Positions 1 to 64,000 of a DNA stretch of 64,000 nucleotides are shown here, piece by piece. Origin of the DNA: Actinotignum schaalii (lineage in GTDB: Bacteria; Actinomycetota; Actinomycetes; Actinomycetales; Actinomycetaceae); NCBI RefSeq assembly GCF_000724605.1, contig NZ_CP008802.1:1674001-1738000 (forward strand). Direction: 5' to 3'. Made by a program: the position numbers and the translations under genes. How positions within the stretch are numbered: the first letter of the stretch is position 1; every line of letters starts with the position of its first letter. The notes beneath the pieces are model-generated. The model was not told the origin of the DNA, searched no databases, and saw only the letters and a list, made by a program, of their open reading frames with translations.

Positions 1-370
1 CGATCACCTCGGCGATCAGAATCGAGAAAGTAATGCCGAGCGCCCAGGCGATGCGCCCGCGTTGCGCTCCGGCGCCGTGCACATGCCCGGGCCCGTGGTT
101 GTGGCCGCTGGCATGATCATGGCCGGCCGCGGGACCTACCTCGGCGGGCGTACGAGCCAGGTGGCACAGGTGTGCGTCGTCGCCATTCTCGCTTTCTGCG
201 CCATTTTCGCCATTTTCGCCGGGCCCGCTAAATGATTCGCCATCCTCCTCGGATGGGGTGCTCTCCTCTGACGCCGATGCAGAGGAGGCGCTGGAACTGC
301 GCTGGGCGCAGGTGCATTGCCCGCCGGCGTGGTCGCCGTGCTCGCAATGATAATAATTATTATTATGCAT
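1..370 (-). CDS. Cation diffusion facilitator (CDF) metal exporter, 5' part only
   Basis: The gene runs off the left edge, so only the first 123 codons are visible. The start is fixed by a strong AAGGAGG seven bases before ATG at 370. The first residues read MHNNNYYHCEHGDH, followed by CTC, an acidic/serine linker and a second histidine cluster (HDHASGHNHGPGHVHG). The first transmembrane helix then begins (RIAWALGITFSILIAEVI). A His-rich cytosolic N-terminus followed by an 'ALxIT...EV' helix is typical of CDF zinc exporters of the CzcD/ZitB type, which exchange cytoplasmic metal ions for protons. The metal is not provable here; zinc is the family default. A Fur-family-like palindrome lies within codons 3-8. 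Because the catalytic helices are outside the window, the family call rests on the N-terminus. Confidence 0.75.
   Translation of the reverse strand, partial: MHNNNYYHCEHGDHAGGQCTCAQRSSSASSASASEESTPSEEDGESFSGPGENGENGAESENGDDAHLCHLARTPAEVGPAAGHDHASGHNHGPGHVHGAGAQRGRIAWALGITFSILIAEVI
348..362. promoter_or_regulatory. Fur-family-like 7-1-7 box inside the start of the CDF gene
   Basis: TGATAATAATTATTA matches the Fur/Zur/PerR 7-1-7 consensus TGATAATNATTATCA at 13 of 14 defined positions. It is a conspicuous A/T block in G+C-rich DNA. It sits just after the start codon, so it could also simply encode the Asn-Asn-Asn-Tyr-Tyr run. Binding is inferred, not shown. Confidence 0.4.
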
Positions 371-709
371 AACATAACCTCCTTGGGGCTCTGAGTGTAC
401 CTGCCCGCTGGCGTTTTCGGCAGGGTACGGCCTGTGATGCAGGGCATGTACGACGACGCCTATGCAGCCACGCGCATAATACGCAGTGATGCGAGTTGGA
501 CGGGGAGCAAGTCTGGGGCGGTGAGTAAGTCCGGAGAGGTGGCGGTCGGGGTCAGCGCGTTGGGCCAGCGAGTCGCGGCGGCGAGGTAATGGCCCGGGCC
601 GGCGGTCAGGGCCAGAATGCACAACACCCGGGCGCTAATTCCGCGAAAGGAATCGGCGCCCGGGTGACTTGGCAATGAGCCCAGGGGACTGCTGATGAGG
701 GCGATGCCC
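371..709. other. Intergenic region between the CDF gene and the Gly/Tyr-rich membrane protein gene
   Basis: This 339-bp stretch is the 5' side of the CDF gene. It holds the ribosome-binding site at about 378-384, one exact TACGACGACGC motif copy (449-459) and a large hairpin (625-666). A minus-strand reading frame from about 626 to 460 has G/C-rich third positions and starts VLCILALTAGPGHYLAAAT. I could not assign it to a family and saw no convincing Shine-Dalgarno, so I do not call it a gene. Confidence 0.5.
625..666. terminator. Long G+C hairpin, possible terminator or attenuator
   Basis: CACCCGGGCGC at 625-635 pairs perfectly with GCGCCCGGGTG at 656-666, and an inner ATTCC/GGAAT pair closes a GCGAAA loop. 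No T-tract follows on either strand. It lies just downstream of the minus-strand gene ending at 710 and upstream of the CDF gene, so it could end the former or act in the leader of the latter. Confidence 0.5.
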
Positions 710-1936
710 CTACTGCATTGTGATATCTATTCCGCAGGAGTCCATGACGAGGATGAAGTGGAGCAGGTCGTTCATGAACTTAGGGTCTTCAATTTCATTG
801 CCGGCCGTGATGTCGCCCTTGCTGGCGCGTTCGATGACATCGATGAACTGGTCGGATAGCTTGCCCTGTGCGGCATTGCCGATGCAGGTGCCGGCATCAT
901 CGCGAGCGGGTTTACCGAATGCTGCGGTGAAGCTCGGGTCCTTGAGGAAGGTATCGAAGAGCGCTGCGATTTTTTCCGGCGGGTAGGTGTAGGTCAGCCC
1001 TTCTTTGCCGCCGTTGCCCGCTGAACCGCCCGAGTCACCGGAGGGTGCGGGGGTGGGTGTGGTGGGCGAATCAAGGATGGGTGCCTTGCTGGTTTCCGGA
1101 GCGGCCGTGGCATCCGGGGCGGCGGGTGCGCTGACCGAAGGAACCGAGCTGGGATCGGGCTGCGCATCATCACTGGCCTTATCCCGGTTGAGGAAGAAAA
1201 TAAGACCAACAACCAGCGCAATCAGCGCGATGATTCCCACGCCGATGCCAACAAACAGGCCGGTTTTGCTCTGCTTGGGCTGCTGGCCGTAGCCAGCCGG
1301 ATAACTCCCGCGCGGGCCGTTCGGGCCGCCGGGGCCATTCGGCCCACCTGCGCCGGGGTACTGATTGCCCGGGCCGCCCGGGTAGCCCGGGCCTCCATAT
1401 TGCCCGCCGGGATAAGCCGGGCCGCCGTACTGCCCGCCCTGGCCAGAACCGTATTGCGGGGCCTCACCCGGATAATTCCCCTGCTGCGGGTAGCCAGCTT
1501 GGCCGGGATACTGGGTGCCGGTGCCGGTGCCGGTGCCGGTGCCGGTCTGGCCAGGATACTGATTGCCTTGACCGGCCTGAGCGCCCGGATAGGTGGGGCC
1601 GCCGTAGTGCCCGGCTTGCCCGGGTTGCCCGGCTCCGTACTGCCCGGCCTGCCCGGCGGCGCCATACTGGCCCTGGCCGGGATAGGCGGCGGTAGGCGCA
1701 CCGTAGGCCTGGGTGGGGTAATCGCCCGAAGGTGAGGTGGGCGTGGAAAAAGCTTGGGTGGGTGCGCTGGTGGCTTCAGGTGCGCTGGCGGTACCGGGCG
1801 CATCGCCCGCGCCAGGAGTATAGCTGGCTTCGGGCGCGCTGCCCGCGCCGGGGGTGGTGTTCTCGGAGCCGTGCGGAGGGAAAGCTCGGGTGGGTTCGCC
1901 GCCCTGCGGCGAACGGATTGCGTCTTCTTCGCTCAC
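710..1936 (-). CDS. Single-pass membrane protein with Gly/Pro/Gln/Tyr-rich cytoplasmic region
   Basis: I place the start at GTG 1936 (MSEEDAIRSP...), preceded by TAGGA; this gives 408 residues. An upstream extension in frame looks non-coding. The first ~250 residues are low complexity, rich in G, Q, Y, P and T, with repeats such as QYPG and QYGG. One transmembrane helix (GLFVGIGVGIIALIALVVGL) comes next, then a Pro/Ser/Thr linker and a ~100-residue C-terminal domain containing two cysteines (GTCIGN, MDSCGID) that could form an exported disulfide. This architecture is common in actinobacterial envelope proteins of unknown role. The Gly/Tyr-rich region has internal repeats, including a run of GT dipeptides, that may vary in length between strains. 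I do not recognise a named family. Confidence 0.7.
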   Translation of the reverse strand: MSEEDAIRSPQGGEPTRAFPPHGSENTTPGAGSAPEASYTPGAGDAPGTASAPEATSAPTQAFSTPTSPSGDYPTQAYGAPTAAYPGQGQYGAAGQAGQYGAGQPGQAGHYGGPTYPGAQAGQGNQYPGQTGTGTGTGTGTQYPGQAGYPQQGNYPGEAPQYGSGQGGQYGGPAYPGGQYGGPGYPGGPGNQYPGAGGPNGPGGPNGPRGSYPAGYGQQPKQSKTGLFVGIGVGIIALIALVVGLIFFLNRDKASDDAQPDPSSVPSVSAPAAPDATAAPETSKAPILDSPTTPTPAPSGDSGGSAGNGGKEGLTYTYPPEKIAALFDTFLKDPSFTAAFGKPARDDAGTCIGNAAQGKLSDQFIDVIERASKGDITAGNEIEDPKFMNDLLHFILVMDSCGIDITMQ

Positions 1937-2268
1937 GATAAATCCTAACGATGCGCGGGAGCGGCGCCCGGCAATCCCACGCGCTAACCGCGTACGGTAA
2001 CCGGCGAAAACGCCCCCGATGTGACAGGTGGCTAGCCGCTTTCCGCGCTCCTTCGAATATGCCGGAGCGCCCGGATACACGAGCCAAGCCACATTCATTC
2101 AATCAGAGAGCGGCCGGGAGCGGCAAGCAAGTTTCGCGTTTGCCAAGCTCAGGGCCCTTCGGCCAGCAGAGAAACATCCGCTACTTCGCGCCCGCGCCCG
2201 CCCCACGCAGCTCGGCCCGCCGTGCCCGGCCCACGCTATTCCGCCGTGGCCGCTACGCCACGCGCATC
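1937..2268. other. Intergenic region, no recognisable feature
   Basis: About 330 bp between the CtpE-like ATPase and the Gly/Tyr-rich membrane protein gene, both on the minus strand. Apart from the TAGGA ribosome-binding sequence near 1945 I see no gene, strong hairpin or repeat. Reading frames here lack start signals and family resemblance. Confidence 0.4.
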
Positions 2269-5028
2269 TCAGCTCAATGCCGCATCCGCGCGCCGCTCCG
2301 CCATCGCCTTCTTGCGCAGCTCGGCCTGGGTGCGCTGCGCGGCCCGCTGCTCCGCACTTTGCCAGAGCCGAGCCGGCTCCCCGAAGCGTAGCCCCAAGAA
2401 CCACCACAGCGCCTCGATCAGTGCCGCGCCAACCGCACCCACCAGCGTACCCAGGGCCATCGCCCCGGAATTGGAGGAATCCAGCATGAATACACGCTGC
2501 GTGAGAGGCCAGAGGAAAATCACTCCGTAACCCACCAGCGGCAGCAAAATAAGAAGAATCTTCCACCACACATAGGGCCGGGCCACCACCACGAGCACCC
2601 ACGAGGAGGCAATAATCATCGTCAAGAGCGTCGCGGTGGACACCTGAGTCGCATACGCCGAACTAGCTGCGCCGTCGTACAACATGACGTAGGTAATAAA
2701 AGTCGCGATCCCCACGATCAGGCCCGCCGGGAAACCGAAACGCATGACGCGCTGCACGAAACCGGGGCGGGCGGCGTCGTTATTCGGCGGCAGCGAGAGG
2801 AGGAAGGCCGGGATGCCGATGGTGAACCAGCCGGTGATCGTCACGTGAATCGGCACGAAGGGATAGGGCAGCGCGAACAGCAGCACCGCGATGGCGAGCA
2901 CCGCCGAATACACCGTTTTGGTGAGGAAAAGCCGCGCCACGCGTTCGATATTTCCGACCACGCGCCGGCCTTCGCCCACCACATGCGGGAGGGACGCGAA
3001 TTTATCGTCGAGGAGCACAATTTTCGCGACTGAACGAGTGGCGGAGGTGCCTGACCCCATGCCGATGCCCAGGTCGGCGTCCTTGAGAGCGAGCACATCA
3101 TTGACGCCATCGCCCGTCATCGCGACAGTGTGTCCCGCCCCGCGCAGCGCCGCGACCATGGCGCGCTTCTGATCCGGGGTCACCCGCCCGAATACGGCAT
3201 TCTCGTTGATCGTTTCCGCGAAGCTCGCCTCCGGGATGGTGCGCGCGTCCACCGGAGTGCCCACATCGACGCCGAGCTGCGTGGTCACCGCCCCGACCGC
3301 CGCGGCATTATCGCCGGAGATGACTTTGACCGCCACGCCCTGCGAATCGAAATAGCGCAGAGTATCGGAGGCATCCGGGCGGATTTTTTGGTCGAGGAGA
3401 ATAAAAGCGAGCGGCTCGAGGTTACCCGGCGCGTTCGCGGCCGTGACTGGCGTATCGCTGCGGGCCAGGAGCAGCACGCGCTGGCCGGTGGCGGCAATGG
3501 CGGCGGCGCGCTCGCGGGCGACGGCGCCCGCCGAGCCATCCGCACTCGCCAAATCAAGAAGCACATCCGGGGCGCCCATGATCCAGTGCTGGCCATTGGC
3601 GAAACTCACCCCGGACCACTTCTTCGCCGAGGTGAACGGCTGGCGTTCGGTCACCTCCCACGGCTGGGCCGGCGCGCCGAGAGCTTCCTGGATGGCCTCC
3701 ATGGAGGAGTTCGGGGCCGGGTCGGCCGCGCCCAGCTGGGCCAGGGCTTCCCGGGCGGTGGCCTGAGCGCGCGCGGCGGAAGTGGCGGCGGCGTCGTGCT
3801 GTTCCCGCGCGGTGCCGGAACTGGAACCGCTGCAAGAACTCGCGCCGCCGGAAGCAGAACCGGAATCAGGACCGCAGCTCACAGCCGCGCCGGGCACCAA
3901 CTCGAGCCCCGCGAAACGCAGGGTATTTTCGGTGAGGGTGCCGGTTTTGTCCACGGCGACGGTGTCCACGCGCGCGAGGCCTTCGATGGCCGGCAGCTCG
4001 TTGACCAGCACTTTCAGGCGGCCGAGCCGGATCACACCCAGCGCGAAAGCGGTCGAGGTGATGAGTACCAGACCTTCGGGGATCATCGGCACCAGCGCGC
4101 CGGTAACCGAGAGCACGATGTCGCGCCAGTGCGCGCCGATGGCGGCCCAATCCAGGCCCACCACGCGGATCTGGCCCCAGATGGTCAGCAGCCCCACGGG
4201 CACGAGCACCCAGGTGATGGCTTTGAGGATGCGGTCGATCCCGTTTTGCAGCTGGGAATCGACGAGCGAGAATTTCGAGGCGGCGGAGGTGAGTTTCGCG
4301 GCGTAGGCGTCGGCGCCCACGCGGGTGGCGCGGTAGCTGCCCGAGCCGGAGGAGACGAAGGAGCCGGACATCATCGCGGCGCCGGGCTCCTTGTGGATGG
4401 AATCGGATTCGCCGGTGAGGAGCGATTCGTCCACCTCGAGGTAATCCGCTTCGGTGACGACGCCGTCCACCACGATCTGCTCGCCGGCGGCGACCACGAT
4501 AATATCGCCGAGCACCACCTCTTCACGCGCGATTTCGCGCACCTCGCCCTCGCGGCGCACCCGCGGATGCGCTTCGCCAATAACCGCCAGGGAATCAAGG
4601 GTGTGCTTGGCGCGCAGCTCCTGAATAATGCCGATAATCGAGTTCGCAATAATGAGCAGGCCGAAGGCGCTATTGATCCACGAACCGGTAAGAATCACGG
4701 CAATAAATAGCACGCCGAGCATGAAATTAATGCGGGTGAAAACGTTATCGCGCACAATCTGCGCGGCCGAGCGCCCCGAGCGATCCGGGAGGGTATTCGC
4801 CTTGCCCTCCGCGGCGAGCTGGGCGGCCTGCGCGGCGCTGAGCCCGCGGGCCGGGTCGCTTGCGGGCACGTGCTCGTTGCCGGTGGTGGGGTCGGTGGCG
4901 GGATCGGTCAGGGCGAGGGACTCGGGTTCCCGCTGCGCGGGTTTGCCTGCGGCGGGGGCCGGGGCGGTGGGCGGCGGGCCGGGCGCGGTCGAGTCAAAGT
5001 CCCGCTGCGCGGGTGCGGCGTCGTTCAT
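2269..5028 (-). CDS. ctpE: CtpE-like cation-transporting P-type ATPase
   Basis: This is a 919-residue P-type ATPase from the preferred start at 5028 (MNDAAPAQRDF...). A ~70-residue Pro/Ala-rich tail precedes the conserved start of the fold (GLSAAQAAQLAAEGKAN). The actuator loop has LLTGES, the phosphorylation site is DKTGTLTE, and the hinge has GDGVNDVLALKDADLGIGMG. The membrane segments NVFTRINFMLGVLF and FGLLIIANSIIGIIQELRAK closely resemble mycobacterial CtpE, which has been linked to Ca2+ uptake; substrate transfer to this protein is inference. There is no N-terminal metal-binding domain and no CPC motif, which argues against a copper or zinc pump. A Ser/Ala-rich insert follows the phosphorylation domain. 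No clear Shine-Dalgarno precedes the start, which diverges from the lipoprotein gene 75 bp away. Confidence 0.85.
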   Translation of the reverse strand: MNDAAPAQRDFDSTAPGPPPTAPAPAAGKPAQREPESLALTDPATDPTTGNEHVPASDPARGLSAAQAAQLAAEGKANTLPDRSGRSAAQIVRDNVFTRINFMLGVLFIAVILTGSWINSAFGLLIIANSIIGIIQELRAKHTLDSLAVIGEAHPRVRREGEVREIAREEVVLGDIIVVAAGEQIVVDGVVTEADYLEVDESLLTGESDSIHKEPGAAMMSGSFVSSGSGSYRATRVGADAYAAKLTSAASKFSLVDSQLQNGIDRILKAITWVLVPVGLLTIWGQIRVVGLDWAAIGAHWRDIVLSVTGALVPMIPEGLVLITSTAFALGVIRLGRLKVLVNELPAIEGLARVDTVAVDKTGTLTENTLRFAGLELVPGAAVSCGPDSGSASGGASSCSGSSSGTAREQHDAAATSAARAQATAREALAQLGAADPAPNSSMEAIQEALGAPAQPWEVTERQPFTSAKKWSGVSFANGQHWIMGAPDVLLDLASADGSAGAVARERAAAIAATGQRVLLLARSDTPVTAANAPGNLEPLAFILLDQKIRPDASDTLRYFDSQGVAVKVISGDNAAAVGAVTTQLGVDVGTPVDARTIPEASFAETINENAVFGRVTPDQKRAMVAALRGAGHTVAMTGDGVNDVLALKDADLGIGMGSGTSATRSVAKIVLLDDKFASLPHVVGEGRRVVGNIERVARLFLTKTVYSAVLAIAVLLFALPYPFVPIHVTITGWFTIGIPAFLLSLPPNNDAARPGFVQRVMRFGFPAGLIVGIATFITYVMLYDGAASSAYATQVSTATLLTMIIASSWVLVVVARPYVWWKILLILLPLVGYGVIFLWPLTQRVFMLDSSNSGAMALGTLVGAVGAALIEALWWFLGLRFGEPARLWQSAEQRAAQRTQAELRKKAMAERRADAALS

Positions 5029-5103
5029 AAAAAACGATTCTAGGCAAGGAAGCTGGACGGCGGGTGAATGTTTCTTGAGAGCCGTGCGGCGGTAGCATGA
5101 GGT

Positions 5104-5898
5104 ATGGCACGAAAAAACTTTTTCCGCAGCGTCGCGGGAATCTGCGCGGTTGCGGCCCTCGCTTCCTGTAGTAGCACGACGACGCCGCAGCAAGCAGCAA
5201 GCACCCCGCCACCGTCGGCCGGTTCGGCAAGCGCGACCCCAACGCCGGGCGTGGTGGGGTCATCAAGCAGTGCGGCGCCCTCGGCTGCGGCGGGTGCGCC
5301 CGGCGTGGCTGGCTCGGCCGGCGCAGAACCCGCATCGGGGGAGGTGATCATGGCGGAAGTTCTGCGCGCGGTGGATAACATCACGGAGTTCGAGGTCGGG
5401 GTGCTGCGCACCAATAACAGCTCTGGCCTGGATGATTGGGCTTCGCGACTCAGCGTCAATGAGCTGGCGCAGCGGTATGACGGGGATAAGGTGCTGGACT
5501 ACACCATCAACGGACAGCCTCCCAATAAGGCGAGCCTGGCGCCGCTTTCGAAGGATGATATGCGGTTCCTGATTCGCAGTGCCGATTACGGCGCCGAAAA
5601 TGAGCGCGGGGTTGTTTCGGGGGAACTGCGTCAAGGTACGAAACTTCCTTCACTGGGCACCCAGCTGATGGATACCTGCGCGCAGGATGGCGACTGGGTC
5701 ATTCTCGCGGGCAGTGTGGGATATAACCGGCGCACCGGGGTGATCGAGCACGTGGATTACATGGTGGAAAGCCCGGACTTCACTCAGGAAGTGCGCGGGC
5801 CGGACGGGCGAACGCGGGAGGAAAATATGGCCTGCCGCACCGTCTGGGACTTCCGCTCCGTGAACGGCTCGGTGATCGATAAGCCGCCGGCGAGTTAG
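5104..5898 (+). CDS. Putative secreted lipoprotein
   Basis: A 264-residue protein with a lipoprotein signal: positively charged start MARKNFFR, hydrophobic SVAGICAVAALA and lipobox LASC, so Cys-22 would be lipid-modified. A Ser/Thr/Pro/Ala linker of about 60 residues follows, then a globular domain of about 180 residues with conserved-looking WASRLSVNEL and CAQDGDWVILAG. Two cysteines (DTCAQ and MACRT) could form a disulfide. It resembles actinobacterial lipoproteins of unknown function; I do not assign one. The stop overlaps the stop of the convergent SorC-type regulator by a few bases, so the two messages must terminate within each other. The linker carries one copy of the ACGACGACGC core motif (5176-5185). 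Confidence 0.75.
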   Translation: MARKNFFRSVAGICAVAALASCSSTTTPQQAASTPPPSAGSASATPTPGVVGSSSSAAPSAAAGAPGVAGSAGAEPASGEVIMAEVLRAVDNITEFEVGVLRTNNSSGLDDWASRLSVNELAQRYDGDKVLDYTINGQPPNKASLAPLSKDDMRFLIRSADYGAENERGVVSGELRQGTKLPSLGTQLMDTCAQDGDWVILAGSVGYNRRTGVIEHVDYMVESPDFTQEVRGPDGRTREENMACRTVWDFRSVNGSVIDKPPAS

Positions 5899-6857
5899 AG
5901 CTCTTCAACGAGAGCCGCAGCGGTGTAATCGTCGGTAATCAAGGCATCGAGATAGCCATCCACCAGCACTGCTTCTATGGCGGCAACCTTTTCCGCGCCG
6001 TAAGCCACCCCCACCACAAAGGGGATATCGCGAAGTTTCGAGGGGTGGAGGCACACGGTACGGCGGCACAAGGACACATCGACATGCTTTCCCTGGGCGT
6101 TAAGGTAGTGTCCGTTGAGGTGTGCCACTGCGTGTTTCCGAGCCAGTTCACGTTGAATCGGATGGGTGATCCATTTGCGCAGCAAGGGGCTGGAGCCAGC
6201 TATTGACACCGCCCCGACTCCCACCAATGCCACATCGGCACGAGCCGCTAAATCCAAGGTGCGATGCACCGATGGTTCCTGGCTCATCGCCTGCGCAGCT
6301 AACTCGGTTTCAAACACCAGAGGTACGGGAAGAACCCAGTGGTTGCCCCCGAGTTTCTTCGAGGCGGCTCGGCACAAATCCGGGCTATCGATGAAGGGGA
6401 GCCCCGAGCCGGTCATTCCCAGAATAGGAACGACACAAGACGAGGTCCAGGTGCGGCGGGGCAGTTTCGCTACTGTAGCGGCCACCGCTCGGCCATTAGA
6501 AATTGCCACGGTAGAACGAGGGTTGCAATGTGCCAGCAGCACATCTGCCGCGGCGGAGTCAATGGCGGATTTAGTGTCCGCTTCGCTGGTGGCGACCACT
6601 CGTACTTCCTTGAGCTGGTAGGTATCGAGCAGCTGTTGTTCCAAACCAAGGAGCCGTGCCGAGGGATGGGAAATTTCTATTTTCACAATCCCGGCCGCAC
6701 GAGCCTGTGCCAATAACCGGGAAACCGTCACCCGAGAGTAGCCAATTTCGGCAGCTATGTCGCTTTGCTTGGCGTTATCGAGGTAGTACCTTTTAGAAAC
6801 TTCCAGGAGTAATTCGAGGTGCTCACGGTCATAAATAGTGTGTGCTTCCTTGGACAT
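5895..6857 (-). CDS. SorC/DeoR-type sugar-binding transcriptional regulator
   Basis: 320 residues from ATG 6857 (MSKEAHTIYDREHLELLLEV...). Residues ~12-60 form a winged helix-turn-helix (KQSDIAAEIGYSRVTVSRLL), followed by a SorC-type effector domain. That domain usually binds a phosphorylated sugar and carries segments such as AISNGRAVAA and ALVGVGAVS. It is divergent from the ascorbate-like operon starting at 7048, so control of that operon by one of its sugar-phosphate intermediates is the natural inference. The start codon itself lies inside a GGACATATGTTC half-palindrome that matches a perfect GAACATATGTTC in the shared promoter region, suggesting autoregulation. No Shine-Dalgarno is visible, so a leaderless or further-upstream start remains possible. 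Confidence 0.85.
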   Translation of the reverse strand: MSKEAHTIYDREHLELLLEVSKRYYLDNAKQSDIAAEIGYSRVTVSRLLAQARAAGIVKIEISHPSARLLGLEQQLLDTYQLKEVRVVATSEADTKSAIDSAAADVLLAHCNPRSTVAISNGRAVAATVAKLPRRTWTSSCVVPILGMTGSGLPFIDSPDLCRAASKKLGGNHWVLPVPLVFETELAAQAMSQEPSVHRTLDLAARADVALVGVGAVSIAGSSPLLRKWITHPIQRELARKHAVAHLNGHYLNAQGKHVDVSLCRRTVCLHPSKLRDIPFVVGVAYGAEKVAAIEAVLVDGYLDALITDDYTAAALVEEL

Positions 6858-6863
6858 ATGTTC
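6852..6863. promoter_or_regulatory. Putative SorC-family operator at the regulator start codon
   Basis: GGACATATGTTC differs by one base from the perfect palindrome GAACATATGTTC 94 bp away. It covers the proposed start codon of the regulator, a position suited to autorepression. The assignment is inferred from repetition and location. Confidence 0.45.
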
Positions 6864-6945
6864 AGCATAGCTGATAGTGCGATTTTCAGAGTGGTGATTA
6901 TCGCCGCTATATAGCGGGAACCTAGCGCCCACGCATCAATTGTCA

Positions 6946-6957
6946 GAACATATGTTC
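6946..6957. promoter_or_regulatory. Putative SorC-family operator upstream of the sugar-acid operon
   Basis: GAACATATGTTC is a perfect 12-bp palindrome about 20 bp upstream of a TTGACA (6976-6981) that could be the -35 element of the operon promoter; no good -10 is obvious. The near-identical copy at 6852-6863 makes a shared regulator plausible. Confidence 0.5.
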
Positions 6958-7047
6958 AAAATACTCCTTTTCTGCTTGACAAGCTCTATCTACGCTGAAT
7001 TCCAGGCCTCAGATAGAGGTAGTTAGTTGCAATCAAAGGAGAATGCA

Positions 7048-8037
7048 ATGAGTTACGCACGCACAATCAAAGGTGATGTGGCACCGGAGACCCTCGGGGT
7101 TGTTAATGCGCATGACCACTTGATTCGTACGGGAGCCGGGGAAGTATACATTGACCCCGATCATTTGCTGGCGGATGTGGACAAGGCCGTAGAAGAAGGA
7201 ACGTACTTTGCCGAGGCTTCGCTGAAGTGGAGTCCTCACGGCGGCACGGTTGTGGACATGTGTCCGGCTAACTCGGGCCGTGACCTGGAGAAGTTGCTGG
7301 AAGTTAATAACCGAGTGCCGAATCTGCAGGTGATTGCCTGTACCGGTTTCCACCGCGAAAAGGTCTACCTCGAGACCCGCTCCCACTGGGTCAGCCGCTA
7401 CACGGTCAACCAGATTGCCGACCTGCTGATTAAAGACATCACAGAAGGTATTGACCGCTTCGACTACTCCGGGCCTATCGTGGAGCGCACCAAAATGAAG
7501 GCCGGATGCATCAAAGTCGCGACTTCCTACGGCATGATTACCGATTTCGAATACAAGTGCATGCGGGCCTGCGCTATTGCCTCCATCGAGACAGGCGCAC
7601 CGATTAATACCCACACCACGTACGGCACCTGCGGGATTGAACAGGCGCGGGAGCTCATTAAGCTCGGCGTGCCGGCGGACCAGATTGCCATCGGCCACAT
7701 CCAGCGCAATGCCGATGTGTGGTATTTGAAGCAAATCCTCGACACCGGAGCCTGGCTGGAGATTGACGGCACTCACCGAATCAAGTACCAACCGGATTCC
7801 AACCGCATCATGGAGCTGCGCGAACTTGGAAAACTGGGATACGGCAAGCGGATTATCCTGGGAACCGACTCGGGTAAGGCCTCCTATCAGAAAGCCTACG
7901 GTTCCGTGACGGGGGTTGACTTCAATCCTGCCGTAGATGGGCCTCGGATGCTCGACGAAGGTTTTGACCGCGCTTACGTGGAAGACCTGCTGATGTACAA
8001 CGCGCAGCGCTTCTTCACCATGCGTAAGGACAGCTAA
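7048..8037 (+). CDS. Phosphotriesterase-family hydrolase, probable sugar-lactone (phosphate) lactonase
   Basis: 329 residues starting at ATG 7048, preceded by AAAGGAG. It is an amidohydrolase-superfamily TIM barrel with the full binuclear metal set: H22/H24 (AHDH), bridging Lys157 (GCIKVATSYG), H189 (NTHT), H217 (IGHIQRN) and D274 (LGTDSGK). The family (COG1735) includes bacterial lactonases that open phosphorylated aldono-lactones as well as phosphotriesterases. Being the first gene of an operon with UlaD-, UlaE- and UlaF-like enzymes, it is well placed to open a phosphorylated lactone, the step done by the unrelated metallo-beta-lactamase UlaG in E. coli ascorbate catabolism. Substrate is inference. 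The stop is followed one base later by the next start codon. Confidence 0.85.
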   Translation: MSYARTIKGDVAPETLGVVNAHDHLIRTGAGEVYIDPDHLLADVDKAVEEGTYFAEASLKWSPHGGTVVDMCPANSGRDLEKLLEVNNRVPNLQVIACTGFHREKVYLETRSHWVSRYTVNQIADLLIKDITEGIDRFDYSGPIVERTKMKAGCIKVATSYGMITDFEYKCMRACAIASIETGAPINTHTTYGTCGIEQARELIKLGVPADQIAIGHIQRNADVWYLKQILDTGAWLEIDGTHRIKYQPDSNRIMELRELGKLGYGKRIILGTDSGKASYQKAYGSVTGVDFNPAVDGPRMLDEGFDRAYVEDLLMYNAQRFFTMRKDS

Positions 8038-8038
8038 G

Positions 8039-8695
8039 ATGCGGCCACAACTGCAAATTGCCCTCGATACCTTAACTATGGAAGACGCGCTGGCGCCCCT
8101 GCAAAAAGCGCACTCCCAGATTGACATTATCGAGTGTGGCACCATCCTGATTATCAATGAAGGCCTACGGGCAGTGCGAGAAATCCGCGCCCTGTTTCCC
8201 GAAAAACCGATTCTGGCCGATGTGCGCATCGCGGAAGCCGGTTCCCTCATTGCCCGGAATTGCTTCGAGGCGGGAGCGTCGTGGGTGTCCTGCGTGGCGG
8301 GTGCATCGCTAACCACTATTGAACAGGTGGTCAAGGTAGCCGAAGGTTTCCACGGCGAGGTGCAAGTGGAACTGGCGGAGGAACACTACACCCTGGAAAA
8401 AGCCCGGAAATGGGCGGATATTGGGGTGAAACACGCCATCGTGAAGCGCTCGCGTGACCTGGAAGCCGCGGGGAAACTCACCTGGGGACCTCATGACTTC
8501 GAACGCATCGAGCAGTTGAAGGAACTCGGGTTCACGGTGACCATCACCGGAGGGATGAGCGTGGCTGACCTCGACGTATTCTCGGGCCAACACCCGGATA
8601 TCATCATCGCAGGTCGAACCATCACCCAGGCCGAAGATCCCCTGGCGGCCGCCACCGCCCTGCAAACCAAGATAAGGCAGGTGTGGAACGCGTGA
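8039..8695 (+). CDS. UlaD-like 3-keto-L-gulonate-6-phosphate decarboxylase (HUMPS family) with altered active site
   Basis: 218 residues, full length for the orotidine-phosphate/hexulose-phosphate (HUMPS) family. UlaD in this family decarboxylates 3-keto-L-gulonate 6-phosphate to L-xylulose 5-phosphate. Conserved features include E32 (ECGT), D61, the TITGG phosphate loop and IIAGR. The signature that reads D-x-K-x-x-D in E. coli UlaD (Lys64, Asp67, as I recall) is here DVRIAE: the lysine is Arg63 and the aspartate Glu66. The usual His of HRSRD is Lys (KRSRD). These are conservative but catalytic positions, so either the chemistry or the substrate may differ. Start one base after the preceding stop; its end overlaps the next gene's GTG. 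Confidence 0.8.
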   Translation: MRPQLQIALDTLTMEDALAPLQKAHSQIDIIECGTILIINEGLRAVREIRALFPEKPILADVRIAEAGSLIARNCFEAGASWVSCVAGASLTTIEQVVKVAEGFHGEVQVELAEEHYTLEKARKWADIGVKHAIVKRSRDLEAAGKLTWGPHDFERIEQLKELGFTVTITGGMSVADLDVFSGQHPDIIIAGRTITQAEDPLAAATALQTKIRQVWNA

Positions 8696-9567
8696 CGCAG
8701 CGAAAAGAATCCACTGTCACCCTGGGAATCTACGAAAAAGCTTTGCCCAGCACCGATGACTGGGATGTATTTTTCCGCAACGCCAGGGAAGCTGGGTTTT
8801 CCTTCGTGGATCTTTCCATCGATGAAAGCGCCGAGCGTATGGAGCGCCTCGGCTGGGATTACCGGCAACGGCAGAAAGTGCGGGAAGCCGCAAGGCAGGC
8901 CCACATCCGTTTAGGGGGCATCTGTCTTTCGGCGCATCGGGCAGTTATGCCCGGTTCACAAGATCCGCAGATGCGCCAGCGAGCCCTTGATCTGTACCGG
9001 AAAGCGATTGATTTCTGTGTGGACATGGGTATTCCGGTCGTGCAAGTGGCGGGTTACTACGCCTACTACGAGCCCCACGACCCCGATGCGGCGCAACGCT
9101 ACCTGGAAACTCTTGCCCTCGCCTTACCCTACGCGGAACAACGCGGCATTATCCTCGCTATCGAAAATGTGGATGGGAACGACCTCGCAGCTATACCTGA
9201 CGTGGTCGAAGTTCTCGAACAGCTGCCCTCGCCCTGGCTGCGCATCTACCCCGATATCGGCAACATTGCCGAACACGGCGGGGATGCAACTAGCGAATTG
9301 GCAGCGGGGGAGGGCCGTATGGTCGCTTTGCACGTCAAAGACGTACTTCCCGGACAACCTCGACGGATACCGCTGGGCGAGGGATGCGTCGATTTTCCGG
9401 CAGCTTTCCGAGAACTCGCGCGTCAGAACTGGAGTGGCAGAATCATGCTCGAAATGTGGAACGACGACGCTCCGGACTCAATCGCGAAGTGCATCGCCGC
9501 ACGCGAATATCTTGAGGTGCTCCTGAGGCAATCAAACATTATCGTCGTTCCCCCAGAAAGGACGTAA
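8692..9567 (+). CDS. ulaE: UlaE-like L-xylulose/L-ribulose-5-phosphate 3-epimerase
   Basis: 291 residues from GTG 8692, which overlaps the previous stop (GTGA); GTG 8683 is an alternative. It is a TIM-barrel sugar-phosphate epimerase of the xylose-isomerase-like fold. It begins with the typical LGIYEKALP and keeps the four metal/catalytic residues E158, D188 (YPDIGN), H214 (LHVKD) and E254 (LEMW), in register with E. coli UlaE. In the ascorbate pathway this enzyme converts L-xylulose 5-phosphate to L-ribulose 5-phosphate. The C-terminal segment WNDDAPD carries the ACGACGACGC core motif at DNA level (9461-9470). All catalytic residues look intact, in contrast to its UlaD-like neighbour. Confidence 0.88.
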   Translation: MTQRKESTVTLGIYEKALPSTDDWDVFFRNAREAGFSFVDLSIDESAERMERLGWDYRQRQKVREAARQAHIRLGGICLSAHRAVMPGSQDPQMRQRALDLYRKAIDFCVDMGIPVVQVAGYYAYYEPHDPDAAQRYLETLALALPYAEQRGIILAIENVDGNDLAAIPDVVEVLEQLPSPWLRIYPDIGNIAEHGGDATSELAAGEGRMVALHVKDVLPGQPRRIPLGEGCVDFPAAFRELARQNWSGRIMLEMWNDDAPDSIAKCIAAREYLEVLLRQSNIIVVPPERT

Positions 9568-9575
9568 CTGTAACT

Positions 9576-10244
9576 ATGCTCGAGCAATTACGCGAAGAAG
9601 TGTGTGCCGGCAACTTAGAACTACCACGTCACGGATTGGTTGCCTGGACAGGCGGGAACCTTTCCGCAATTGACGAGGAGACCGGCTACATCGTCATTAA
9701 ACCCTCGGGGATGCGCTACGAGGACATGACGCCTAAAGACATGGTGGTCGTGGCTCCCGACGGTCGGGTAGTGGAAGGGGAACACGGACCGTCCTCGGAT
9801 ACCAGTTCGCATCTCTATATCTACCAACACAAAAAGGATGTCAAATCGGTCATTCATACGCATTCCCGCTACGCCACCGCATTTGCGGCGGTAGGGAAAC
9901 CTATTCCCTGCTGCTTGACAGCCATCGCGGATGAATTCGGCGGCCCTATTCCTTGTGGAGGGTATGCCAGAATCGGCAGCGATGAAATCGGAGCGGAGGT
10001 CATCCGTTCCATCGGGGATTCCCCTGCCATATTGATGAAGCAGCATGGCGTGTTCACTATTGGTTCGTCTATTGCCAAGGCGCTACAAGCTGCTGTGATG
10101 GTAGAGGATGTGGCTCGCACCGTCGCGATCGCCACCGGCCTCGGGCAGATTGAGGATCTGCCAGCCGAGGAAGTATTAGCCAATCATGATCGTTACCAAA
10201 ACCGGTACGGCACTATGAATGCAAGTTTAGGAGTTCGACAATGA
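9576..10244 (+). CDS. ulaF: L-ribulose-5-phosphate 4-epimerase (class II aldolase family)
   Basis: 222 residues, the usual size for AraD/UlaF/SgbE. Zinc ligands are H94 and H96 (IHTHSRYA) and H157 (KQHGVF); D75 lies in SSDTSSH. Near the C-terminus the RYQNRYG segment supplies the tyrosine used in the active site. The enzyme would convert L-ribulose 5-phosphate to D-xylulose 5-phosphate, feeding the pentose phosphate pathway, where the nearby 6-phosphogluconate dehydrogenase also acts. AraD and UlaF cannot be told apart from sequence alone; the neighbours favour the UlaF role. It starts 8 bases after the epimerase stop and its own stop overlaps the kinase start (ATGA). Confidence 0.88.
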   Translation: MLEQLREEVCAGNLELPRHGLVAWTGGNLSAIDEETGYIVIKPSGMRYEDMTPKDMVVVAPDGRVVEGEHGPSSDTSSHLYIYQHKKDVKSVIHTHSRYATAFAAVGKPIPCCLTAIADEFGGPIPCGGYARIGSDEIGAEVIRSIGDSPAILMKQHGVFTIGSSIAKALQAAVMVEDVARTVAIATGLGQIEDLPAEEVLANHDRYQNRYGTMNASLGVRQ

Positions 10245-11188
10245 AGTACGAATTAACCACCATTGGTGAAGGTCAGATTCGGCTGACCTGCCCCAAAGGA
10301 GAACACCTCGTTTCCTCTCGGGGATTGAAGATGACTGCCGCGTGTTCCGAAGCGAATGTCGCCGGATTACTGGCCCAGCTGGGTAAGAAAACGGCCTGGT
10401 GTACGGTATTGCCCGAAAGCGGCCTCTCTGAAAGAGTTCTCTCGGAATTCCGTTCGGCCGGGATTGACCTGTCTAACGTAGTGATGCGGAAAGAAGGACG
10501 GGTGGCACTCTATTTCCTTGAGCCGGGAGAGATGCCGCTACCCGGTAAGGTCACCTATGACCGTTTACATACCCCATTTCGGGACATTGACATCGACGAT
10601 GTCAACTGGGATGACATGCTAGATACCAAGATGGTGTTCGTCACCGGTATCACTGCTGCTTTGACGGAAAAAACCGCTCAGGTGTTGACCTACTTCGTTG
10701 ATCAGGCCCATGAGCGGAAAATCAAAGTAGCGCTTGATGTCAACTACAGATCCCTCCTCTGGGACGGTGCCCAGGCGCGTAAAGTGCTAGAACCGATTGC
10801 CCGGAAGTCTTCCATTGTGTTCTGTTCCCGCAGGGATGCTGGCTCGGTTTTCGGGCTCAAGGGTAGCGGCCCGCAAGTTTGCCATGACCTGCGGGAATTC
10901 CTCGAGGTTCCGGTGGTTGTTTCCACGGATCAACTGGATGGTACTTATTCGTCTACCGCCCAGGGCGAGAAGGTCTACGACGTGGAACGTGTCCCCGTGA
11001 TGGATCGCCCCGGGGCCGGAGATTCCTTCGTAGGCGGTACCTTGTATGGCTATTTGAATGGCGATCTCGATGCCGGGGTACGGATTGGGATGCGAACCGC
11101 GAAGATCGCGCTGACACATCACGGTGACTTGACTCGTATCAGTCACGGAGAACTGGAAACTGCCGATAACTCTGACATCTTGCGCTAG
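10241..11188 (+). CDS. PfkB/ribokinase-family sugar (acid) kinase
   Basis: 315 residues. The C-terminal signature DRPGAGDSFVGG carries the anion hole and catalytic base D261. LDVNYRSLLW resembles 2-keto-3-deoxygluconate kinases (their DPNxRxxLW). The typical N-terminal Gly-Gly substrate motif is replaced by SEANVAGLLAQLG. In the E. coli ula pathway phosphorylation is done by a PTS. Here an ATP-dependent kinase plus an MFS permease would replace it, phosphorylating the imported sugar acid or lactone inside the cell. Substrate is inferred from context only. Coupled to the preceding gene by an ATGA overlap and followed 28 bp later by the permease. Confidence 0.82.
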   Translation: MKYELTTIGEGQIRLTCPKGEHLVSSRGLKMTAACSEANVAGLLAQLGKKTAWCTVLPESGLSERVLSEFRSAGIDLSNVVMRKEGRVALYFLEPGEMPLPGKVTYDRLHTPFRDIDIDDVNWDDMLDTKMVFVTGITAALTEKTAQVLTYFVDQAHERKIKVALDVNYRSLLWDGAQARKVLEPIARKSSIVFCSRRDAGSVFGLKGSGPQVCHDLREFLEVPVVVSTDQLDGTYSSTAQGEKVYDVERVPVMDRPGAGDSFVGGTLYGYLNGDLDAGVRIGMRTAKIALTHHGDLTRISHGELETADNSDILR

Positions 11189-11216
11189 AAGTGGCGACGT
11201 GTAAAGGAGAATAATT

Positions 11217-12569
11217 ATGAGTAGCTCTGTAACTGCAATGCAGCAAGTTGACTCCCGTCCGCTCACCCGCAACCAGCGCAGTTTAATTGGCATGACCGTG
11301 GTGGGTAACATCTCGGAGTTCTTCGATTTGTTCCTCATTGGTTTCGTCATCGCCCTGTTGATGAAAACTCCAGGCTGGGAACTCACCGGAATGCAAGCCG
11401 GCATCATCGGAGCGGCTTCCGGCGTGGGTACCGTAGTCGGAGCGATTATGTGGGGCCGCCTCGCCGATAGCTTCGGACGTAAAACCGCTTTCATTAGTTG
11501 CATCGTGGTTTTGGTGGTATTCACTGCCCTGTGTCTGACCATCACGCCCGGTCAATGGCTGTTACTGGCTCTCTACCGCGTTGGGGTGTGCATCGGGGTT
11601 GGGGGTCTCAACATCACTTCTATCCCCTATGTCCAGGAATTCGTTCCCGCGAAACAGCGTGGCTTACTCTCTGGTCTGACCTCGGTTTTCATTCCTCTAG
11701 GTATTTTCTTAGGTTCCTTGGCTACCAAGTTCCTCGGTGAACCCTTGGGATGGAAAGGACTCATTGCTCTGGGTTGCGTACCCGTTGTTCTCGTGGTGTG
11801 GGCCTTCTTCGTTCCGGAGTCGCCGCGCTACCTGGTGTCGCGCGGTCGCGTGGATGATGCCCGCAAGGCCTATGCCTGGGCACTCCAGATTCCCGTTGAA
11901 GAAGTGGGTGAACTGCCTGTTTATGAACAAAAGCAAGCGGCATCTTACGGAGTTATTTTCACCAAGTACCCCAAAGCGTTGGCGATTGTTACCCTCGGCT
12001 CCTTCTGCTTCATCTTAGGTTCCTTCACCATTCAATCCTGGGGACAGGCCATCCTCGGCGAATCCTTCAAGTTCGATATCTCCACGGTGGTCTACATGTT
12101 CATGGGTGTTTCCCTGGCAGATCTGCTCGGGCGCTTGGGTTCGGCGTGGATTTCTGATCGCATCGGGCGGCGCAAGACCATGCTGATTTGGGGCGTCCTC
12201 GGCGGTATCGGCTGTCTGATTGCGGCCTTTGCTAGCCAAATGGGTGGCTATTCCGCCGGGATTATCTTCTTCATTGGCATCCTCATTGCTATGGCCTTTG
12301 GCGATGGCGCCTTCGGTATCTTGAACGCCTTCGGTGCCGAGCAGTTCCCCAACGAGGCTCGCTCCACTGGGCTCGGCCTGGGGTATGGGATTGGTGCCAC
12401 GGCGAAGATATTTGGTCCCTACATGGTGGGCGCGATGATCGGAGGAGGTAAACCGACCCCGGAAGTGGTTCTGGTGCCCTTCGTTATCTTCGCGGTATTG
12501 CTCTTCATCGGTGCGGGCATCTATATGTTCGCGAAAGAAACCAAGGCTTTGCAATTAGAAGAAGTCTAG
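11217..12569 (+). CDS. MFS sugar/sugar-acid permease
   Basis: 450 residues with about 12 predicted transmembrane helices. Family signatures are visible: GRLADSFGRKT between helices 2 and 3, PESPRYL after helix 6, and DRIGRRKT in the second half. A good AAAGGAG precedes the ATG. As the last gene of the operon it is the likely proton-driven uptake system for the substrate degraded by the five upstream enzymes. The exact substrate (ascorbate, gulonate, galactonate or similar) cannot be read from the sequence. A strong terminator follows at 12618-12680. Confidence 0.85.
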   Translation: MSSSVTAMQQVDSRPLTRNQRSLIGMTVVGNISEFFDLFLIGFVIALLMKTPGWELTGMQAGIIGAASGVGTVVGAIMWGRLADSFGRKTAFISCIVVLVVFTALCLTITPGQWLLLALYRVGVCIGVGGLNITSIPYVQEFVPAKQRGLLSGLTSVFIPLGIFLGSLATKFLGEPLGWKGLIALGCVPVVLVVWAFFVPESPRYLVSRGRVDDARKAYAWALQIPVEEVGELPVYEQKQAASYGVIFTKYPKALAIVTLGSFCFILGSFTIQSWGQAILGESFKFDISTVVYMFMGVSLADLLGRLGSAWISDRIGRRKTMLIWGVLGGIGCLIAAFASQMGGYSAGIIFFIGILIAMAFGDGAFGILNAFGAEQFPNEARSTGLGLGYGIGATAKIFGPYMVGAMIGGGKPTPEVVLVPFVIFAVLLFIGAGIYMFAKETKALQLEEV

Positions 12570-12617
12570 TTTTCTTATGTCGCCATCCGTGATGGTAACC
12601 GTGTATTTCATCAAAGT

Positions 12618-12680
12618 CCTCCCGAGGAATGAACTGGCTATTTGTCGCTAATCAGGTTCACTCCTCGGGAGGTCCTTTTC
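12618..12680. terminator. Bidirectional terminator between the sugar operon and the siderophore operon
   Basis: CCTCCCGAGGAATGAAC (12618-12634) pairs with GTTCACTCCTCGGGAGG (12656-12672) with one mismatch, followed by TCCTTTTC. AAAG/CTTT flanks extend the stem and give short T-tracts on both strands, suiting convergent operons. Confidence 0.85.
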
Positions 12681-12765
12681 AGGGCCAACGCAGGGCCTAC
12701 ATGAATGAAAAAATCTCCACGCCAGTCCGTGCAATTCTCATTGCGCCCAGCACGCACAACTCACG

Positions 12766-13626
12766 TTAATAAATAGCGACCGGGCCGCAGGGGCCGGGGA
12801 TCACGTCGATCTCCGCGTCGAAAATCGCGGAGAGGCGTTCCGGGGTCATAATATCGGCCGGGGTGCCGGCGTCCATGACCACGCCCTCGCGCATGGCAAT
12901 AATGCGATCCGAGTAGCGTGCCGCGAAATTAATATCGTGGATAACCAGCACGATGGTGCGGTGGAGCTCGTCCGCGGCCTGGCGCAGGTGGCGCATCATC
13001 TGCACCGAATGCGAAATATCCAGGTTATTGAGCGGCTCGTCCAGCAGCACGCAATCGGTTTCCTGAGTGAGGACCATCGCCACGTAGGCGCGCTGGCGCT
13101 GCCCACCGGATAGCTCATCCAGGTAGCGCCCTTCCAGCTCGGTCAGCCCCAAGAAATCAATGTAGCGGGAAATGATCTTTTCATCCTCGGCGGTCAGGCG
13201 CCCATTCGAATACGGGAAGCGCCCGAAGCCGACCAACTGACGCACCGTCAGGCGGGTAACGAAGTGATTTTCCTGGCGCAGAATCGCGAGAATCTTGGCA
13301 AGATCGGCGGATTTCGTCGTCGTCACATCAAGACCCGCCACCGCAATCGCGCCCGCGTCCATACGCATAAGCCGCCCGATCATCGTGAGCAGCGTGGACT
13401 TTCCCGCGCCATTCGGACCCACCAGGGCCGTCACCCCGCCGTGCGGAATATCCAAGGTGACCGGGCCGATCCGCACCTCCGAACTGTAATCGCGGCGCGT
13501 CCCTTCCATACGGATCATCGGATCCGCGCAGCTCAGATCGGCCGCGCGTAGATGCGGGGAGACCACCGGCGGTACCGGCGCGGGAACCTCAAGATGCGTG
13601 CCTGCTGTTTTCTTGCGGTGGCGCAT
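12766..13626 (-). CDS. Siderophore ABC transporter ATP-binding protein (FecE/FatE-like)
   Basis: 286 residues with Walker A GPNGAGKSTLL, signature LSGGQRQRAYVA and Walker B CVLLDEPLNN, then the switch His in VIHDINFA. About 45 residues precede the ATPase core. The motifs and the neighbouring two FecCD permeases and binding protein place it in the iron-siderophore importer class, closest in flavour to Fat/Ycl petrobactin-type systems. It would energise uptake of ferric siderophore from the cytoplasmic face. Its start overlaps the preceding permease stop (TAATG). It is the last gene of the operon and converges on the sugar operon. Confidence 0.9.
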   Translation of the reverse strand: MRHRKKTAGTHLEVPAPVPPVVSPHLRAADLSCADPMIRMEGTRRDYSSEVRIGPVTLDIPHGGVTALVGPNGAGKSTLLTMIGRLMRMDAGAIAVAGLDVTTTKSADLAKILAILRQENHFVTRLTVRQLVGFGRFPYSNGRLTAEDEKIISRYIDFLGLTELEGRYLDELSGGQRQRAYVAMVLTQETDCVLLDEPLNNLDISHSVQMMRHLRQAADELHRTIVLVIHDINFAARYSDRIIAMREGVVMDAGTPADIMTPERLSAIFDAEIDVIPGPCGPVAIY

Positions 13627-14768
13627 TACAACCGCCCCTTTCTCAATACGACGACGAGGAACGTCAGGCCGCCCACCAGCTCAATAATGATGGAGACCAC
13701 ACCCTCCGCCGAGAAAATATTTTTCATCACGAAGAAGCCACCCATGAGCACCGCGTAACCAATCACGGCGGCCATGGGGAAGAGGAAACGGTGATCGTAG
13801 GTATCCGCCGCCTGGTAGGTGAGGGTCGCCACGAGGAAACCGAAGAAGGTCATCGGCCCCACCAGCGCCGTGGACACCGAGACCAGCACCGCGATAAGCG
13901 TGAGCGAAATAAGCAGCATCCGCAGGTGATTGACGCCCAGTGACACCGCCACATCCCGCCCCAGCGCAATCGCGTTGAGGGAGCGGGAAATAAGGAGGAG
14001 CGCGAGCCCGGCCCCGAGCGCCAGCGGCAGCGCCGCCACGAACACATCCGAGCGCGCATTCGCGATGGTGCCGAACATGCGCGCGGACAGCACATCGAAT
14101 TCGGAGGGGGTGAGCATGCGCTGCATAAACGCGGACAGCGAGCCCAAGCCGGTACCGATAATAATGCCGATCAGCAGCATAATATGCAGGCTCCCGAGCT
14201 TACCGCGTAGCAGCCAGCCGTACAGTGCCAGCGCGCACGCCACCATAATCGCCACCTGGATGAGGAAGGCCCGCACCCCGGTAAAGGCCACGAACCCGGC
14301 CACCCCGAAGAAGAAAATTGTGGAGGTGTGAATCACCGAATACAGCGACTCGAACCCCATAATCGACGGCGTGAGAATCCGGTTGGTGGTCACCGTCTGG
14401 AACGCAAGGGTGGCCAGCGACTGGCAAAAGGCCACCAGCAGAATCGAAAACACCGCTTCGGCTCGCATCCGGGTAATAATCCAGAAGCCCTCGCTTCCCA
14501 CCGTCACCGGAATATTCCACACAAAATAGAGCGCGGTGAAAGCCACGCCGAGCAGCGCGATGCCGATGAGCAGCAGCCAGTAGCGCCGCCGCGCCCGCGG
14601 GGTCGCGAAGGCACCCGCGTGGCGGGGTGCGGTGTTGCTCGGCGCGGTGCTGTTCGTTGCGGTGCCGCGGCTTGCGGCGCCGGTTGCGGCAGTGCGGCTT
14701 GCGGTGCCGGTTGCGGCAGTGCCGCGGTCGCGCGGCGTTTCGGGAGATTGTGGTACGACGACGCTCAT
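13626..14768 (-). CDS. FecCD-type siderophore permease, second subunit
   Basis: 380 residues. The first ~65 form a Thr/Ala/Ser/Arg-rich tail made of short imperfect repeats (TAATG, RGTAT), encoded by repetitive GCGGTTGCGGCAGTGC-like DNA. About nine transmembrane helices then carry FecCD hallmarks, including TPSIMGFESLYS and ALGRDVAVSLGVNHLRM. It pairs with the permease encoded directly upstream to form the membrane channel. Translation is coupled: the ATG overlaps the previous stop (ATGA). The fifth codon region (MSVVVPQ) contains an exact GCGTCGTCGTA motif copy. The tail is not expected for the family and may have expanded by slippage. Confidence 0.9.
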   Translation of the reverse strand: MSVVVPQSPETPRDRGTAATGTASRTAATGAASRGTATNSTAPSNTAPRHAGAFATPRARRRYWLLLIGIALLGVAFTALYFVWNIPVTVGSEGFWIITRMRAEAVFSILLVAFCQSLATLAFQTVTTNRILTPSIMGFESLYSVIHTSTIFFFGVAGFVAFTGVRAFLIQVAIMVACALALYGWLLRGKLGSLHIMLLIGIIIGTGLGSLSAFMQRMLTPSEFDVLSARMFGTIANARSDVFVAALPLALGAGLALLLISRSLNAIALGRDVAVSLGVNHLRMLLISLTLIAVLVSVSTALVGPMTFFGFLVATLTYQAADTYDHRFLFPMAAVIGYAVLMGGFFVMKNIFSAEGVVSIIIELVGGLTFLVVVLRKGRL

Positions 14769-15766
14769 GAGAGCCTCCGGCGCTGCCGCAGAATAAGGAA
14801 GATGAACACGGCCGCTCCCAGGGTGCCGAGGATCAGTGACACTGGGATTTCAAAGGGGGCGATGAGGGTGCGGGATACCAGGTCGCAGACCGTGAGGATC
14901 CCGGCTCCGAAAACGCATACCCAGGGGAGGTTGGAGCGCAGATCGTCCCCGCGCAGCAGCGAAATAATATTGGGGACGATGAGCCCGAGGAAGGGAATGC
15001 GGCCGATCACCACGGTGACCACGCCGGTAGTCAGGGCGATCACCCCGGTGCCGAGCAACACGATGAGGTTGTAATTCACGCCCAGGCCGGTGGCCACGTC
15101 TTCACCCAGGCCCGCCACCGTGAGGCGGTCGGCCAGGATGAAGATAAGCACCGTGGCAATAAGAACAATCCACAGCGGTTCGTAGCGCCCGGCCACCACA
15201 TTTGCGAAACTGCCCTGGAACCAGACCCCCAGGGTTTGCAGGGTGTCAGTTTTGAGGGCGAAGAAGGTGGAAATGGCGCTCACCACCGCGCCGAGCATAA
15301 TTCCCACAATCGGCACAATCACCGAGGAGCGCAGCGTGACCCGGCGCAGCACCAGGAAGAAAATAATGGTGCCGATAAAAGCGAAAAGGATGGCGGCCAG
15401 CATCTGCTCAATAAGCGAGGTGTGCGGAACCAGGAACATCACGACGAGCAGCCCGAGGCCGGCCCATTCGGTGGTGCCCGTGGTGGTGGGTTCCACGAAT
15501 TTATTCTGGGTCAGCAGCTGCATGACGAGCCCGCACATGGCCATGGCGGCGCCGGCCAGTACCAGGGAAGCGGTGCGGGGAATGCGGGTGGCGAAGTACA
15601 TGAATTCGCCACCTTCGTGTTCGGCGATATTGTAGGTGCCGGTGGTCATGGATAGGTAGACCAGGCCGGCCAGGATAATAATGCCGAGGGTCAGGGGCAG
15701 GGCGCGCAGCAGCCTGCTCGCGGTAGGTCTGCGTGAGGAAAGAGAACTCTGCGGTGGTGTTGTCAT
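14765..15766 (-). CDS. FecCD-type siderophore permease, first subunit
   Basis: 333 residues with about nine transmembrane helices and the family signature RIPRTASLVLAGAAMAMCGL, followed by GLGVNYN, GRIPFLGLIVPNI and a basic C-terminus. It partners with the next permease (ATGA overlap) and the FecE-like ATPase. A perfect 14-bp stem-loop lies between the binding-protein gene and this gene, so it is probably transcribed at a lower level than the binding protein. No clear Shine-Dalgarno is visible upstream of ATG 15766. Confidence 0.9.
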   Translation of the reverse strand: MTTPPQSSLSSRRPTASRLLRALPLTLGIIILAGLVYLSMTTGTYNIAEHEGGEFMYFATRIPRTASLVLAGAAMAMCGLVMQLLTQNKFVEPTTTGTTEWAGLGLLVVMFLVPHTSLIEQMLAAILFAFIGTIIFFLVLRRVTLRSSVIVPIVGIMLGAVVSAISTFFALKTDTLQTLGVWFQGSFANVVAGRYEPLWIVLIATVLIFILADRLTVAGLGEDVATGLGVNYNLIVLLGTGVIALTTGVVTVVIGRIPFLGLIVPNIISLLRGDDLRSNLPWVCVFGAGILTVCDLVSRTLIAPFEIPVSLILGTLGAAVFIFLILRQRRRLS

Positions 15767-15777
15767 GGGCGTACATG

Positions 15778-15807
15778 CTGCGGGGGCCGGGAACCCGGCC
15801 CCCGCAG
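15778..15807. terminator. Intercistronic stem-loop after the siderophore-binding protein gene
   Basis: CTGCGGGGGCCGGG (15778-15791) pairs perfectly with 15794-15807 across a two-base gap. There is no T-tract, so it more likely protects the binding-protein message or attenuates read-through into the permease genes than ends the operon. Similar hairpins are common after binding-protein genes. Confidence 0.6.
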
Positions 15808-15829
15808 GTTGGTTAGCCTCTAGCCTGAG

Positions 15830-16882
15830 TTACTTGGCGGCCTTGAAGGCCTTGGCCAGGTCGTTGAGGAATTCGATGTAGGTTTGCGGACTTTCGTTGA
15901 CGTAGGTATCCGCGGGCATGGTCAGGATCTGCTTCTTCTGCACCGCCGGCACATTGGCCATGGCGGGGGAGTTGGTTACCAGATCGGCACCGTGGGCTTC
16001 GTTGCCTTCGCCCACACCGGCATCGCGGTCCATAATGAGGATCCATTCGGGGTTGGCCTGCGCCAGGGCTTCGTCGGAAACTTCGTCACCCTTGTGGTTC
16101 GAGGTTCCTTCACCCAGATCGAAGGCCGGGGTGAGGTTGAGGAGCGGGTAGAGCGGGCCGAGGGTACGGCCCACACCCGGGGCGAGGTAACCCATCTTGC
16201 CACCGTTGGTGTTGATGGACAGCACCTTCTGGCCGGCCGGGTAAGCATCGCGCGCGGCGGCGATCGCGGCATCCAGATCCGCGTTAAGCTTGGCGGCTTC
16301 CTTTTCCTTGCCGAAGATCTTGCCCAGATCCTCAACGTCCTTCTTCATGCCGTCCATGAGGAGTTCGCCGGACTTATTGGCATCCGCATCCTGTTCTTCC
16401 TTGGGCAGCTTAATATTCAAGTCGATAATCGCGGCGTTCGGAGCGGCAGCCTTGATCTTGTCATAGTGCTGGGCGAAGCGCTGGCCCACGATAACCAGAT
16501 CGGGGTTGGCCGCGGTAATCACCTCAAAATTCGGTTCGCGGTGGTTGCCGATATCCGCGACCGAGTCATCCTTGACGTACGGATCTTCCTTCGGCATCAC
16601 ATCCTTGGGAGCCGCGAGGAGCTTGACGCCCCACTCATGCAGGGTTTCGAAAGTGCGGTTATCCAGGGAAACCACGCGCTCCGGATTGACCGGAACTTCC
16701 TGGGTGCCGTGCGAATCCGTAATCGAAACGCTGCTGGGGGCCTCCGAAGTGGCCTCAGCGGCGGGTTCCGAAGCGGCGGCCGAAGGGGAGGAGGTATCCT
16801 TGGCCGAGTCATTGGAGCAAGCACCCAGAGCGAGGGTGCCGGCAGCCACAAGCGCGAAAAAGCCGCGAACTGTCTTCTTCAT
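15830..16882 (-). CDS. Siderophore-binding lipoprotein (FatB/YclQ-like)
   Basis: 350 residues with a lipoprotein signal (MKKTVRGFFALVAAGTLA, lipobox LGAC), a Ser/Ala/Glu linker and a periplasmic-binding-protein class III fold with two lobes. The segments NPERVVSLDNRTFETLHEWG, NPDLVIVGQRF and PEWILIMDRD are typical of catecholate/petrobactin-type binding proteins such as YclQ, FatB and CeuE. It delivers ferric siderophore to the FecCD permeases. AAAGG precedes the ATG. A DtxR/IdeR-like 19-bp box lies about 30 bp upstream, consistent with iron repression. Ligand identity is inference. Confidence 0.9.
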   Translation of the reverse strand: MKKTVRGFFALVAAGTLALGACSNDSAKDTSSPSAAASEPAAEATSEAPSSVSITDSHGTQEVPVNPERVVSLDNRTFETLHEWGVKLLAAPKDVMPKEDPYVKDDSVADIGNHREPNFEVITAANPDLVIVGQRFAQHYDKIKAAAPNAAIIDLNIKLPKEEQDADANKSGELLMDGMKKDVEDLGKIFGKEKEAAKLNADLDAAIAAARDAYPAGQKVLSINTNGGKMGYLAPGVGRTLGPLYPLLNLTPAFDLGEGTSNHKGDEVSDEALAQANPEWILIMDRDAGVGEGNEAHGADLVTNSPAMANVPAVQKKQILTMPADTYVNESPQTYIEFLNDLAKAFKAAK

Positions 16883-16910
16883 CGTTTACCTTTGCGTAGA
16901 GTAAAATCCG

Positions 16911-16929
16911 TTAGGGAAGGAAGTCCTAA
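16911..16929. promoter_or_regulatory. DtxR/IdeR-like iron box upstream of the siderophore operon
   Basis: TTAGGGAAGGAAGTCCTAA has perfect 5-bp outer arms at the DtxR/IdeR spacing and matches the classical 19-bp box at 13 of 19 positions. It lies between the binding-protein start and a TATAAG-like -10 on the minus strand near 16940. Iron-dependent repression is the expected consequence. Confidence 0.55.
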
Positions 16930-17103
16930 CCCATCCATGAGTGTACTTATACGGGACACCATAATTCAAGGCTATGTACATAAAGTGGTATTTTGCCAGT
17001 TCCGCGCTGTGTATAGACCTTAACTAATGTGGCATCTTTTGGAGACACTGTCACGGAACAGGGTTTCGGGGTGGTTGCGGTGCTGGCCCGCTAGGACCTC
17101 AGG

Positions 17104-17139
17104 CCGGCAGGCCGCGCGGTAGCGCGGCGGCGTCGTCGT
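17104..17139 (+). repeat. Dispersed 36-bp intergenic repeat, copy 1
   Basis: This segment is identical over 36 bp to the reverse complement of 40528-40563. It contains the hairpin GCCGCGC-GGTA-GCGCGGC followed by GGCGTCGTCGT, the core of the window-wide motif. Both copies are intergenic. Confidence 0.85.
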
Positions 17140-17155
17140 GCTACTCCTGTTACCT

Positions 17156-17215
17156 ACAAAGTGGTACTGCGCAACATCGAATCAAATTATTAATGTAGCT
17201 CCCGTACCACTTTGT
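17156..17215. repeat. Inverted repeat pair ACAAAGTGGTAC / GTACCACTTTGT
   Basis: ACAAAGTGGTAC at 17156-17167 and its exact inverse at 17204-17215 flank 36 bp of A/T-rich DNA. A third, direct copy of the core (TAAAGTGGTA) is at 16981-16990 in the siderophore promoter region. They could be regulator sites or ends of a tiny decayed element. Confidence 0.6.
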
Positions 17216-17275
17216 GCTCGGGCAGGGTGTGGGCGGGGCCGCGTTAGCGATCCTGAAGGTCGCGCCGGGGTAGAA

Positions 17276-17320
17276 GCACCTCGGCAGCAAGATGTGGAAC
17301 GGATCTTGCCACCGAGGTGC
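17276..17320. terminator. Large near-perfect hairpin
   Basis: GCACCTCGG (17276-17284) pairs with CCGAGGTGC (17312-17320), and GCAAGAT pairs with ATCTTGC inside, giving a stem of about 18 bp with one interruption and a 9-base loop. No T-tract follows. It sits alone in intergenic DNA, so its role is open. Confidence 0.5.
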
Positions 17321-17489
17321 AGTCGCTGTGGTGTATAGCCACTGGCGAGGGATAGTTATGCACTCCGTTGAGAATTCGGGAGGCCCGCGCCCGCGGTACT
17401 ACTCTTCAAGGTTACGCTACCGAAGGTTAGTGCGGCGGGAATGGCGCCCCGGGATATCTCACATCTGTGGATAACTCAACAAACGTTGA

Positions 17490-17523
17490 CTAGACCCGGC
17501 GCGTTTGGCTCCAACGCGTCTAG
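17490..17523. terminator. Nested hairpin downstream of 6-phosphogluconate dehydrogenase
   Basis: CTAGAC/GTCTAG (17490-17495, 17518-17523) encloses CGCGTT/AACGCG around a 7-base loop. It lies 12 bp beyond the dehydrogenase stop on the minus strand. There is no T-tract, so termination is only plausible. Confidence 0.4.
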
Positions 17524-17534
17524 CCCCGGCGTGC

Positions 17535-18992
17535 CTAATCCCAGCGCTCTTCCGGACGGGCGGGATCCTGCCACACGGTGTGGAACACGCCCTCGGTGTC
17601 GAGGCGGCGATAGGTATGCGCCCCGAAATAATCGCGCTGGGCCTGAATGAGATTCGCCGGGAGGCGTTCGGCGCGCACGCCGTCGTAATAGGCCAGCGAG
17701 GACGCGAAGGCCGGGATCGGCACCCCGCGCTGCGCGGCGAATACCACAATCCGGCGCCAGGCCTCAACCGCCCCGGAAATCTCGGAGCTGAAATAGGGGT
17801 CGGCCAGGAGGAGCGGGAGATCGGGCTGGCGGGTGTAGGCCTCGGTAATGCGGTCGAGGAAAGCTGCGCGGATAATGCAGCCCGCGCGCCAAATCCGCGC
17901 CATCGCGCCCAGGTCAATACCCCAGGAATTCTCCAGGGAACCCTTACGGATGAGCTCGAAGCCTTGGGAGTAGGCCACCATCTTGGAGGCGTAGAGGGCC
18001 AGGCGGATATCCTCGATGAAGCGCTCGCGATCCTCCACCGTGACCTCGGTGGTGTGCCCGGGTAGGGCGCGGCCGGCGGCGCGTTCGGCGGCGTCCCCGG
18101 ACAGGCTGCGCGCGAAGGTTGCTTCGGCGATCCCGGTGGCGGGTACCCCGAAAGCGGCGGCGTTTTGCACGGTCCAGGCCCCGGTGCCCTTCTGGGCGGC
18201 GGCGTCCGCAATCATATCCACGAGCGCGGCGCCGGTGGTGGCATCGCGTTGGCGCAGCACCTCGGCGGTGATCTCAATGAGGTAGGAGTCCAGTTCGGTG
18301 GAATTCCAGCGCTCGAAAACGTCGCCAATCTCCGCGGCGTTCATGCCCAGGGCGGTGCGCATCAGGTCATAGGCTTCCGCGATGAGCTGCATATCCGCAT
18401 ATTCGATGCCGTTATGCACCATTTTTACGAAATGGCCGGCGCCGTTGGGGCCCACGTAGGTGCAGCACGGTTCGCCGTTCTTGCGCGCGGCAATGGCCTC
18501 GAACATGGGGCCCAGGCGATCGTAGGATTCGCGGGTGCCGCCGGGCATAATCGAGGGTCCCTTGAGCGCGCCCTCTTCACCGCCGGAGACCCCGGTGCCC
18601 ACAAAATGCAGCCCGCGCGCGGAAATCTCCGCTTCGCGGCGCATGGTATCGGTGAAGAGTGAATTCCCGCAGTCCACGATAATATCGCCCGGCTCCATGA
18701 GATCGGCGAGTTCCTCAATCACCGCATCGGTGGGCTTGCCGGCCTTGACCATAATAATGGCCACCCGCGGGCGGGCCAGCGCGGCCACAAAATCCGCCAT
18801 GGATTCGCTCGGGTAGAACTCCCCTTCGCTGCCGTGCTCGGCCATCACCCGCTCTGTTTTCGCGGCGGTGCGATTGTGGATAGCAACTTTGTAGCCGCGG
18901 CTGGCGAGGTTGCGGGCCAGGTTCGAGCCCATCACCGCCATCCCGGTCACTCCGATATCTGCAACGCCAACGGGCGGGGTGGGAATAGACAT
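17535..18992 (-). CDS. gnd: 6-phosphogluconate dehydrogenase, decarboxylating
   Basis: 485 residues, full length for the long (dimeric) form. The N-terminal Rossmann fold has GVTGMAVMGSNLARNLASRG and NRT (NADP preference). Segment GTGVSGGEEGA and catalytic K/N in HFVKMVHNGIEYADMQ follow, and the all-helical C-terminal domain ends in the usual QAQRDYFGAHTY region. It oxidises 6-phosphogluconate to ribulose 5-phosphate with NADPH production in the oxidative pentose phosphate pathway. It stands alone on the minus strand. The products of the ascorbate-like operon enter the same pathway, but no shared regulation is visible. Confidence 0.95.
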   Translation of the reverse strand: MSIPTPPVGVADIGVTGMAVMGSNLARNLASRGYKVAIHNRTAAKTERVMAEHGSEGEFYPSESMADFVAALARPRVAIIMVKAGKPTDAVIEELADLMEPGDIIVDCGNSLFTDTMRREAEISARGLHFVGTGVSGGEEGALKGPSIMPGGTRESYDRLGPMFEAIAARKNGEPCCTYVGPNGAGHFVKMVHNGIEYADMQLIAEAYDLMRTALGMNAAEIGDVFERWNSTELDSYLIEITAEVLRQRDATTGAALVDMIADAAAQKGTGAWTVQNAAAFGVPATGIAEATFARSLSGDAAERAAGRALPGHTTEVTVEDRERFIEDIRLALYASKMVAYSQGFELIRKGSLENSWGIDLGAMARIWRAGCIIRAAFLDRITEAYTRQPDLPLLLADPYFSSEISGAVEAWRRIVVFAAQRGVPIPAFASSLAYYDGVRAERLPANLIQAQRDYFGAHTYRRLDTEGVFHTVWQDPARPEERWD

Positions 18993-19335
18993 GCGGCTCC
19001 TTCTTCTACGACTTCTCAGAACGCCTGATTGAGGTTTCTAACGGATCTATTCTAGAGTCCCGCGCGCGGATCGTGGATGCGTGTTCCGTTCGCTTCCGTG
19101 GTGTGCGTGCCGACTTGACGCCCGGGCCACCGCCATGGCGCCGGGCTCCGGTGCTGAGAGTGGGAAGAACGACGACGCCGCCACTGCCGCTCCTGCCCCT
19201 TCTGCCGCGGCTGCTGGTGGGGCTGCGCCACCCGCCCCGCGTCGTCGTAAGAAGTGTGCTGCGCGTTATTCCTACGGCGTCACGTTTCTGCAATACTGTG
19301 AGGTGAAGAACCACCATCCAACGAGGAGCCGCGCG
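18993..19335. other. Intergenic region upstream of the HTH-ImmA-PIN module
   Basis: About 340 bp between divergently transcribed genes. It contains one motif core (19169-19178) and one exact GCGTCGTCGTA (19239-19249), the latter preceded by half of the hairpin sequence found intact at 21102 and 21909. GAGGAG at 19323-19328 is the ribosome-binding site of the HTH gene. An upstream in-frame extension of that gene reads as low-complexity Ala/Pro and is probably not translated. Confidence 0.5.
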
Positions 19336-19674
19336 ATGGAACAGGTAAACGAATATGCCCTGGCGGTAGGTCAGCAGGTTAAAAAATACCGTGCCCACCA
19401 GGGGCTTAGCTGTGAAGACTTAAGCGGTAAAAGCGGCGTTGCTCTGCCTGTGCTTACCAGGCTTGAGGCAGGCATGGGAGACGTAAACGGGGCGGATGTT
19501 TTGCGCCTAGCGGCTGCGCTGGGCGTTGGGGTTGAGGCTATTTTTGGCCGAACACTGATTCAGGACGATATTACTTTTGCTGCGCGCCCGGGCGAAAAAG
19601 ACGGCGCCATGAAAAAGATGCGTGATGCGGCCTTCGATTACTTCGCTGCTTTGCGTATGGTGACCGCACCATGA
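19336..19674 (+). CDS. XRE-family helix-turn-helix regulator
   Basis: 112 residues from ATG 19336, seven bases after GAGGAG. Residues ~14-68 form a Cro/CI-type helix-turn-helix (KYRAHQGLSCEDLSGKSG, LPVLTRLEAG, LRLAAALGVGVEAIFG). The remainder is a short helical tail. It is coupled by ATGA overlap to an ImmA/IrrE metallopeptidase gene. Such pairs typically consist of a repressor/antitoxin and the protease that inactivates it, as in ImmR/ImmA of ICEBs1. Base composition is visibly lower in G+C than flanking genes, suggesting transfer. Confidence 0.85.
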   Translation: MEQVNEYALAVGQQVKKYRAHQGLSCEDLSGKSGVALPVLTRLEAGMGDVNGADVLRLAAALGVGVEAIFGRTLIQDDITFAARPGEKDGAMKKMRDAAFDYFAALRMVTAP

Positions 19675-20441
19675 GTGCCGAAACTGATGGGGCTGGCGCG
19701 GCGCTCCGTCTCCGGGAAAAATTCGGTTTGGGCACTGATCCGATTAGCGACATTCTTGAGTTGCCGAAACTCCTTCACGTGGATGTTTTGTGTATCGCCG
19801 TAGGCGGTGACGAGCACGGTCTCACGGCGAGGGACGAAGAAAGCGACTCTTTTGTTTTTGTTGTTAATAGCGCTCTGCCTTACGCGAGGTTTCGTTCGAC
19901 AGTTGCTCATGAAATAGGGCATTTTGTCTTTCAAGAAGATCTCACTAGTGCAAAGAATCATGGCTATTCGGGGCCGTCGGAAACTCGCGCCCATGCCTTT
20001 GCTCGCCACTTGCTTTTACCGTTATCTGTCACCGAAACAATCTGCGCTCAGCAGTCCGGATATCCGAAGAAGGCGTGGCTCAATAGCCTTGTGCGGGACT
20101 ACGGTGTCTCGCCTCAAATTGCTGCCTTCCAGATGTCTAACGCTGGGCTGATTGGTTCGAAGGAACTCAGTGAGCTCAGGCAGTACTCCACGAGGAAGCT
20201 TGCGGAAGAATACGGGTGGATAAATCAGTGTCTTGCCCGGGAGGCTTCTGTTTCTCAATCTTCGCAAAGACCTCCGGTGTATTTACAAGAAAAAGCTAAG
20301 GAGGCGTTCGCGCAAGGAAAAGTTACCGCTGAAGTGGTAGCTGAGATTCTAGGAGTGGATGTGAGCGCTTTAGGTCCTCCACCTTCGGTTGTGTACCACG
20401 TCCCAGATATATCTAACGACGACATCTCTGGTTTGATGTGA
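19671..20441 (+). CDS. ImmA/IrrE-family metallopeptidase
   Basis: 256 residues. The zinc motif HEIGH is at residues 80-84, with the third ligand probably E104 in SETRAHAFARHLLLP. The N-terminal part has the beta-strand core of the family (LHVDVLCI...DSFVFVVNS). A C-terminal extension of ~100 residues ends DISNDDISGLM and may contact the neighbouring PIN protein. Family members cleave or modulate XRE repressors in response to DNA damage or phage signals. Here the likely target is the HTH protein encoded just upstream, to which it is translationally coupled. The stop overlaps the GTG of the next gene (GTGA). Confidence 0.88.
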   Translation: MSAETDGAGAALRLREKFGLGTDPISDILELPKLLHVDVLCIAVGGDEHGLTARDEESDSFVFVVNSALPYARFRSTVAHEIGHFVFQEDLTSAKNHGYSGPSETRAHAFARHLLLPLSVTETICAQQSGYPKKAWLNSLVRDYGVSPQIAAFQMSNAGLIGSKELSELRQYSTRKLAEEYGWINQCLAREASVSQSSQRPPVYLQEKAKEAFAQGKVTAEVVAEILGVDVSALGPPPSVVYHVPDISNDDISGLM

Positions 20442-21034
20442 TTATCCTCTTCGACACCTGCTCCCTTTTGCATTTCTTGGCCTCCGGGGAGCATGGCATC
20501 CTCACTTCTTGGGCCAAGAAAAAGGGTGCGATCCTAGCGGTTTGCGAGCAGGTCGAGAAAGAACTTGTGCGGGTGATGGCACGCCCGAAGTTCGCTCGGA
20601 GACTCGCGGATGCCTGTTGGCGGGAACTCCGAGGGAGTCTGACGGTTCTATCGGATTCAGTACTTTTGTCTCCGGCGATGAATCGGGCCATTACTGACAT
20701 TTGTCGCCGCAATCGTCTCGACGGTAGACCTCCAGCTAAAATTCTTGAGGATGGAAACAACCTCGGAGAATTTCTCACCGCAAGCCACGCTCTTTACGCC
20801 GCGCGGCAGGGGGAGCTTGTGGTTGTTGTTATCGACGATAGATACGGCCGCCAACTTGTTTCCGTGGCGAAAACATATTTGCCACGCCCGAGTGCGGAAA
20901 CCGGCTCAATTTTCGCTTCGTGTGTGAGGGACGTTGTCAATGCTGCGGATACTTCTTGGTTCAGCAGCGGTATAACCCCGGGCGAAGTACTAGCGCGAAT
21001 GGAAGAGATTGAGCCTGTTCCCCGTTGGTTTTAG
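20438..21034 (+). CDS. PIN-like domain protein, possible toxin nuclease
   Basis: 198 residues starting at GTG 20438, overlapping the previous stop. D6 in MIILFDTCS, an acidic region around E38/E40 (CEQVEKEL), E111 (LGEF) and D133/D134 (VVIDDRYGR) fit the acidic metal-binding cluster of PIN ribonucleases such as VapC. The protein is longer than a usual VapC (about 130-150). With an HTH protein and an ImmA-type protease in the same operon, a toxin-antitoxin or defence role is plausible. It could instead be a regulatory module left by a mobile element. No VapB-like antitoxin is adjacent. Confidence 0.7.
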   Translation: MIILFDTCSLLHFLASGEHGILTSWAKKKGAILAVCEQVEKELVRVMARPKFARRLADACWRELRGSLTVLSDSVLLSPAMNRAITDICRRNRLDGRPPAKILEDGNNLGEFLTASHALYAARQGELVVVVIDDRYGRQLVSVAKTYLPRPSAETGSIFASCVRDVVNAADTSWFSSGITPGEVLARMEEIEPVPRWF

Positions 21035-21101
21035 GATCTGGATGTTTGCCCATAGCAAAGCCATCAACTATTTAAGGACTAGGGATATCGCCAAAGATGA
21101 C

Positions 21102-21128
21102 GGGGCGGGTGGCACAGCCACCCGCCCC
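21102..21128. terminator. Perfect hairpin, repeated intergenic type, copy 1
   Basis: GGGGCGGGTGGC pairs over 12 bp with GCCACCCGCCCC around an ACA loop and is followed by GCGTCGG. It lies about 70 bp past the stop of the PIN gene, so it may terminate that operon. The same hairpin recurs exactly at 21909-21935. Confidence 0.7.
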
Positions 21129-21137
21129 GCGTCGGCT

Positions 21138-21630
21138 TATAGGACAAAATGTGTTGGTTACGGTACCGTAGGTCTCGCTAGATTTAGCCCGCCGAGCAGG
21201 CCTTTACCCGAGCACGATCCCGTGTTTGCGCCGTTTCCTGCGCCAGGCCTCGGTCGCATATGCAGCGGATTGACCCTCGCCGGGGTCCACCGTCAAGCGT
21301 GTGAATCCGTTGATCTGCGGGCCAAACTGCGGCGGACGTCCCTCCCGCGTACCCTGCCGCATGCGGCGGGCGCGGAGGGCCGCCAAACGCTCGTATACGC
21401 GGACGGCAGCGCGCTTTGCGTACGTGCGGGGCTTGGGCGAGCGCCGAGCGGGAAAATGGGCGGAAAGCAGGTCTTCAATCCGGGCTTTTCCGCGCCAGAA
21501 TACGGGAAAGCCGAGGATGAACCAACACATTTTGTCCATCCAAAAACTCGAGTCAAACCGAGTTTGAACCCGACTTTAGCCTGCTAGCAAGCCGAAAAGT
21601 CCCGATAAAACCAACACCAAGTGTCCTATA
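21138..21630. mobile_element. Candidate miniature inverted-repeat element or IS remnant
   Basis: The ends at 21138-21159 and 21609-21630 are 22-bp inverted repeats matching at 18 positions, both beginning TATAGGACA and ending GTTGGTT when read inwards. A second inner copy at 21520-21537 is a perfect 18-bp inverse of the left end. The element is about 490 bp and has no recognisable transposase. Target-site duplication is not evident. It could also be two overlapping decayed copies. Confidence 0.5.
21204..21539 (-). CDS. Hypothetical small basic protein inside the inverted-repeat element
   Basis: 111 residues, starting MDKMCWFILG inside the inner inverted repeat. It is rich in Arg/Lys (RRKRRKHG near the C-terminus) with fairly regular G/C third positions. 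No Shine-Dalgarno is clear and I recognise no family. It could be a remnant carried by the element or chance. Confidence 0.25.
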   Translation of the reverse strand: MDKMCWFILGFPVFWRGKARIEDLLSAHFPARRSPKPRTYAKRAAVRVYERLAALRARRMRQGTREGRPPQFGPQINGFTRLTVDPGEGQSAAYATEAWRRKRRKHGIVLG

Positions 21631-21660
21631 GACCGTTCACGAAGGCCAGTCGCGAGAGGT

Positions 21661-21710
21661 GGAAAAAGACCGGCCCTGGGCTCCCACCGAAGTGGGCAGC
21701 GGAACCGGTC
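21661..21710 (-). terminator. Rho-independent terminator downstream of pgm
   Basis: On the minus strand GACCGG...CCGGTC (arms 21705-21710 and 21668-21673) encloses a CCCAC/GTGGG hairpin with a TTCG loop, followed by TTTTTCC. It is well formed and lies about 280 bp downstream of the phosphoglucomutase stop. Confidence 0.8.
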
Positions 21711-21908
21711 ATGTTGCGATCAGCTTAGCAAACTAATGCCCGGCATCCCAGCAAAATAAATACTTTGATGAGAGCACGCGCCAGGCTCCGCCACGAGCTA
21801 CCGCCCCGCTCCCTCATTCGCCCAGATTTCTGGAAGGCGCTTCGGGACTTGTTGGTCGCTGCACGGGGAAGACGCTACCTGCCATTATTGGGCTGTTGGC
21901 GAGGGAAT

Positions 21909-21935
21909 GGGGCGGGTGGCACAGCCACCCGCCCC
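21909..21935. terminator. Perfect hairpin, repeated intergenic type, copy 2
   Basis: Identical 12-bp stem and ACA loop to 21102-21128, here immediately followed by GCGTCGTCGTCGTCG, a version of the window-wide motif. It lies downstream of phosphoglucomutase on the minus strand. Confidence 0.7.
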
Positions 21936-21951
21936 GCGTCGTCGTCGTCGT

Positions 21952-21983
21952 CGTTCCTATGTAGTGACGTTCCTATGTAGTGA
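21952..21983. repeat. 16-bp tandem duplication
   Basis: CGTTCCTATGTAGTGA occurs twice head to tail directly after the CGTCGTCG run and just beyond the phosphoglucomutase stop. A recent slippage duplication is the simplest reading. Confidence 0.8.
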
Positions 21984-21992
21984 CCTACTTAT

Positions 21993-23663
21993 TTAGTTAC
22001 CCAGCGCGGCCGCAACCACGGCGCGTGCCTCCTCCTGAACCTGGGCGAGGTGCTCCGGGCCGCGGAAGGATTCGGCGTAAATCTTGTAGACATCCTCCGT
22101 GCCGGAAGGCCGGGCCGCAAACCACGCGTTTTCCGTGGTGACCTTGAGGCCGCCAATCGCCGCGTGGTTCCCGGGTGCCTCCACCAGCTTCGCGGTAATC
22201 GGCTCGCCGGCCAGTTCGGTGGCCGTGACGTCCGCCGGGGAAAGCTTGCCGAGCTTGGCTTTTTCTTCCTTCGTGGCAGGGGCGTCGATCCGGGCGTAAG
22301 CCGAGGAGCCGTAGCGTTCCACCTGCTCATCGTGGAGCTGGGAGGGGGACTTGCCGGTCACCGCGGTGATTTCCGCCGCGAGCAGATCAAGCACAAGCCC
22401 GTCCTTATCCGTGGTCCACACCGAACCGTCCTTGCGGAGGAAGGAAGCGCCGGCGGATTCTTCCCCGCCGAAGCCGATCTCACCGCTCACCAGGCCGGAT
22501 ACGAACCACTTGAAGCCCACCGGGACCTCCACGAGGGTGCGGCCAATGCCGGCCACCACCCGGTCGATAAGCGAGGAGGACACTAGGGTTTTCCCGACGT
22601 TCACCCGCTCGGACCACTGCGGGCGGTGCGTGAAGAGGTATTCAATGGCCACCGCGAGGTAGTGGTTGGGGTTCATGAGGCCGGCGTCCGGGGTGACAAT
22701 GCCGTGCCGGTCGGAATCGGCGTCGTTCCCGGTGGCGAGGTCGTAAGGGGCGCGGCCGCTCGCATCCGGTTCCATGCGCTGCAGCAGGCCCGCCATCGCG
22801 TAGGGCGAGGAGCAATCCATGCGGATCTTGCCGTCCCAATCCAGAGTCATGAAAGGCCAGGCCGGGTCCACCTCGGGATTGACCACGGTCAGGTCAATAC
22901 CGTAGCGGTCCGCGATTTCCTGCCAGTATTCGGCCGAGGCGCCGCCCATCGGGTCCGCGCCGATGCGCACGCCCGCCTTGCGGATCGCCTCGAAATCAAT
23001 GATCGTATCCAGCGCGGTGACATACGCATCGCGGAAATCATAGGTGCCGACCTTCGCGACCGCATCCTCATAGGGCACGCGGGCGATGTTTTTCCACCCC
23101 GCGGCGATGAGCTCATTGGCCCGCGCCGCGATCCACTTCGTGGCATCGGTATCCGCCGGGCCACCATTGGGCGGGTTGTACTTGAAACCGCCATCGCGCG
23201 GCGGGTTGTGGGACGGCGTAATAACAATGCCATCCGCCAGGCCGGGGCCGTCCAGGCGCAGCGCGTGCGGAGCGCCGTTCGCCTCCAGGATGGCCAGCGA
23301 GACCGCCGGGGTGGGAGTCCACGAGCCGCGAGCATCCACCCGCACATCAGCGCCGTTGGCTACCAGCACCTCGACAGCGGTTTTTTCCGCCGGGAGGGAC
23401 AGTCCGTGGGTATCACGGCCCACGAAAATGGGGCCGTCATAGCCTTGCTTGTTACGGTAGTCCACGATCGCCTGCGTGGTTGCCGCGATATGGGCTTCAT
23501 TAAAGGCGCCATCGAAAGCGGAGCCGCGATGGCCGGAAGTTCCGAAAACCACCTGCTGGAGGGGGTTGGTCGGATCGGGTTCGATATCGTAATATGCCGC
23601 CACCAGCTCATCAACATTGATGAGATCTTCGGGGCGGGCTGGGGTTCCTGCGCGTTCGTTCAT
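21993..23663 (-). CDS. pgm: Phosphoglucomutase (alpha-D-glucose phosphate-specific)
   Basis: 556 residues from ATG 23663, a start supported by its ATGA overlap with the upstream gene's stop. The alpha-D-phosphohexomutase domains are intact. FGTSGHRG lies near the N-terminus, the phosphoserine loop is TPSHNPP, and [16 protein letters not shown] follows. The metal loop is DADSDRHGI and the sugar loop GGEESAG, with RPSGTE-like phosphate binding ([11 protein letters not shown]) near the C-terminus. It interconverts glucose 1- and 6-phosphate, linking glycogen/maltodextrin use (see pullulanase) with glycolysis. In-frame sequence upstream of 23663 is not needed for the fold. Confidence 0.93.
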
Positions 23664-24856
23664 ACATTGAGTATCCCACGAATTGCGCTCCAATCGCGGG
23701 ACTTGTTCCGCGGGTGGATAACATCGCCGTTGCTGCCGTGCGTGCGGCTGTGTTCGGTGCCCTGCGCACGGCTGTGCGCGGCTTCTGTGGTGCGCGCGAG
23801 TTCTTCGTGGATATTCCCCCAGTGCCCGGCGCGCGCGGCCAGTGGAACTTCCTCGCCGGGAGCGACCGGCCCGGGTGCGGTGGAGCGTTCCCCGCGGGTG
23901 GCCGGCCCGCCGAAAGGCGAGCCTCCCAGGGCCTCGCGGCCGTGCGGGCTGAGCCATTCGGAGGTATCCGGGCCCAGCGGCACGATCTGGTTGGGGTTTA
24001 CGTCCAGATGAACCCGGTAATAATGCGAAGTGATGTGCTCAAAATCCACGGTGTCCCCGAACCCGGGGGTCTGGAAAAGATCACGCGCGTAGGCCCACAG
24101 CACCGGCATCTCGGTCAGTTTCTTTTCATTGCATTTAAAATGCCCGTGGTAGACGGCATCGAAACGCACCAGCGTGGTAAAGAGGCGCACATCCGCTTCG
24201 GTGATGTGGTCACCCATGAGGTAACGGCGGTCCTCCAGCAGCTCGGAAATATTGCGCAGCGCGGTGAAAAGGCGCAGGTAGGGGCGGTTATAGGACTCCT
24301 GGCTACCGGCGAAACCGCAGCGGTAGACGCCGTTATTAATCTCGGTGTAGATATAGCGCATGAGCGCGTCCATGGGCTGGCGCAGTTCCGCGGGATAAAG
24401 ATCAGGGGCGCCTTCGCGGTGAAAATCGCGCCACTCGGTAGAAAAATCGAGCGTCATCTGCGCAAAATCATTTGTGGCGACGGCGCCGCTAGCAAGATCC
24501 ACCAGGGCTGGAACCGTAATTCCCAAGGAGAAATTCGGGTCGCGGGCCAGGTAGGCATCCCGCAAGAAATGGATCCCGAGCACCGGATCCACCCCGCCTT
24601 CATCACGGTCAAAAATCCAGGACCGCTCATCGTGGGTAGGGCCGGGGATGCCCAGCGATATAACATTTTCCAGCCCGAGCAAGCGGCGCACAATCAGCGT
24701 GCGATTCGCCCACGGGCAGGCGCGCGCCGCGATGAGGCGGTAACGCCCCGGCTCCACGGGGAAGCTGGCGCTGTCGCGGCTCACGCGCGTGGTGATATAG
24801 CGAGCGTCGCGGCTGTAGCCTTCGCCGCGGCGCGTAAATGTTGCTCCGGTGGCCAT
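23660..24856 (-). CDS. Glutathionyl-hydroquinone reductase-like (Xi-class GST) protein
   Basis: 398 residues. The thioredoxin-like domain contains the Xi-class catalytic motif ACPWANR (Cys ~47), and the helical domain includes [10 protein letters not shown] and [13 protein letters not shown], both diagnostic of YqjG/EcpA-type S-glutathionyl-hydroquinone reductases. Actinobacteria generally lack glutathione, so the physiological thiol could be mycothiol; that is inference. After the conserved [14 protein letters not shown] about 90 extra residues follow. They are low complexity ([14 protein letters not shown]) and are unusual for the family. The stop overlaps the pgm start, giving coupled expression with a sugar-phosphate mutase. 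Confidence 0.85.
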
Positions 24857-25078
24857 TTCGCCTCCCTGCGCGTTGGTGAGTATGGGGTGTTGATCGGGGC
24901 ATCGGTCTCTGACACCCCCTGATCGTTGAAGAATATATCAGATTGGGTGGGTGGGGGCCAGGTCTCCGCGCGCAGTAAGTCGGGTGAAGTGTGTAGATTA
25001 GAATATGAGTAATGTAAGTCACTACATATTCGGTGTGGGACTCGCGAATCAAAGGCGATACGGAGGAGGCTTGCGGCA
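24857..25078. promoter_or_regulatory. Divergent promoter region with PadR-like operator
   Basis: About 220 bp between the GST-like gene and the ABC exporter. ATGTAAGTCACTACAT at 25012-25027 fits the PadR-family operator pattern ATGT-8N-ACAT and sits near a likely promoter (A/T-rich 24990-25030). GGAGGAGG before 25079 is the exporter's ribosome-binding site. No PadR-type regulator is encoded in the window. Confidence 0.45.
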
Positions 25079-25747
25079 ATGGCGGTAGACATGATCGGGC
25101 TTGATTTCGCATATAAAGCCCAGCAAGAACAACGCATTATTTTTTCGGGTGCCACGGTGAGCTTTTCGCCGGGGTGTTTTTATGCGCTCATGGGCCCTTC
25201 CGGTTCCGGCAAAACAACGCTCTTCCGCATTCTTGCCCGCGAGTTAGAACCAGACGCGGGAAAAATAGTCATTGCAGGCAAAGACCTTGCCAGCATCCCA
25301 CCGCGTGAATTGCGGGCATCAGTCATGTGCCGGATTTTCCAGGACTATCTTCTCATTCCGTTTTTATCGCCCCTCGACAACCTTCTTCTAGCGGCTGAGA
25401 TCACCGCGGGTCGCTCAGATAAAGAAGATAAAAAACGTGCCCTTGAGCTTTTAGACCGCGTGGGGCTAATAGAGCATGCGTACAGGAACGTTGATTTACT
25501 CTCCGGTGGTGAACAGCAACGAGTCGCTATCGCACGAGCATTAATGGGCTCGGCGCGAATCCTTCTTGCTGATGAACCCACCGGGGCGCTTGACCGTGAC
25601 AACACTGAACATATAGCTCTTTTACTCGCTGACCTTGCGCACGAAGAGGGCCTTATTGTTATTGCGGGTACTCACGATAGCCAGTTCGCTGCTCACGCCG
25701 ATGCCATTGTTCGCATCAGTGAGCATCAGCTGATTCTGGAGTCATGA
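25079..25747 (+). CDS. ABC transporter ATP-binding protein (MacB/LolD-like)
   Basis: 222 residues with Walker A GPSGSGKTTL, Q-loop FQDY, signature LSGGEQQRVAIARAL, Walker B ILLADEPTGALD and switch His in GTHD, the MacB/LolD/SalX subclass. It drives the FtsX-fold permease encoded by the next gene (ATGA overlap). Such pairs move peptides or lipoproteins, or sense antimicrobial peptides, rather than import nutrients. Composition is lower in G+C than neighbours and the preceding promoter contains a PadR-like operator, both consistent with an acquired export or resistance system. Confidence 0.9.
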   Translation: MAVDMIGLDFAYKAQQEQRIIFSGATVSFSPGCFYALMGPSGSGKTTLFRILARELEPDAGKIVIAGKDLASIPPRELRASVMCRIFQDYLLIPFLSPLDNLLLAAEITAGRSDKEDKKRALELLDRVGLIEHAYRNVDLLSGGEQQRVAIARALMGSARILLADEPTGALDRDNTEHIALLLADLAHEEGLIVIAGTHDSQFAAHADAIVRISEHQLILES

Positions 25748-28128
25748 CCATGGGTAAACAGCGCATCCTCCTCATCCTAAAAATGGCGGGGCAACGTTCT
25801 TTCGCTACCTTGCGAACCGCACTCCTGGCACTTATTGCCGTAGCGCTAGCGGCCACGGTGGCTGCCTGCGCATCCGCACATGGGCGTGCGGTCGAACGCG
25901 GCGCTACGGCTTCGTTTGGCTCGTATGTCCAGCAAGTGACGGGAAATGCCGCAGTGCAAAGCTATATGGAAAAGCTCGGGAGCAGCGGGCGCGCGGTGGC
26001 CCTTTCCCGAACCCGGGCGAATCTTCTCTCTGCACAAACCCAAAGCGCCACGGTTGCTGATGTGACTATGACCAGCGGTCCCGCGAACATCGGGGTATTA
26101 CGCCAGGGAAGTTATCCGGTGCGGCCGGGGGACATCTCCATCAGCGTGGAAGCTGCACGGCAACTGCATCTGAGTGTGGGTGACGTTCTTGAACTCGTCG
26201 ATACTCAGACCGCAGAAGGGGAGAATACCGGAACCGCTGCAGAATTCCGGGTGAGCGGCGTGACGGAAAACCCCGCTTCCATTCGGGAGCTAAGCGCCGT
26301 CGCATTGACGGATAACTCTGATGTACTTGGTCAAGCCGATGTGTGGCTTACCAATGAATCATTGGCGCCGATTGAAGTTGAGCTTACCCGCGGTGGCGGG
26401 CAGGCGACGACGGCCGCGGTAACGTCGGCACGAATGGGCGCATACACACTCAGCAATCAGACTATCCCGCCACAGCTGGCATGGTTTATGGGCTTGGTGA
26501 TGCTCAGCGTGGTGATTGTGGCTCTCTACGGATCGGGCCGGTCGCGAAGGCGTGAGATCTACCGGATCCTCCTTTCTCTGGGTGATACCCGGTGGAAGGC
26601 TTCCGCAACAACGTGTGCATCCGCCACCGTGACCGCCTTAGCCGGAGGAATTCTCGGGTGGGGTAGTGCTGCCGCTGTACACGTAAGTTTCGCAGGGGCC
26701 CTCGGAGAGTATGTCGAACAGCGCTGGGAAGAACCGGAATGGGGAGCCATTAACTCAACAGCGGTAGCGGTGCTTCTTCTCATGCTTATCGGTGGTGTGC
26801 TCGCCGCTGGCACGACGGTTTTCTTCGAGGCGCGCCGGCACCGCAGAAAACTGCACGGTGAGATATTTTCGCGGCGGCTATTATTGGGGATTGGGATTAT
26901 CGGCACGGTGCTCACCGTAGCTTTCGTCGCAGCACGGCAACTGTATATCTTCCCTTACGGGCACTACGCGGCGATGATTGCGGGTGCTTTCAGCATTCCG
27001 AGTCTCGCCTACGCATTTCAGCCTGGAAGCCGGCGTTACCCTGTCACCGCGCGCTTGGCACAGCGAATGCAGAAAATGGCGTTATTGGGTATGGCTGTGG
27101 TTTTTGTCCTTTCTTATTACGGTTCCCTCTACGCGAGTAGTGTGGCGGTGCTGAGTAACTGGACTAGCCGTCAAGTGAGCGGCGAAACGAGTTATCTCTC
27201 CATCACGGGTGCTAATAAGAACGCGGTCGATAACCTGATGCAACGCTACCCAGAAATCTCGGAGCGGACCGCTATTTTCGGTGACGTAGCAACACACGAC
27301 CGGATGTATAGAATCGTGGATTCGGCGGGAGTTCCGTGCATTAAAAGCGCATCTGATCTTGGTGATTGCCCTACCGTGGCGCTGGATCTGGTCATGGTCG
27401 CTTCCGGTGGGCTTCTTGACCGTGGGTACGTTAACCACGCTCCGGCTTCTTTCGTTTCCGAAAGTGGGGCGACGACGCTACTCGGAATCGCGTTCTCTGA
27501 CGGGCAGGTAACCGGGACTTTTACGGCTGATGGGCTCATCGCGGATGATCGGCTGGAAAATAACGTGCTCAGCGGTTTGATTCTCGCACCTGATTCTCCG
27601 CTACTCACGCAGTTAGGTGTGGGGGAACCATATTCGTACACGGTTATTATTTTTGGCTTCGGAAGCCTTTCTGATGAAGTCCGTGACGGTATCCGCTCCA
27701 CAGTTTTATTGGAAGCGCCTTTTGCTTTCCTCGTTGATCCAGATGAACCAGGAATACGGCAATTGAAGGCACAAGCGGTAGTACGCCAGCTGCTGGCCCT
27801 GTTGGTAGCACCCATCGTTCTGCTAGCAACGGTGACGGCCGTGGTCTCTGAACAAACGACGGAGCGTCGGCTCATTGAGCTGGGCGGCGGAGGGAATCGC
27901 GCTCGTTGGCGTTTGGTGGCCCCGTTGGTCACCAGCTACGTGCTCAGTCTTGGCTCTGGGGCCGTTCTTGGCCGGTTGGCCGCAATGGACCGCCTGCCCT
28001 TCACCTATTCTCCGGTGACGCATGACTATGGATGGTTGTGGGCGCTCACGCTCGCGGGGTTGCTTGCCGTACTTCCGGCGCTGCGATTGGGCATGCGAGC
28101 TTTCGCAGAAAATGCGAACCGCCGGTGA
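25744..28128 (+). CDS. FtsX-like ABC transporter permease
   Basis: 794 residues. An N-terminal transmembrane helix (ATLRTALLALIAVALAATVAAC) is followed by an extracytoplasmic domain of ~200 residues. Helices then occur around residues 245, 300 and 340, a second set from ~380, a second extracytoplasmic domain from ~480, and a final three-helix FtsX unit near the C-terminus (LALLVAPIVLLATVTAV...). This is the double-FtsX layout. Segment LLLSLGDTRWKASAT resembles the conserved coupling-helix region. It is coupled to the ATPase gene by an ATGA overlap. The exported substrate is unknown. Confidence 0.88.
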   Translation: MTMGKQRILLILKMAGQRSFATLRTALLALIAVALAATVAACASAHGRAVERGATASFGSYVQQVTGNAAVQSYMEKLGSSGRAVALSRTRANLLSAQTQSATVADVTMTSGPANIGVLRQGSYPVRPGDISISVEAARQLHLSVGDVLELVDTQTAEGENTGTAAEFRVSGVTENPASIRELSAVALTDNSDVLGQADVWLTNESLAPIEVELTRGGGQATTAAVTSARMGAYTLSNQTIPPQLAWFMGLVMLSVVIVALYGSGRSRRREIYRILLSLGDTRWKASATTCASATVTALAGGILGWGSAAAVHVSFAGALGEYVEQRWEEPEWGAINSTAVAVLLLMLIGGVLAAGTTVFFEARRHRRKLHGEIFSRRLLLGIGIIGTVLTVAFVAARQLYIFPYGHYAAMIAGAFSIPSLAYAFQPGSRRYPVTARLAQRMQKMALLGMAVVFVLSYYGSLYASSVAVLSNWTSRQVSGETSYLSITGANKNAVDNLMQRYPEISERTAIFGDVATHDRMYRIVDSAGVPCIKSASDLGDCPTVALDLVMVASGGLLDRGYVNHAPASFVSESGATTLLGIAFSDGQVTGTFTADGLIADDRLENNVLSGLILAPDSPLLTQLGVGEPYSYTVIIFGFGSLSDEVRDGIRSTVLLEAPFAFLVDPDEPGIRQLKAQAVVRQLLALLVAPIVLLATVTAVVSEQTTERRLIELGGGGNRARWRLVAPLVTSYVLSLGSGAVLGRLAAMDRLPFTYSPVTHDYGWLWALTLAGLLAVLPALRLGMRAFAENANRR

Positions 28129-28171
28129 GCTCCCTAGCCTATAGCTTCATGAGAACTCACTCTCCCCGCCT

Positions 28172-28531
28172 CTACCCGAGCGCCAGGCCGGCGAAGAACG
28201 CCGCGATGCCGAGGAGGAAATTCCCGAGCAGGAGGCTGATGCAGGCCCAGTAGCGGCGCTTTTCGAAGAGGCCGAGGGCGTCGGTCATCGCCGTCGAAAA
28301 AGTAGTGAAACCACCCAAAAAACCGGTGGTGACGTAGAGACTGTACGGACCGATCCAGGCGGAAAGTGCCCCGCCGCCGGTCACCAGCCCGAAGAGGAAA
28401 CAACCGATCACATTCACCGTGAAAATCCCGGCCGGCCACGTCGGCTTGAAACGTGCGGTGAGGAAAGAATCGAGAATCCCGCGGCACAGGGCACCCAACC
28501 CGCCCGCTAGACCAAGAAATAGGAGAGTCAC
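28172..28531 (-). CDS. crcB: Fluoride exporter CrcB/Fluc, subunit 2
   Basis: 119 residues, typical size, four transmembrane helices. Hallmarks are GGLGALCRGIL in helix 1, NVIGCFLFG in helix 2 and GFLGGFTTFST in helix 3, whose phenylalanines line the fluoride pore. Fluc channels are dual-topology dimers, and adjacent gene pairs like this one often form heterodimers of opposite orientation. It overlaps the end of the other crcB gene (ATGA). Confidence 0.93.
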   Translation of the reverse strand: MTLLFLGLAGGLGALCRGILDSFLTARFKPTWPAGIFTVNVIGCFLFGLVTGGGALSAWIGPYSLYVTTGFLGGFTTFSTAMTDALGLFEKRRYWACISLLLGNFLLGIAAFFAGLALG

Positions 28532-28938
28532 GCTGCATCACCACCCGCGCGCTGGCGCGCCGCGAGGAAGTGCCGGCCCAGCGCTCGCCCGCAGGCCATC
28601 CCGGTGAAAGCCAGTAGGAAACCGCCGAAAAGAGTGCCTCCCGCAGTCAGGCCGGCCAGCCGCGCCAGCTCGCCAGGTGCCCCGCTGAGGACTTCGCCGG
28701 TGGCCAGGTGGGCGCTGAGCGCCACGAAGCTCGAATAGGTGGTGAAACCACCGCAGAAACCGGTGCCGAGCAGTAGGCGCAGCCGGGCCCCGTATCGATG
28801 CACGCCCGTGGTGAAGAAGCCAGTGATGAGGCCGAGGAGGAAAGCTCCCGCAAGGTTGACGATAATCGGCGCCGCCACGCTCGGGACGAGCGCGCGGGCT
28901 ACCGTGCCGGCTCCGCCGCCGAGGAAAACGAGGAGCAG
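28528..28938 (-). CDS. crcB: Fluoride exporter CrcB/Fluc, subunit 1, apparent non-AUG start
   Basis: The conserved first helix LVFLGGGAGTVARAL lies upstream of the first available GTG (28878). The homologous start is at a CTG codon, 28938, aligning with the start of the partner protein and giving 136 residues. No ATG, GTG or TTG is in frame between 28938 and the upstream gene's end, so either a rare start codon is used or the start was lost. Other hallmarks are intact: NLAGAFLLG, GFCGGFTTYSSF. It pairs with the downstream crcB for fluoride efflux. No fluoride riboswitch is visible because the preceding gene ends only 64 bp upstream. Confidence 0.75.
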   Translation of the reverse strand: MLLVFLGGGAGTVARALVPSVAAPIIVNLAGAFLLGLITGFFTTGVHRYGARLRLLLGTGFCGGFTTYSSFVALSAHLATGEVLSGAPGELARLAGLTAGGTLFGGFLLAFTGMACGRALGRHFLAARQRAGGDAA

Positions 28939-29002
28939 CCCGGTCGCGTCGCGATAGAGCGGGCGCGCGGAAGACGTTGAGATAGATCTAGGTGCAGCCG
29001 TG

Positions 29003-30625
29003 TTATTTTCCTTCCTCGCGCGCGGGTGCTTCGCCGGGCAGCACGGTCACGTAGCCGCCCTTGTCGCTAGCAATATGCCAGGTGCCCCCGAAGGTGGTGC
29101 TAGCCCAGTCGAGAATCTGTTGCGCATCCCCGTGGTTGGCCTTCGATTGGGGTGCGAAGACCACGGCATTCGCCCCGGCATTCCCGCGGGTTCCCTCCCA
29201 GTACACCGTATTATTCGGCACCAGGTAGGCCAGCATATGTATATCAGTAACCACGTGGGAACCATCCGGTACCGCGGCCAGGGCTTCCCGCGCGCCGGCG
29301 CGCTCCTCCGCGCTTGCTCCGCCGTAACGCCCCTGGATCCACCAGCCCACCGCGTTGGTGCGGGTACCGACCGCGGTGGCGATTACGCTGGCGGCCAGCG
29401 CGAGCGCGATTAAGCCGCGCTTGAGGTGCCTGCTGTGCGTGGCACGTTCGCTGCGCTTGGCACGTTCGCTGCCCGTGGTGCATTCACCGCACGGGGTGCA
29501 CTCGCCATGTGTCGCGTGCTCGGCATGCCCACGCCGCGCCCGACGCCTTATAGAACGCTCCAGCCGCCCCAGCCCGTCCAGCAGCGCGATGGTGGCAATC
29601 GGCATGAGCACGGCGGAATAATGCCAGTCCAGGCCCCAGTAGAACTCCACGTTTCCCGTGAAACGCCAGGCTAGGGTCGGGAGCATGAGCAGAATCCACG
29701 GGCTGGCTAGGCCCACCACCCCGGCACTGCCCAGCAGCACCGCCAGGGTCATGAGCTTCGTAGCCGCGCCGGTGAAAAGCCCAGCATCTCCCGTGAGACG
29801 ATCCGTGTAATCCCAGGCGCCGTCCGGATTGAAAGCCGGCAGCAGCACCCAGATGGAGAGCACGAACCATACCGCGCCCCATATCGCCAGGGCCACAGCC
29901 CAGCGCCCCGCGGAGCTCGCCCAGACCGCTCGCCGCTGCGCGAAAAACTCCGCGAGCAGCGCGGCCGCGCCGAAAGCGATCAGCGTGAGGCCGAGGTCTT
30001 CCTTCACGAAGACGAGCGTTCCGAGCGGGAGCGCGGCGCGCCGGTAGCGGCCCTCCACCCAGGCCGTTAGCCCGTAGGCGAGGAGGGGCACCGCGAAGGC
30101 GATCTCGTGGAATTGCGCGGCCACCGCGGCCGACAGCCCCCAGGACACCGCGTAGAGCAGGCCGAACGCGAGCCCCGCCCCGGCCCCGCACCGCGCCCGC
30201 GCCAGGCGGGTGAGCGGAATCGCGGAGATCGCGAAGAGCGCATTTTGCACGATAAGCAGGGTGGCGCCGCTGGGCCACAGCGCGAAAATCGGACCGAGCA
30301 CCACCAGGATGGGATGGAAATGATCGCCCCACAGGTTGAAACCGGGGCCTTTAATATCCACGATGGGTGCTTCGAGATGCGCGTAACGCTGGGCGAGCTG
30401 CGTGAAAATTCCCAGGTCCCAGGAGGACGTTTGCAAAGAAGCCCACTGGTGCAGCGAAAACGCGGTAAAAATAATGAAACTGAGGAGCGCCACCAGGTAG
30501 GGAACCGGGTCGGTGCGCAGCGGGCGGTACCAGGTCGCGGTGCGAGCCAGCTTCAAGCGGGCGCCTCCCGTGCGGAGCGGCACCTGCATGCGGCGCGAAA
30601 CTGCTGTGCGGCGAGTCATCATCAT
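29003..30625 (-). CDS. DUF2079 polytopic membrane protein (GT-C-like), paralog B
   Basis: 540 residues from ATG 30625 (GAGGAACGG precedes; two more in-frame ATGs follow directly). About ten transmembrane helices surround the family hallmark DIKGPGFNLWGDHFHPIL and AAQFHEIAFAVPLLA. DUF2079 belongs to the GT-C glycosyltransferase-like membrane superfamily, whose members use polyprenyl-linked sugars; activity here is unproven. A ~40-residue Cys/His/Arg-rich insert (HATHGECTPCGECTTG...) sits before the C-terminal soluble domain and is encoded by repetitive DNA. It lies 7 bp after its paralog, in one operon with the flippase-like protein. Confidence 0.85.
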   Translation of the reverse strand: MMMTRRTAVSRRMQVPLRTGGARLKLARTATWYRPLRTDPVPYLVALLSFIIFTAFSLHQWASLQTSSWDLGIFTQLAQRYAHLEAPIVDIKGPGFNLWGDHFHPILVVLGPIFALWPSGATLLIVQNALFAISAIPLTRLARARCGAGAGLAFGLLYAVSWGLSAAVAAQFHEIAFAVPLLAYGLTAWVEGRYRRAALPLGTLVFVKEDLGLTLIAFGAAALLAEFFAQRRAVWASSAGRWAVALAIWGAVWFVLSIWVLLPAFNPDGAWDYTDRLTGDAGLFTGAATKLMTLAVLLGSAGVVGLASPWILLMLPTLAWRFTGNVEFYWGLDWHYSAVLMPIATIALLDGLGRLERSIRRRARRGHAEHATHGECTPCGECTTGSERAKRSERATHSRHLKRGLIALALAASVIATAVGTRTNAVGWWIQGRYGGASAEERAGAREALAAVPDGSHVVTDIHMLAYLVPNNTVYWEGTRGNAGANAVVFAPQSKANHGDAQQILDWASTTFGGTWHIASDKGGYVTVLPGEAPAREEGK

Positions 30626-30632
30626 CCGTTCC

Positions 30633-32339
30633 TCACCTTCCGTCCGTGCCGTCGCGAGCCACCACCACATAGCCGGCGTCCTCCGTGACGATATGCCACT
30701 GCCCGCCCACTTTCGCGGTAATCCACGCCCCCACCTGGGAGCCGTCGCCATGGTTGAGCCGGTTGGAAAACACCACCGTGTCAATATACGCGCCCCCGTA
30801 GCTGTGCTCCCAGTACACGGTATTGCCCGGCACCACGTAGGCCATCATGACCACGTCGGCGAGGATATGACGCCCGGTGCCGGCCGCCGCGACCGCCGCG
30901 CGGGCCCCGTCGCGCTGCTCGGCCGTTTGGGAGGCGCCGTAATCGGAAAAATACACGTATTGCTGGGTATTGGAGCGCCCCGTGAGCCAGGAGCCGAAGC
31001 CGTTGGAGGCGGTGCCGAGCACACTGGAGGCGAGCGCGAGGGCGAGGGCCGCCGCGGCTAGACGCGGGCGGCGGGCCAGCATGCCCAGGGTATCGCGTTG
31101 CCCGGTTGCGGCCGCGGGAGCTTCAGATTCTTGCGCGTTAGGTGGTGGTACGACGACGCCGCGCGCACCCGCCCGCGCGAGCCCATCGGTCAGCGCGACG
31201 GCGATTATCGGCGCGAGCACCGCCGAATAATGCCACAAAATAGTCCAGTAATAGGGGTTATCCCCCACGAAACGCCAGGCGAGAGTGGGGAGCAGCAGCG
31301 CCGCCCACGGGCTGCGCAGCCCCACGATTCCCAGGGCGGCCAGGATATAGCAGAGGGTTCCCCAGCGGTTAGGCTCGAGGATCATGCTCGCCAGGTCGAG
31401 GCCTTCGCGGACCCGCCCGGCGTAATCCCACTGCCCGGAATTATTGAAAGCCGGGAGGATAACCTGGGTGGCGGCCAGGAACCAGGCGGTGCCCCAGGCG
31501 GCCAGGAAAACGCCAAGTCCGGCTAGTTCGCGCCAGTCGCGCGCGCCGTGGCCGCCGCGCTGCCCGGCGCTGCCGGCCGCAGCTGCGCTACCGGTGCTGG
31601 ACGCACCGCCGCGCTCGCGCGCCCCGCGCCAGCTGAGCAGCGCCACCAGCACCCCGAAGCAGGCCACCGTGAGGCCGAGGTCTTCCTTGACGAAAATCAG
31701 CAGGGAGATGAGCACGGCGGCGCGCCGGTAGCGGCCTTCCAGCCAGGCGGTCAGCCCGAAAGCGAGCAAGGGCACCGCGAAGGCGATTTCGTGGAATTGC
31801 ACCACGAGCGCGGAGGTAAGCCCCCAGCTGGTCGCGTAGGCTACCCCGATGAGGGTGCCCGACACGGCGCCCACCCGGGCGCGGGCGAAACGCGTGATGG
31901 GATACACCGACATCCCGAAAAGTACCGCTTGCAGGGTGAGCAGGCTCAACCCGGAGGGCCAGAGCCAGAACAGCGGCCCGGTCAGCAGCAAAATGGGGTG
32001 GAAATGATCGCCCCACAGGTTGAAGCCCGGGCCTTTAATATCCACGATGGGTGGGAACTGCCAGCGGGCGTACTGGTCGGCCAGCTGGGTGAAAATACCC
32101 TGATCCCATGAAGGAGAGGAGAAATTCACCCAGGTGTACCAGGAAAAGAACATGTACACGGCGAAAGCTCCCGCGGCCAGGAGCAGCGCCGTCGTATCAC
32201 AGTGGGTGCGCGCCCAGGCGAGTACCGCGCGCGGCGCCCACGCACGCACCGGTGCCGTTCGGGAACGTGCCCGCACCCCGCGCACGTCCAGCTCCCGAAC
32301 CCCGCGCACGTCCAGCTCCCGCGCCGGTCCGCCGCGCAT
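30633..32339 (-). CDS. DUF2079 polytopic membrane protein (GT-C-like), paralog A
   Basis: 568 residues from ATG 32339, which overlaps the flippase-like gene's stop (TAATG). It shares DIKGPGFNLWGDHFHPIL, VVQFHEIAFAVPLLAFGLTA, FVKEDLGLT and the C-terminal ...PGNTVYWE region with paralog B, so the two arose by duplication. The N-terminus has a tandem duplication (ELDVRGVR twice) from a 24-bp DNA repeat. A loop reading GVVVPPP contains an exact GCGTCGTCGTA motif. Predicted role as for paralog B: transfer of a lipid-linked sugar or a related envelope step. Confidence is in the family, not the reaction. Confidence 0.85.
   Translation of the reverse strand: MRGGPARELDVRGVRELDVRGVRARSRTAPVRAWAPRAVLAWARTHCDTTALLLAAGAFAVYMFFSWYTWVNFSSPSWDQGIFTQLADQYARWQFPPIVDIKGPGFNLWGDHFHPILLLTGPLFWLWPSGLSLLTLQAVLFGMSVYPITRFARARVGAVSGTLIGVAYATSWGLTSALVVQFHEIAFAVPLLAFGLTAWLEGRYRRAAVLISLLIFVKEDLGLTVACFGVLVALLSWRGARERGGASSTGSAAAAGSAGQRGGHGARDWRELAGLGVFLAAWGTAWFLAATQVILPAFNNSGQWDYAGRVREGLDLASMILEPNRWGTLCYILAALGIVGLRSPWAALLLPTLAWRFVGDNPYYWTILWHYSAVLAPIIAVALTDGLARAGARGVVVPPPNAQESEAPAAATGQRDTLGMLARRPRLAAAALALALASSVLGTASNGFGSWLTGRSNTQQYVYFSDYGASQTAEQRDGARAAVAAAGTGRHILADVVMMAYVVPGNTVYWEHSYGGAYIDTVVFSNRLNHGDGSQVGAWITAKVGGQWHIVTEDAGYVVVARDGTDGR
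32281..32321. repeat. 24-bp direct tandem repeat in the DUF2079 N-terminus
   Basis: CGCACGTCCAGCTCCCG begins at 32281 and again at 32305, a 24-bp period that duplicates ELDVRGVR in the protein. Slippage-prone and likely variable. Confidence 0.8.
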
Positions 32340-35185
32340 TAGATAATGTCCTTCTTCTGGAGGTGACGCAGCGCGAACCAGCCGATGGGCACCCGCGCCC
32401 AGAAGGTGAGCAGGCGGTACAGGATCGCGGTGGAGAAGGCCACCGAATACGGCAGGCCCGCGATGGTGAGTCCGCCGGTGAGGGCCGCTTCCACCGGGCC
32501 GATACCGCCGGGGGAGGGCGCCAGGGAGCCCACCGAATTGGAAACCAGGTAGGTGATCGCCAGGGTGACCACCGGCAGGGTCTCCCCGAAGGCCGCCAGG
32601 GAAAAACCGAAGGCCGCCACGAAACTCACCGTCATGAGGAGCGAACCTCCGAAACCGGCGAGAATCCGGGACGGATGGGTGGCTAGCCACACCACGCGCG
32701 GCCATACCTGCTCGATGGTGGGGCGCACCAGCTCAATGACCTTGCGGCGCAGCGGGCGAATGAAGTAGACGGCCGCGCCCAGGGCCGCCACCGCCGCCAC
32801 GATGAGCATGACGGAGGTGCTCGGGATGGAAAGATTCCCGAAGTCGCCGGTGAGCAGCCCGAGGGCCAACAGCAGCAGCACCGTGGTAATAAATTGCGCG
32901 ATCTGCACCAGGGATACCGTGGCCACCGCGACCGGGGTGGCCACCTGGTTGCGTTGCAGGTAGCGCAAATTGAGGGCGAGCGGCCCGATACCGGCCGGCA
33001 TGACCAGCCCCAGCACCGAGGCGGCGATTTGCACCTCGCTGGTTTCCCACAGCGGCAGGCGTTCGGCCGTGTAGGCTTTCAGGCACAGCGCCGCACCCAC
33101 GTACGTTGCGAAACTGGCGATAAAGGCGGCGAGCATCCACCACGGGTTGGCATTGCGAATCGTTTCTTGCAGCTCGGTGAAATTAATGGAGCCGAGCAGA
33201 ATAAAGATGGCAAGCACCCCGATGACGATGGTAATAATCGTCTTCGCGGAGAATTTACGCAGCTGGATGGTCTGGGTGGCGGTGCCAATATCCTGCGGGA
33301 GGACCTCCAGGAGCACCTCGCGCATCCGCTGCACGCCCTTTTTATCCTCAAGTTCGGCCAGGGTTTGCGCCGGCATAATGGTGCGCTGGATCGTCGGGGC
33401 CACCGAGGAGAGCCGGTCGCGGGAAATGCAGCGCAGCGCGGAAGCGACGGCGCGTTCCGGGCCCACCGCCACCGCCTGGAGCAGGTACAACTGCGCCAAA
33501 TCAATATGCCGGGAAAGCTCATTAGAAGAAAAACTGCCGTTGCGCCAATGGGTGATGAGGGCTTCGTCCCCGCGCACCGCGACCACCCCGGCGCGAATAT
33601 CGTGGTGGGTGAGCCCGCGTGCGTGCGCGCGTTCGAGCGTGGACCACATGGAGTCCAGCGCCGCGTCAGAGATATCTTCCGGCTCCAGATCCGTGAGGGG
33701 AACGGCCTCGATATCGGCAAAAGCGACGACGGCGGACGCGCCAGCCGCCGCGTAATGTGCATCGCGCCGCGGGGCAACCCCGGCGTTCACCGCGAGGGCT
33801 TCCATAAGGAGGGTGCGTTCGGCAGTTTCCTCCACGTTATCCCCGGTCCGCTGGGTGACCTGGGTGAGGGTGGCTCGCTGCCAGGCACTGGCCAGGCGCC
33901 CGAGGACCGCACGATCCGAGTCGATAAGCGCGGCAACGTAATGGGCGCCGTCGGCCAAAGTAACCACGTAGTGGCGGGAATTGACGTCCCCGATAAGCGG
34001 GCGGACTTCGTGGCGGGCCCGGGTGATGAGGGCGCGCACGTTAATATCGTCCTCCGGTTCGCCCAGCTGGTAGGCGCCCGCCGCGCTCGCGGGGAGCGCG
34101 CCTTCGGTTTCCGCGCCCGCATCGGCGGCGAAAGCGGCGCTGGTATGCGCGCCGTGGCCGGCCGCGCCGCCCGGTCCACTAGCGCCATCCGCTCCGCTAT
34201 GCCCGGTGAGCGCCTCGCGCAGCTCCTTAAGAATCGCGGTATCCACATATCCGAGCGGGCCGGTCACGGGAACGGACCACGCGTGCATATCGGCGTCGTC
34301 GCCCGCATCCACGCGGATAATGCTGCGTGCGTCCAGGCCGGCGCGGCGAATAAGAGTGACGACGGCGGCGCCGGTGGCGCGGTCGGGCGAATCCCCGAAA
34401 GCGTAGAGCGCGAAATAGCCGCAGGCCATCCCCACGAATACGGTGGTGAGCGCGCCGGTGAGGGTTTGGGCGCCCTGGAGCACGGACAGCACCAGCACGA
34501 TTCCCAGCGCCCACCAGCCGGTGCGCACCAGCCGGCCCTGGCGTTCGGAAGCGGCCACCACCAGGATGGTGGCGATAATCGAAACGTAGGGGAGCATGCC
34601 CACGGCGGCTTGTTCTTGGATGGTATCCGAGAGGTCGATGGTGATTTGCGAGGTGGGCATGAAGCGTTCGAAAAGCCACAGGGAGCCGTAGCAGATGGCG
34701 AGGGCGCCGGCCATGGCCACCAGCGCGGTCACGAGCGTGCGCCAGCGTCGGTAGCGGATGATGTCGAAGAAAAGCAGGAGGGGGAGGAAGAGTGAGACGA
34801 GACCCTCGAGCACGTTAATCGGCATGGAGAAAATGGTGCGGAGGGTATCCGGGGCGGCGTTGGCGACGTCGTGCGTGACGGCCACGGTGGTGGTGTAGCC
34901 GAAGCGGGAGATGAGGAGCATCCCGGCGATGGCCAGGGTGAAGAGGATGCCGCGCAGCAGGTTGGCGGGACGGCGGGTCCAGCGCGCGATTTCGTCCACG
35001 AGGAGGACGCGGTGCACGGCGGGCTCGGCTAGCTCGGCAGGTTCCGCGGGTTCGGCGGGGGAAGTTTCCGCAAGCGCCGGTGAAGCGGTGGAAACGGAAG
35101 CGGGCGCTTCGGGCGCGCTTATCGCAGCCGGGGCGGCTTCTACCTCCGCCGGCTGGACCGGGCTCGTTTCCTCGTTGTGGCGCAC
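32339..35185 (-). CDS. Flippase-like (TIGR00374/LPG-synthase TM) protein with kinase-like middle domain
   Basis: 948 residues. Order: Pro/Ala/Glu-rich tail (1-60), several helices (about 75-260), a soluble middle part with a kinase-like segment (GLTHHDIRAGVVAV, around residue 560), then a block of ~8 helices (about 650-940). That block has the TIGR00374/AglD/MprF-like flippase signature (SIPSTSVM..., PSPGGIGPVEAALTGGL). The kinase-like HRD equivalent is HHDIRAG without an obvious DFG, so it is probably a pseudokinase. Mycobacterial proteins with this layout exist, with no firm function. With two GT-C-like proteins downstream it suggests assembly or export of an envelope glycoconjugate. GTG start; the Shine-Dalgarno is weak. 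Confidence 0.8.
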   Translation of the reverse strand: MRHNEETSPVQPAEVEAAPAAISAPEAPASVSTASPALAETSPAEPAEPAELAEPAVHRVLLVDEIARWTRRPANLLRGILFTLAIAGMLLISRFGYTTTVAVTHDVANAAPDTLRTIFSMPINVLEGLVSLFLPLLLFFDIIRYRRWRTLVTALVAMAGALAICYGSLWLFERFMPTSQITIDLSDTIQEQAAVGMLPYVSIIATILVVAASERQGRLVRTGWWALGIVLVLSVLQGAQTLTGALTTVFVGMACGYFALYAFGDSPDRATGAAVVTLIRRAGLDARSIIRVDAGDDADMHAWSVPVTGPLGYVDTAILKELREALTGHSGADGASGPGGAAGHGAHTSAAFAADAGAETEGALPASAAGAYQLGEPEDDINVRALITRARHEVRPLIGDVNSRHYVVTLADGAHYVAALIDSDRAVLGRLASAWQRATLTQVTQRTGDNVEETAERTLLMEALAVNAGVAPRRDAHYAAAGASAVVAFADIEAVPLTDLEPEDISDAALDSMWSTLERAHARGLTHHDIRAGVVAVRGDEALITHWRNGSFSSNELSRHIDLAQLYLLQAVAVGPERAVASALRCISRDRLSSVAPTIQRTIMPAQTLAELEDKKGVQRMREVLLEVLPQDIGTATQTIQLRKFSAKTIITIVIGVLAIFILLGSINFTELQETIRNANPWWMLAAFIASFATYVGAALCLKAYTAERLPLWETSEVQIAASVLGLVMPAGIGPLALNLRYLQRNQVATPVAVATVSLVQIAQFITTVLLLLALGLLTGDFGNLSIPSTSVMLIVAAVAALGAAVYFIRPLRRKVIELVRPTIEQVWPRVVWLATHPSRILAGFGGSLLMTVSFVAAFGFSLAAFGETLPVVTLAITYLVSNSVGSLAPSPGGIGPVEAALTGGLTIAGLPYSVAFSTAILYRLLTFWARVPIGWFALRHLQKKDII

Positions 35186-35303
35186 CAGCTCAGTCTAGTT
35201 GATAGGTATTAGTTTCTCCTGTGACCTGGCGCGGTTACTCGGTGAGCGCGGTGCCGGTTGCGGGGCGCGGGAGGCGGCGAGTGCCCGGCGATTCGGAGCG
35301 GCA

Positions 35304-37814
35304 CTACTCAGCCCGGCGCAGCCGCAGCGAATTGAGCACCACGATAACCGAGGAGGAAGCCATGGCCGCCGCGGCCAACCCGGGCAAGATAATCCCGGCC
35401 ACCGCCGCCGGAATCGCGACGAGGTTATAGCCGAAAGCCCAGGCCAGATTCTGGCGGATAACCCGCAAGGTGGCGGCGGAGATGCGCAGCGCCGCCCCCA
35501 CATTGCGCAGATCGGAATTGACGATGGTGATATCGGAGGCGGCCTTGGCCACGTCCGTGCCCGAGCCCATCGCGATGGAAAGGTCCGCGGCGGCCAGAGC
35601 TGCGGCGTCGTTCACCCCGTCCCCGACCATCGCAACCCGCCGGCCCTCCGCGCGCACCGCTTCCACCACCCGGACCTTGTCCTCGGGAAGGACCTCGGCG
35701 TGCACGATGTCGATTCCGGCAGCCCGGGCCACCGCGCGGGTGGTGGCCGCGTTATCCCCGGAGGCCAGAATTGGGGTGAGGCCCAGTTCTTTGAGTTCGG
35801 CGACGGCAGCGGCGGAGGTGGGGCGCAGCTGGTCGCGCACCGTCACGAGGGCAAGCGCTTCGCGTGCGCCGGTTTCGCGTGCCAGCATGACCAGGGACGC
35901 CCCGGCACTCGCGGCTTCTTCCAGTACGTTTTCCCACTCGGAGAGATCCACGCCGGCCTCCCGCAGCGCCCGCGGGGAGGCCGCGTAGTAGCGCCGCCCG
36001 CCAATAGTGGCGCGCACGCCCTGCCCGGCCAGATTCTCAAAATCGGTGGCGGGGGCGAGCTGAAGCCCCTCCTCGCGCGCCCGGGCCACAATCGCGCGGG
36101 CGAGGGGATGCTCGGAATAGTTTTCCACGCTCGCGGCCAGGGCCAGCGCTTCTGTCGCTTCGTTGAGCGCGTTTTCTTGGTAGGCCGTTTCTTTTTCCGT
36201 CGCTTCTTTTTCCGCCGCTTCTTTTTGGGCGACGCCGCCGCCAGCCGCGCCATCAGTCCCCGCCGGCGGGAGAATCACCCGGTCCACGGCCATGGTTCCG
36301 GTGGTGAGAGTGCCGGTTTTATCCAAAATAATGGTGTCTACGCTATGGGCGCTTTCCAGGGTTTCCGGGCCGTGGATAAGGATGCCGCGCTGGCTGGCCC
36401 GCCCGGAACCCACCATGAGCGCGGTGGGGGTGGCCAAGCCTAGAGCACAGGGGCAGGCCACCACCAGCACTGTAATGGCGGTCATGATGGCCAGGTCCAG
36501 GGGGTTCCCGAGCGCCAGGCGCACCCCGAATGTCGCGAGCGCAATGAGAATAACGGCGGGTACAAATACTGCGGAAACCCGGTCCGCCAGGGCCTGCACC
36601 GGGGCTTTCCCGGATTGGGCGCGGGTGAGAAGGCGGCCCATCTGCGCCAGGGTGGTATCGCGGCCCACCCGGGTGGCCCGCACCCGGATCGCGCCGGCGG
36701 TGGTGAGGGTCGCCCCGGTGACCTCATCGCCCGGGCCCACATCAATCGGGGTGGATTCGCCGGTGAGGAGGCTGGCATCCACCGCGGTAATCCCGGAAAC
36801 CACCACCCCGTCGGTCGCAATTTTCGTGCCGGGGGCCACGAGGAATTCGTCGCCGACAGCCAGGTCGCTGGCAGGAATTATTTCATCAACATCCGCTCCG
36901 GAGGCGGTGCGTACCCGGCGTGCGTCGTCGGCCCCTAAAGCGAGGAGGGACCGCAGTGCATCGCCGGCGCTGCGGCGCGAGCGGGTCTCCAGCCAGCGCC
37001 CCAACAGGAGGAAGGTGACGATCATGGCCGCGGTTTCGAAATACACGTGGGAGCCGTGCGGGGCGCCGGTGGCGAGCGCGTGGATGCCGGTCATGGACAT
37101 GCGGTAGTCGGCGCCGCCGGCCCCGCCCCACAGCAGCGCCCAGATCGACCACCCCAGCGAGGCCAGGGTGCCCAGCGAGATGAGGGTGTCCATGGTGGTG
37201 GAGCCGTGGCGCAGCGCGGCGGCGGCCGAACGGTGGAAGGGCCAGCCGCACCAGAGTGCGATGGGGAGGGTGAGCGCGCCGATGACCCATTGCCAGTACG
37301 GGAATTGCAGGGCCGGGATCATGGAGAGCGCCACCACGGGGATGGAGAGGGCCAGCGAGATCCAGAAACGCCGCCGCAGCGAGGCGATACGGGCGCTTGC
37401 TTGGGCATCGGCTGCTTCACGCGTAGCTGCTGCGCGGGCAGATTCGGCCTGCGCGCTCGGGTTGGCGGTGGCCGGGTGTGCGTCGTCGTGCGGATTGGTA
37501 GTGCCCGCGCGGGCACCCGCGCTCGTATCAGTGCCGCTCCCGGCCGCGGGGGTGAGGTCTGTGCGGGAAATGAGGCGGGCTTCGTAACCGGCCGCGCTGA
37601 CCTGGGCGAGGAGATCGGCGGTGTCCAGGTGCGCCCCAGTTTCGCTGAGTTCGAGGCGGGCTTCGTCGGTAGCGAGATTGACGGAGGCGCGCACCCCGGG
37701 CAGCTTATTGAGTTTCTTTTCCACGCGCGCCACGCAGGAAGCGCAGGTCATCCCGGAAATCGCAAGGTTTACTTCGGCAACGGGAGCTCCGCTATCTGGC
37801 GTGGTGGATGTCAT
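35304..37814 (-). CDS. copA: Copper-translocating P1B-type ATPase
   Basis: 836 residues. The N-terminal heavy-metal-associated domain has GMTCASC (~residue 21). A ~50-residue low-complexity linker follows, then eight transmembrane helices with CPCALGLATP in helix 6, the phosphorylation site DKTGTLTTG, HP-type SEHPLARAI, and GDGVNDAAALAAADLSIAMG. CPC together with an N-terminal CxxC supports Cu(I) export. An Ala/Glu/Lys-rich insert (KEAAEKEATEKE) in the nucleotide-binding region is unusual and comes from repetitive DNA. The start follows the copZ stop directly (TAAATG), giving coupled expression with the chaperone. The first linker contains a copy of the motif core (37480-37489). Confidence 0.93.
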   Translation of the reverse strand: MTSTTPDSGAPVAEVNLAISGMTCASCVARVEKKLNKLPGVRASVNLATDEARLELSETGAHLDTADLLAQVSAAGYEARLISRTDLTPAAGSGTDTSAGARAGTTNPHDDAHPATANPSAQAESARAAATREAADAQASARIASLRRRFWISLALSIPVVALSMIPALQFPYWQWVIGALTLPIALWCGWPFHRSAAAALRHGSTTMDTLISLGTLASLGWSIWALLWGGAGGADYRMSMTGIHALATGAPHGSHVYFETAAMIVTFLLLGRWLETRSRRSAGDALRSLLALGADDARRVRTASGADVDEIIPASDLAVGDEFLVAPGTKIATDGVVVSGITAVDASLLTGESTPIDVGPGDEVTGATLTTAGAIRVRATRVGRDTTLAQMGRLLTRAQSGKAPVQALADRVSAVFVPAVILIALATFGVRLALGNPLDLAIMTAITVLVVACPCALGLATPTALMVGSGRASQRGILIHGPETLESAHSVDTIILDKTGTLTTGTMAVDRVILPPAGTDGAAGGGVAQKEAAEKEATEKETAYQENALNEATEALALAASVENYSEHPLARAIVARAREEGLQLAPATDFENLAGQGVRATIGGRRYYAASPRALREAGVDLSEWENVLEEAASAGASLVMLARETGAREALALVTVRDQLRPTSAAAVAELKELGLTPILASGDNAATTRAVARAAGIDIVHAEVLPEDKVRVVEAVRAEGRRVAMVGDGVNDAAALAAADLSIAMGSGTDVAKAASDITIVNSDLRNVGAALRISAATLRVIRQNLAWAFGYNLVAIPAAVAGIILPGLAAAAMASSSVIVVLNSLRLRRAE

Positions 37815-38060
37815 TTAGCGGATGATCTCGGTCACGGTGTAGTCACCGGCTTCGGCTACCGCAGCTTTGAGGTCCTCGTCGGAAAAATCGTGCGGGGTGT
37901 ACACGAGCACCGAAGAAGTACCTTCCGAGTTCAAGGTGACGAGCACGCTGTTGACATCTGGGAGAGCATCGAGTTCCGCGCTTACGTGCTTGACGCAGTT
38001 TTCGCAGGTCATCCCGGTGACTTTCAGCTCGATAGTGCGATCAAATTCTTCTGTTGCCAT
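37815..38060 (-). CDS. copZ: Copper chaperone, heavy-metal-associated domain
   Basis: 81 residues, a single HMA ferredoxin-like domain with metal-binding GMTCENC. It would carry Cu(I) to the ATPase encoded immediately downstream. GAAGGAGG lies six bases before the ATG. A CCCC-GAGGT-GGGG inverted repeat at 38080-38092 just upstream resembles the core of CsoR-type copper operators, but the match is short. The pair copZ-copA forms a two-gene operon. Confidence 0.9.
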   Translation of the reverse strand: MATEEFDRTIELKVTGMTCENCVKHVSAELDALPDVNSVLVTLNSEGTSSVLVYTPHDFSDEDLKAAVAEAGDYTVTEIIR

Positions 38061-38079
38061 GGTGCGCCTCCTTCTTCAG

Positions 38080-38092
38080 CCCCGAGGTGGGG
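38080..38092. promoter_or_regulatory. Possible CsoR-like operator before copZ
   Basis: CCCCGAGGTGGGG is a G-tract/C-tract inverted repeat upstream of the copper operon. CsoR operators contain such tracts, but the repeat also occurs by chance in G+C-rich DNA. Confidence 0.25.
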
Positions 38093-38154
38093 TGCACTCG
38101 GTTTAACACGATTCCTGGCGGTGCTATTCCCGCATAGCTTGCGGCTCGGGAAAC

Positions 38155-38424
38155 CTAGTAGCGTTCTTCTTCGCGCATCTGTTTCAGAATCTCGCTTGCC
38201 GTTGGCCCATCGGGCGTAGGCTCGGCGGGCGTAGACGCAAGCTCAACAAGGTCCGGCCACGGAATTGTTGCTTCCTGTACGTCCCCGTTTTTCCACAGCC
38301 GCAGCAGTGGAGAATCTTTCTGCTCAAGTGACTTTTTATCCATGTTTTTCATTGTATGGCCCAAGGAATCGCTTGCCCTGAATTCGTGATCGCAGCGCGG
38401 CCGGAGTGAGCGTCGTCGCCGCAT
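38155..38424 (-). CDS. Small protein coupled to the AAA/DUF4143 ATPase, antitoxin-like tail
   Basis: Up to 89 residues. The start could be ATG 38424, directly after the upstream stop (TAAATG), or the internal MKNMDKK at 38352. The better-looking part is 66 residues, ending PTASEILKQMREEERY. The charged helical tail resembles antitoxins and prevent-host-death-type proteins, but I cannot place it in a family. Its position directly behind an AAA/DUF4143 gene with a nuclease-like C-terminus suggests a functional pair. That is inference from adjacency only. Confidence 0.55.
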   Translation of the reverse strand: MRRRRSLRPRCDHEFRASDSLGHTMKNMDKKSLEQKDSPLLRLWKNGDVQEATIPWPDLVELASTPAEPTPDGPTASEILKQMREEERY

Positions 38425-39675
38425 TTACGCCCCCAATAGCGCGAGGGGGATGACATAAATTCCGTCGGTGCGACGGTACGCCTGGGTACCGGTGTTGAGG
38501 ACCATGAGCAGCGGGTCCTGTTCGGGGATGTGCTTGCGTAACCACAGCAGGTGCTGCACGTCATGCTCGCTAATCGCGTTGGCGAGTTTCACCTCCACTG
38601 CGGCGATTTCTCCGCTCGAGCCCTCAGCTATCAAGTCCACCTCGTGGTCACCGTTGCGGGTTCGTAAGTGGAATACGCGGGCCCGGTTAGCTTCGGCTGC
38701 GACTCGCACGCTCAGCGCGGCTAGGGACTCGAATAATTGCCCCAAGAACTTCTGCCCGCGTGCGCCCAGCAATGTGTTTTCGTTCAGGTTGAGTAGCCGC
38801 AGCGCCAGTGCCGGATCAGCTAGCTGGTGTTTGGGTGCAAGTTGCAGCCGCTTCAAGGCGGTGCTAGCGGGTGCCCAACCGGGGATCGGGTCCAGAATCC
38901 ACAGTGCGGTGAGGTGTTCGCGGTACGTAATTGTGGTGCTTTTTGCGGGCTGCGTGCCATCCCCACCGGTGGTGGCATCTAATAAATTGGCGTACGACGT
39001 TGTGAGGGAACTCGCCGCGGCGTACGCAGCTAACCAGCGGTGCAATACTTCCGGGCGGCGCACCGTTGCCCCGTAATCGGGTAAATCGCGGTCGATAATC
39101 AAGCGCAGATACGAATCCAGTAACTCTTGGGTTACTTCAGCGGATTTCGTCATGATCCCAGGGAAACCACTCCGGGCTATGGCGCGGCAATAATCCGGCA
39201 AAGCAAAATCCGTATGGCCGGCTATGTCTTGATTCGGGTTCCGGAGCAGTTCACCGAAACTCACGCTAGGCTCAACGAGTTCGCGTTCGAATAATGCCAT
39301 CGGGCGCAGCCGTAAAGAGAGCACGCGCCCGGCTCCGCTGTGCAGCCCGCTGGCATCGAAAGGTGTGGCTGAGCCGGTCAGCAGGAATCTTCCCGCAGGT
39401 GCACCCCCGTCTACCTGGCGCCGCACAGAATCCCACACCGCCGGGACTTTCTGCCATTCGTCCAATAAGAGGGTGCCGGGCGGGACGGTGGTGAAATCCG
39501 GATCCGCGGCCGCCACGTATTGAGTTTCGGGGCGGTCAAGCAGCCATACTGTATTCGCGCGCTGCAAAGCGGTGGCGGTTTTCCCTACGCCTTTCGCGCC
39601 GTCAATCGCGATTGCGGGAACCTCGGGAAGTAATGCGTCTAGCCGCTTATCAATTGCTCGCTTATGGTAACGCAT
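38425..39675 (-). CDS. AAA ATPase with DUF4143 domain
   Basis: 416 residues. Walker A is GAKGVGKT (~residue 27-34), Walker B LLLDEWQ, and sensor LLTGSATP. The C-terminal DUF4143 domain contains DHEVDLIAEG...AVEVKLA, a D-x(n)-E-x-K pattern like the PD-(D/E)XK nuclease fold. Proteins of this type are frequent in accessory regions and often vary between strains; their role is poorly known, though toxin-antitoxin and defence links have been proposed. Four 23-bp tandem repeats lie directly upstream of the start codon and the small coupled protein follows. Confidence 0.88.
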   Translation of the reverse strand: MRYHKRAIDKRLDALLPEVPAIAIDGAKGVGKTATALQRANTVWLLDRPETQYVAAADPDFTTVPPGTLLLDEWQKVPAVWDSVRRQVDGGAPAGRFLLTGSATPFDASGLHSGAGRVLSLRLRPMALFERELVEPSVSFGELLRNPNQDIAGHTDFALPDYCRAIARSGFPGIMTKSAEVTQELLDSYLRLIIDRDLPDYGATVRRPEVLHRWLAAYAAASSLTTSYANLLDATTGGDGTQPAKSTTITYREHLTALWILDPIPGWAPASTALKRLQLAPKHQLADPALALRLLNLNENTLLGARGQKFLGQLFESLAALSVRVAAEANRARVFHLRTRNGDHEVDLIAEGSSGEIAAVEVKLANAISEHDVQHLLWLRKHIPEQDPLLMVLNTGTQAYRRTDGIYVIPLALLGA

Positions 39676-39680
39676 AGCCC

Positions 39681-39772
39681 TATCCTACCGTTAGCAGGCT
39701 ACCTACGCTACCTTTAGCCGGCTTTCTATCCTACTTTTAGCCGAACTTCTACGCTACCTTGAGCCGGAATTG
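39681..39772. repeat. Four tandem 23-bp imperfect repeats upstream of the AAA/DUF4143 gene
   Basis: Units start at 39681, 39704, 39727 and 39750. Each follows the pattern TAYSCTACYKTTAGC plus a variable end; units 1 and 3 begin TATCCTAC and units 2 and 4 TACGCTACC. They fill the promoter region of the gene starting at 39675. No spacers are present, so this is not CRISPR. An operator array or slippage-generated repeat is possible. Confidence 0.8.
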
Positions 39773-39789
39773 CTTGAGAGTTTTATGTC

Positions 39790-40473
39790 CTAACGCCCGC
39801 GCCGGTTCACAACCACGCGGTGAATAATCCACCCCACCGCGATCACCAGGCACACCACCGCCACGATCTTCGCGAAAATCCCCACGTAATCTTCCACGAT
39901 GGTCCAATTCGCGCCCAGCAGGTAGCCGGCGTAAATCAGAATCGTATTCCAGATCGCCGAGCCCACCGCCGTCAGCGCGGTAAATTTCAGCATCCCCATA
40001 TTCGTCACGCCGGCAGGCAGAGAAATAAGGGAGCGGAAAATCGGCACCATGCGCCCGAAGAACACGGTCCAACTGCCGTGTTTATCGAACCATGCCTCGG
40101 TTTTATCCACGTCGGATTGTTTGGTGAGCGGGAACCACAGCAGAATTTTGCGGGTGCGTTCCCGCCCGAGCCAGGCGCCCAGCCCGTACAGCAGCCACGC
40201 CCCGGCCAGCGAACCGGCGGTACACCACAGAATCGCGCCGATGAGCGTCATATTCGAGGTGGGTGAGGAGGCCGTGAACCCGGCCAGCGGCAAAATCACC
40301 TCGGAGGGCAGCGGCGGAAAAATATTTTCCAGCGCGATAAGAAGCGCCGCTCCGAACCCGCCGATAGCGTCCATCACACTGACCACCCAGCCGGTGATAC
40401 CGCCCATCGCGCCCGGGTCGCCACCCGGCGCCGGTGCGGTCGCCAGGACGCTCGTCCATGCTGCTACGTTCAC
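39790..40473 (-). CDS. DedA-family membrane protein
   Basis: 227 residues from GTG 40473 (AGAGGAG precedes). DedA/SNARE-associated family hallmarks are present: ENIFPPLPSE in the first re-entrant region and FGRMVPIFRSLISLPAG in the second, with four to five hydrophobic segments. DedA proteins act in membrane homeostasis and several flip phospholipids or undecaprenyl phosphate. A pore-lining acidic and arginine pair (E in PPLPSE, R in GRMVPIFR) is intact. The C-terminus is basic (HRVVVNRRGR). Confidence 0.92.
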   Translation of the reverse strand: MNVAAWTSVLATAPAPGGDPGAMGGITGWVVSVMDAIGGFGAALLIALENIFPPLPSEVILPLAGFTASSPTSNMTLIGAILWCTAGSLAGAWLLYGLGAWLGRERTRKILLWFPLTKQSDVDKTEAWFDKHGSWTVFFGRMVPIFRSLISLPAGVTNMGMLKFTALTAVGSAIWNTILIYAGYLLGANWTIVEDYVGIFAKIVAVVCLVIAVGWIIHRVVVNRRGR

Positions 40474-40527
40474 GCTTCTCCTCTGGTTGCGAACGCCGCG
40501 AAGTGCGGCACATATGCCGTATTTTTT

Positions 40528-40563
40528 ACGACGACGCCGCCGCGCTACCGCGCGGCCTGCCGG
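40528..40563 (-). repeat. Dispersed 36-bp intergenic repeat, copy 2
   Basis: Exact reverse complement of 17104-17139. On the minus strand it reads hairpin then GGCGTCGTCGTA and lies between the purB stop and the DedA start. It contains an exact copy of the 11-base motif (40527-40537). Confidence 0.85.
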
Positions 40564-40577
40564 TTACCTTAGCAGGC

Positions 40578-42032
40578 TTAGCTGGCTGCGGTCCCGGGCG
40601 TGTCTTCCAGGAAATCCACGAGGCGGGCAGCCAGGCCGGTGTACCCGGCCGGGGTGAGAGCAAGAAGACGTTTCTCCACGTCCCCGGGTAGCCCCAAGCC
40701 CGCAATAAATTCCCGCATATCTGCCGCGGTGACTTTCCGCCCGCGGGTGAGTGCCTTGAGCCGCTCGTAGGGGTCTTCCAGGTGTTCGGCCCCGCCCAAG
40801 GCCGCGGCCCGCATGGCCTGCTGGATCGGTTCGCCCAGCACTTCCCAATTCGCGTCCAGATCCGCGGCGAGTTTGGCGGGATTGGGATCCACCCCGGCCA
40901 GCCCGCGCCGCAAATTATCGAGGGCCAGGTAGGAATGCCCGAGCGCCACCCCGATATTGCGTTTCGTGGAGGAATCGGTGAGATCGCGCTGCATCCGGGA
41001 GGTTACCAGCGTCTGGCTGAGCACCCCGAAAAGCCCGGAGCTGATCTCCAGATTCGCTTCCGCGTTCTCGAAGCGAATGGGATTGACCTTATGCGGCATC
41101 GTCGAGGAGCCGGTCGAGCCCTGCGCCGCCAGGTTCTGGTGGAAATAATCCAGCGAAATATAGGTCCACATATCGGTGGCGAGATTATGGGCGATGCGAT
41201 TGACGTGCGCAATATCGTCGAAAAGATCGGCGAGCGCATCATAGGACTCAATCTGGGTGGTGAGCGGATTCCAGCTCAGCCCTAAGGATTCCACAAAATC
41301 GCGGGCCAGTTCCGGCCAGTTTACCTCCGGAACCGCGGTGGCGTGCGCGGAGAAAGTCCCGGTGGCCCCTGAGAATTTCCCATAATATTCGGCGGCTTCT
41401 ACCCGGCGCAGAGACCGGTGCAGGCGGTGCGCGAAAACGGCAAGCTCCTTGCCAACGGTGGTGGGCGAAGCCGGTTGCCCGTGCGTATGAGCCAGCATGG
41501 CCAGCTCCGCGTGCGTGCGGGCCAGCTCGCTCAGATCCGAAACCAGGCCCCAGGCGCGCGGCAACCAGCAGCGGCGCACCGCGTCGCGCACACCCAGCGC
41601 CCAGGCCAGGCTATTAATATCTTCCGAGGTGCAGAAAATATGGACCATTTCGCGCAGGTGGCCCAGCCCGCCCGCGTTCATGCGCTTCTTGATGAAGTAT
41701 TCGACAGCCTTGACATCGTGCCGTGTTTCCGCCTCAATGGTGGCCAGCTCGCGTGCCGCGGCGTCGTCGAACTTTTCAGGAAGTGACCGCAAATATACGA
41801 CGGCGCTGCCGGGCAAGGCCCCCACCCCGGGAATCACTGCGCGTTCGCACAGGAAAATCAACCATTCGACTTCCACGTGAATCCGGTAGCGATTGAGCGC
41901 GGCCTCGCACAGGTAGGGCTGGAGCGGGGCGGTGGCGCTGGCGTAGCGGCCATCTAAGGGGGATAGCGGCCCGGAAATATTCGGGACGGGGGTGGATTCG
42001 GAAGCTGATTCTGGCGCGCGCTGCTCACTCAT
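40578..42032 (-). CDS. purB: Adenylosuccinate lyase
   Basis: 484 residues from ATG 42032; longer in-frame extensions do not resemble the family. The fumarase/aspartase signature GSSTMPHKVNPIRFEN is intact, as are the SPLDGRY start typical of PurB and HGQPASPTTVGKEL. It acts twice in purine synthesis, releasing fumarate from SAICAR and from adenylosuccinate. The gene stands alone with the dispersed 36-bp repeat just beyond its stop. Confidence 0.95.
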   Translation of the reverse strand: MSEQRAPESASESTPVPNISGPLSPLDGRYASATAPLQPYLCEAALNRYRIHVEVEWLIFLCERAVIPGVGALPGSAVVYLRSLPEKFDDAAARELATIEAETRHDVKAVEYFIKKRMNAGGLGHLREMVHIFCTSEDINSLAWALGVRDAVRRCWLPRAWGLVSDLSELARTHAELAMLAHTHGQPASPTTVGKELAVFAHRLHRSLRRVEAAEYYGKFSGATGTFSAHATAVPEVNWPELARDFVESLGLSWNPLTTQIESYDALADLFDDIAHVNRIAHNLATDMWTYISLDYFHQNLAAQGSTGSSTMPHKVNPIRFENAEANLEISSGLFGVLSQTLVTSRMQRDLTDSSTKRNIGVALGHSYLALDNLRRGLAGVDPNPAKLAADLDANWEVLGEPIQQAMRAAALGGAEHLEDPYERLKALTRGRKVTAADMREFIAGLGLPGDVEKRLLALTPAGYTGLAARLVDFLEDTPGTAAS

Positions 42033-42140
42033 GGCTCTATTCTGGCAGATCCGCGCCCGGCTGGCAGAACCGCGGGCGTACACCGTGGTGCCCGGTGGTG
42101 GCCGGTGGTGGCCGGGAATGCACGTCCGGCTGGCGCAGAA

Positions 42141-43037
42141 CTAGAGGTAGGGCCGGGCGGCGGCCAGGGTTTCCGCGCCGTAGGAACCGCCGAAAAGTGC
42201 GGCGTGGAGGATGAGGATATGGAGGCTGTGCAGGCCGATGCGGTGCTGCCAGCCGGAGGCGAGCGGGGAGACCTCGTTATAACCGGCGTAGATCTCCTCC
42301 GCGAACGGCGCGCGGAAGACCGTGAGGGTGGCCAGGTCGGTTTCCGCGTGTCCGCCGTGGGAAACCGGGTCGATGAGCATCCCGCCGCGCTCCGTCCACA
42401 TCACATTGCCGCTCCATAAATCGCCGTGGAGGAGGGCGGCCGGGCTGTGCACCAGGGCCGGCTGGGGGCTATCGAAAGCACCGTCGCGCAGGCGCTCGCA
42501 TAAACGCTCCAGGGCGTGGGTGCCGCTCGCATCCAAGGCACAGTTATCGCGGGCGGGGCCCAGGTAGGGCTCGATGCGATCCGCGGCGTAAAACTCCCCG
42601 AAGCTGCGGGTGGGGAAATCGGCGGGCACCACCGGCAAATCCCAGGAGCCCAGCCGGATCCGGCGGGAGCGGGTGGTGGCGGGCGCGGTCGTTTTTCCGG
42701 GTTTGGCGGTGCTAGCTGGTGAACCCGCGTTCCCGGACGGGGCCGTGTTGGAGGGCGAAGCCGCACTGCCGGGAGCCTGCCCGAAAATCCGGTGCCCGGA
42801 GGGATCCCAGGCGTGGGTGCGGGCCAGGCGCGCCCCGAATTCCCGCGCGGCCACCGCGGTGGGGCGCACGGAGCGCAAGCGTTCTTCACGAATAACACCG
42901 CGGTCATGCTCCGCGGCAGTAGAAAGGAGCGGCACGACGGGCGCCCCGCCATGTGGCGTGGCCTCAGCCAGATCCGCCAGCGAAAGCGCCTCACCCCAAA
43001 TCTCAGCCGGATCGCCGGTTTTCACAAAGGTCTCCAT
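42141..43037 (-). CDS. Fructosamine kinase family protein
   Basis: 298 residues. Kinase core motifs are LLHGDLWSGNVMW (catalytic Asp) and LIDPVSHGGHAETDLA (metal-binding DP), characteristic of the fructosamine/ketosamine-3-kinase family within the aminoglycoside-phosphotransferase clan. These enzymes phosphorylate glycated amines and start deglycation. A Ser/Ala/Gly/Pro insert (~residues 88-125) interrupts the N-terminal lobe and is low complexity. It is divergent from the aminotransferase gene. Confidence 0.88.
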   Translation of the reverse strand: METFVKTGDPAEIWGEALSLADLAEATPHGGAPVVPLLSTAAEHDRGVIREERLRSVRPTAVAAREFGARLARTHAWDPSGHRIFGQAPGSAASPSNTAPSGNAGSPASTAKPGKTTAPATTRSRRIRLGSWDLPVVPADFPTRSFGEFYAADRIEPYLGPARDNCALDASGTHALERLCERLRDGAFDSPQPALVHSPAALLHGDLWSGNVMWTERGGMLIDPVSHGGHAETDLATLTVFRAPFAEEIYAGYNEVSPLASGWQHRIGLHSLHILILHAALFGGSYGAETLAAARPYL

Positions 43038-43193
43038 ACCCGCATCCTACGGCGCCCCGGGCCGGGCGGCGCACCGTTCCGGATAACGGTGCGGGCGGAC
43101 GGGGCACGGTGCGCGGCCGCGGTGCACGGCGCGAAGGTACGGTGGCGCGGAACGGCCCCGGGGTGGCCCGCGGTGATGGTGCACAATAGAAGA

Positions 43194-44306
43194 ATGCAAT
43201 GGTTCCGCCCCGAATTAGCCGATCTGCCCAGTTACGTCGCCGGGAAACGCCCCCGCAACGCCGATAGCGTCAAGCTCTCCAGCAATGAAGTTCCCTTCCC
43301 GCCCACCCCGGCGGTGGCCGCCGCGCTCGCGGCCGCGGTCGCTCAGGGCGGGGAGCTCAACCGCTATCCCGATATGTCCTGCGCGCAGCTCACCGCCGCG
43401 CTCGCGGCCTATGAGAACTGGGATCCGGCCGGCATTGTGGTGGGCAATGGGTCCACCGCCCTCATCGAAAAATTCCTGCAAGCCGTGGTGGCTCCGGGCG
43501 GCGAGGTCGTCAGCCCGTGGCGCTCCTTCGAGGCCTACCCCATCGCCACTATTGCCGCGGGCGGGCGTTTCGTGGGCGTGCCGTTGCGCGTGGATGGCAC
43601 CCATGACCTGGAAGCTATGGCCGCCGCCATCACGGACAATACCCGCGCCATCCTCCTGTGTTCGCCCAATAATCCCACCGGCACCACCATCCCGCACGCC
43701 GAGCTAGCCAGCTTCCTGGCCAACGTTCCCGCCCGCATCCCGGTGCTTCTCGACGAGGCTTATATTCACTTTGCTCCCGCGGTGGGTGAAAGCCAAGCGA
43801 GCCGCGCCGTCGTACAAAACGGGAAAGAACTGGTGCGCCAGTACCCGAATGCGGCGGTGGCGCGCACGTTTTCCAAGGCGTTTGCGCTGGCCGGGCTGCG
43901 GCTGGGTTACCTGCTCACCAGTCCCGCGCTAGCTGAGCCGCTGCGCCGTATCGCCACGCCTTTCGGCGTCAATCGCCTCGCTCAGGTGGCCGGTCAGGCG
44001 GCCCTCACCGAAGCGGATACCGTGTTGGAGCGCGCCGCGCAGCTCGCCGGCGCCCGCGATGAGCTGGCCGCCCAGCTCGCGGCGGCCGGCTGGCACACGC
44101 CCACCTCGCACGCGAATTTCCTGTGGGTTTCCGCGGCGGAACTGGCCCGGCACGGGGTGAGCGCCGCGCGTTTCGAAGATGCTTGCATGGATGCCGGGGT
44201 GCTGGTGCGGGTACTCGGCGAAGGCGTGCGGATCAGCGTGGCCGAACCGGAAGGCAGCGCGCGGGTGCTCGCCGCCGTGCGCGCGCTCGGCGGGCGCAGC
44301 AGCTAG
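43194..44306 (+). CDS. hisC: Histidinol-phosphate / aromatic aminotransferase
   Basis: 370 residues from ATG 43194 (MQWFRPELADLPSYVAG); ATG 43176 is an alternative. It is a fold-type I PLP enzyme. KLSSNEVPFPP lies near the start, CSPNNPTGTTIP and DEAYIHF are present, and the Schiff-base lysine is in FSKAFALAGLRLGY. Actinobacterial proteins of this group serve either histidine biosynthesis (HisC) or phenylalanine/tyrosine synthesis (Pat). No other his or aro genes are nearby to decide. The long frame upstream of 43176 is antisense to the kinase gene and not coding. Confidence 0.85.
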   Translation: MQWFRPELADLPSYVAGKRPRNADSVKLSSNEVPFPPTPAVAAALAAAVAQGGELNRYPDMSCAQLTAALAAYENWDPAGIVVGNGSTALIEKFLQAVVAPGGEVVSPWRSFEAYPIATIAAGGRFVGVPLRVDGTHDLEAMAAAITDNTRAILLCSPNNPTGTTIPHAELASFLANVPARIPVLLDEAYIHFAPAVGESQASRAVVQNGKELVRQYPNAAVARTFSKAFALAGLRLGYLLTSPALAEPLRRIATPFGVNRLAQVAGQAALTEADTVLERAAQLAGARDELAAQLAAAGWHTPTSHANFLWVSAAELARHGVSAARFEDACMDAGVLVRVLGEGVRISVAEPEGSARVLAAVRALGGRSS

Positions 44307-44379
44307 CGCCGCGCCAGCTAGACCCGCGGTGCGGCCGCCCCACACGCGCCGCGTACCAACAAGCGCCGCGCCAGCTAGA
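44305..44379. repeat. 18-bp direct repeat spanning the gap between hisC and the frameshifted gene
   Basis: AGCGCCGCGCCAGCTAGA occurs at 44305-44322 and 44362-44379. The first copy overlaps the aminotransferase stop and the second contains the stop codon of the convergent gene. It may mark a small duplication. Confidence 0.8.
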
Positions 44380-45171
44380 ACACTTCTTCGGCGGCCCGCC
44401 GCACCGTAAAGCCGTGGCCGGTCAGCTCCGACCAGCAGGAAATCCCGGCGTATTGGTCGGCGGTGCAGGCGAAGCCGTGCGCGGCCACCACGCTGCCGTA
44501 GGGCACCTCTTTGGCGGTGCTCACCTGGGTGGAACACCCGGAGGTGGTGGTGCCCGTCAGCCCCACGGTGTAATTGGCCGGTTCGCCTTCGCAGCCGGGC
44601 GGCGACACATAGTCATAGGTGAAAATCGTGCAATTGGCGGCTTTTTCGTCGAGGGAGCAGCGCACGTTATTCATCGGGGTGGTGAAAGATTCCAGCCGGG
44701 TAGCCTCCGGCGGGCCGGCCGCACCAGTTTCCACCACTGGCGCGAGGCCGCGAACGATTGGAAATCCGCAGGGGCGGCAATATCGCCGAGCGCCGTGCTC
44801 AAGCTCAGGGTGTATTCCGCCCCGCAGCTGGAGGAGAGGGTGCGCAGGGCCTCGGTGAGCAGCGGTGCTTCGGCGGTATAGGTGCCGCCCGCGGCCGCCG
44901 CGGTGGCGTAATCAGCCAGGGTTGCCGCCGCGCTCTCCGGATTCGGGCAGGAGCCCGAGCGCAAGTCGTGAACCTGTTCGCGCAGCTGGGTGAGATCGGC
45001 GGAGGCGCTGCGCCCAGGTTCGGAACCGGCGGCGGTGGGCGCCGGCCCGGCGGCGTCGTCGCCAGAAAAATACGAAACCCCCACCAGGGCGAGCACGCCC
45101 GCAAGAACGGCAGCGGCGAAAAGCAAGAAATACAGCGGCCATCGCGCCGGGCCGTGCGCGCCGTGTCTCAT
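44375..45171 (-). pseudogene. Frameshifted gene for a membrane-anchored secreted protein
   Basis: Two overlapping frames together make one protein. From ATG 45171 (AAGGAG upstream) comes MRHGAHGPARW, one membrane helix (LYFLLFAAAVLAGVLALVGV), a Ser/Ala linker and a helical region with two cysteines, running to FAASRQWW near 44735. The continuation is in the -1 frame: ETGAAGPPEATRLESFTTPMNNVRCSLDEK..., with SGCSTQV, VPYGSVV, GISCW and TGHGFTVRR. This looks like a disulfide-rich exported domain seen C-terminal in many actinobacterial proteins. No canonical slippery heptamer is present, so mutation or a sequencing error is likelier than programmed shifting. Confidence 0.7.
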
Positions 45172-45290
45172 GCGTACTCCTTGTGCTGGGGATTGTCCTC
45201 CTAGGTTACGGCACCGCGCGCCGCGCGTCATCTTAGGTACGACGGCGCAGCTAGGGCGCCCGCCCCACGCGGCCCCGCCGGGGCCTTCGG

Positions 45291-45812
45291 CTAGCGCCCA
45301 CCCAGGGCGGTGCGCAGCACGGGCAGAATCTGAATATCGCCGGGCAACCACTCCACGCTATCGAGCTCCGCGGCGGTGAGGACGCGGGCATCGCGGTGCG
45401 CCGGGCCCAGGGTTATCTCACCGAAGGGCCGCGCCAGCCACACCAGCATCCGCAGCCCGGCGTTATGATCCCCGGAGCTCAGGTCCCAGGAGCCATCCGG
45501 GCTATCGGGATTGGCCAGCTGCCGGCCGATATCAATACCGCAGCCCAGCTCCTCGGAAATCTCCCGGTGCAGGGCCTCGCGCGGAGTTTCCCCGGGTTCC
45601 ACTTTGCCGCCGGGGAATTCCCACAGGCCGTCCGCCCACGCGGGGTAGGAGCGCTGGGTGGCCAGCACGCCGCGGGGATTGGTGAGGTCGGCGACGAGGG
45701 CCGCGCCCACCACCAGGCGGGGCGCGGGCTCCGCGGTGGAGTCCGGTGCCGGAGCGGTTACGGGGGCCGGCTCAGATACGGGTGTTAGGTGAGATGTGGA
45801 TTCGGATGTCAT
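45291..45812 (-). CDS. Nudix hydrolase (MutT-like)
   Basis: 173 residues from ATG 45812, chosen because GAGGAGG lies eight bases upstream. A Pro/Ala-rich N-terminal tail of ~30 residues precedes the fold. The Nudix box is complete (GGKVEPGET...REISEELG), preceded by WEFPGG, as in 8-oxo-dGTP diphosphatases and CTP pyrophosphohydrolases of the MutT class. It probably removes oxidised nucleotides; the substrate is not certain from sequence. Confidence 0.9.
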   Translation of the reverse strand: MTSESTSHLTPVSEPAPVTAPAPDSTAEPAPRLVVGAALVADLTNPRGVLATQRSYPAWADGLWEFPGGKVEPGETPREALHREISEELGCGIDIGRQLANPDSPDGSWDLSSGDHNAGLRMLVWLARPFGEITLGPAHRDARVLTAAELDSVEWLPGDIQILPVLRTALGGR

Positions 45813-45998
45813 ATCGGATGCCTCCTCGCCGCCCATATTAATTCCTGGGGTGGGCAGTGCGGATATGCGTTCACCTTGTGAGTGAGTTCTGCCACCGGAT
45901 AAACTGGCCGCGCATTGCCCCGCCCTACGGGCGCCGTTCGCGCACCGTCCCCGCGCTTATCCGCACCGCTCCCATTTTGCCGATCACAGGAGATCACC

Positions 45999-48827
45999 AT
46001 GACCCACCACTGGAGTTCTGAGGCGCTTTTCGGCTCCGGGGAGTTCCTCGCGCAATCGGTTAACCGCTCGTTGATTGCCTGGCCCGCGGAGCAGATCGCG
46101 GAGGGCGATAGTTTTGAACTGTGGGCCTGCCCGGACGGGGCTGGGGTGCTCGGGGATAGTGCGCGTGGCGATAGGAGCGCAGAGCAGCTCGGCATCAAGC
46201 GGCTTTGCACCCTCGCGGTGGACCCGGGAGGTATTCCGGCCGCGGCCATTCCCATGCGCGCTCACCTGGCTGGATACGCAGCGCTGCGCCTGAGTGGGGT
46301 GCCGTCCCACCAGCTGCGTGAGGCCCTGCGCGGGCAGCTCCTCGTGGCGCGCCGTACCGGCACCGGTGAACTGAGCGCCCTGACCGGGGTGCAGATCGCC
46401 GGGATGATTGATGATCTTTACGCAGGTGCTCGCCAGGCAAAGCTCGGGGTCACGTGGAATGGGGATACGCCCGCGGTGGCACTGTGGGCGCCCACCGCCC
46501 GCCGGGTGCGTATCGAGGTGACGGGTGCGGGCGACGGCGCTGGTGCGGGCGACGGCGCTGGGGCGGGCGACGGCGCGGGTGCGGGCGGCAGTACGGGTGC
46601 GGGCGGCAGTACGGGTGTGGATCTCGCTGGCGCCGCTGCGTGCACCGCTAGCTCCGCCACGCGCGACGCCACCCGCACCGCCGCCGCGCGCGCCACCACG
46701 CACCCCATGACCCGCGATGAGCTGGGTATTTGGCACGTGCATGGCACCCCGGCCTGGAAGAACGCCAGCTATCTTTTCGAGGTCGAGGTTGTGGAACCCC
46801 GGGCGGGCACCGTGGTGACCTACCGGGTAACTGACCCCTACGCGGTGGCCCTCACGGTGGATTCCGAGCGCGCCGTCTTCGTGGATTTAGGGGACCCGGC
46901 CTACCAGCCGGTGCTGTGGCGCACCGCCCCGCAGCGCACCCTCACCAACCCGGCCGCCCACACCATTTACGAGCTGCACGTGCGTGATTTTTCACTATCG
47001 GATCCCACCGTGCCCGAGCACCTACGCGGAAAATACGGTGCTTTTACGCTGCCGGACTCGGCCGGGATGCGCCACCTGCGCGCCCTGGCGGAGGCCGGGA
47101 TGACCACCGTTCACCTTCTCCCCACCTTCGATATCGCCACCATTCCCGAGCGCCCTGAGAACCAGAAAATCCCGCAGATCCCGCCGGCCGCCCCGGATTC
47201 CCCGGCTCAGCAGCAGGCCGTGAGCGCGGTGGCGGATTCCGATGCCTATAACTGGGGCTACGATCCGTTCCACTACCTGGCGCCGGAAGGTAGCTACGCG
47301 GTGGAGCCCTATGGCGGGGCGCGCATAAATGAGTTCCGTGCCATGGTGGGAGGGCTGCATGCGGCTGGCCTCGGCGTCGTACTCGATCAGGTCTACAACC
47401 ATACGGCCGCAGCGGGCGGGGCGCCGGCCTCCGTCCTCGATAAAGTGGTGCCCGGTTATTATTACCGTCTGGACGCGCGCGGTACCGTCGCAACGTCGAC
47501 GTGCTGCCCGAATGTGGCGACCGAAAACCTCATGGCGGAAAAACTCATGGTCGATGCGGTGGTGCTGTGGGCCAAGCACTATCGCGTGGACGGTTTCCGT
47601 TTCGACCTCATGGGCCACCATGCGCGGGCAAATATGGAGGCGGTGCGCGCCGCCCTCGACGCCCTCACGGTGGAGCGCGACGGCATCGACGGCACGCGCA
47701 TCTACCTCTACGGGGAAGGCTGGAATTTCGGGGAAGTGGCCGATAATGCGCGGTTCCGCCAGGCCACCCAGCTGGAGCTGAACGGCACCGGGATCGGGGC
47801 CTTCAATGATCGCCTGCGCGATGCCGTTCAGGGCGGCGGGCCTTTCGATTCCGATAAACGCCACCACCAGGGCTACGGTACCGGCCTGTTCACCGACCCG
47901 AATGGCCACAGCCCGTGCTCTCCGGAGGAAAATCGCGCACGCCTCGGGCATGCGACCGACCTGGTCAAACTCTCCCTCGCGGGGGCTCTACGCGATTTTC
48001 GTTTCCGCACCCACACCGGGGAGTGGAAAAGCGGTGCCGAGCTGGATTACGGCGGGCGGCCCGCCGGTTTCGCCTCCCAGCCCCAGGAAGCCGTCAACTA
48101 CGTGGACGCGCACGATAACGAAACTCTGTGGGATATTGGCGCCTACAAACTGCCGCTCTCCCTGAGCACCGATGACCGCATCCGGATGGCGCTGCTCTCC
48201 CTGGCCACGGTGGCGCTCGGGCAGGCCCCGGCTTTCTGGCACGCGGGCACCGAGCTGCTCCGCTCGAAGTCCCTGGACCGGGATTCCTATAATTCCGGAG
48301 ACCATTTCAACCGCCTGGATTTCTCCGGGCAGAGCAATAATTTCGGGGTGGGCCTCCCGCCCGCCAGCCGCAACGAAGCCTCCTGGCCGGTCATCCGGCC
48401 GCTGCTGGCGCGCCCCGAGCTGCGCCCCAGCCCGGAACAGATCGCCCGCGCGAGCGCCATTGCCCGCGATCTGCTGCGCCTGCGCCATTCCAGCCCGCTC
48501 ATCACTCTGGGAAGCGCGGAGCTCATCCGCGCGAAAGTGAGTTTCCCCAACGGCGGGCCGAGCGCCACCCCCGGCCTCATCATCATGCGCATCGACGACA
48601 CCGCCGGCCCGGATATCGACCCGCAGCTCGACGGCATCATCATCGCCTTCAACGCCTCCCCGCGCCCCATCACAGAAAAAATTGAGGGCGTCACGGAAAC
48701 CTACGCGCTCTCGCCCATTCAGATTCATGGGTACGACGACGCAGTCCGCGCCGCCACGCTTATCAGCGGCACCGTTACTGTGCCAGCCCGCTCCGTCGCG
48801 GTTTTCCTGCTGGCGCATCGGCCATAA
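45999..48827 (+). CDS. pulA: Type I pullulanase / debranching enzyme (GH13_14), cytoplasmic
   Basis: 942 residues from ATG 45999, with AGGAG eight bases upstream and no signal peptide. N-terminal domains and a CBM48-like domain precede the catalytic barrel. The pullulanase hallmark YNWGYDP, VYNHTAAAG, nucleophile in DGFRFDLMGHH, acid/base in YGEGWNFG, and DAHDNETLW are all intact. It hydrolyses alpha-1,6 branch points of maltodextrins or glycogen. Within the CBM48-like region an insert encoded by five 18-bp tandem repeats (GAGDGA / GAGGST) is followed by another Ala/Thr-rich stretch. The insert should loop out and probably varies between strains. The C-terminal domain contains an exact motif copy (GYDDAV). 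Confidence 0.92.
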   Translation: MTHHWSSEALFGSGEFLAQSVNRSLIAWPAEQIAEGDSFELWACPDGAGVLGDSARGDRSAEQLGIKRLCTLAVDPGGIPAAAIPMRAHLAGYAALRLSGVPSHQLREALRGQLLVARRTGTGELSALTGVQIAGMIDDLYAGARQAKLGVTWNGDTPAVALWAPTARRVRIEVTGAGDGAGAGDGAGAGDGAGAGGSTGAGGSTGVDLAGAAACTASSATRDATRTAAARATTHPMTRDELGIWHVHGTPAWKNASYLFEVEVVEPRAGTVVTYRVTDPYAVALTVDSERAVFVDLGDPAYQPVLWRTAPQRTLTNPAAHTIYELHVRDFSLSDPTVPEHLRGKYGAFTLPDSAGMRHLRALAEAGMTTVHLLPTFDIATIPERPENQKIPQIPPAAPDSPAQQQAVSAVADSDAYNWGYDPFHYLAPEGSYAVEPYGGARINEFRAMVGGLHAAGLGVVLDQVYNHTAAAGGAPASVLDKVVPGYYYRLDARGTVATSTCCPNVATENLMAEKLMVDAVVLWAKHYRVDGFRFDLMGHHARANMEAVRAALDALTVERDGIDGTRIYLYGEGWNFGEVADNARFRQATQLELNGTGIGAFNDRLRDAVQGGGPFDSDKRHHQGYGTGLFTDPNGHSPCSPEENRARLGHATDLVKLSLAGALRDFRFRTHTGEWKSGAELDYGGRPAGFASQPQEAVNYVDAHDNETLWDIGAYKLPLSLSTDDRIRMALLSLATVALGQAPAFWHAGTELLRSKSLDRDSYNSGDHFNRLDFSGQSNNFGVGLPPASRNEASWPVIRPLLARPELRPSPEQIARASAIARDLLRLRHSSPLITLGSAELIRAKVSFPNGGPSATPGLIIMRIDDTAGPDIDPQLDGIIIAFNASPRPITEKIEGVTETYALSPIQIHGYDDAVRAATLISGTVTVPARSVAVFLLAHRP
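46524..46613. repeat. Five tandem 18-bp repeats within pulA
   Basis: Units start at 46524, 46542, 46560, 46578 and 46596. The first three read GGTGCGGGCGACGGCGCT or nearly so; the last two end GGCAGTACG. All keep the frame, encoding GAGDGA or GAGGST, so copy-number change would be tolerated. Confidence 0.9.
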
Positions 48828-48911
48828 CTGTGCTGTGCGGTGTGCTGTGCCCTTATCCCGCGAGGGGGTGAGCGACGCTTGGAATTCGCCCGCGGCTATC
48901 CCGCAGGAGCT

Positions 48912-49535
48912 CTAGCTGCGCCGCCCGCTGACGGTGGGCTCCCCGGGCAGCCAGAAGCGCAACGGTGCCTCTTTATTTCGGGAAATCCCGATACGGGGCC
49001 CCACCCGGTAGGGCAGCGGCGCCGGTGGCAACTCCAGCCACAGCGCCCGCCCCGCCAATCCGGCGGGACCGAGCACCCCGCCATCGGCATCCCGCACCGT
49101 CAGCGGCAGCCCGCTCATGGAGGTATCCAAAGCTAGCACTTGGCCCAAGTTGCCCGGCCCGCGCGCCAGGGCCTGGCGCGCGGGCGGAGTTGCCCCTAGC
49201 CGGGTTCGGCGCCGGCGGGCTTCCTCCAGCCCGGCCACGACCTCGCCGGCGCGCAAAAGCACCGCGCTGGCCTGGCCATCCGCACCGCAGACGATATTGC
49301 CGATGCGATGGATGCCGTAGCTGAGATAGACATAGAGGTGGGCGGGTGGCCCGAACATGACGCGGGCGCGCGGGGTGGGTCCGGCGAAAGCGTGGGAGGC
49401 CGGGTCGCTCGCCCCGAGGTAGGCTTCCACCTCGGTGAGGCGCACCGCCACGGCGCCGTCGCCTACCACCGCGCCCAGCAGCAGCGGGGCCAGCTCATCG
49501 GCCGGCCGGCTCAGGTCCGCGATACTTGCCGACAT
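48912..49535 (-). CDS. DNA-3-methyladenine glycosylase (AAG/MPG family)
   Basis: 207 residues, typical bacterial AAG length. TEVEAYLGASDPASHAF supplies the catalytic Glu, MFGPPAHLYVYLSYGIHR the intercalating tyrosine region, and LARGPGNLGQVLAL and GPRIGI complete the fold. It excises 3-methyladenine and related alkylated or deaminated purines in base-excision repair. No operon partners are evident. Confidence 0.93.
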   Translation of the reverse strand: MSASIADLSRPADELAPLLLGAVVGDGAVAVRLTEVEAYLGASDPASHAFAGPTPRARVMFGPPAHLYVYLSYGIHRIGNIVCGADGQASAVLLRAGEVVAGLEEARRRRTRLGATPPARQALARGPGNLGQVLALDTSMSGLPLTVRDADGGVLGPAGLAGRALWLELPPAPLPYRVGPRIGISRNKEAPLRFWLPGEPTVSGRRS

Positions 49536-49547
49536 GATGCTTGCCGC

Positions 49548-50519
49548 CTAGGCGTCGTCGCCCATACCCTCGAGGTTGGACAGCGCTTCGCGAATCTGCG
49601 CGGCGCTGGCCCGCAGGGATTCCAGTTCGGCATCGGAGGGCTTCATATCGATCTGCCGGATCGCGCCGCGCGCCCCCACGATGGTGGGCACGGACATGCA
49701 CACCCCGGAAATCCCGTTCCAGCCGGTCATGAGCCGGGAAACGGAAAGCACCACGTGTTCGTCGCGCAGCACCGCCTGGATAATCCGGGAGGCCGCCAGC
49801 CCGATAGCGTAATTCGTGGAGCCTTTCCCTTCGATCACTTCGTAGGCGGCGTTGATGACGCGGTCGGCGATACCGTCGAGGAGTTCATCGGTGACCGGGC
49901 CGGAACGCAGCTCCCATTCGCGGATCGGCACCGTGGAAATCGAGGCCATCGACCACATGGGAGTTTCGGAATCCCCGTGCTCGCCGCACATATAGGCGTG
50001 CACATTCGAGGTCGCCACGTGGAACTTCTGCGAAATAAGCTGGCGCAGCCGCGAAGAATCCAGTACGGTTCCGGTCCCGAAAACGCGCGCGGGCGGCAGT
50101 CCGGAGATTTTGAGGACGGCTTGGGTGACCACGTCCACAGGATTGGCGACGACGACGAAAATCGCGTTGGGGGAGAGCTCAACGAGTGGGGGAACAATGG
50201 AGCGCATCATCGCCACACTCGCGCCCGCAAGGTCCAAGCGGGACTGGCCCGGCCGCTGGCGCGCCCCGGCGGTAATCACGATAACATCGGAATCCGCGGT
50301 GGCCTCCACGTTATCGGTGCCCTCAATTTTGGCGGTCGGCATGAACTGGCCGCCGTGCATAAGATCGAGAGCTTCGGCATGCACTTTTTGTGCGTTGATA
50401 TCTTGGAGAACCACATGCCGGGCTACGCCTTTAATGAGCATGGCGTAGGCGAGGGAGGTGCCCACCGCCCCGGCGCCAATAATAGAAACCTTTGAGCCTT
50501 CAGTGCGCTGGTCAATCAT
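49548..50519 (-). CDS. ldh: L-lactate dehydrogenase
   Basis: 323 residues. NAD-binding GAGAVGTSLAYAM, substrate loop AGARQRPGQSRLDL (Q in the specificity position favours pyruvate/lactate over malate), VANPVDVVT, and catalytic His in GEHGDSE are intact. It regenerates NAD by reducing pyruvate to L-lactate, consistent with a fermentative organism. It ends 12 bp from the glycosylase start on the same strand. Confidence 0.95.
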   Translation of the reverse strand: MIDQRTEGSKVSIIGAGAVGTSLAYAMLIKGVARHVVLQDINAQKVHAEALDLMHGGQFMPTAKIEGTDNVEATADSDVIVITAGARQRPGQSRLDLAGASVAMMRSIVPPLVELSPNAIFVVVANPVDVVTQAVLKISGLPPARVFGTGTVLDSSRLRQLISQKFHVATSNVHAYMCGEHGDSETPMWSMASISTVPIREWELRSGPVTDELLDGIADRVINAAYEVIEGKGSTNYAIGLAASRIIQAVLRDEHVVLSVSRLMTGWNGISGVCMSVPTIVGARGAIRQIDMKPSDAELESLRASAAQIREALSNLEGMGDDA

Positions 50520-50651
50520 ATTTCACTATTTTAGCCGGTACGGGCCGCGCCAAGCCGGGGCTACGGGCCGTTCGCCGGCCCGCGGACCGTCGGCCTCGGC
50601 TCATGCACGCCGCCGTTCGGCCTGAGCTGACCCGGCCCGCGGCCGTCACGA

Positions 50652-51647
50652 TTAGCTAATCCGCACCGCCGTGCGCCCGTAACGCTGGCCGGCCAACAGC
50701 TCGCGCCCGGCTGTGGGAACCTCCGCCAGCTCAATCACGTGAGTGAGGGAATCGAGAACGCCGGTATCCACGTGTTCGGCCAGCAGCTTCCAGGCGCGCA
50801 GACGCAGCTCGCGCGGGGCCCGCACCGAATCCACCCCGGCCAGGGTAACGCCTCGCAAAATAAAGGGCAGCACCGTGGTGTGCAGCGCGGTTCCGCCGGC
50901 CAGCCCGCAGGCGGCCACCGTCCCGCCCCAGCGGGTTTGCGCCAGCAGATTCGCGAGCACCTGCCCGCCCACGGTATCCACCCCGCCCGCGAAGCGGCTC
51001 TTCTGCAGCGGCCGCGCGGAAGGTTCCTCGAATTCCGAGCGTTCAAGCACCTCGCTGGCCCCGAGCCCGCGCAGGAAATCCCCGAAGCGCTCCGCCCGCC
51101 CGGTCAGTGCCACCGGCTCATAGCCGAGCCGTGCGAGGAGATGGAGCGCGATACTTCCCACCCCGCCGCTCGCCCCGGTTACCACAACCGGGCCGTCCTT
51201 CACCGCGTGATCACTAAGCGCCAGCACGCACAGCGCCGCCGTATACCCGGCCGTTCCCAAGGCCGCCGCCTGCGCGGCGCTCAACACTTCCGGCACCGGC
51301 ACGCAGGCATCTCCGGGCACCAGCAGCTGCGGGGTGTAGCCCCCGTGCCGGAATTCACCCAGGCCCGCCCCGTTCACACTGACCAGCTGCCCCGGGCGCA
51401 CCGGGCTGTCCGGGCCGGCCTCTCGCACCGTCCCCACCGCGTCAATACCGGGAATAAGCGGGCTGACCCTAGCCACACCCCGGTCGCCTTTCAAGCACAG
51501 CGCATCTTTGTAATTGAGGGAGGACCAGGAAATATCGAGGAGCACATCGCCTTCCCCGAACGGGGCTGCATTCGCTCCACCGGCCTGAGTATCGAAAGTG
51601 AGCGTGGGCGCGGCTGCGTCGTCGTACCGCACAAAAATAGTAGCCAT
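50652..51647 (-). CDS. YhdH/AcuI-type MDR family oxidoreductase
   Basis: 331 residues. LDISWSSLNYKDALCLKG and PLIPGIDAVGTV mark the YhdH/AcuI acrylyl-CoA-reductase-like branch of the medium-chain dehydrogenase/reductases; the NADP fold has VVTGASGGVGSIAL. Zinc ligands are absent, as in quinone-oxidoreductase relatives. Its N-terminus MATIFVRYDDAAAP contains an exact copy of the 11-base motif, inserted where relatives vary. Likely NADPH-dependent reduction of an activated double bond; the substrate is unknown. Confidence 0.88.
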   Translation of the reverse strand: MATIFVRYDDAAAPTLTFDTQAGGANAAPFGEGDVLLDISWSSLNYKDALCLKGDRGVARVSPLIPGIDAVGTVREAGPDSPVRPGQLVSVNGAGLGEFRHGGYTPQLLVPGDACVPVPEVLSAAQAAALGTAGYTAALCVLALSDHAVKDGPVVVTGASGGVGSIALHLLARLGYEPVALTGRAERFGDFLRGLGASEVLERSEFEEPSARPLQKSRFAGGVDTVGGQVLANLLAQTRWGGTVAACGLAGGTALHTTVLPFILRGVTLAGVDSVRAPRELRLRAWKLLAEHVDTGVLDSLTHVIELAEVPTAGRELLAGQRYGRTAVRIS

Positions 51648-51806
51648 GCATTAAGCGTACCGGCGCGGCATCGGCCACGCTTTCCGGCTACTATCTGAAG
51701 TAGACCCGGCGCGTGAGCCGGGCACAAGGCGCAGATAGGGCCGGCCGCTACTTCCACGCATTCGCAACGATGGCGGTCCCTCCCTATCCTGGCGGAAAGG
51801 TGATTC

Positions 51807-53021
51807 ATGATCAACATTAAAGAGGCGGTGGATTCTTTCACCTCCTGGCAAGAAGAGCTTTATGTCCACCTGCATCAGCATCCCGAACTTTCTATGCAGG
51901 AAAAAGAAACGTGTGACACTATCGACGCGGAACTGACGCGCCTCGGGTACGCAACGCAGCGGATCGGCGGCGGCGTCGTCGGTGTGCTGGAAAACGGGGA
52001 GGGGCCCGCGGTGCTCTTCCGCGCTGATATTGACGGGCTCCCGGTCAAGGAAGCAACCGGGCTCGAGTACGCATCCACGCAGACGCGCACGGACGCGGAC
52101 GGTAACGAAGTCCCGGCCATGCACGCCTGCGGCCACGATTTCCATATTTCTTGCGCCCTGGGCGCGGCCCGTATTTTCGCGGAAAACCGCGAGGCCTGGG
52201 CCGGCACCTATATCGCGCTGTTCCAGCCCGGGGAAGAAACCGCGGCCGGGGCGCGCTCCATGGTGGCCGACGGCCTGGTCGATAAGATCCCGGCGCCGGA
52301 TGTGGCTCTCGGGCAGCACGTGCTAGCCGGGCCGATGCGCGCGGGGCAGGTCGGCACCCACGCCGGGGCGATTCTATCCACCGGTGCCTCCGTTAAGGTG
52401 ACGCTGCACGGGAAGGGGTCACACGGCTCCATGCCGCATCTGAGCATCGACCCGGTGGTGCTGGCCGCCGCCGTGGTGACCCGGCTCCAGAGCGTGGTGG
52501 CGCGCGAAATTAATCCCTTCAAGATGGCGGTGCTGACCGTGGGCTCCATCCACGCCGGAAGCAAATCAAATATTATTCCGGACACGGCCACCCTGCTTAT
52601 TAATATTCGCGCGTATGACATGGACGTGCGCGAACAGCTCCTCGATGGCATTAAGCGCACTGTCACGGCCGAATGCGAAGCGGCTCGCGCCCCGCAGGCG
52701 CCGGAATTTGAGATCTACGATTCCTACCCGCTTACTAATAACGACGACGCAACTACCGCCAAGGTCACCCAGGCATTCCTGGCACACTTCGGGGAAGAGC
52801 GCGTCATGGATTGCGGCGAAGTATCGGCTTCCGAAGATTTCAGCGTGATCCCGGACGCTTTCGGGATTCCCTACACCTACTGGGGCTTCGGTGGATTCGC
52901 GGAAGGCGCGCCCACCTACCCCAATCACAACCCCGCCTTCGGGCCGGTTCTCCAACCCACCCTCGCCACCGGCACCGAAGCCGCGGCCGTTGCCGCGCTC
53001 GCCTGGCTGGCGCGGGACTAG
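51807..53021 (+). CDS. M20-family amidohydrolase (IAA-amino-acid hydrolase / hippurate hydrolase-like)
   Basis: 404 residues. The N-terminal HQHPELSMQE, metal-site MHACGHDFH, QPGEE and C-terminal GEVSASEDFS are the set seen in M20D carboxypeptidase-like amidohydrolases, with a dimerisation domain between (GKGSHGSMPHLSIDP). It should cleave an N-acyl amino acid or a similar amide in the cytoplasm. GGAAAGG precedes the ATG. An MFS transporter follows after 36 bp, and the two are probably co-transcribed for uptake or export of the amide or its product. Confidence 0.9.
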   Translation: MINIKEAVDSFTSWQEELYVHLHQHPELSMQEKETCDTIDAELTRLGYATQRIGGGVVGVLENGEGPAVLFRADIDGLPVKEATGLEYASTQTRTDADGNEVPAMHACGHDFHISCALGAARIFAENREAWAGTYIALFQPGEETAAGARSMVADGLVDKIPAPDVALGQHVLAGPMRAGQVGTHAGAILSTGASVKVTLHGKGSHGSMPHLSIDPVVLAAAVVTRLQSVVAREINPFKMAVLTVGSIHAGSKSNIIPDTATLLINIRAYDMDVREQLLDGIKRTVTAECEAARAPQAPEFEIYDSYPLTNNDDATTAKVTQAFLAHFGEERVMDCGEVSASEDFSVIPDAFGIPYTYWGFGGFAEGAPTYPNHNPAFGPVLQPTLATGTEAAAVAALAWLARD

Positions 53022-53057
53022 CGGGACCACATTTCCACGATGACAAAGGATAAAACT

Positions 53058-54779
53058 ATGGCTACCACCAATGGCGCAAAGGCGCCGGCCGGTACGGCGC
53101 AGGCTGGCACGGTGCCGGCCGGTAACCCGCCGCAAGAAACCGGCTACCGCGGCACCGAAAAACTGCTGTGGGGCATCGTCCTCGCGGTGGTGACCTTCTG
53201 GCTGTTCGCTGGAACTGCCGCCACCGTGGCACCCAATATTATGGAGGACCTCGGTAACGTAGACGCGGCCGGGATGAACCTCGCGGTTTCTATCACCGGC
53301 CTGTTCTCCGGCCTCTTCATGGTGCTCATGGGCGGCCTGGCCGATAAGATCGGGCGCGTGCGCATCACCCTCCTCGGGATTGTGCTCAACGCAGCCGGTT
53401 CGCTGCTGCTCATTTTCGCGGCCGGGGGCGTGGCGCTGCCGCTGCTGCTAACCGGGCGCGCGATCCAAGGCCTGGGCGCGGCCTGCATTATGCCGGCCTC
53501 GATGGCCCTCGTGAAGGCCTACTGGGACGGCCCGGCCCGCCAGCGCGCGGTGTCCATGTGGTCGATTGGTTCCTGGGGTGGCTCCGGCCTGGCCGCGATT
53601 TTCGGCGGCACCGTGGTGCAATTCGTGGGCTGGCGCGGAATCTTCATCGCCTCGATTATTATTTCCGTGCTCGCCTTCCTCATGATCCTGGGCACCCCGG
53701 AAAACCGGGTGGAAAGCACCGGCCCGCGCAAGAGCTTCGACGCCATCGGCCTGGTGCTCTTCATCGCCGGCACCCTCGGACTCATGATTGTGCTGCTCTA
53801 CGGCTCGAAACTCGGCTGGGGTAGCGCGGCAACGCTCCTGCTCACCGCGCTCGCGGTGGTGTCCTACGCGCTCTTCTTCGGATGGGAACGCAAACAGGCG
53901 AACCCCTTCATTGATTTCGCGCTTTTCAAGAACACCACCTTCACGGGTGCCACGATCTCCAACTTCCTGGTGAACGGCACCATCGGCATGCTCATTATTA
54001 GCCAGCAGGTCATCCAGCTGGCCGGGCACAAGGCGGACGGTTCGCTCTACACCGCGTTCGATGCGGGCCTGCTGTCGCTGGGCTACGGCGTGTGCATTAT
54101 CGCCTTCATCCGCATCGGCGAGAAACTCCTCCAGCGCTTCGGGCCGCGCAAGCCGATGATCTGGGGTTGCCTCATCACCATCGTGGCCTGCGGGCTGCTC
54201 ATGACCACGCACCTGCTCATCGGCCAGTACGTGCTCATGGCGGTAATCGCCTACTGCCTCTTCGGTCTAGGCCTGGCCTTCTACGCCACGCCCTCCACGG
54301 ACGCGGCGCTCTCGAACCTTCCGGCTTCCCAGGCCGGTTCCGGTTCGGGTATCTACAAGATGGCCTCCTCGCTGGGCGGGGCCATCGGTACCGCGATTTC
54401 GCTGGCGGTCTTCTACGGGCTGCAGGGCGCCCCGGTGCCGGACGTGATCGCGATGTCCGGGCGTACGGATAACTCTTCGATTCGCCTGGCCGCGATGGTC
54501 GCCTTGGGTGTTTCTTTGGTGTTCTTGCTGCTCGCCATTGTTTCTATTACGACGACGGTACCCAAGGGCGGGGGCTCTGCCACCGCGGGTGCTTCGGCTC
54601 CCAGCGCGGCTCCGGCCCCGCAGCTCGCCCCGGACGACGAGCGCCAGGAGATTATCGCGCGCCTGTCCGAGCTGCCGCTGCGCGACCTCCAGCGCCTGGA
54701 GCGCCAGCTGCTCGTGGACGAACTCTCCGGCTTGGACACCAAGGCTTTGCAGGCCCTGGTGGAGAAGCAGAAGGCGTAG
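53058..54779 (+). CDS. MFS transporter, DHA2-like, with cytoplasmic C-terminal tail
   Basis: 573 residues from ATG 53058 (AAAGGA upstream). It has about 14 predicted helices with GGLADKIGRVR, GRAIQGLGAACIMPASMALV and WGSGLAAI-type signatures of EmrB/QacA relatives. A ~75-residue tail after the last helix is Ala/Pro-rich, then helical and charged (LPLRDLQRLERQLLVDELSG), possibly a coiled coil. Family members export drugs or metabolites by proton antiport. Pairing with an M20 amidohydrolase hints at a metabolite rather than a drug. Confidence 0.88.
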   Translation: MATTNGAKAPAGTAQAGTVPAGNPPQETGYRGTEKLLWGIVLAVVTFWLFAGTAATVAPNIMEDLGNVDAAGMNLAVSITGLFSGLFMVLMGGLADKIGRVRITLLGIVLNAAGSLLLIFAAGGVALPLLLTGRAIQGLGAACIMPASMALVKAYWDGPARQRAVSMWSIGSWGGSGLAAIFGGTVVQFVGWRGIFIASIIISVLAFLMILGTPENRVESTGPRKSFDAIGLVLFIAGTLGLMIVLLYGSKLGWGSAATLLLTALAVVSYALFFGWERKQANPFIDFALFKNTTFTGATISNFLVNGTIGMLIISQQVIQLAGHKADGSLYTAFDAGLLSLGYGVCIIAFIRIGEKLLQRFGPRKPMIWGCLITIVACGLLMTTHLLIGQYVLMAVIAYCLFGLGLAFYATPSTDAALSNLPASQAGSGSGIYKMASSLGGAIGTAISLAVFYGLQGAPVPDVIAMSGRTDNSSIRLAAMVALGVSLVFLLLAIVSITTTVPKGGGSATAGASAPSAAPAPQLAPDDERQEIIARLSELPLRDLQRLERQLLVDELSGLDTKALQALVEKQKA

Positions 54780-54901
54780 TTCTTCGCGCGGCGCGCTCGC
54801 GGAGCGAGTGCGCTGGCGGCACGGGCCGTTGCCGTGCGCCGCGGGCGTGGGCCGTGGGCGGATGGCGGGTGTGACTGCCGCCCGCGCGGGCATATTTATA
54901 T

Positions 54902-54950
54902 AGGTGTGGGTGCGTATCGCAGATTTCTGCGGTGCGCACCCACACCTCTT
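54902..54950. terminator. Bidirectional terminator
   Basis: AGGTGTGGGTGCG (54902-54914) pairs with CGCACCCACACCT (54935-54947), and CGCAGA/TCTGCG pair inside; CTTTAAAA follows on one side and ATATAAATA on the other. It separates the convergent MFS gene and the ABC system. Confidence 0.85.
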
Positions 54951-54987
54951 TAAAACTGATGTGTTTTCGAAGCGGTCGGGCACTTAC

Positions 54988-55584
54988 CTACCGCTTGAGG
55001 TACCGCGGCCGGAGGCCTCGGCAGTACAGCGCCGCGCACAATCCTGCCGCTACACACATGCCGGCAGCGAGAAGCCACAGCGAGGGGCTATTGCTCCGCG
55101 ATTGCACCAGGTTCCAGGTGCTTTCACGATCCGGAGCGAAAGCTGCGCTCAGGAAAACCAGCGCCAGGGGAAGTGCCCACATGAGGCGTGCGCCGAAGAA
55201 GTAGGCACTCACGATTCCAAGTGCTAGCCACGCAACGTGAAGCCGTAGCAGGCTGAGCCCGGCAGAGTCGTGAGTGAGTAGCACGAAAACTCCGGTTAAT
55301 GCCGCGGTAGCGCTGGCGATTCCGCACCCTACCGTCAGCAACACACCCGCCGGAGCTTTGCCGTAGTAGTCCTTCTCCTCACGCGGGGCCATGACACTGA
55401 GGAGGGCCAAGGGTATGCAGAAGGTGAGCATACGGCCAAGCGGCGTGGTCCCACCTGAGACCCACGAATGGAAGGTGTGATCTTCCCCGAGCAAATAGAT
55501 AGCGATGAAGGCGGCAAGGGCGATACCAAGTGTCTTCAAAGCTCCGTGAACACGAAGATAGACAAGCCACGGGTGTGCGGTCAT
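54988..55584 (-). CDS. Polytopic membrane protein of an ABC system
   Basis: 198 residues with about six hydrophobic helices and a basic C-terminus (RGLRPRYLKR). I recognise no named family. It starts 4 bp after the 405-residue membrane protein and is the third gene of a minus-strand operon with an ABC ATPase, so it is probably a second permease subunit. Base composition is lower in G+C than the surrounding chromosome. Confidence 0.65.
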   Translation of the reverse strand: MTAHPWLVYLRVHGALKTLGIALAAFIAIYLLGEDHTFHSWVSGGTTPLGRMLTFCIPLALLSVMAPREEKDYYGKAPAGVLLTVGCGIASATAALTGVFVLLTHDSAGLSLLRLHVAWLALGIVSAYFFGARLMWALPLALVFLSAAFAPDRESTWNLVQSRSNSPSLWLLAAGMCVAAGLCAALYCRGLRPRYLKR

Positions 55585-55588
55585 CGTA

Positions 55589-56806
55589 CTACCTCTCTAA
55601 GTCAGCAATTGATGCTGCATACGTCGCCTGAGCCCAGGCACGTTGTTCCGCTTCCGGTAGCGCGGTGATTGTTCGTACCCGTTCTACTGTGGCGGAATCG
55701 TACCCGTCTGCAATAAAGGAACTATCGGTTTTGCCCGGGGCGCCTCGCATCATGAGCCACACGGTAAAATCTGCACGTGCAACTTCGCCAGCATCGGTAT
55801 TCGAACGTTCAATATAGCTTAGATTCGTGAGGGGATATACCAGCGCAGTGACGAGCATGCTTTCGTCATCCATATCCACGCTCGCAAAGTTCAAAGTTCG
55901 CCCGCCGTAGTGATTGCCGTTGAGAGCAAATTCTTCATAGGTATCCGCAACTGGCATTCCTTCGGGGATAAGCGGCAGGATACGGTCGCGGATATTCGTG
56001 AATCTCTTCAAAGCGGGCTCGTGTTCTTTCCATACGCACAGGAAAGGTTGAGACGTGGTGCATACCTGGCCGCCACCCCGGCGTTGGCTCGGCTCCGGGA
56101 AGAGTGCGCTGGCGGCAATGAGGGTAGCAACAGCAAAAAACACAAATATCAAGCTGCCCACGCTTTGCTTTTTATGCCACCCCGTGCGTCGCGGAAGGAA
56201 AAGCGCGGGGACGAAAGCCAGTGCTGTCACTGTAATAAGGGCGTAGAGCTGGGGGAGTGATACCTCCATATAGGGTTCTAGCACACTATATTGAGTGCTG
56301 AACATGGCAATACCCAGTGTAACTCCGAAGCTCCCCACTGCAAGTACAATGCTAGATACATCTATTTGCCCGAGCATATGACCAATGCAAACAGCGAGGA
56401 AGCCAAGACAAAGGTATCCGATGATCGGATGAATATTGACCGGCGCGAGCTCCTCGCGTGTCATGGCAGTTATTCCTAAGGCGGCACCGCTGAGCACAGC
56501 TCCCGTGAAGAGGACGGTGATGAGTCCCGACATAAGCGCGCTGGCATTTTGCATGAGCACGCGAGGCGGGGAATAAGGCACCCACGTGGGAAGATCTACC
56601 GCACGGATTCGTTCGGAGTGAATTGCCTGCACCGCAGAAACCAGCGGCATTCCGAAAATAAAACCGCAGAGAGCGTAATTCGCCGTGGCGCTTGTATAGC
56701 CCACCCAAGAATCACGTAGGAGCCATAACGCTATCGCTCCGACTATCAGGGTGAGGAGTGCGCTGATGAAATGTGGGTGACGTTTGAGGTAGGGCCAGAA
56801 AATCAT
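55589..56806 (-). CDS. Membrane protein with extracytoplasmic CxxW-EH domain, ABC-associated
   Basis: 405 residues. The first ~245 contain seven or eight helices in an ABC-2-like arrangement. The C-terminal ~160 residues are extracytoplasmic and begin VCTTSQPFLCVWKEHEPAL. A Cys-x(n)-Cys-x-W-x-E-H segment like this recurs in actinobacterial ABC permeases of unknown role; the two cysteines could form a disulfide. The start overlaps the ATPase stop by four bases. Export of a peptide or lipid is a guess. Confidence 0.7.
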   Translation of the reverse strand: MIFWPYLKRHPHFISALLTLIVGAIALWLLRDSWVGYTSATANYALCGFIFGMPLVSAVQAIHSERIRAVDLPTWVPYSPPRVLMQNASALMSGLITVLFTGAVLSGAALGITAMTREELAPVNIHPIIGYLCLGFLAVCIGHMLGQIDVSSIVLAVGSFGVTLGIAMFSTQYSVLEPYMEVSLPQLYALITVTALAFVPALFLPRRTGWHKKQSVGSLIFVFFAVATLIAASALFPEPSQRRGGGQVCTTSQPFLCVWKEHEPALKRFTNIRDRILPLIPEGMPVADTYEEFALNGNHYGGRTLNFASVDMDDESMLVTALVYPLTNLSYIERSNTDAGEVARADFTVWLMMRGAPGKTDSSFIADGYDSATVERVRTITALPEAEQRAWAQATYAASIADLER

Positions 56807-57564
56807 GACGTGCTCCCCCGCGGAGTTTCTCCGGCCAATACCGCCATAAAGCCCGCCTCCGCCAGGCTCATATCTCGCGTATCAATACCGGTGCCACTGC
56901 CAAGGCTTTCCAGTTCCGCCACCGTTCCCGAAAAACGGATAGTGCCCTGATCGAAGACCAGAACAGTTTCGGCTACATGAACGATGTCTTCGATGAGGTG
57001 GGTGGAGATAATAACGGTATCCGCCAGGTGCGCGCCAAGGAGTTTTCGGAATTTCACGCGCTGCACCGGATCCAAGCCGGCCGTTGGCTCGTCAAGAAGT
57101 AATATCTGTGGGTCGCCCACTTTGGCAGCTGCTAATCCGGCTCGTTGCAATTGCCCACCAGATAGGCTCCCCATTTTCTTATTGGTGAGGTTGTCAATAT
57201 CGAAATCGTGGAGGTTCGTGCGCACCGAGGTATCAATATTTGAGCGCGCCACGCCGCGCACCCAGCCGATATACGAAGCGAATTCTGCAACGGTAAGTCT
57301 GGGATCGAATGTGATTTTCTGCGGCAGGTAGCCGATGCTTTGTCCCAGTTCGCGCCAGCTGATTTTCTGGAGTGGTTTCCCGGAAAGGTAAACACCGCCG
57401 TCACGTGGGCGCAATTGGCCCGCCAGGGTGCGTAGCAGGGTAGTTTTGCCGGCACCATTTGGTCCCAACAAAGCGGTGACCCCGGAGGGGAACTCCGCGT
57501 CAAGTCCGCTAAAGACGGGATTCGACGCGGAGTACCCCTGGGTTAGATGACGAGTAGTCAGCAT
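56803..57564 (-). CDS. ABC transporter ATP-binding protein
   Basis: 253 residues from ATG 57564 (MLTTRHLTQGY); a GTG nine bases upstream is also possible. Walker A is GPNGAGKTTLL, signature LSGGQLQRAGLA, Walker B ILLLDEPTAGLD, switch THLIED. The Q-loop region YLPQKITFDPRLT is typical of ABC-2-type exporter ATPases. It overlaps the membrane component's ATG. Lower G+C than neighbours. Confidence 0.9.
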   Translation of the reverse strand: MLTTRHLTQGYSASNPVFSGLDAEFPSGVTALLGPNGAGKTTLLRTLAGQLRPRDGGVYLSGKPLQKISWRELGQSIGYLPQKITFDPRLTVAEFASYIGWVRGVARSNIDTSVRTNLHDFDIDNLTNKKMGSLSGGQLQRAGLAAAKVGDPQILLLDEPTAGLDPVQRVKFRKLLGAHLADTVIISTHLIEDIVHVAETVLVFDQGTIRFSGTVAELESLGSGTGIDTRDMSLAEAGFMAVLAGETPRGSTS

Positions 57565-57691
57565 AGTCTCCACCCCTGCCGCCAAAGCTATTGAACGTTT
57601 CGTGTACTCTTTGAGCCTACAACGTGACGTGGGATACACGCAATAGCTTAGGTGGTTATTTATTTCCAGAGTAAAACTCTTTCGGGAGGAG

Positions 57692-58486
57692 TCATAGCCG
57701 CGCATATTCCGCATCGCTCACCGGCTCGAGCCATTCGTTGGAGGTATCCGTTCCGGGAACTTCCACGGCGAGGTGGGAGAACCAGCTATCGGGCGCGGCC
57801 CCGTGCCAGTGCTTGGTGCCGGCCGGCACATTGATCACATCCCCGGGCAGCATTTCTTCCACCGGCTGGCCCCAAGTCTGGTGGAATCCGCGGCCGGCCA
57901 CGCAGATAAGGATCTGGCCGCCGCCGCTGGAAGCATGGTGAATATGCCAGTTATTGCGGCAGCCCGGCTCGAACGTCACGTTGTACATGGGAACCTGGCT
58001 CGTGGAAACCGGCGCGAGGTAGCTCTGCCCGATAAAGTACTGGGCGAAACCGTCATTAGGGGCACCGATGGGGAAGAGGCATTCGCGCGCGTGGCGTTCC
58101 TTGGCGCTCAGCGCATCCGTGCCAGGATTGGCGCCAGCGCTACCAGCTGCACCCGCATCCTCAACACTCCACACATCCCTCGCTAAATTGAAAACCGCCC
58201 ACGCCTTCGGCCAACCCACGTACATGGCCGCATGTGTGACAATCGCGGCGATTTCTTCCCGGGTCACCCCGTGATTCTTCGCGTTCTCCAAGTGATACCG
58301 CAGCGAAGAATCCGTGATCCCGGAGGCCATGAGAGCCACTACCGTGACCACGCACTTCATTTTGAGGGACAGCGCGGGCTGATTCCACACCCGCCCAAAA
58401 AGAACATCGTCATTGAGCTCGGCAAAAAGCGGGGCAAAATCTCCCAGCTGGTCACGGCCCGCGGTTTGGGTAATCTTCTCACTCAC
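57692..58486 (-). CDS. Carboxymuconolactone decarboxylase-cupin fusion protein
   Basis: 264 residues with two domains. Residues ~20-110 are a CMD/AhpD-like domain (LKMKCVVTVVALMASG, VTREEIAAIVTHAAMYVGWPKA), but without the CxxC of AhpD peroxidases. Residues ~155-255 are a cupin with metal-binding NWHIHH...GQILICVAGRG and GDVINVPAGTKHWHGA. The same fusion is common in bacteria and usually annotated as CMD or cupin of unknown substrate. The cupin His/Gln set is complete, so a metal-dependent role is plausible. Confidence 0.9.
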   Translation of the reverse strand: MSEKITQTAGRDQLGDFAPLFAELNDDVLFGRVWNQPALSLKMKCVVTVVALMASGITDSSLRYHLENAKNHGVTREEIAAIVTHAAMYVGWPKAWAVFNLARDVWSVEDAGAAGSAGANPGTDALSAKERHARECLFPIGAPNDGFAQYFIGQSYLAPVSTSQVPMYNVTFEPGCRNNWHIHHASSGGGQILICVAGRGFHQTWGQPVEEMLPGDVINVPAGTKHWHGAAPDSWFSHLAVEVPGTDTSNEWLEPVSDAEYARL

Positions 58487-58530
58487 CTGAGATCATCTCC
58501 TTCACGTATGGCCGACGCCCTTGCCCAGCC

Positions 58531-58580
58531 AAAAACAGACTACACCCCGGCGCAGCCGGTCTCGGGTGCGCCGGGGTGTA
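58531..58580 (-). terminator. Terminator of the large surface-protein gene
   Basis: On the minus strand a perfect 13-bp stem (ACACCCCGGCGCA against TGCGCCGGGGTGT, 58542-58554 and 58567-58579) is followed by GTAGTCTGTTTTT. It lies about 40 bp past the stop at 58619. Confidence 0.9.
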
Positions 58581-58618
58581 GGGGCGGACCTTAGTGGCCC
58601 GGTCCGTTCATGGGTGCG

Positions 58619-61600
58619 TTACTTGCGCCGGTGGCGTTCCAGGGCGACGCCGCCGCCCAGGCACAGGGCACACAAAGCGATGACGCCCATGATCTTCGCC
58701 AGGGTGCTCAGCTTAATGCTCCGATCCCAGCCGCTTGCTGAAGAATCCGCATTCGCACCGGCGGCCGCCTGGTTACCCTGGCCCGTCGCGCCATTGGGCA
58801 TGCCAACGAAGGCGGAACCTGAGGGCGTGCCCGCACCGGGCGTGGCACTCGCCGAAGGGGTAGCGGAGGGGGCAGCTGCTTTCCCGGCCGCCGGCCCACC
58901 GGCCTTCGCCGGAGCGGGGGAGAGGGGGCGCGGCGCCCCGCCGCCACCGGCCTGCGGTGCGCCAATTACCTGGGTGCCCGTGAGGGTGGCGCCGCCACCG
59001 GGGCCGAGCGGTGCGTTGCCGCTCGGCGGTAGCACCTTCGCCCCGGGATTCTCCGGAACTGGAGCGGGGGCGGGCGGCCCGGCCGGAGTTGGGGGCTTCT
59101 GCCCGGGATTATTTCCTATGCCGGGTGTACCCGGCTGTGGATTTGGTTTTTGTGTGCTAATGCCCCCTGGGGTTCCAGGCGTGGCCGACGGTTGCGGCGC
59201 GGGAGTGGCGCCCGGCGTGGGCGCGCCACCCGGATTCGGATCCGCGGAGGGATGATCCGCACCGCCCGGTTCGGGAGCGGTGGGATCGCCGGGGATGCTC
59301 AGGGTGCCCTGCTCGTAACCGGCGATCGTCTCATCCCCGACCAAGAACACTAGGCGGCCCGCCCGGTTGGCCCCGCTCGCGCCGGAAGCTTCCGGCGCGG
59401 TTGCGGCGTCGTCGTACCACACCCGAAGTACGTACACGCCCGGCTGCGTGAAGGCCCAACCCGCGTGTTGGTGTGTGGGATCGGGCAGGTCAAGGGAGGT
59501 GCGCGAGGCGTCGAAGAGCCGATCCACGTTCCCGAAACCGCTCAGCGCGTAGGCGTGATACTGTGCGCCACTTGGAATCGACTCCGGCTCCACGTGGAAA
59601 CGCGTGGGCTTGCGGTAGCTCTCCGTGGACCATCCGGGCCAAATATGCGAACGATCCCAGTTCTGGGGCAGCTGGTAGAGCCGCTCACCCTCTGCGCCGA
59701 GGAAATCAAAAGCCGCGCCCTTCGTCCGCGGGGATTTCGCCGAATCGGGCACCGCCAGCGCCACCGTGCTCACATCACGCTGCACCGAGGTGGTGGCGTG
59801 CTCGAGGGTATCGTCCTTGAGGGTAACGCCCGGGCCGCCCTCACCCGGCACCGCCTGCAGATCCACGTGGCCGCGCCGCAAAATGGTGCGCGACGGGGCG
59901 GGCTTCGGTGCGGGAGCTGGTGCGGGAGCACTAGGCGACACGGAAGGCGCCGGCGCCGGCGCAGGCGGATTCGGTCCCGGGTTCGGGTTCGGCCCAGGGT
60001 TCGGCGCAGGATTCGGGCCGGGATTCGGCGCAGGATTCGGCCCTGGCCCCGGTGCCGGTTCAGGCTGCGGCACGGGGGCCGGCTGGGTGCCGGTACCAAT
60101 CGCGGGAGCCGCGGCGAGCCGCCCGGAATAGCTTTGCGGGGCGCTCAGATCCATGGTGCCGAAACGCACGTCCGCCGCCGCGCTCATATTCACTTCCGGA
60201 TGTGGGTCGATGCTGAGTTTGAGATGGTAGCCCTCGCACCAGGAATCGCCCTGGGTCACGGCGGCCACGCCGCGCGAATCCGTCACCATATTCACTTCGC
60301 AATCCGGGTACTTATCCTCCGGTTTCGCGTAGTAGCCGCCGTGCACGTACGCGCGTACCTTCGGATCCGCAAAAGCAACCGAGGTGGTCACGTTTCCGGT
60401 GGCCGTCTTTTCGGTGCGCACCGTGTAATCGAAGGACGACGGCGTATACTCCCCGCCCTCCATGGCCGGCGCCGGGTCCTGCGAATGAGGCTCGGGCAGT
60501 TGCGCGGCGCTCTCCGAGGTGCCGGCCTCGGCATCGCCAAAGGTGTAGGAGACCGGGGCGGAAATCCAGCGGGCCCCGGTGGTGGCCTGAGTGCCGGGAG
60601 CCGAATTGGCTGCGCCGTCGGCCTTGGGCGCGCCGGCCGCGCCCTGCGTTCCCGGGGTGGCGGGCACGAAAACCGCCTGGAAATTCGAGGCGCCAGAGCC
60701 GATCATCTCCGCCCAGCGCGCCTTGCCCTTCTCCACCGGGACCTCGGCCAGGAAGTAACCATCCAGGAAGAACTGCACCTTCCCCGCCACCGTTTCCGAA
60801 CCGGCATCGAAACGTAGCTCGGTGAGCTGGTCATCCGCGTCATGCTCGCGGCCCGCATGCGGGGCGAGAGAGAAACGGTAACCGGAGGTATCCCCGGTGG
60901 GGGCAGCGTTGAACGCGGTAGCCAGATCGGGGCCCGCTTCCTTGGCGGGGCGGGTGCCGCCCACCTGCCATACAAACGGAATCTCCTGCGAAGCAATAAT
61001 CTTGCCGTCCACCCCGCGCGCGATGGCGCGATAGGTCAGGGTGTAGCGCCCCGGCTTGGTGAAAGCGGTCTCGTTGTGGGTGTGGCTGCCGGGCACCAGG
61101 TAGGAGACCCGCCGCCCCGTTTCGTGGCTGGAGAATAGCGGGAGGTAGAGGTCCATATTGGTCATGAAGGCTTCCATGCGCCCCGGGCCGTCGAACTTGG
61201 TCAGCTCCAGCGCGAAGGTGCCGTTGCGGAATTGCTCCACGGGAATGGCGGCATCCGCACCGAAACCGGCCCAGATGGGGAAGGGGCCGCTGGGCATACC
61301 GGGCGCGGAATACCAGCGCTCGGCCACCTTGCGCAGATGCCCGTACGCCTCGTTATCCGGGGGCAGGAAAATGTACTGCTGCCCGCCCTGATTCGAGCCG
61401 GAGCGCGCGTAGCCGCGCCCCACCCAATTGACGGTCTTCTCCAGCGGATACAGCTCGTCATAAGCTTCGTTCTTCAGCACGAACGTACCGTTTTCCCAAA
61501 AAACCTTGGGGGCATCAACGTGCGCCGTCGTTGTGACAATTTTTCCGTCATCCGGGGCGGCCGCGGCGGCCGGAGCTATCCCGGCGGTGAGTGCGGCGGC

Positions 61601-61630
61601 GGCCAGGGCCGCGAGGAGGCGTCGTGCCAT
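58619..61630 (-). CDS. Large actinobacterial surface-anchored repeat protein (TIGR03769-like)
   Basis: 1003 residues. A signal peptide (MARRLLAALAAAALTAGIAP...AAAA) is followed by a first domain (~30-230) ending HTHNETAFTKPGRYT. A middle region comes next, then Pro-rich linkers with repeated NPGPNPAP, and a second domain of the actinobacterial surface-anchored type. The second domain runs from GHVDLQAVPGEG to THQHAGWAFTQPGVY and ends RLVFLVGDE. A long Pro/Ala linker leads to one membrane helix and RHRRK. There is no LPxTG motif. Relatives often accompany metal-import ABC systems with anchored repeats. The repeated H-x-H...P-G-x-Y element could bind metal. It is divergent from a second such protein across a Fur-like box. 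Confidence 0.85.
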   Translation of the reverse strand: MARRLLAALAAAALTAGIAPAAAAAPDDGKIVTTTAHVDAPKVFWENGTFVLKNEAYDELYPLEKTVNWVGRGYARSGSNQGGQQYIFLPPDNEAYGHLRKVAERWYSAPGMPSGPFPIWAGFGADAAIPVEQFRNGTFALELTKFDGPGRMEAFMTNMDLYLPLFSSHETGRRVSYLVPGSHTHNETAFTKPGRYTLTYRAIARGVDGKIIASQEIPFVWQVGGTRPAKEAGPDLATAFNAAPTGDTSGYRFSLAPHAGREHDADDQLTELRFDAGSETVAGKVQFFLDGYFLAEVPVEKGKARWAEMIGSGASNFQAVFVPATPGTQGAAGAPKADGAANSAPGTQATTGARWISAPVSYTFGDAEAGTSESAAQLPEPHSQDPAPAMEGGEYTPSSFDYTVRTEKTATGNVTTSVAFADPKVRAYVHGGYYAKPEDKYPDCEVNMVTDSRGVAAVTQGDSWCEGYHLKLSIDPHPEVNMSAAADVRFGTMDLSAPQSYSGRLAAAPAIGTGTQPAPVPQPEPAPGPGPNPAPNPGPNPAPNPGPNPNPGPNPPAPAPAPSVSPSAPAPAPAPKPAPSRTILRRGHVDLQAVPGEGGPGVTLKDDTLEHATTSVQRDVSTVALAVPDSAKSPRTKGAAFDFLGAEGERLYQLPQNWDRSHIWPGWSTESYRKPTRFHVEPESIPSGAQYHAYALSGFGNVDRLFDASRTSLDLPDPTHQHAGWAFTQPGVYVLRVWYDDAATAPEASGASGANRAGRLVFLVGDETIAGYEQGTLSIPGDPTAPEPGGADHPSADPNPGGAPTPGATPAPQPSATPGTPGGISTQKPNPQPGTPGIGNNPGQKPPTPAGPPAPAPVPENPGAKVLPPSGNAPLGPGGGATLTGTQVIGAPQAGGGGAPRPLSPAPAKAGGPAAGKAAAPSATPSASATPGAGTPSGSAFVGMPNGATGQGNQAAAGANADSSASGWDRSIKLSTLAKIMGVIALCALCLGGGVALERHRRK

Positions 61631-61691
61631 TCTGTCTCTTTCCGTTTCGGTGTGCGGCGGTCCGCGTGAGAGACAACCGCATCACCCCTTA

Positions 61692-61714
61692 TTGATAATC
61701 ATTATTGTTATCAA
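61692..61714. promoter_or_regulatory. Fur/Zur-type box between the two surface-protein genes
   Basis: TTGATAA (61692-61698) and TTATCAA (61708-61714) form a perfect 7-bp inverted repeat around 9 bp. Inside, TGATAATCATTATTG (61693-61707) matches the 7-1-7 consensus at 12 of 14 positions and an overlapping copy shifted by six bases matches less well. The only strongly A/T-rich spot in the 124-bp divergent region, it is placed to control both genes by zinc or iron. Confidence 0.65.
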
Positions 61715-61754
61715 ATAGGCTAGGTGGCGCAAGTACCGCAAGGAAAGGAAAGTC

Positions 61755-63596
61755 ATGACAGCACTCACACGGCGTGCTGCGGCGGGGCTGGCGGGCGCCA
61801 TGGCGGCGCTCCTGGCCGGGTGGGGAGCATTCCTTCCTGCCGCCCAGGCCGCACCGGCGCCGGCATCGCCCGCGGGAGCGGGGGCCGGGCAGCCCACCGT
61901 TCTCACCTCCGGGCATATGGACCTCTTTAATATTGCCGCCGGGGCAGATGGCAGCATCTCCCTCAATCTCAAAGAAGACGCCACCGGCACCGGGGTGGAG
62001 CGCGCCCCTGAAGAAACCGTGATCGGGGTAGTGGAGCGAACGTTCACTAGCAAATCTGCCGATGTTCCGCAGCTGGGTACACCCGGCTTTCTGCTCGACC
62101 AGGTGCAGCAGCCCGGAATTGTGTGGCCCGGCTGGGATTCCGGGGCGGCGCGCCAGCTCGGCGGCACCGCGGCACGTTTCGTGGTGGAGCAACTCGAAGG
62201 CCCCGGCAAGGTCTTCCTGTGGGAAACGAATTTCGCCACCCTCAACCCGATTCTGCGCGACACCGCCGGCGCCCCGAGCTTCCAGATGGGGCCGGGCAGC
62301 GTGATCGCCCAGCCCGAACCCGCGCACCAGCACGCTAATTGGCTCTTCTCCGCGCCCGGCACCTACCGCATGACGGTGCGCGCCGAAGTGGATACCCCCG
62401 GCGGCACCCTCACCGCGCCCGCCCGTACCTACACCTGGGCGGTGGGCGATGCCGCGATTGCGGCCGCGCAGGGTCACGATAACGGTGGCTCCGGTAGCGG
62501 TTCCGGTAGCGGTTCCGATAGTGGCTCCGGTAGTGGCTCCGATAGTGGGAACGACGGCGCCGCTGGCGTTCCGGGCGATTCATCTACTCCGGGCGGTGGA
62601 TCCACCCCGGGGGCTGGCAATGGGGGAAGTGGCGCCAACGGCACGCCCGGCACCCTGGCGCCGAACGGCGGCGCTACGCAGGCACCCTCGGGCCAGGCTC
62701 CCTCGGGCCAGGCGCCCCAGACTCCCGCGGCTCAGGCTCCCGCAGGCCAGGCGCCCCAAGCCCCCGCCGGCCAAGCACCGCAAGCACCCGCCGCGCCGGT
62801 GTGCATCCCCACCCCGGTAGAGCGCGCCGCGAGCGGCGGCGCCAGCGGCTCGCATACGATCCCGGCCAATACCCACGTGCACCCCAATTGGGTCTTCACC
62901 CAGCCGGGCACCTACACGGTGGGCCTAGCCCTCAACGCCACCGCAACGGACGGCACCCGCCTGTCCACTACCACCACCCTCACCTTCAACGTCGGGGGAA
63001 GCGGCACCGCCAATAGCGGCCACTATGACCTGGGCGCGGTGGTAGACGGCGGGCAGCTACGCGCCGCCGTCAAGGACGATAATTCCGGGCAGTGGCTCGA
63101 CCCGGCTTCCCTGAGCTTCGGGCTGGGGGAGGCCGCGGCCACCACCGCCCCGGCCGGCATCGATTTCGTGGCGGGCGCCGGCGAGCGCATCTACATGATT
63201 TCCTCCAGCCAGGTCTCCGGAGTGCCGTGGTTGGGTGCGAATACCCAGCATCCCAGCTTCCGCGAAGCAACCACCGGCGAACTCACCCTGAGCGTCACGA
63301 GCGTGTCCGGCCCCGGCAAGATGGCCGTTTTCGAATCGGGTACCTTCGGGCAGCTGGTCGGCCAGCAGTGGTTCGGTTCGAGCGGCGGCGGTACCGAAAC
63401 GGTGTGGGAAGGCCGCACCGCGGATGGGCAGCCCTGCGAGCTTTCCGCCGAACAAATCGCCCAGCTGGAACGCGAAGGCAAGAAGCTCGGCAATAACCTC
63501 GCCCATTCCGGTTCCGAGGTGATCGACCCGCTCTCGGTCACCCTGGCCCTCCTCTGCGTGGGTGGGGTGGTGCTGTACACCCGCAAGCGGGCCTAG
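61755..63596 (+). CDS. Actinobacterial surface-anchored repeat protein (TIGR03769-like), second
   Basis: 613 residues. After the signal peptide (MTALTRRAAAGLAGAMAALL...AQA) three repeat units can be seen. The first is GHMDLFNIAAG to AHQHANWLFSAPGTY. The second is a part unit centred on THVHPNWVFTQPGTYTVGLAL. The third starts HYDLGAVVDGG and ends near VWEGRTADG. Ser/Gly/Asp and Gln/Ala/Pro linkers separate them. A C-terminal helix (SVTLALLCVGGVVLYT) and RKRA act as anchor; there is no LPxTG. GGAAAGG precedes the ATG. Like its divergent neighbour it is a plausible surface metal- or heme-handling protein. That role is inference from the HxH repeats, the box and the family's usual context. Confidence 0.85.
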   Translation: MTALTRRAAAGLAGAMAALLAGWGAFLPAAQAAPAPASPAGAGAGQPTVLTSGHMDLFNIAAGADGSISLNLKEDATGTGVERAPEETVIGVVERTFTSKSADVPQLGTPGFLLDQVQQPGIVWPGWDSGAARQLGGTAARFVVEQLEGPGKVFLWETNFATLNPILRDTAGAPSFQMGPGSVIAQPEPAHQHANWLFSAPGTYRMTVRAEVDTPGGTLTAPARTYTWAVGDAAIAAAQGHDNGGSGSGSGSGSDSGSGSGSDSGNDGAAGVPGDSSTPGGGSTPGAGNGGSGANGTPGTLAPNGGATQAPSGQAPSGQAPQTPAAQAPAGQAPQAPAGQAPQAPAAPVCIPTPVERAASGGASGSHTIPANTHVHPNWVFTQPGTYTVGLALNATATDGTRLSTTTTLTFNVGGSGTANSGHYDLGAVVDGGQLRAAVKDDNSGQWLDPASLSFGLGEAAATTAPAGIDFVAGAGERIYMISSSQVSGVPWLGANTQHPSFREATTGELTLSVTSVSGPGKMAVFESGTFGQLVGQQWFGSSGGGTETVWEGRTADGQPCELSAEQIAQLEREGKKLGNNLAHSGSEVIDPLSVTLALLCVGGVVLYTRKRA

Positions 63597-63688
63597 CCTA
63601 TGATGGGGGCAGCGTCCGCTTCGGCGCCTGTGGCGGCGGCCGGGCGCAGCACACCCAATCAAATACGAGTGAAAAGCGCGGGATACTT

Positions 63689-64000
63689 ATGAAGATTTCA
63701 ATTCTGGTGGGTAGTTTGCGGCGCGGTTCCTACGCGCGCAAAATCGCGAGCGAAGTGGCCGGCTATTTCCCCGAAGGGTACCAGGTGGAGATTGTGGAGA
63801 TCGGTCACCTGCCGCTCTATAACTTCGATTACGACGACGCAGCTGTGACGGACGTACCCCTGCCGGAAAGCTACACCAGCTTCCGGGAAACCATTAAGGC
63901 CAGCGATGGCATCCTCTTTGTCACGCCGGAAAATAACCGCACCGTGCCGGCCTGCCTGAAGAATGCCGTAGATATCGGCTCCAAGCCGAATAGCGATGTG
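63689..64000 (+). CDS. NADPH-dependent FMN reductase family protein, 5' part
   Basis: The first 104 codons are visible; the gene leaves the window. MKISILVGSLRRGSYARK is the flavin-phosphate loop of the NADPH-dependent FMN reductase (azoreductase/chromate-reductase-like) flavodoxin fold, and ILFVTPENNRTVPACLKNAVD is the second family signature. The usual TPEYN is TPENN. The loop LYNFDYDDAAVTDVP contains an exact copy of the 11-base motif at a position that varies in relatives. Confidence 0.88.
   Translation, partial: MKISILVGSLRRGSYARKIASEVAGYFPEGYQVEIVEIGHLPLYNFDYDDAAVTDVPLPESYTSFRETIKASDGILFVTPENNRTVPACLKNAVDIGSKPNSDV

Follow-up and report, generated by a model that had tools for sequence, protein, structure and literature searches.

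A lineage-specific DNA word probably maintained by selection throughout the genome of Actinotignum schaalii, and its possible use as a DNA-uptake-type signal

Sequence-tagged DNA uptake is a classic means of discriminating self from foreign DNA and is known mainly in the Neisseriaceae and the Pasteurellaceae, the USS of the latter having A+T-rich flanks. Chi, KOPS and matS are likewise short, over-represented, lineage-specific words. The DUS of the Neisseriaceae, in the accessible part of its description (PMC3630211), is short, asymmetric and highly over-represented, lies both within and between genes, is associated with terminators, numbers 2245-3603 per genome and occurs in lineage forms with an invariant core. 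The receptor in Neisseria is the minor pilin ComP. The cyanobacterial HIP1 is described, in the available portion of PMC4390886, as a dense, 8-bp, CG-rich word that is clade-wide with lineage exceptions. Transformation of Micrococcus luteus depends on the tad genes, and the bacterium has homologs of comEA and comEC, according to the accessible sections of PMC4322843 and PMC6370729; the phrase ‘uptake sequence’ does not occur in the M. luteus paper. No uptake sequence of Actinobacteria in print, and no relevant match to the degenerate word described here, was found in a literature search whose coverage lay outside subscription papers.

The word found in Actinotignum resembles the DUS in being short, asymmetric and over-represented, in lying within and between genes, in the possible association of a minority of its copies with terminators and in having lineage forms built on a common core. 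Unlike the DUS, it belongs to an actinobacterium rather than a Gram-negative host, its copies at putative terminators are single tags behind a hairpin rather than inverted pairs, and the system is predicted from sequence alone. With the USS it shares a dispersed core word and an extended footprint but neither sequence nor lineage. It is CG-rich and clade-wide with lineage exceptions, as is HIP1 (GCGATCGC), but HIP1 is palindromic and tied to methyltransferases, whereas the present word is asymmetric and has its A+T flank on one side only. It differs from Chi, KOPS and matS in showing no strand or regional bias. The genes that accompany Tad/Flp-pilus transformation in M. luteus (comEA, comEC and two tad-like loci) occur in Actinotignum too, where competence is a prediction.

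The window, the whole 64-kb stretch of DNA analysed, was reported in a sequence-only reading to hold nine exact copies of an 11-mer and sixteen of its 10-mer core, and all are present at the reported positions. One sequence that carries the motif is GCGTCGTCGTAC. Genes are those called by custom codon-model scripts rather than the reference annotation, and G002, G003 and G004 are relatives. The copies, with two variant forms, are as follows.

449..459, minus strand: 11-mer GCGTCGTCGTA, intergenic by the custom gene calls; identical in G004.
5176..5185, minus strand: 10-mer core GCGTCGTCGT, intergenic between divergent genes; preceded by GCG.
9461..9470, minus strand: 10-mer core in gene 8683-9567 (plus), antisense, read as NDDA.
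14754..14764, minus strand: 11-mer at the extreme start of the FecCD permease gene 13626-14768 (minus), read as M-SVVV-P; identical in G004, G002 and G003.
17130..17139, plus strand: 10-mer core, intergenic; hairpin 17111-17128 (7-bp stem) ends one base before it.
19169..19178, minus strand: 10-mer core, intergenic between divergent genes; G002 differs at the first base.
19239..19249, plus strand: 11-mer, intergenic, with a weak G+C-rich stem before it (score 6.5).
21936..21945, plus strand: 10-mer core in terminator-tail position behind the 13-bp stem 21908-21936; continues as (CGT)n.
31149..31159, minus strand: 11-mer in the DUF2079 gene 30633-32339 (minus), sense, GVVVP; G004 has G as the fourth core base.
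37480..37489, plus strand: 10-mer core in gene 35304-37733 (minus), antisense, HDDA; G002 and G003 have G as the fourth base.
40527..40537, minus strand: 11-mer, intergenic, adjoining hairpin 40539-40556 (7-bp stem); kept in G004, L021 and L022.
45050..45059, plus strand: variant GCGGCGTCGT, intergenic; unchanged in three relatives though the flanks differ.
45239..45248, minus strand: variant AGCT-GCGCCGTCGT-ACC, intergenic; ten core bases unchanged in three relatives.
48732..48742, minus strand: 11-mer close to the 3' end of gene 45999-48827 (plus), antisense, YDDA; identical in G004, G002 and G003.
51616..51626, plus strand: 11-mer at residues 8-11 of the zinc dehydrogenase gene 50652-51647 (minus), antisense, YDDA; G004, G002 and G003 differ at the tenth base.
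52741..52750, minus strand: 10-mer core in gene 51807-53021 (plus), antisense, NDDA; identical in G004, G002 and G003.
59406..59416, plus strand: 11-mer in gene 58619-61630 (minus), antisense, YDDA; identical in G004 and G002.
63830..63840, minus strand: 11-mer in the gene starting at 63689 (plus), antisense, YDDA; identical in G004 and G002.

The stem of hairpin 17111-17128 includes the first two bases of an overlapping form at 17127. Some of the CGT units after the core at 21936 are missing in G004 and G002. The stretch around the 31149 copy is unconserved in G041/G005.

The sequence-only reading had estimated fewer than one core per 64 kb by chance, against 16 seen; dinucleotide shuffles gave 0.03 for the 11-mer and 0.18 for the 10-mer. 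Stricter nulls give higher expectations, yet the word lies far above them. Statistics for the genome under study (G000) were drawn from 464 kb or 864 kb of its 2,159 kb. In 464 kb there are 75 10-mers against 11.7 expected from an order-5 Markov model, and 21 11-mers within genes against 1.55 under synonymous-codon shuffles (0.11 sense and 1.44 antisense); the motif thus survives, on 464 kb, the comparison with a codon-aware null that the sequence-only reading had itself proposed as a refutation. Genome-wide (2.16 Mb) the 11-mer occurs 159 times (74 on the plus and 85 on the minus strand) against 6 for the reversed word, its density in the window (9 in 64 kb) being approximately 1.9 times the genome average. 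The word is one form of the degenerate GCG[T/C/G]CGTCGT, for which extrapolation from 40% of the genome gives approximately 750 merged sites; at about 0.35/kb (864 kb) the full motif is sparser than the DUS at its Neisseriaceae counts. Between genes GCGNCGTCGT was seen 77 times against 0.7 (Markov null, 464 kb), and the excess of the core in G000 is about 0.9/kb. Word and core are non-palindromic.

The word is tolerated in any reading frame and is enriched between genes, where its density is approximately 2.4 times that within them (136 of the 864 kb are intergenic and hold 94 of the 299 merged sites). As had been reported, coding copies read as YDDA (48733, 51616, 59406 and 63831) or VVVP (14755 and 31150), and the 10-mer cores in genes read as NDDA at 9461 and 52741 and HDDA at 37480. 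The 21 coding 11-mers in 464 kb comprise nine YDDA, six TTT, three VVV and three RRR. The claim that coding copies always lie in linkers, termini or variable loops was checked for part of them: three are near protein ends (residues 2-5, 8-11 and 912-915 of 943) and, among copies at places covered by a relative, two fall in gaps or unlike stretches of the comparison.

Conservation acts on the DNA. Against G004 (95% identical; 188 of 864 kb aligned, in segments chosen by assumed collinearity), only 5 of 216 third codon positions under the word differ, where 22.7 are expected, and 5 of 276 intergenic positions, where 15.9 are expected. In the window, with expectations from class-matched flanks, the nine core positions differ at 2 of 279 places from G004 (14.3 expected) and at 2 of 225 from G002 (19.1 expected). 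In the G004 alignment, only two of 615 frequent 8-mers have a lower relative divergence than CGTCGTCG. Few changes fall between -3 and about +13/+16 in the T form (25 aligned sites) or the C form (23), giving these two main forms a conserved footprint of about 17-20 bp, and the flanks are G+C-rich 5' and A+T-rich 3' whether copies are intergenic or coding, in either orientation. The motif is best explained as a lineage-specific recognition word, GCGNCGTCGT (core CGNCGTCG), that selection on the DNA itself maintains throughout the genome.

Across related genomes the pattern is patchy. The core CGNCGTCG is enriched in G005, G006, G041, G035, G036, G030, G098, G127, G083 and G062 but not in G016, G092, G034, G147 or G076, and the ratio of core to reversed word is above 2 in 20 of 50 genomes and at most 1.25 in the remaining 30. 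Several related genera share the core and have different flanks; differences in flank and variant are clear between G000 and G041/G035 and weaker for G005, which is of the same genus and has fewer motif copies (43 against 230-288). The palindromic form occurs between genes 4 times in G041 and 12 times in G035 against 0.4 expected in each, every place being counted twice; G035 was pooled with L047, whose contigs are of equal length, in the Markov-null comparison between genes. When other actinobacteria are pooled, GCGNCGTCGT again stands somewhat above expectation between genes (10 against 2.0). Of the controls, CGACNGCG has among its four forms one that is reverse-complementary to a form of the motif; this control is itself raised 1.7-3.3-fold in four of five motif-rich genomes, so GCTGCTGC was relied on instead. 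Words found de novo in two genomes were sequences other than the motif: a 15-bp tandem array in G005 and CGATAATTCCG in G041.

Several explanations compete for such a word. An artefact of codon and dinucleotide bias, arising from stretches of acidic DDA residues where G+C content is 62%, could draw on the excess of CGNCGTCGTAC over its reversed control in genus g22 (G026: 96 against 28) and in G007 (74% G+C; 123 against 18) and on the approximately 2-fold excess of GCTGCTGC in some sets; synonymous shuffles and the intergenic sequence exclude it for G000, and its probability is close to nil. A spreading mini-repeat, or a product of trinucleotide slippage tolerated in frame, is scarcely more credible. 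The extra CGT units that trail the core at 21936 and are absent from relatives would suit it, as would the few local repeats of longer units that contain the word (L010, L013). The proposed alignment of homologs speaks against in-frame insertion: among the 58 of 299 sites fully aligned with a relative (the 241 unaligned or partial ones being left out), 52 have an identical core, 4 have substitutions, 2 a partial indel and none an empty site. Moreover, no strong common sequence extends past the footprint, the flanks being unlike, substitutions are suppressed, and enrichment extends to the forms GCGCCGTCGT and GCGGCGTCGT (464 kb). A recombination or segregation signal like Chi, KOPS or matS, also short, asymmetric, over-represented and lineage-specific, is very improbable in view of its distribution. 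The strands are even (151 plus and 148 minus of 299 merged sites, 864 kb), and the suggested check for strand skew relative to the replichores gave none (29 against 40 +/- 9.5 in shuffles), which disfavours the segregation function that had been suggested. Density ranges from 0.15 to 0.8/kb across 41 sampled stretches with no hot region, partly following G+C (r = 0.48), and intergenic enrichment also tells against such a signal. Spacing is near random (CV 0.92 against 0.98 +/- 0.05), even spacing not being clear in the 40% of the genome sampled. The codon artefact (for G000), the insertion repeat and the replichore signal were accordingly rejected on the shuffles, the 0 of 58 empty sites and the lack of skew.

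A transcription signal, in which a hairpin followed by GCGTCGTCGT rather than a T tract forms an intrinsic terminator, or the word is an RNA-level pause or processing site, is improbable, if less so. The observation that several intergenic copies directly follow a hairpin is borne out statistically: among 64 intergenic sites, 36% have a flush upstream stem (score at least 7, 3' arm ending from the last base before the word to its fourth base), where 400 random intergenic positions give 12%, shuffled upstream sequence 15% and the downstream side 11%, the counts for the significance test (23/64 and 48/400) being back-calculated from rounded fractions. For coding copies the figure is 24% against 13% and 16%. 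Of the ten strongest stems, nine follow a gene in its sense direction (9 of the 52 sites in that setting, against 0 of 39 in the other orientation; P = 0.009), in a tally that used 93 of 94 intergenic sites and left one of the ten stems without an orientation call, and in co-directional gaps 23 sites run with gene direction and 7 against it. Strong stems so placed nevertheless occur at few intergenic sites (9 of 93). Site density varies little with the arrangement of the neighbouring genes (1.31 per kb in divergent, 1.05 in convergent and 1.13 in co-directional gaps of at most 600 bp), most copies lie inside genes on either strand (157 of 221 sites in 464 kb, 104 antisense and 53 sense), and such a signal leaves the conserved third positions in genes unexplained. 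A more serious rival, still on the unlikely side, is a site bound or modified by some other DNA-acting system, such as a nucleoid protein, an orphan methyltransferase with a repair bias of the kind proposed for HIP1, or a replication or repair factor, the word being kept by use or recreated by repair. Excess, conservation, occurrence in all frames and lineage patchiness would suit any genome-wide binding or modification signal, and the mismatch-repair by-product model for HIP1, as set out in the available part of PMC4390886, allows over-representation without selection for function. HIP1 is a palindrome, however, and the present word is not: in G000 the palindromic form is found at 0 of the 110 core copies between genes (1.3 expected). 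Nor would a simple methylation site be expected to have an asymmetric footprint whose 3' side is A+T-rich.

The most likely use of the word, at somewhat less than an even chance, would be as a self-DNA signal like a DNA uptake sequence. Of the four functions offered by the sequence-only reading, a DNA-uptake-like one fits best the dispersed, strand-equal, intergenically enriched copies in all frames, the selection on DNA and the core shared with relatives; a protein-binding site in general is also supported by the conserved footprint. On the uptake reading, the competence apparatus would have a receptor at the cell surface (a Tad-type pilin, ComEA or a partner) with a preference for word-bearing DNA, cells would thereby import their own kind of DNA, and tagged stretches, imported and recombined more often, would accumulate copies. 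Several results tell against this reading. The full motif is less dense than the DUS of the Neisseriaceae, and GCGNCGTCGT is somewhat raised in other actinobacteria as well. Inverted pairs forming terminators, which are common among uptake sequences though not defining, show no excess: among 22 neighbouring pairs less than 150 bp apart, 11 have the same and 11 the opposite orientation. Decay of tags should leave single-change copies, and at the seven hard positions these are hardly above expectation (0-5 copies, 464 kb). The wider proposal is more tentative: that Actinotignum and several related genera of Actinomycetaceae may tag self-DNA for natural transformation, with genus dialects on the core CGNCGTCG and a Tad-pilus/ComEA-type reader, as the first uptake sequence in a Gram-positive phylum.

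The genome under study has comEA (SLBB and HHH_3), a comEC of 926 aa with Lactamase_B, adjoined by a DNA polymerase III delta gene, and two tad-like loci with T2SSE and T2SSF genes; small pilin-like frames beside these loci gave no Pfam matches. In G005, with its fewer motif copies, ComEC has 615 aa and lacks Lactamase_B, and there is one weak T2SSF match against three. As markers of co-occurrence neither comEC (46 of 47 genomes) nor T2SSF (40 of 41) discriminated, both being present in motif-rich and motif-poor genomes alike; G142, a 360-contig draft, has no comEC match yet is motif-rich (34 against 0). With G142 excluded, a ComEC frame above 700 aa is found in 18 of 20 high-motif genomes and 9 of 30 others, a post hoc comparison confounded by kinship and with values close on either side of the cut (686 and 707); by genus it is 7 of 8 against 4 of 11 (P = 0.059). 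For G044 the longer of two ComEC matches was taken, a choice that works against the association. G127 is motif-rich although its ComEC frame is 527 aa, and motif-rich g32 genomes have a single T2SSF match each. Because the presence of com and tad genes fails to separate motif-rich from motif-poor genomes, we infer the function, as we do the binding of a protein to the word, the role of that protein as a DNA-uptake receptor and the competence of the cells.

If the uptake reading is true, a tag in the Actinomycetaceae would have arisen independently and with a different uptake machine, natural competence would be predicted in little-studied bacteria of the urinary tract, and a ready test of the co-evolution of tag and receptor would be at hand. 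Even with another function, a selected word of 8-10 bp at hundreds of places offers a handle for its binding protein.

The over-represented word is a real feature of the Actinotignum schaalii genome and is wider than the sequence-only reading had found. All nine 11-mers and sixteen 10-mer cores reported there were recovered in the window. One protein encoded in the window is 97 and 96% identical to two A. schaalii records and 69% to the next one, from which the source is taken to be Actinotignum. The genome (G000) is a single contig of 2,159,306 bases, of which the window covers 1,674,001-1,738,000, and it holds 159 copies of the 11-mer (74+, 85-) against 6 of the reversed word, the density in the window being ~1.9 times that of the genome. 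Copy numbers in four congeneric genomes are 90, 127, 114 and 152; the fifth, G005, has 11. Counting the forms with T, C or G at position 4, 864 kb of G000 contain 299 merged sites (151+, 148-), extrapolating to ~750 per genome. Their spacing is near-random, and 94 are intergenic, while intergenic DNA makes up 136 of the 864 kb. A segregation signal had been one suggested function; the sites show no replichore skew (29 vs 40 +/- 9.5 in shuffles).

The excess is not explained by composition or codon usage. An order-5 Markov model predicts 11.7 copies of the 10-mer in 464 kb of G000, where 75 are present. Related words are equally extreme (GCGGCGTCGTCG, 51 against 2.0); the same model predicts 0.65 for the 12-mer GCGTCGTCGTAC, seen 27 times, and 0.9 for GCTGCGCCGTCG, seen 23 times. 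Between genes in G000, where an order-2 model predicts 0.7 copies of GCGNCGTCGT, there are 77. The 39 11-mers in the 464 kb comprise 18 intergenic copies and 21 in genes, the latter read as YDDA (9), TTT (6), VVV (3) or RRR (3). The claimed over-representation holds against a codon-aware null, as within-gene synonymous-codon shuffling yields 0.11 sense and 1.44 antisense copies in genes, and 6 and 15 are seen.

The word is sharp. Position 4 of the core accepts T (75 copies), G (75, partly due to the overlapping register GCGGCGTCGTCGT) and C (51), whereas A is rare (7 copies). Both end positions of the core are softer, and single changes at the other seven leave 0-5 copies each. The word is preceded by 20 G+C-rich bp and followed by an A+T-rich stretch from +10 to +20, whether a copy is intergenic or lies in a gene in either orientation. 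The GCGCCGTCGT form, which may represent a second sub-form, tends toward the context (T)AGCT-GCGCCGTCGT-ACC (window 45239; loci L010 9698-9766 and L013 2848-4854) and also occurs in short local arrays, with a period of 34 bp in L010. Two further kinds of word are over-represented in the window and loci L001-L020: CAGGCTTACC has 14 copies where 0.8 are expected, and words of the GATACCGATGGTGAC type, which may encode DTDGDG protein repeats, have 12-21.

Conservation was assessed in the window against two relatives, G004 (95% identical) and G002 (92%), with expected values from class-matched flanks. Counting overlapping registers, 37 sites were compared; at their nine fixed core positions 2/279 aligned bases differ in G004 (14.3 predicted) and 2/225 in G002 (19.1 predicted). 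The 10-mer alone gives 2/148 (9.8 predicted) and 3/118 (10.4). Among the 10-mer copies the fourth base has changed at 31150 and 37480, the first base at 19169 and the last at 51616; the copy at 21936 shows loss of CGT units in relatives. Third codon positions beneath the core are unchanged (0/65 and 0/53), against 59/710 and 77/567 in the flanks. Over 188 kb aligned with G004, using a looser word and Fisher tests, changes number 5/216 at third codon positions (22.7 expected), 5/276 at intergenic bases (15.9), 1/211 at first positions (3.4) and 0/158 at second (1.6). The T and C forms rarely change between -3 and about +13/+16, a footprint whose limits are less distinct in the looser pooled set. 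Because core changes, third positions included, fall below the flank expectation, the word itself is conserved and not the protein alone; judged by this conservation, it is functional at the DNA level.

A spreading mini-repeat had also been proposed. The core is identical in 52 of the 58 copies that align with G004 over their full length, while 4 carry substitutions and 2 partial indels; none of the 58 has an empty site, which argues against a spreading element. The hairpins remarked on before intergenic copies were borne out, stems that end at the word being common in that set. Strong stems occur at 10/93 intergenic sites (2 in the downstream-side control): 9/52 after a gene in sense orientation, 0/39 in the other, and one case without an orientation call. 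We read these copies as putative terminators with the word taken into the tail, a setting absent from most copies.

Abundance of the exact 12-mer GCGTCGTCGTAC is confined to this genus, where five genomes have 54-105 copies each and G005 has 2; the other 145 Actinomycetaceae genomes sampled have 0-12. The shorter core CGNCGTCG is spread more widely. Relative to a synonymous null for genes and a null for intergenic DNA, its copies are in excess in G000, G005, G006, G041, G035 and G036 (genes x2.2-6.0, intergenic x7.5-12.6) and in G030, G098, G127, G083 and G062 (genes x1.9-6.8; 3-10 copies vs 0.2-1.4 between genes), and not in G016, G092, G034, G147 and G076 (genes x0-1.1, intergenic 0). An excess of ~twofold, similar to that of the control word GCTGCTGC, is seen in G007, in a set of five further Actinomycetaceae loci and in 72 pooled loci from other actinobacteria; GCGNCGTCGT between genes in that pool numbers 10 vs 2.0. 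Counts in 50 genomes form two groups, with a ratio to the reversed word >2 in 20 (G007 included) and <=1.25 in 30; genus g32 is divided 3 to 7 between them. Intergenic DNA of G041 and G035 contains the palindromic form, which that of G000 lacks. In G005, TCGTCGTA(C) is still in excess (TCGTCGTAC, 14 vs 1.6) and the GCG side is not (GCGTCGTCGT, 1 vs 1.2). In sequence, the variants accepted across relatives resemble dialects on a shared core.

Relatives carry other repeats as well. G041 has a distinct word, CGATAATTCCG, with 96 copies genome-wide (47+/49-, control 0), <=7 in any other of 101 genomes and 6 in the congener G006. On contig C4, at about 1.10-1.31 Mb (L115-L118), 30 of the 36 forward copies among the matches listed cluster in 1.108-1.203 Mb, and 15 of the 22 exact copies in 1.226-1.306 Mb are reverse; the word is perhaps a terminus-region signal. 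In G006 (L169-L172), ~85 copies of words overlapping into a ~29-bp repeat, GGAAATACCTCCGCGCGTGCGGAGAAGAG, within 80 kb most likely represent a very long CRISPR array. In G005 a 15-bp tandem array (AACCACGTTCGCAAC; L111 3716-3848) is broken by a run of N.

DNA uptake as the mechanism behind the candidate word is tentative, a little short of an even chance. G000 encodes comEA and a comEC that has a metallo-beta-lactamase domain and adjoins a DNA polymerase III delta gene; two of its loci carry T2SSE and T2SSF genes. In the available text of the A. schaalii genome paper two tad clusters are reported, and competence and transformation find no match (PMC5720513). Transformation of Micrococcus luteus requires tad genes, and comEA/comEC homologs are present there, according to the available text of PMC4322843 and PMC6370729. 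In G005, where copies are fewest within the genus, ComEC (L161) is shorter and without the metallo-beta-lactamase domain of the G000 protein, and the strong T2SSF matches are missing. ComEC frames across the Actinomycetaceae genomes searched span ~500-930 aa, with one of 1184, most being 500-620 or >730. Several results count against uptake: the presence of comEC or T2SSF fails to separate motif-rich from motif-poor genomes; the association of ComEC length with the motif is post hoc and gives p = 0.059 at genus level; and motif-rich G142 has no comEC match. The main rival is a nucleoid, repair or methylation system, which could produce the same statistics. The likeness to the DNA uptake sequences (DUS) of the Neisseriaceae, as set out in the available text of PMC3630211, lies in a word that is asymmetric, dispersed, unskewed, frame-indifferent and selected, and whose core is shared while its flanks vary. 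As a candidate signal the word behaves most like a DUS, assignment to that class, which preferential uptake defines, being withheld; as an uptake signal it would be used by com/tad-type machinery.
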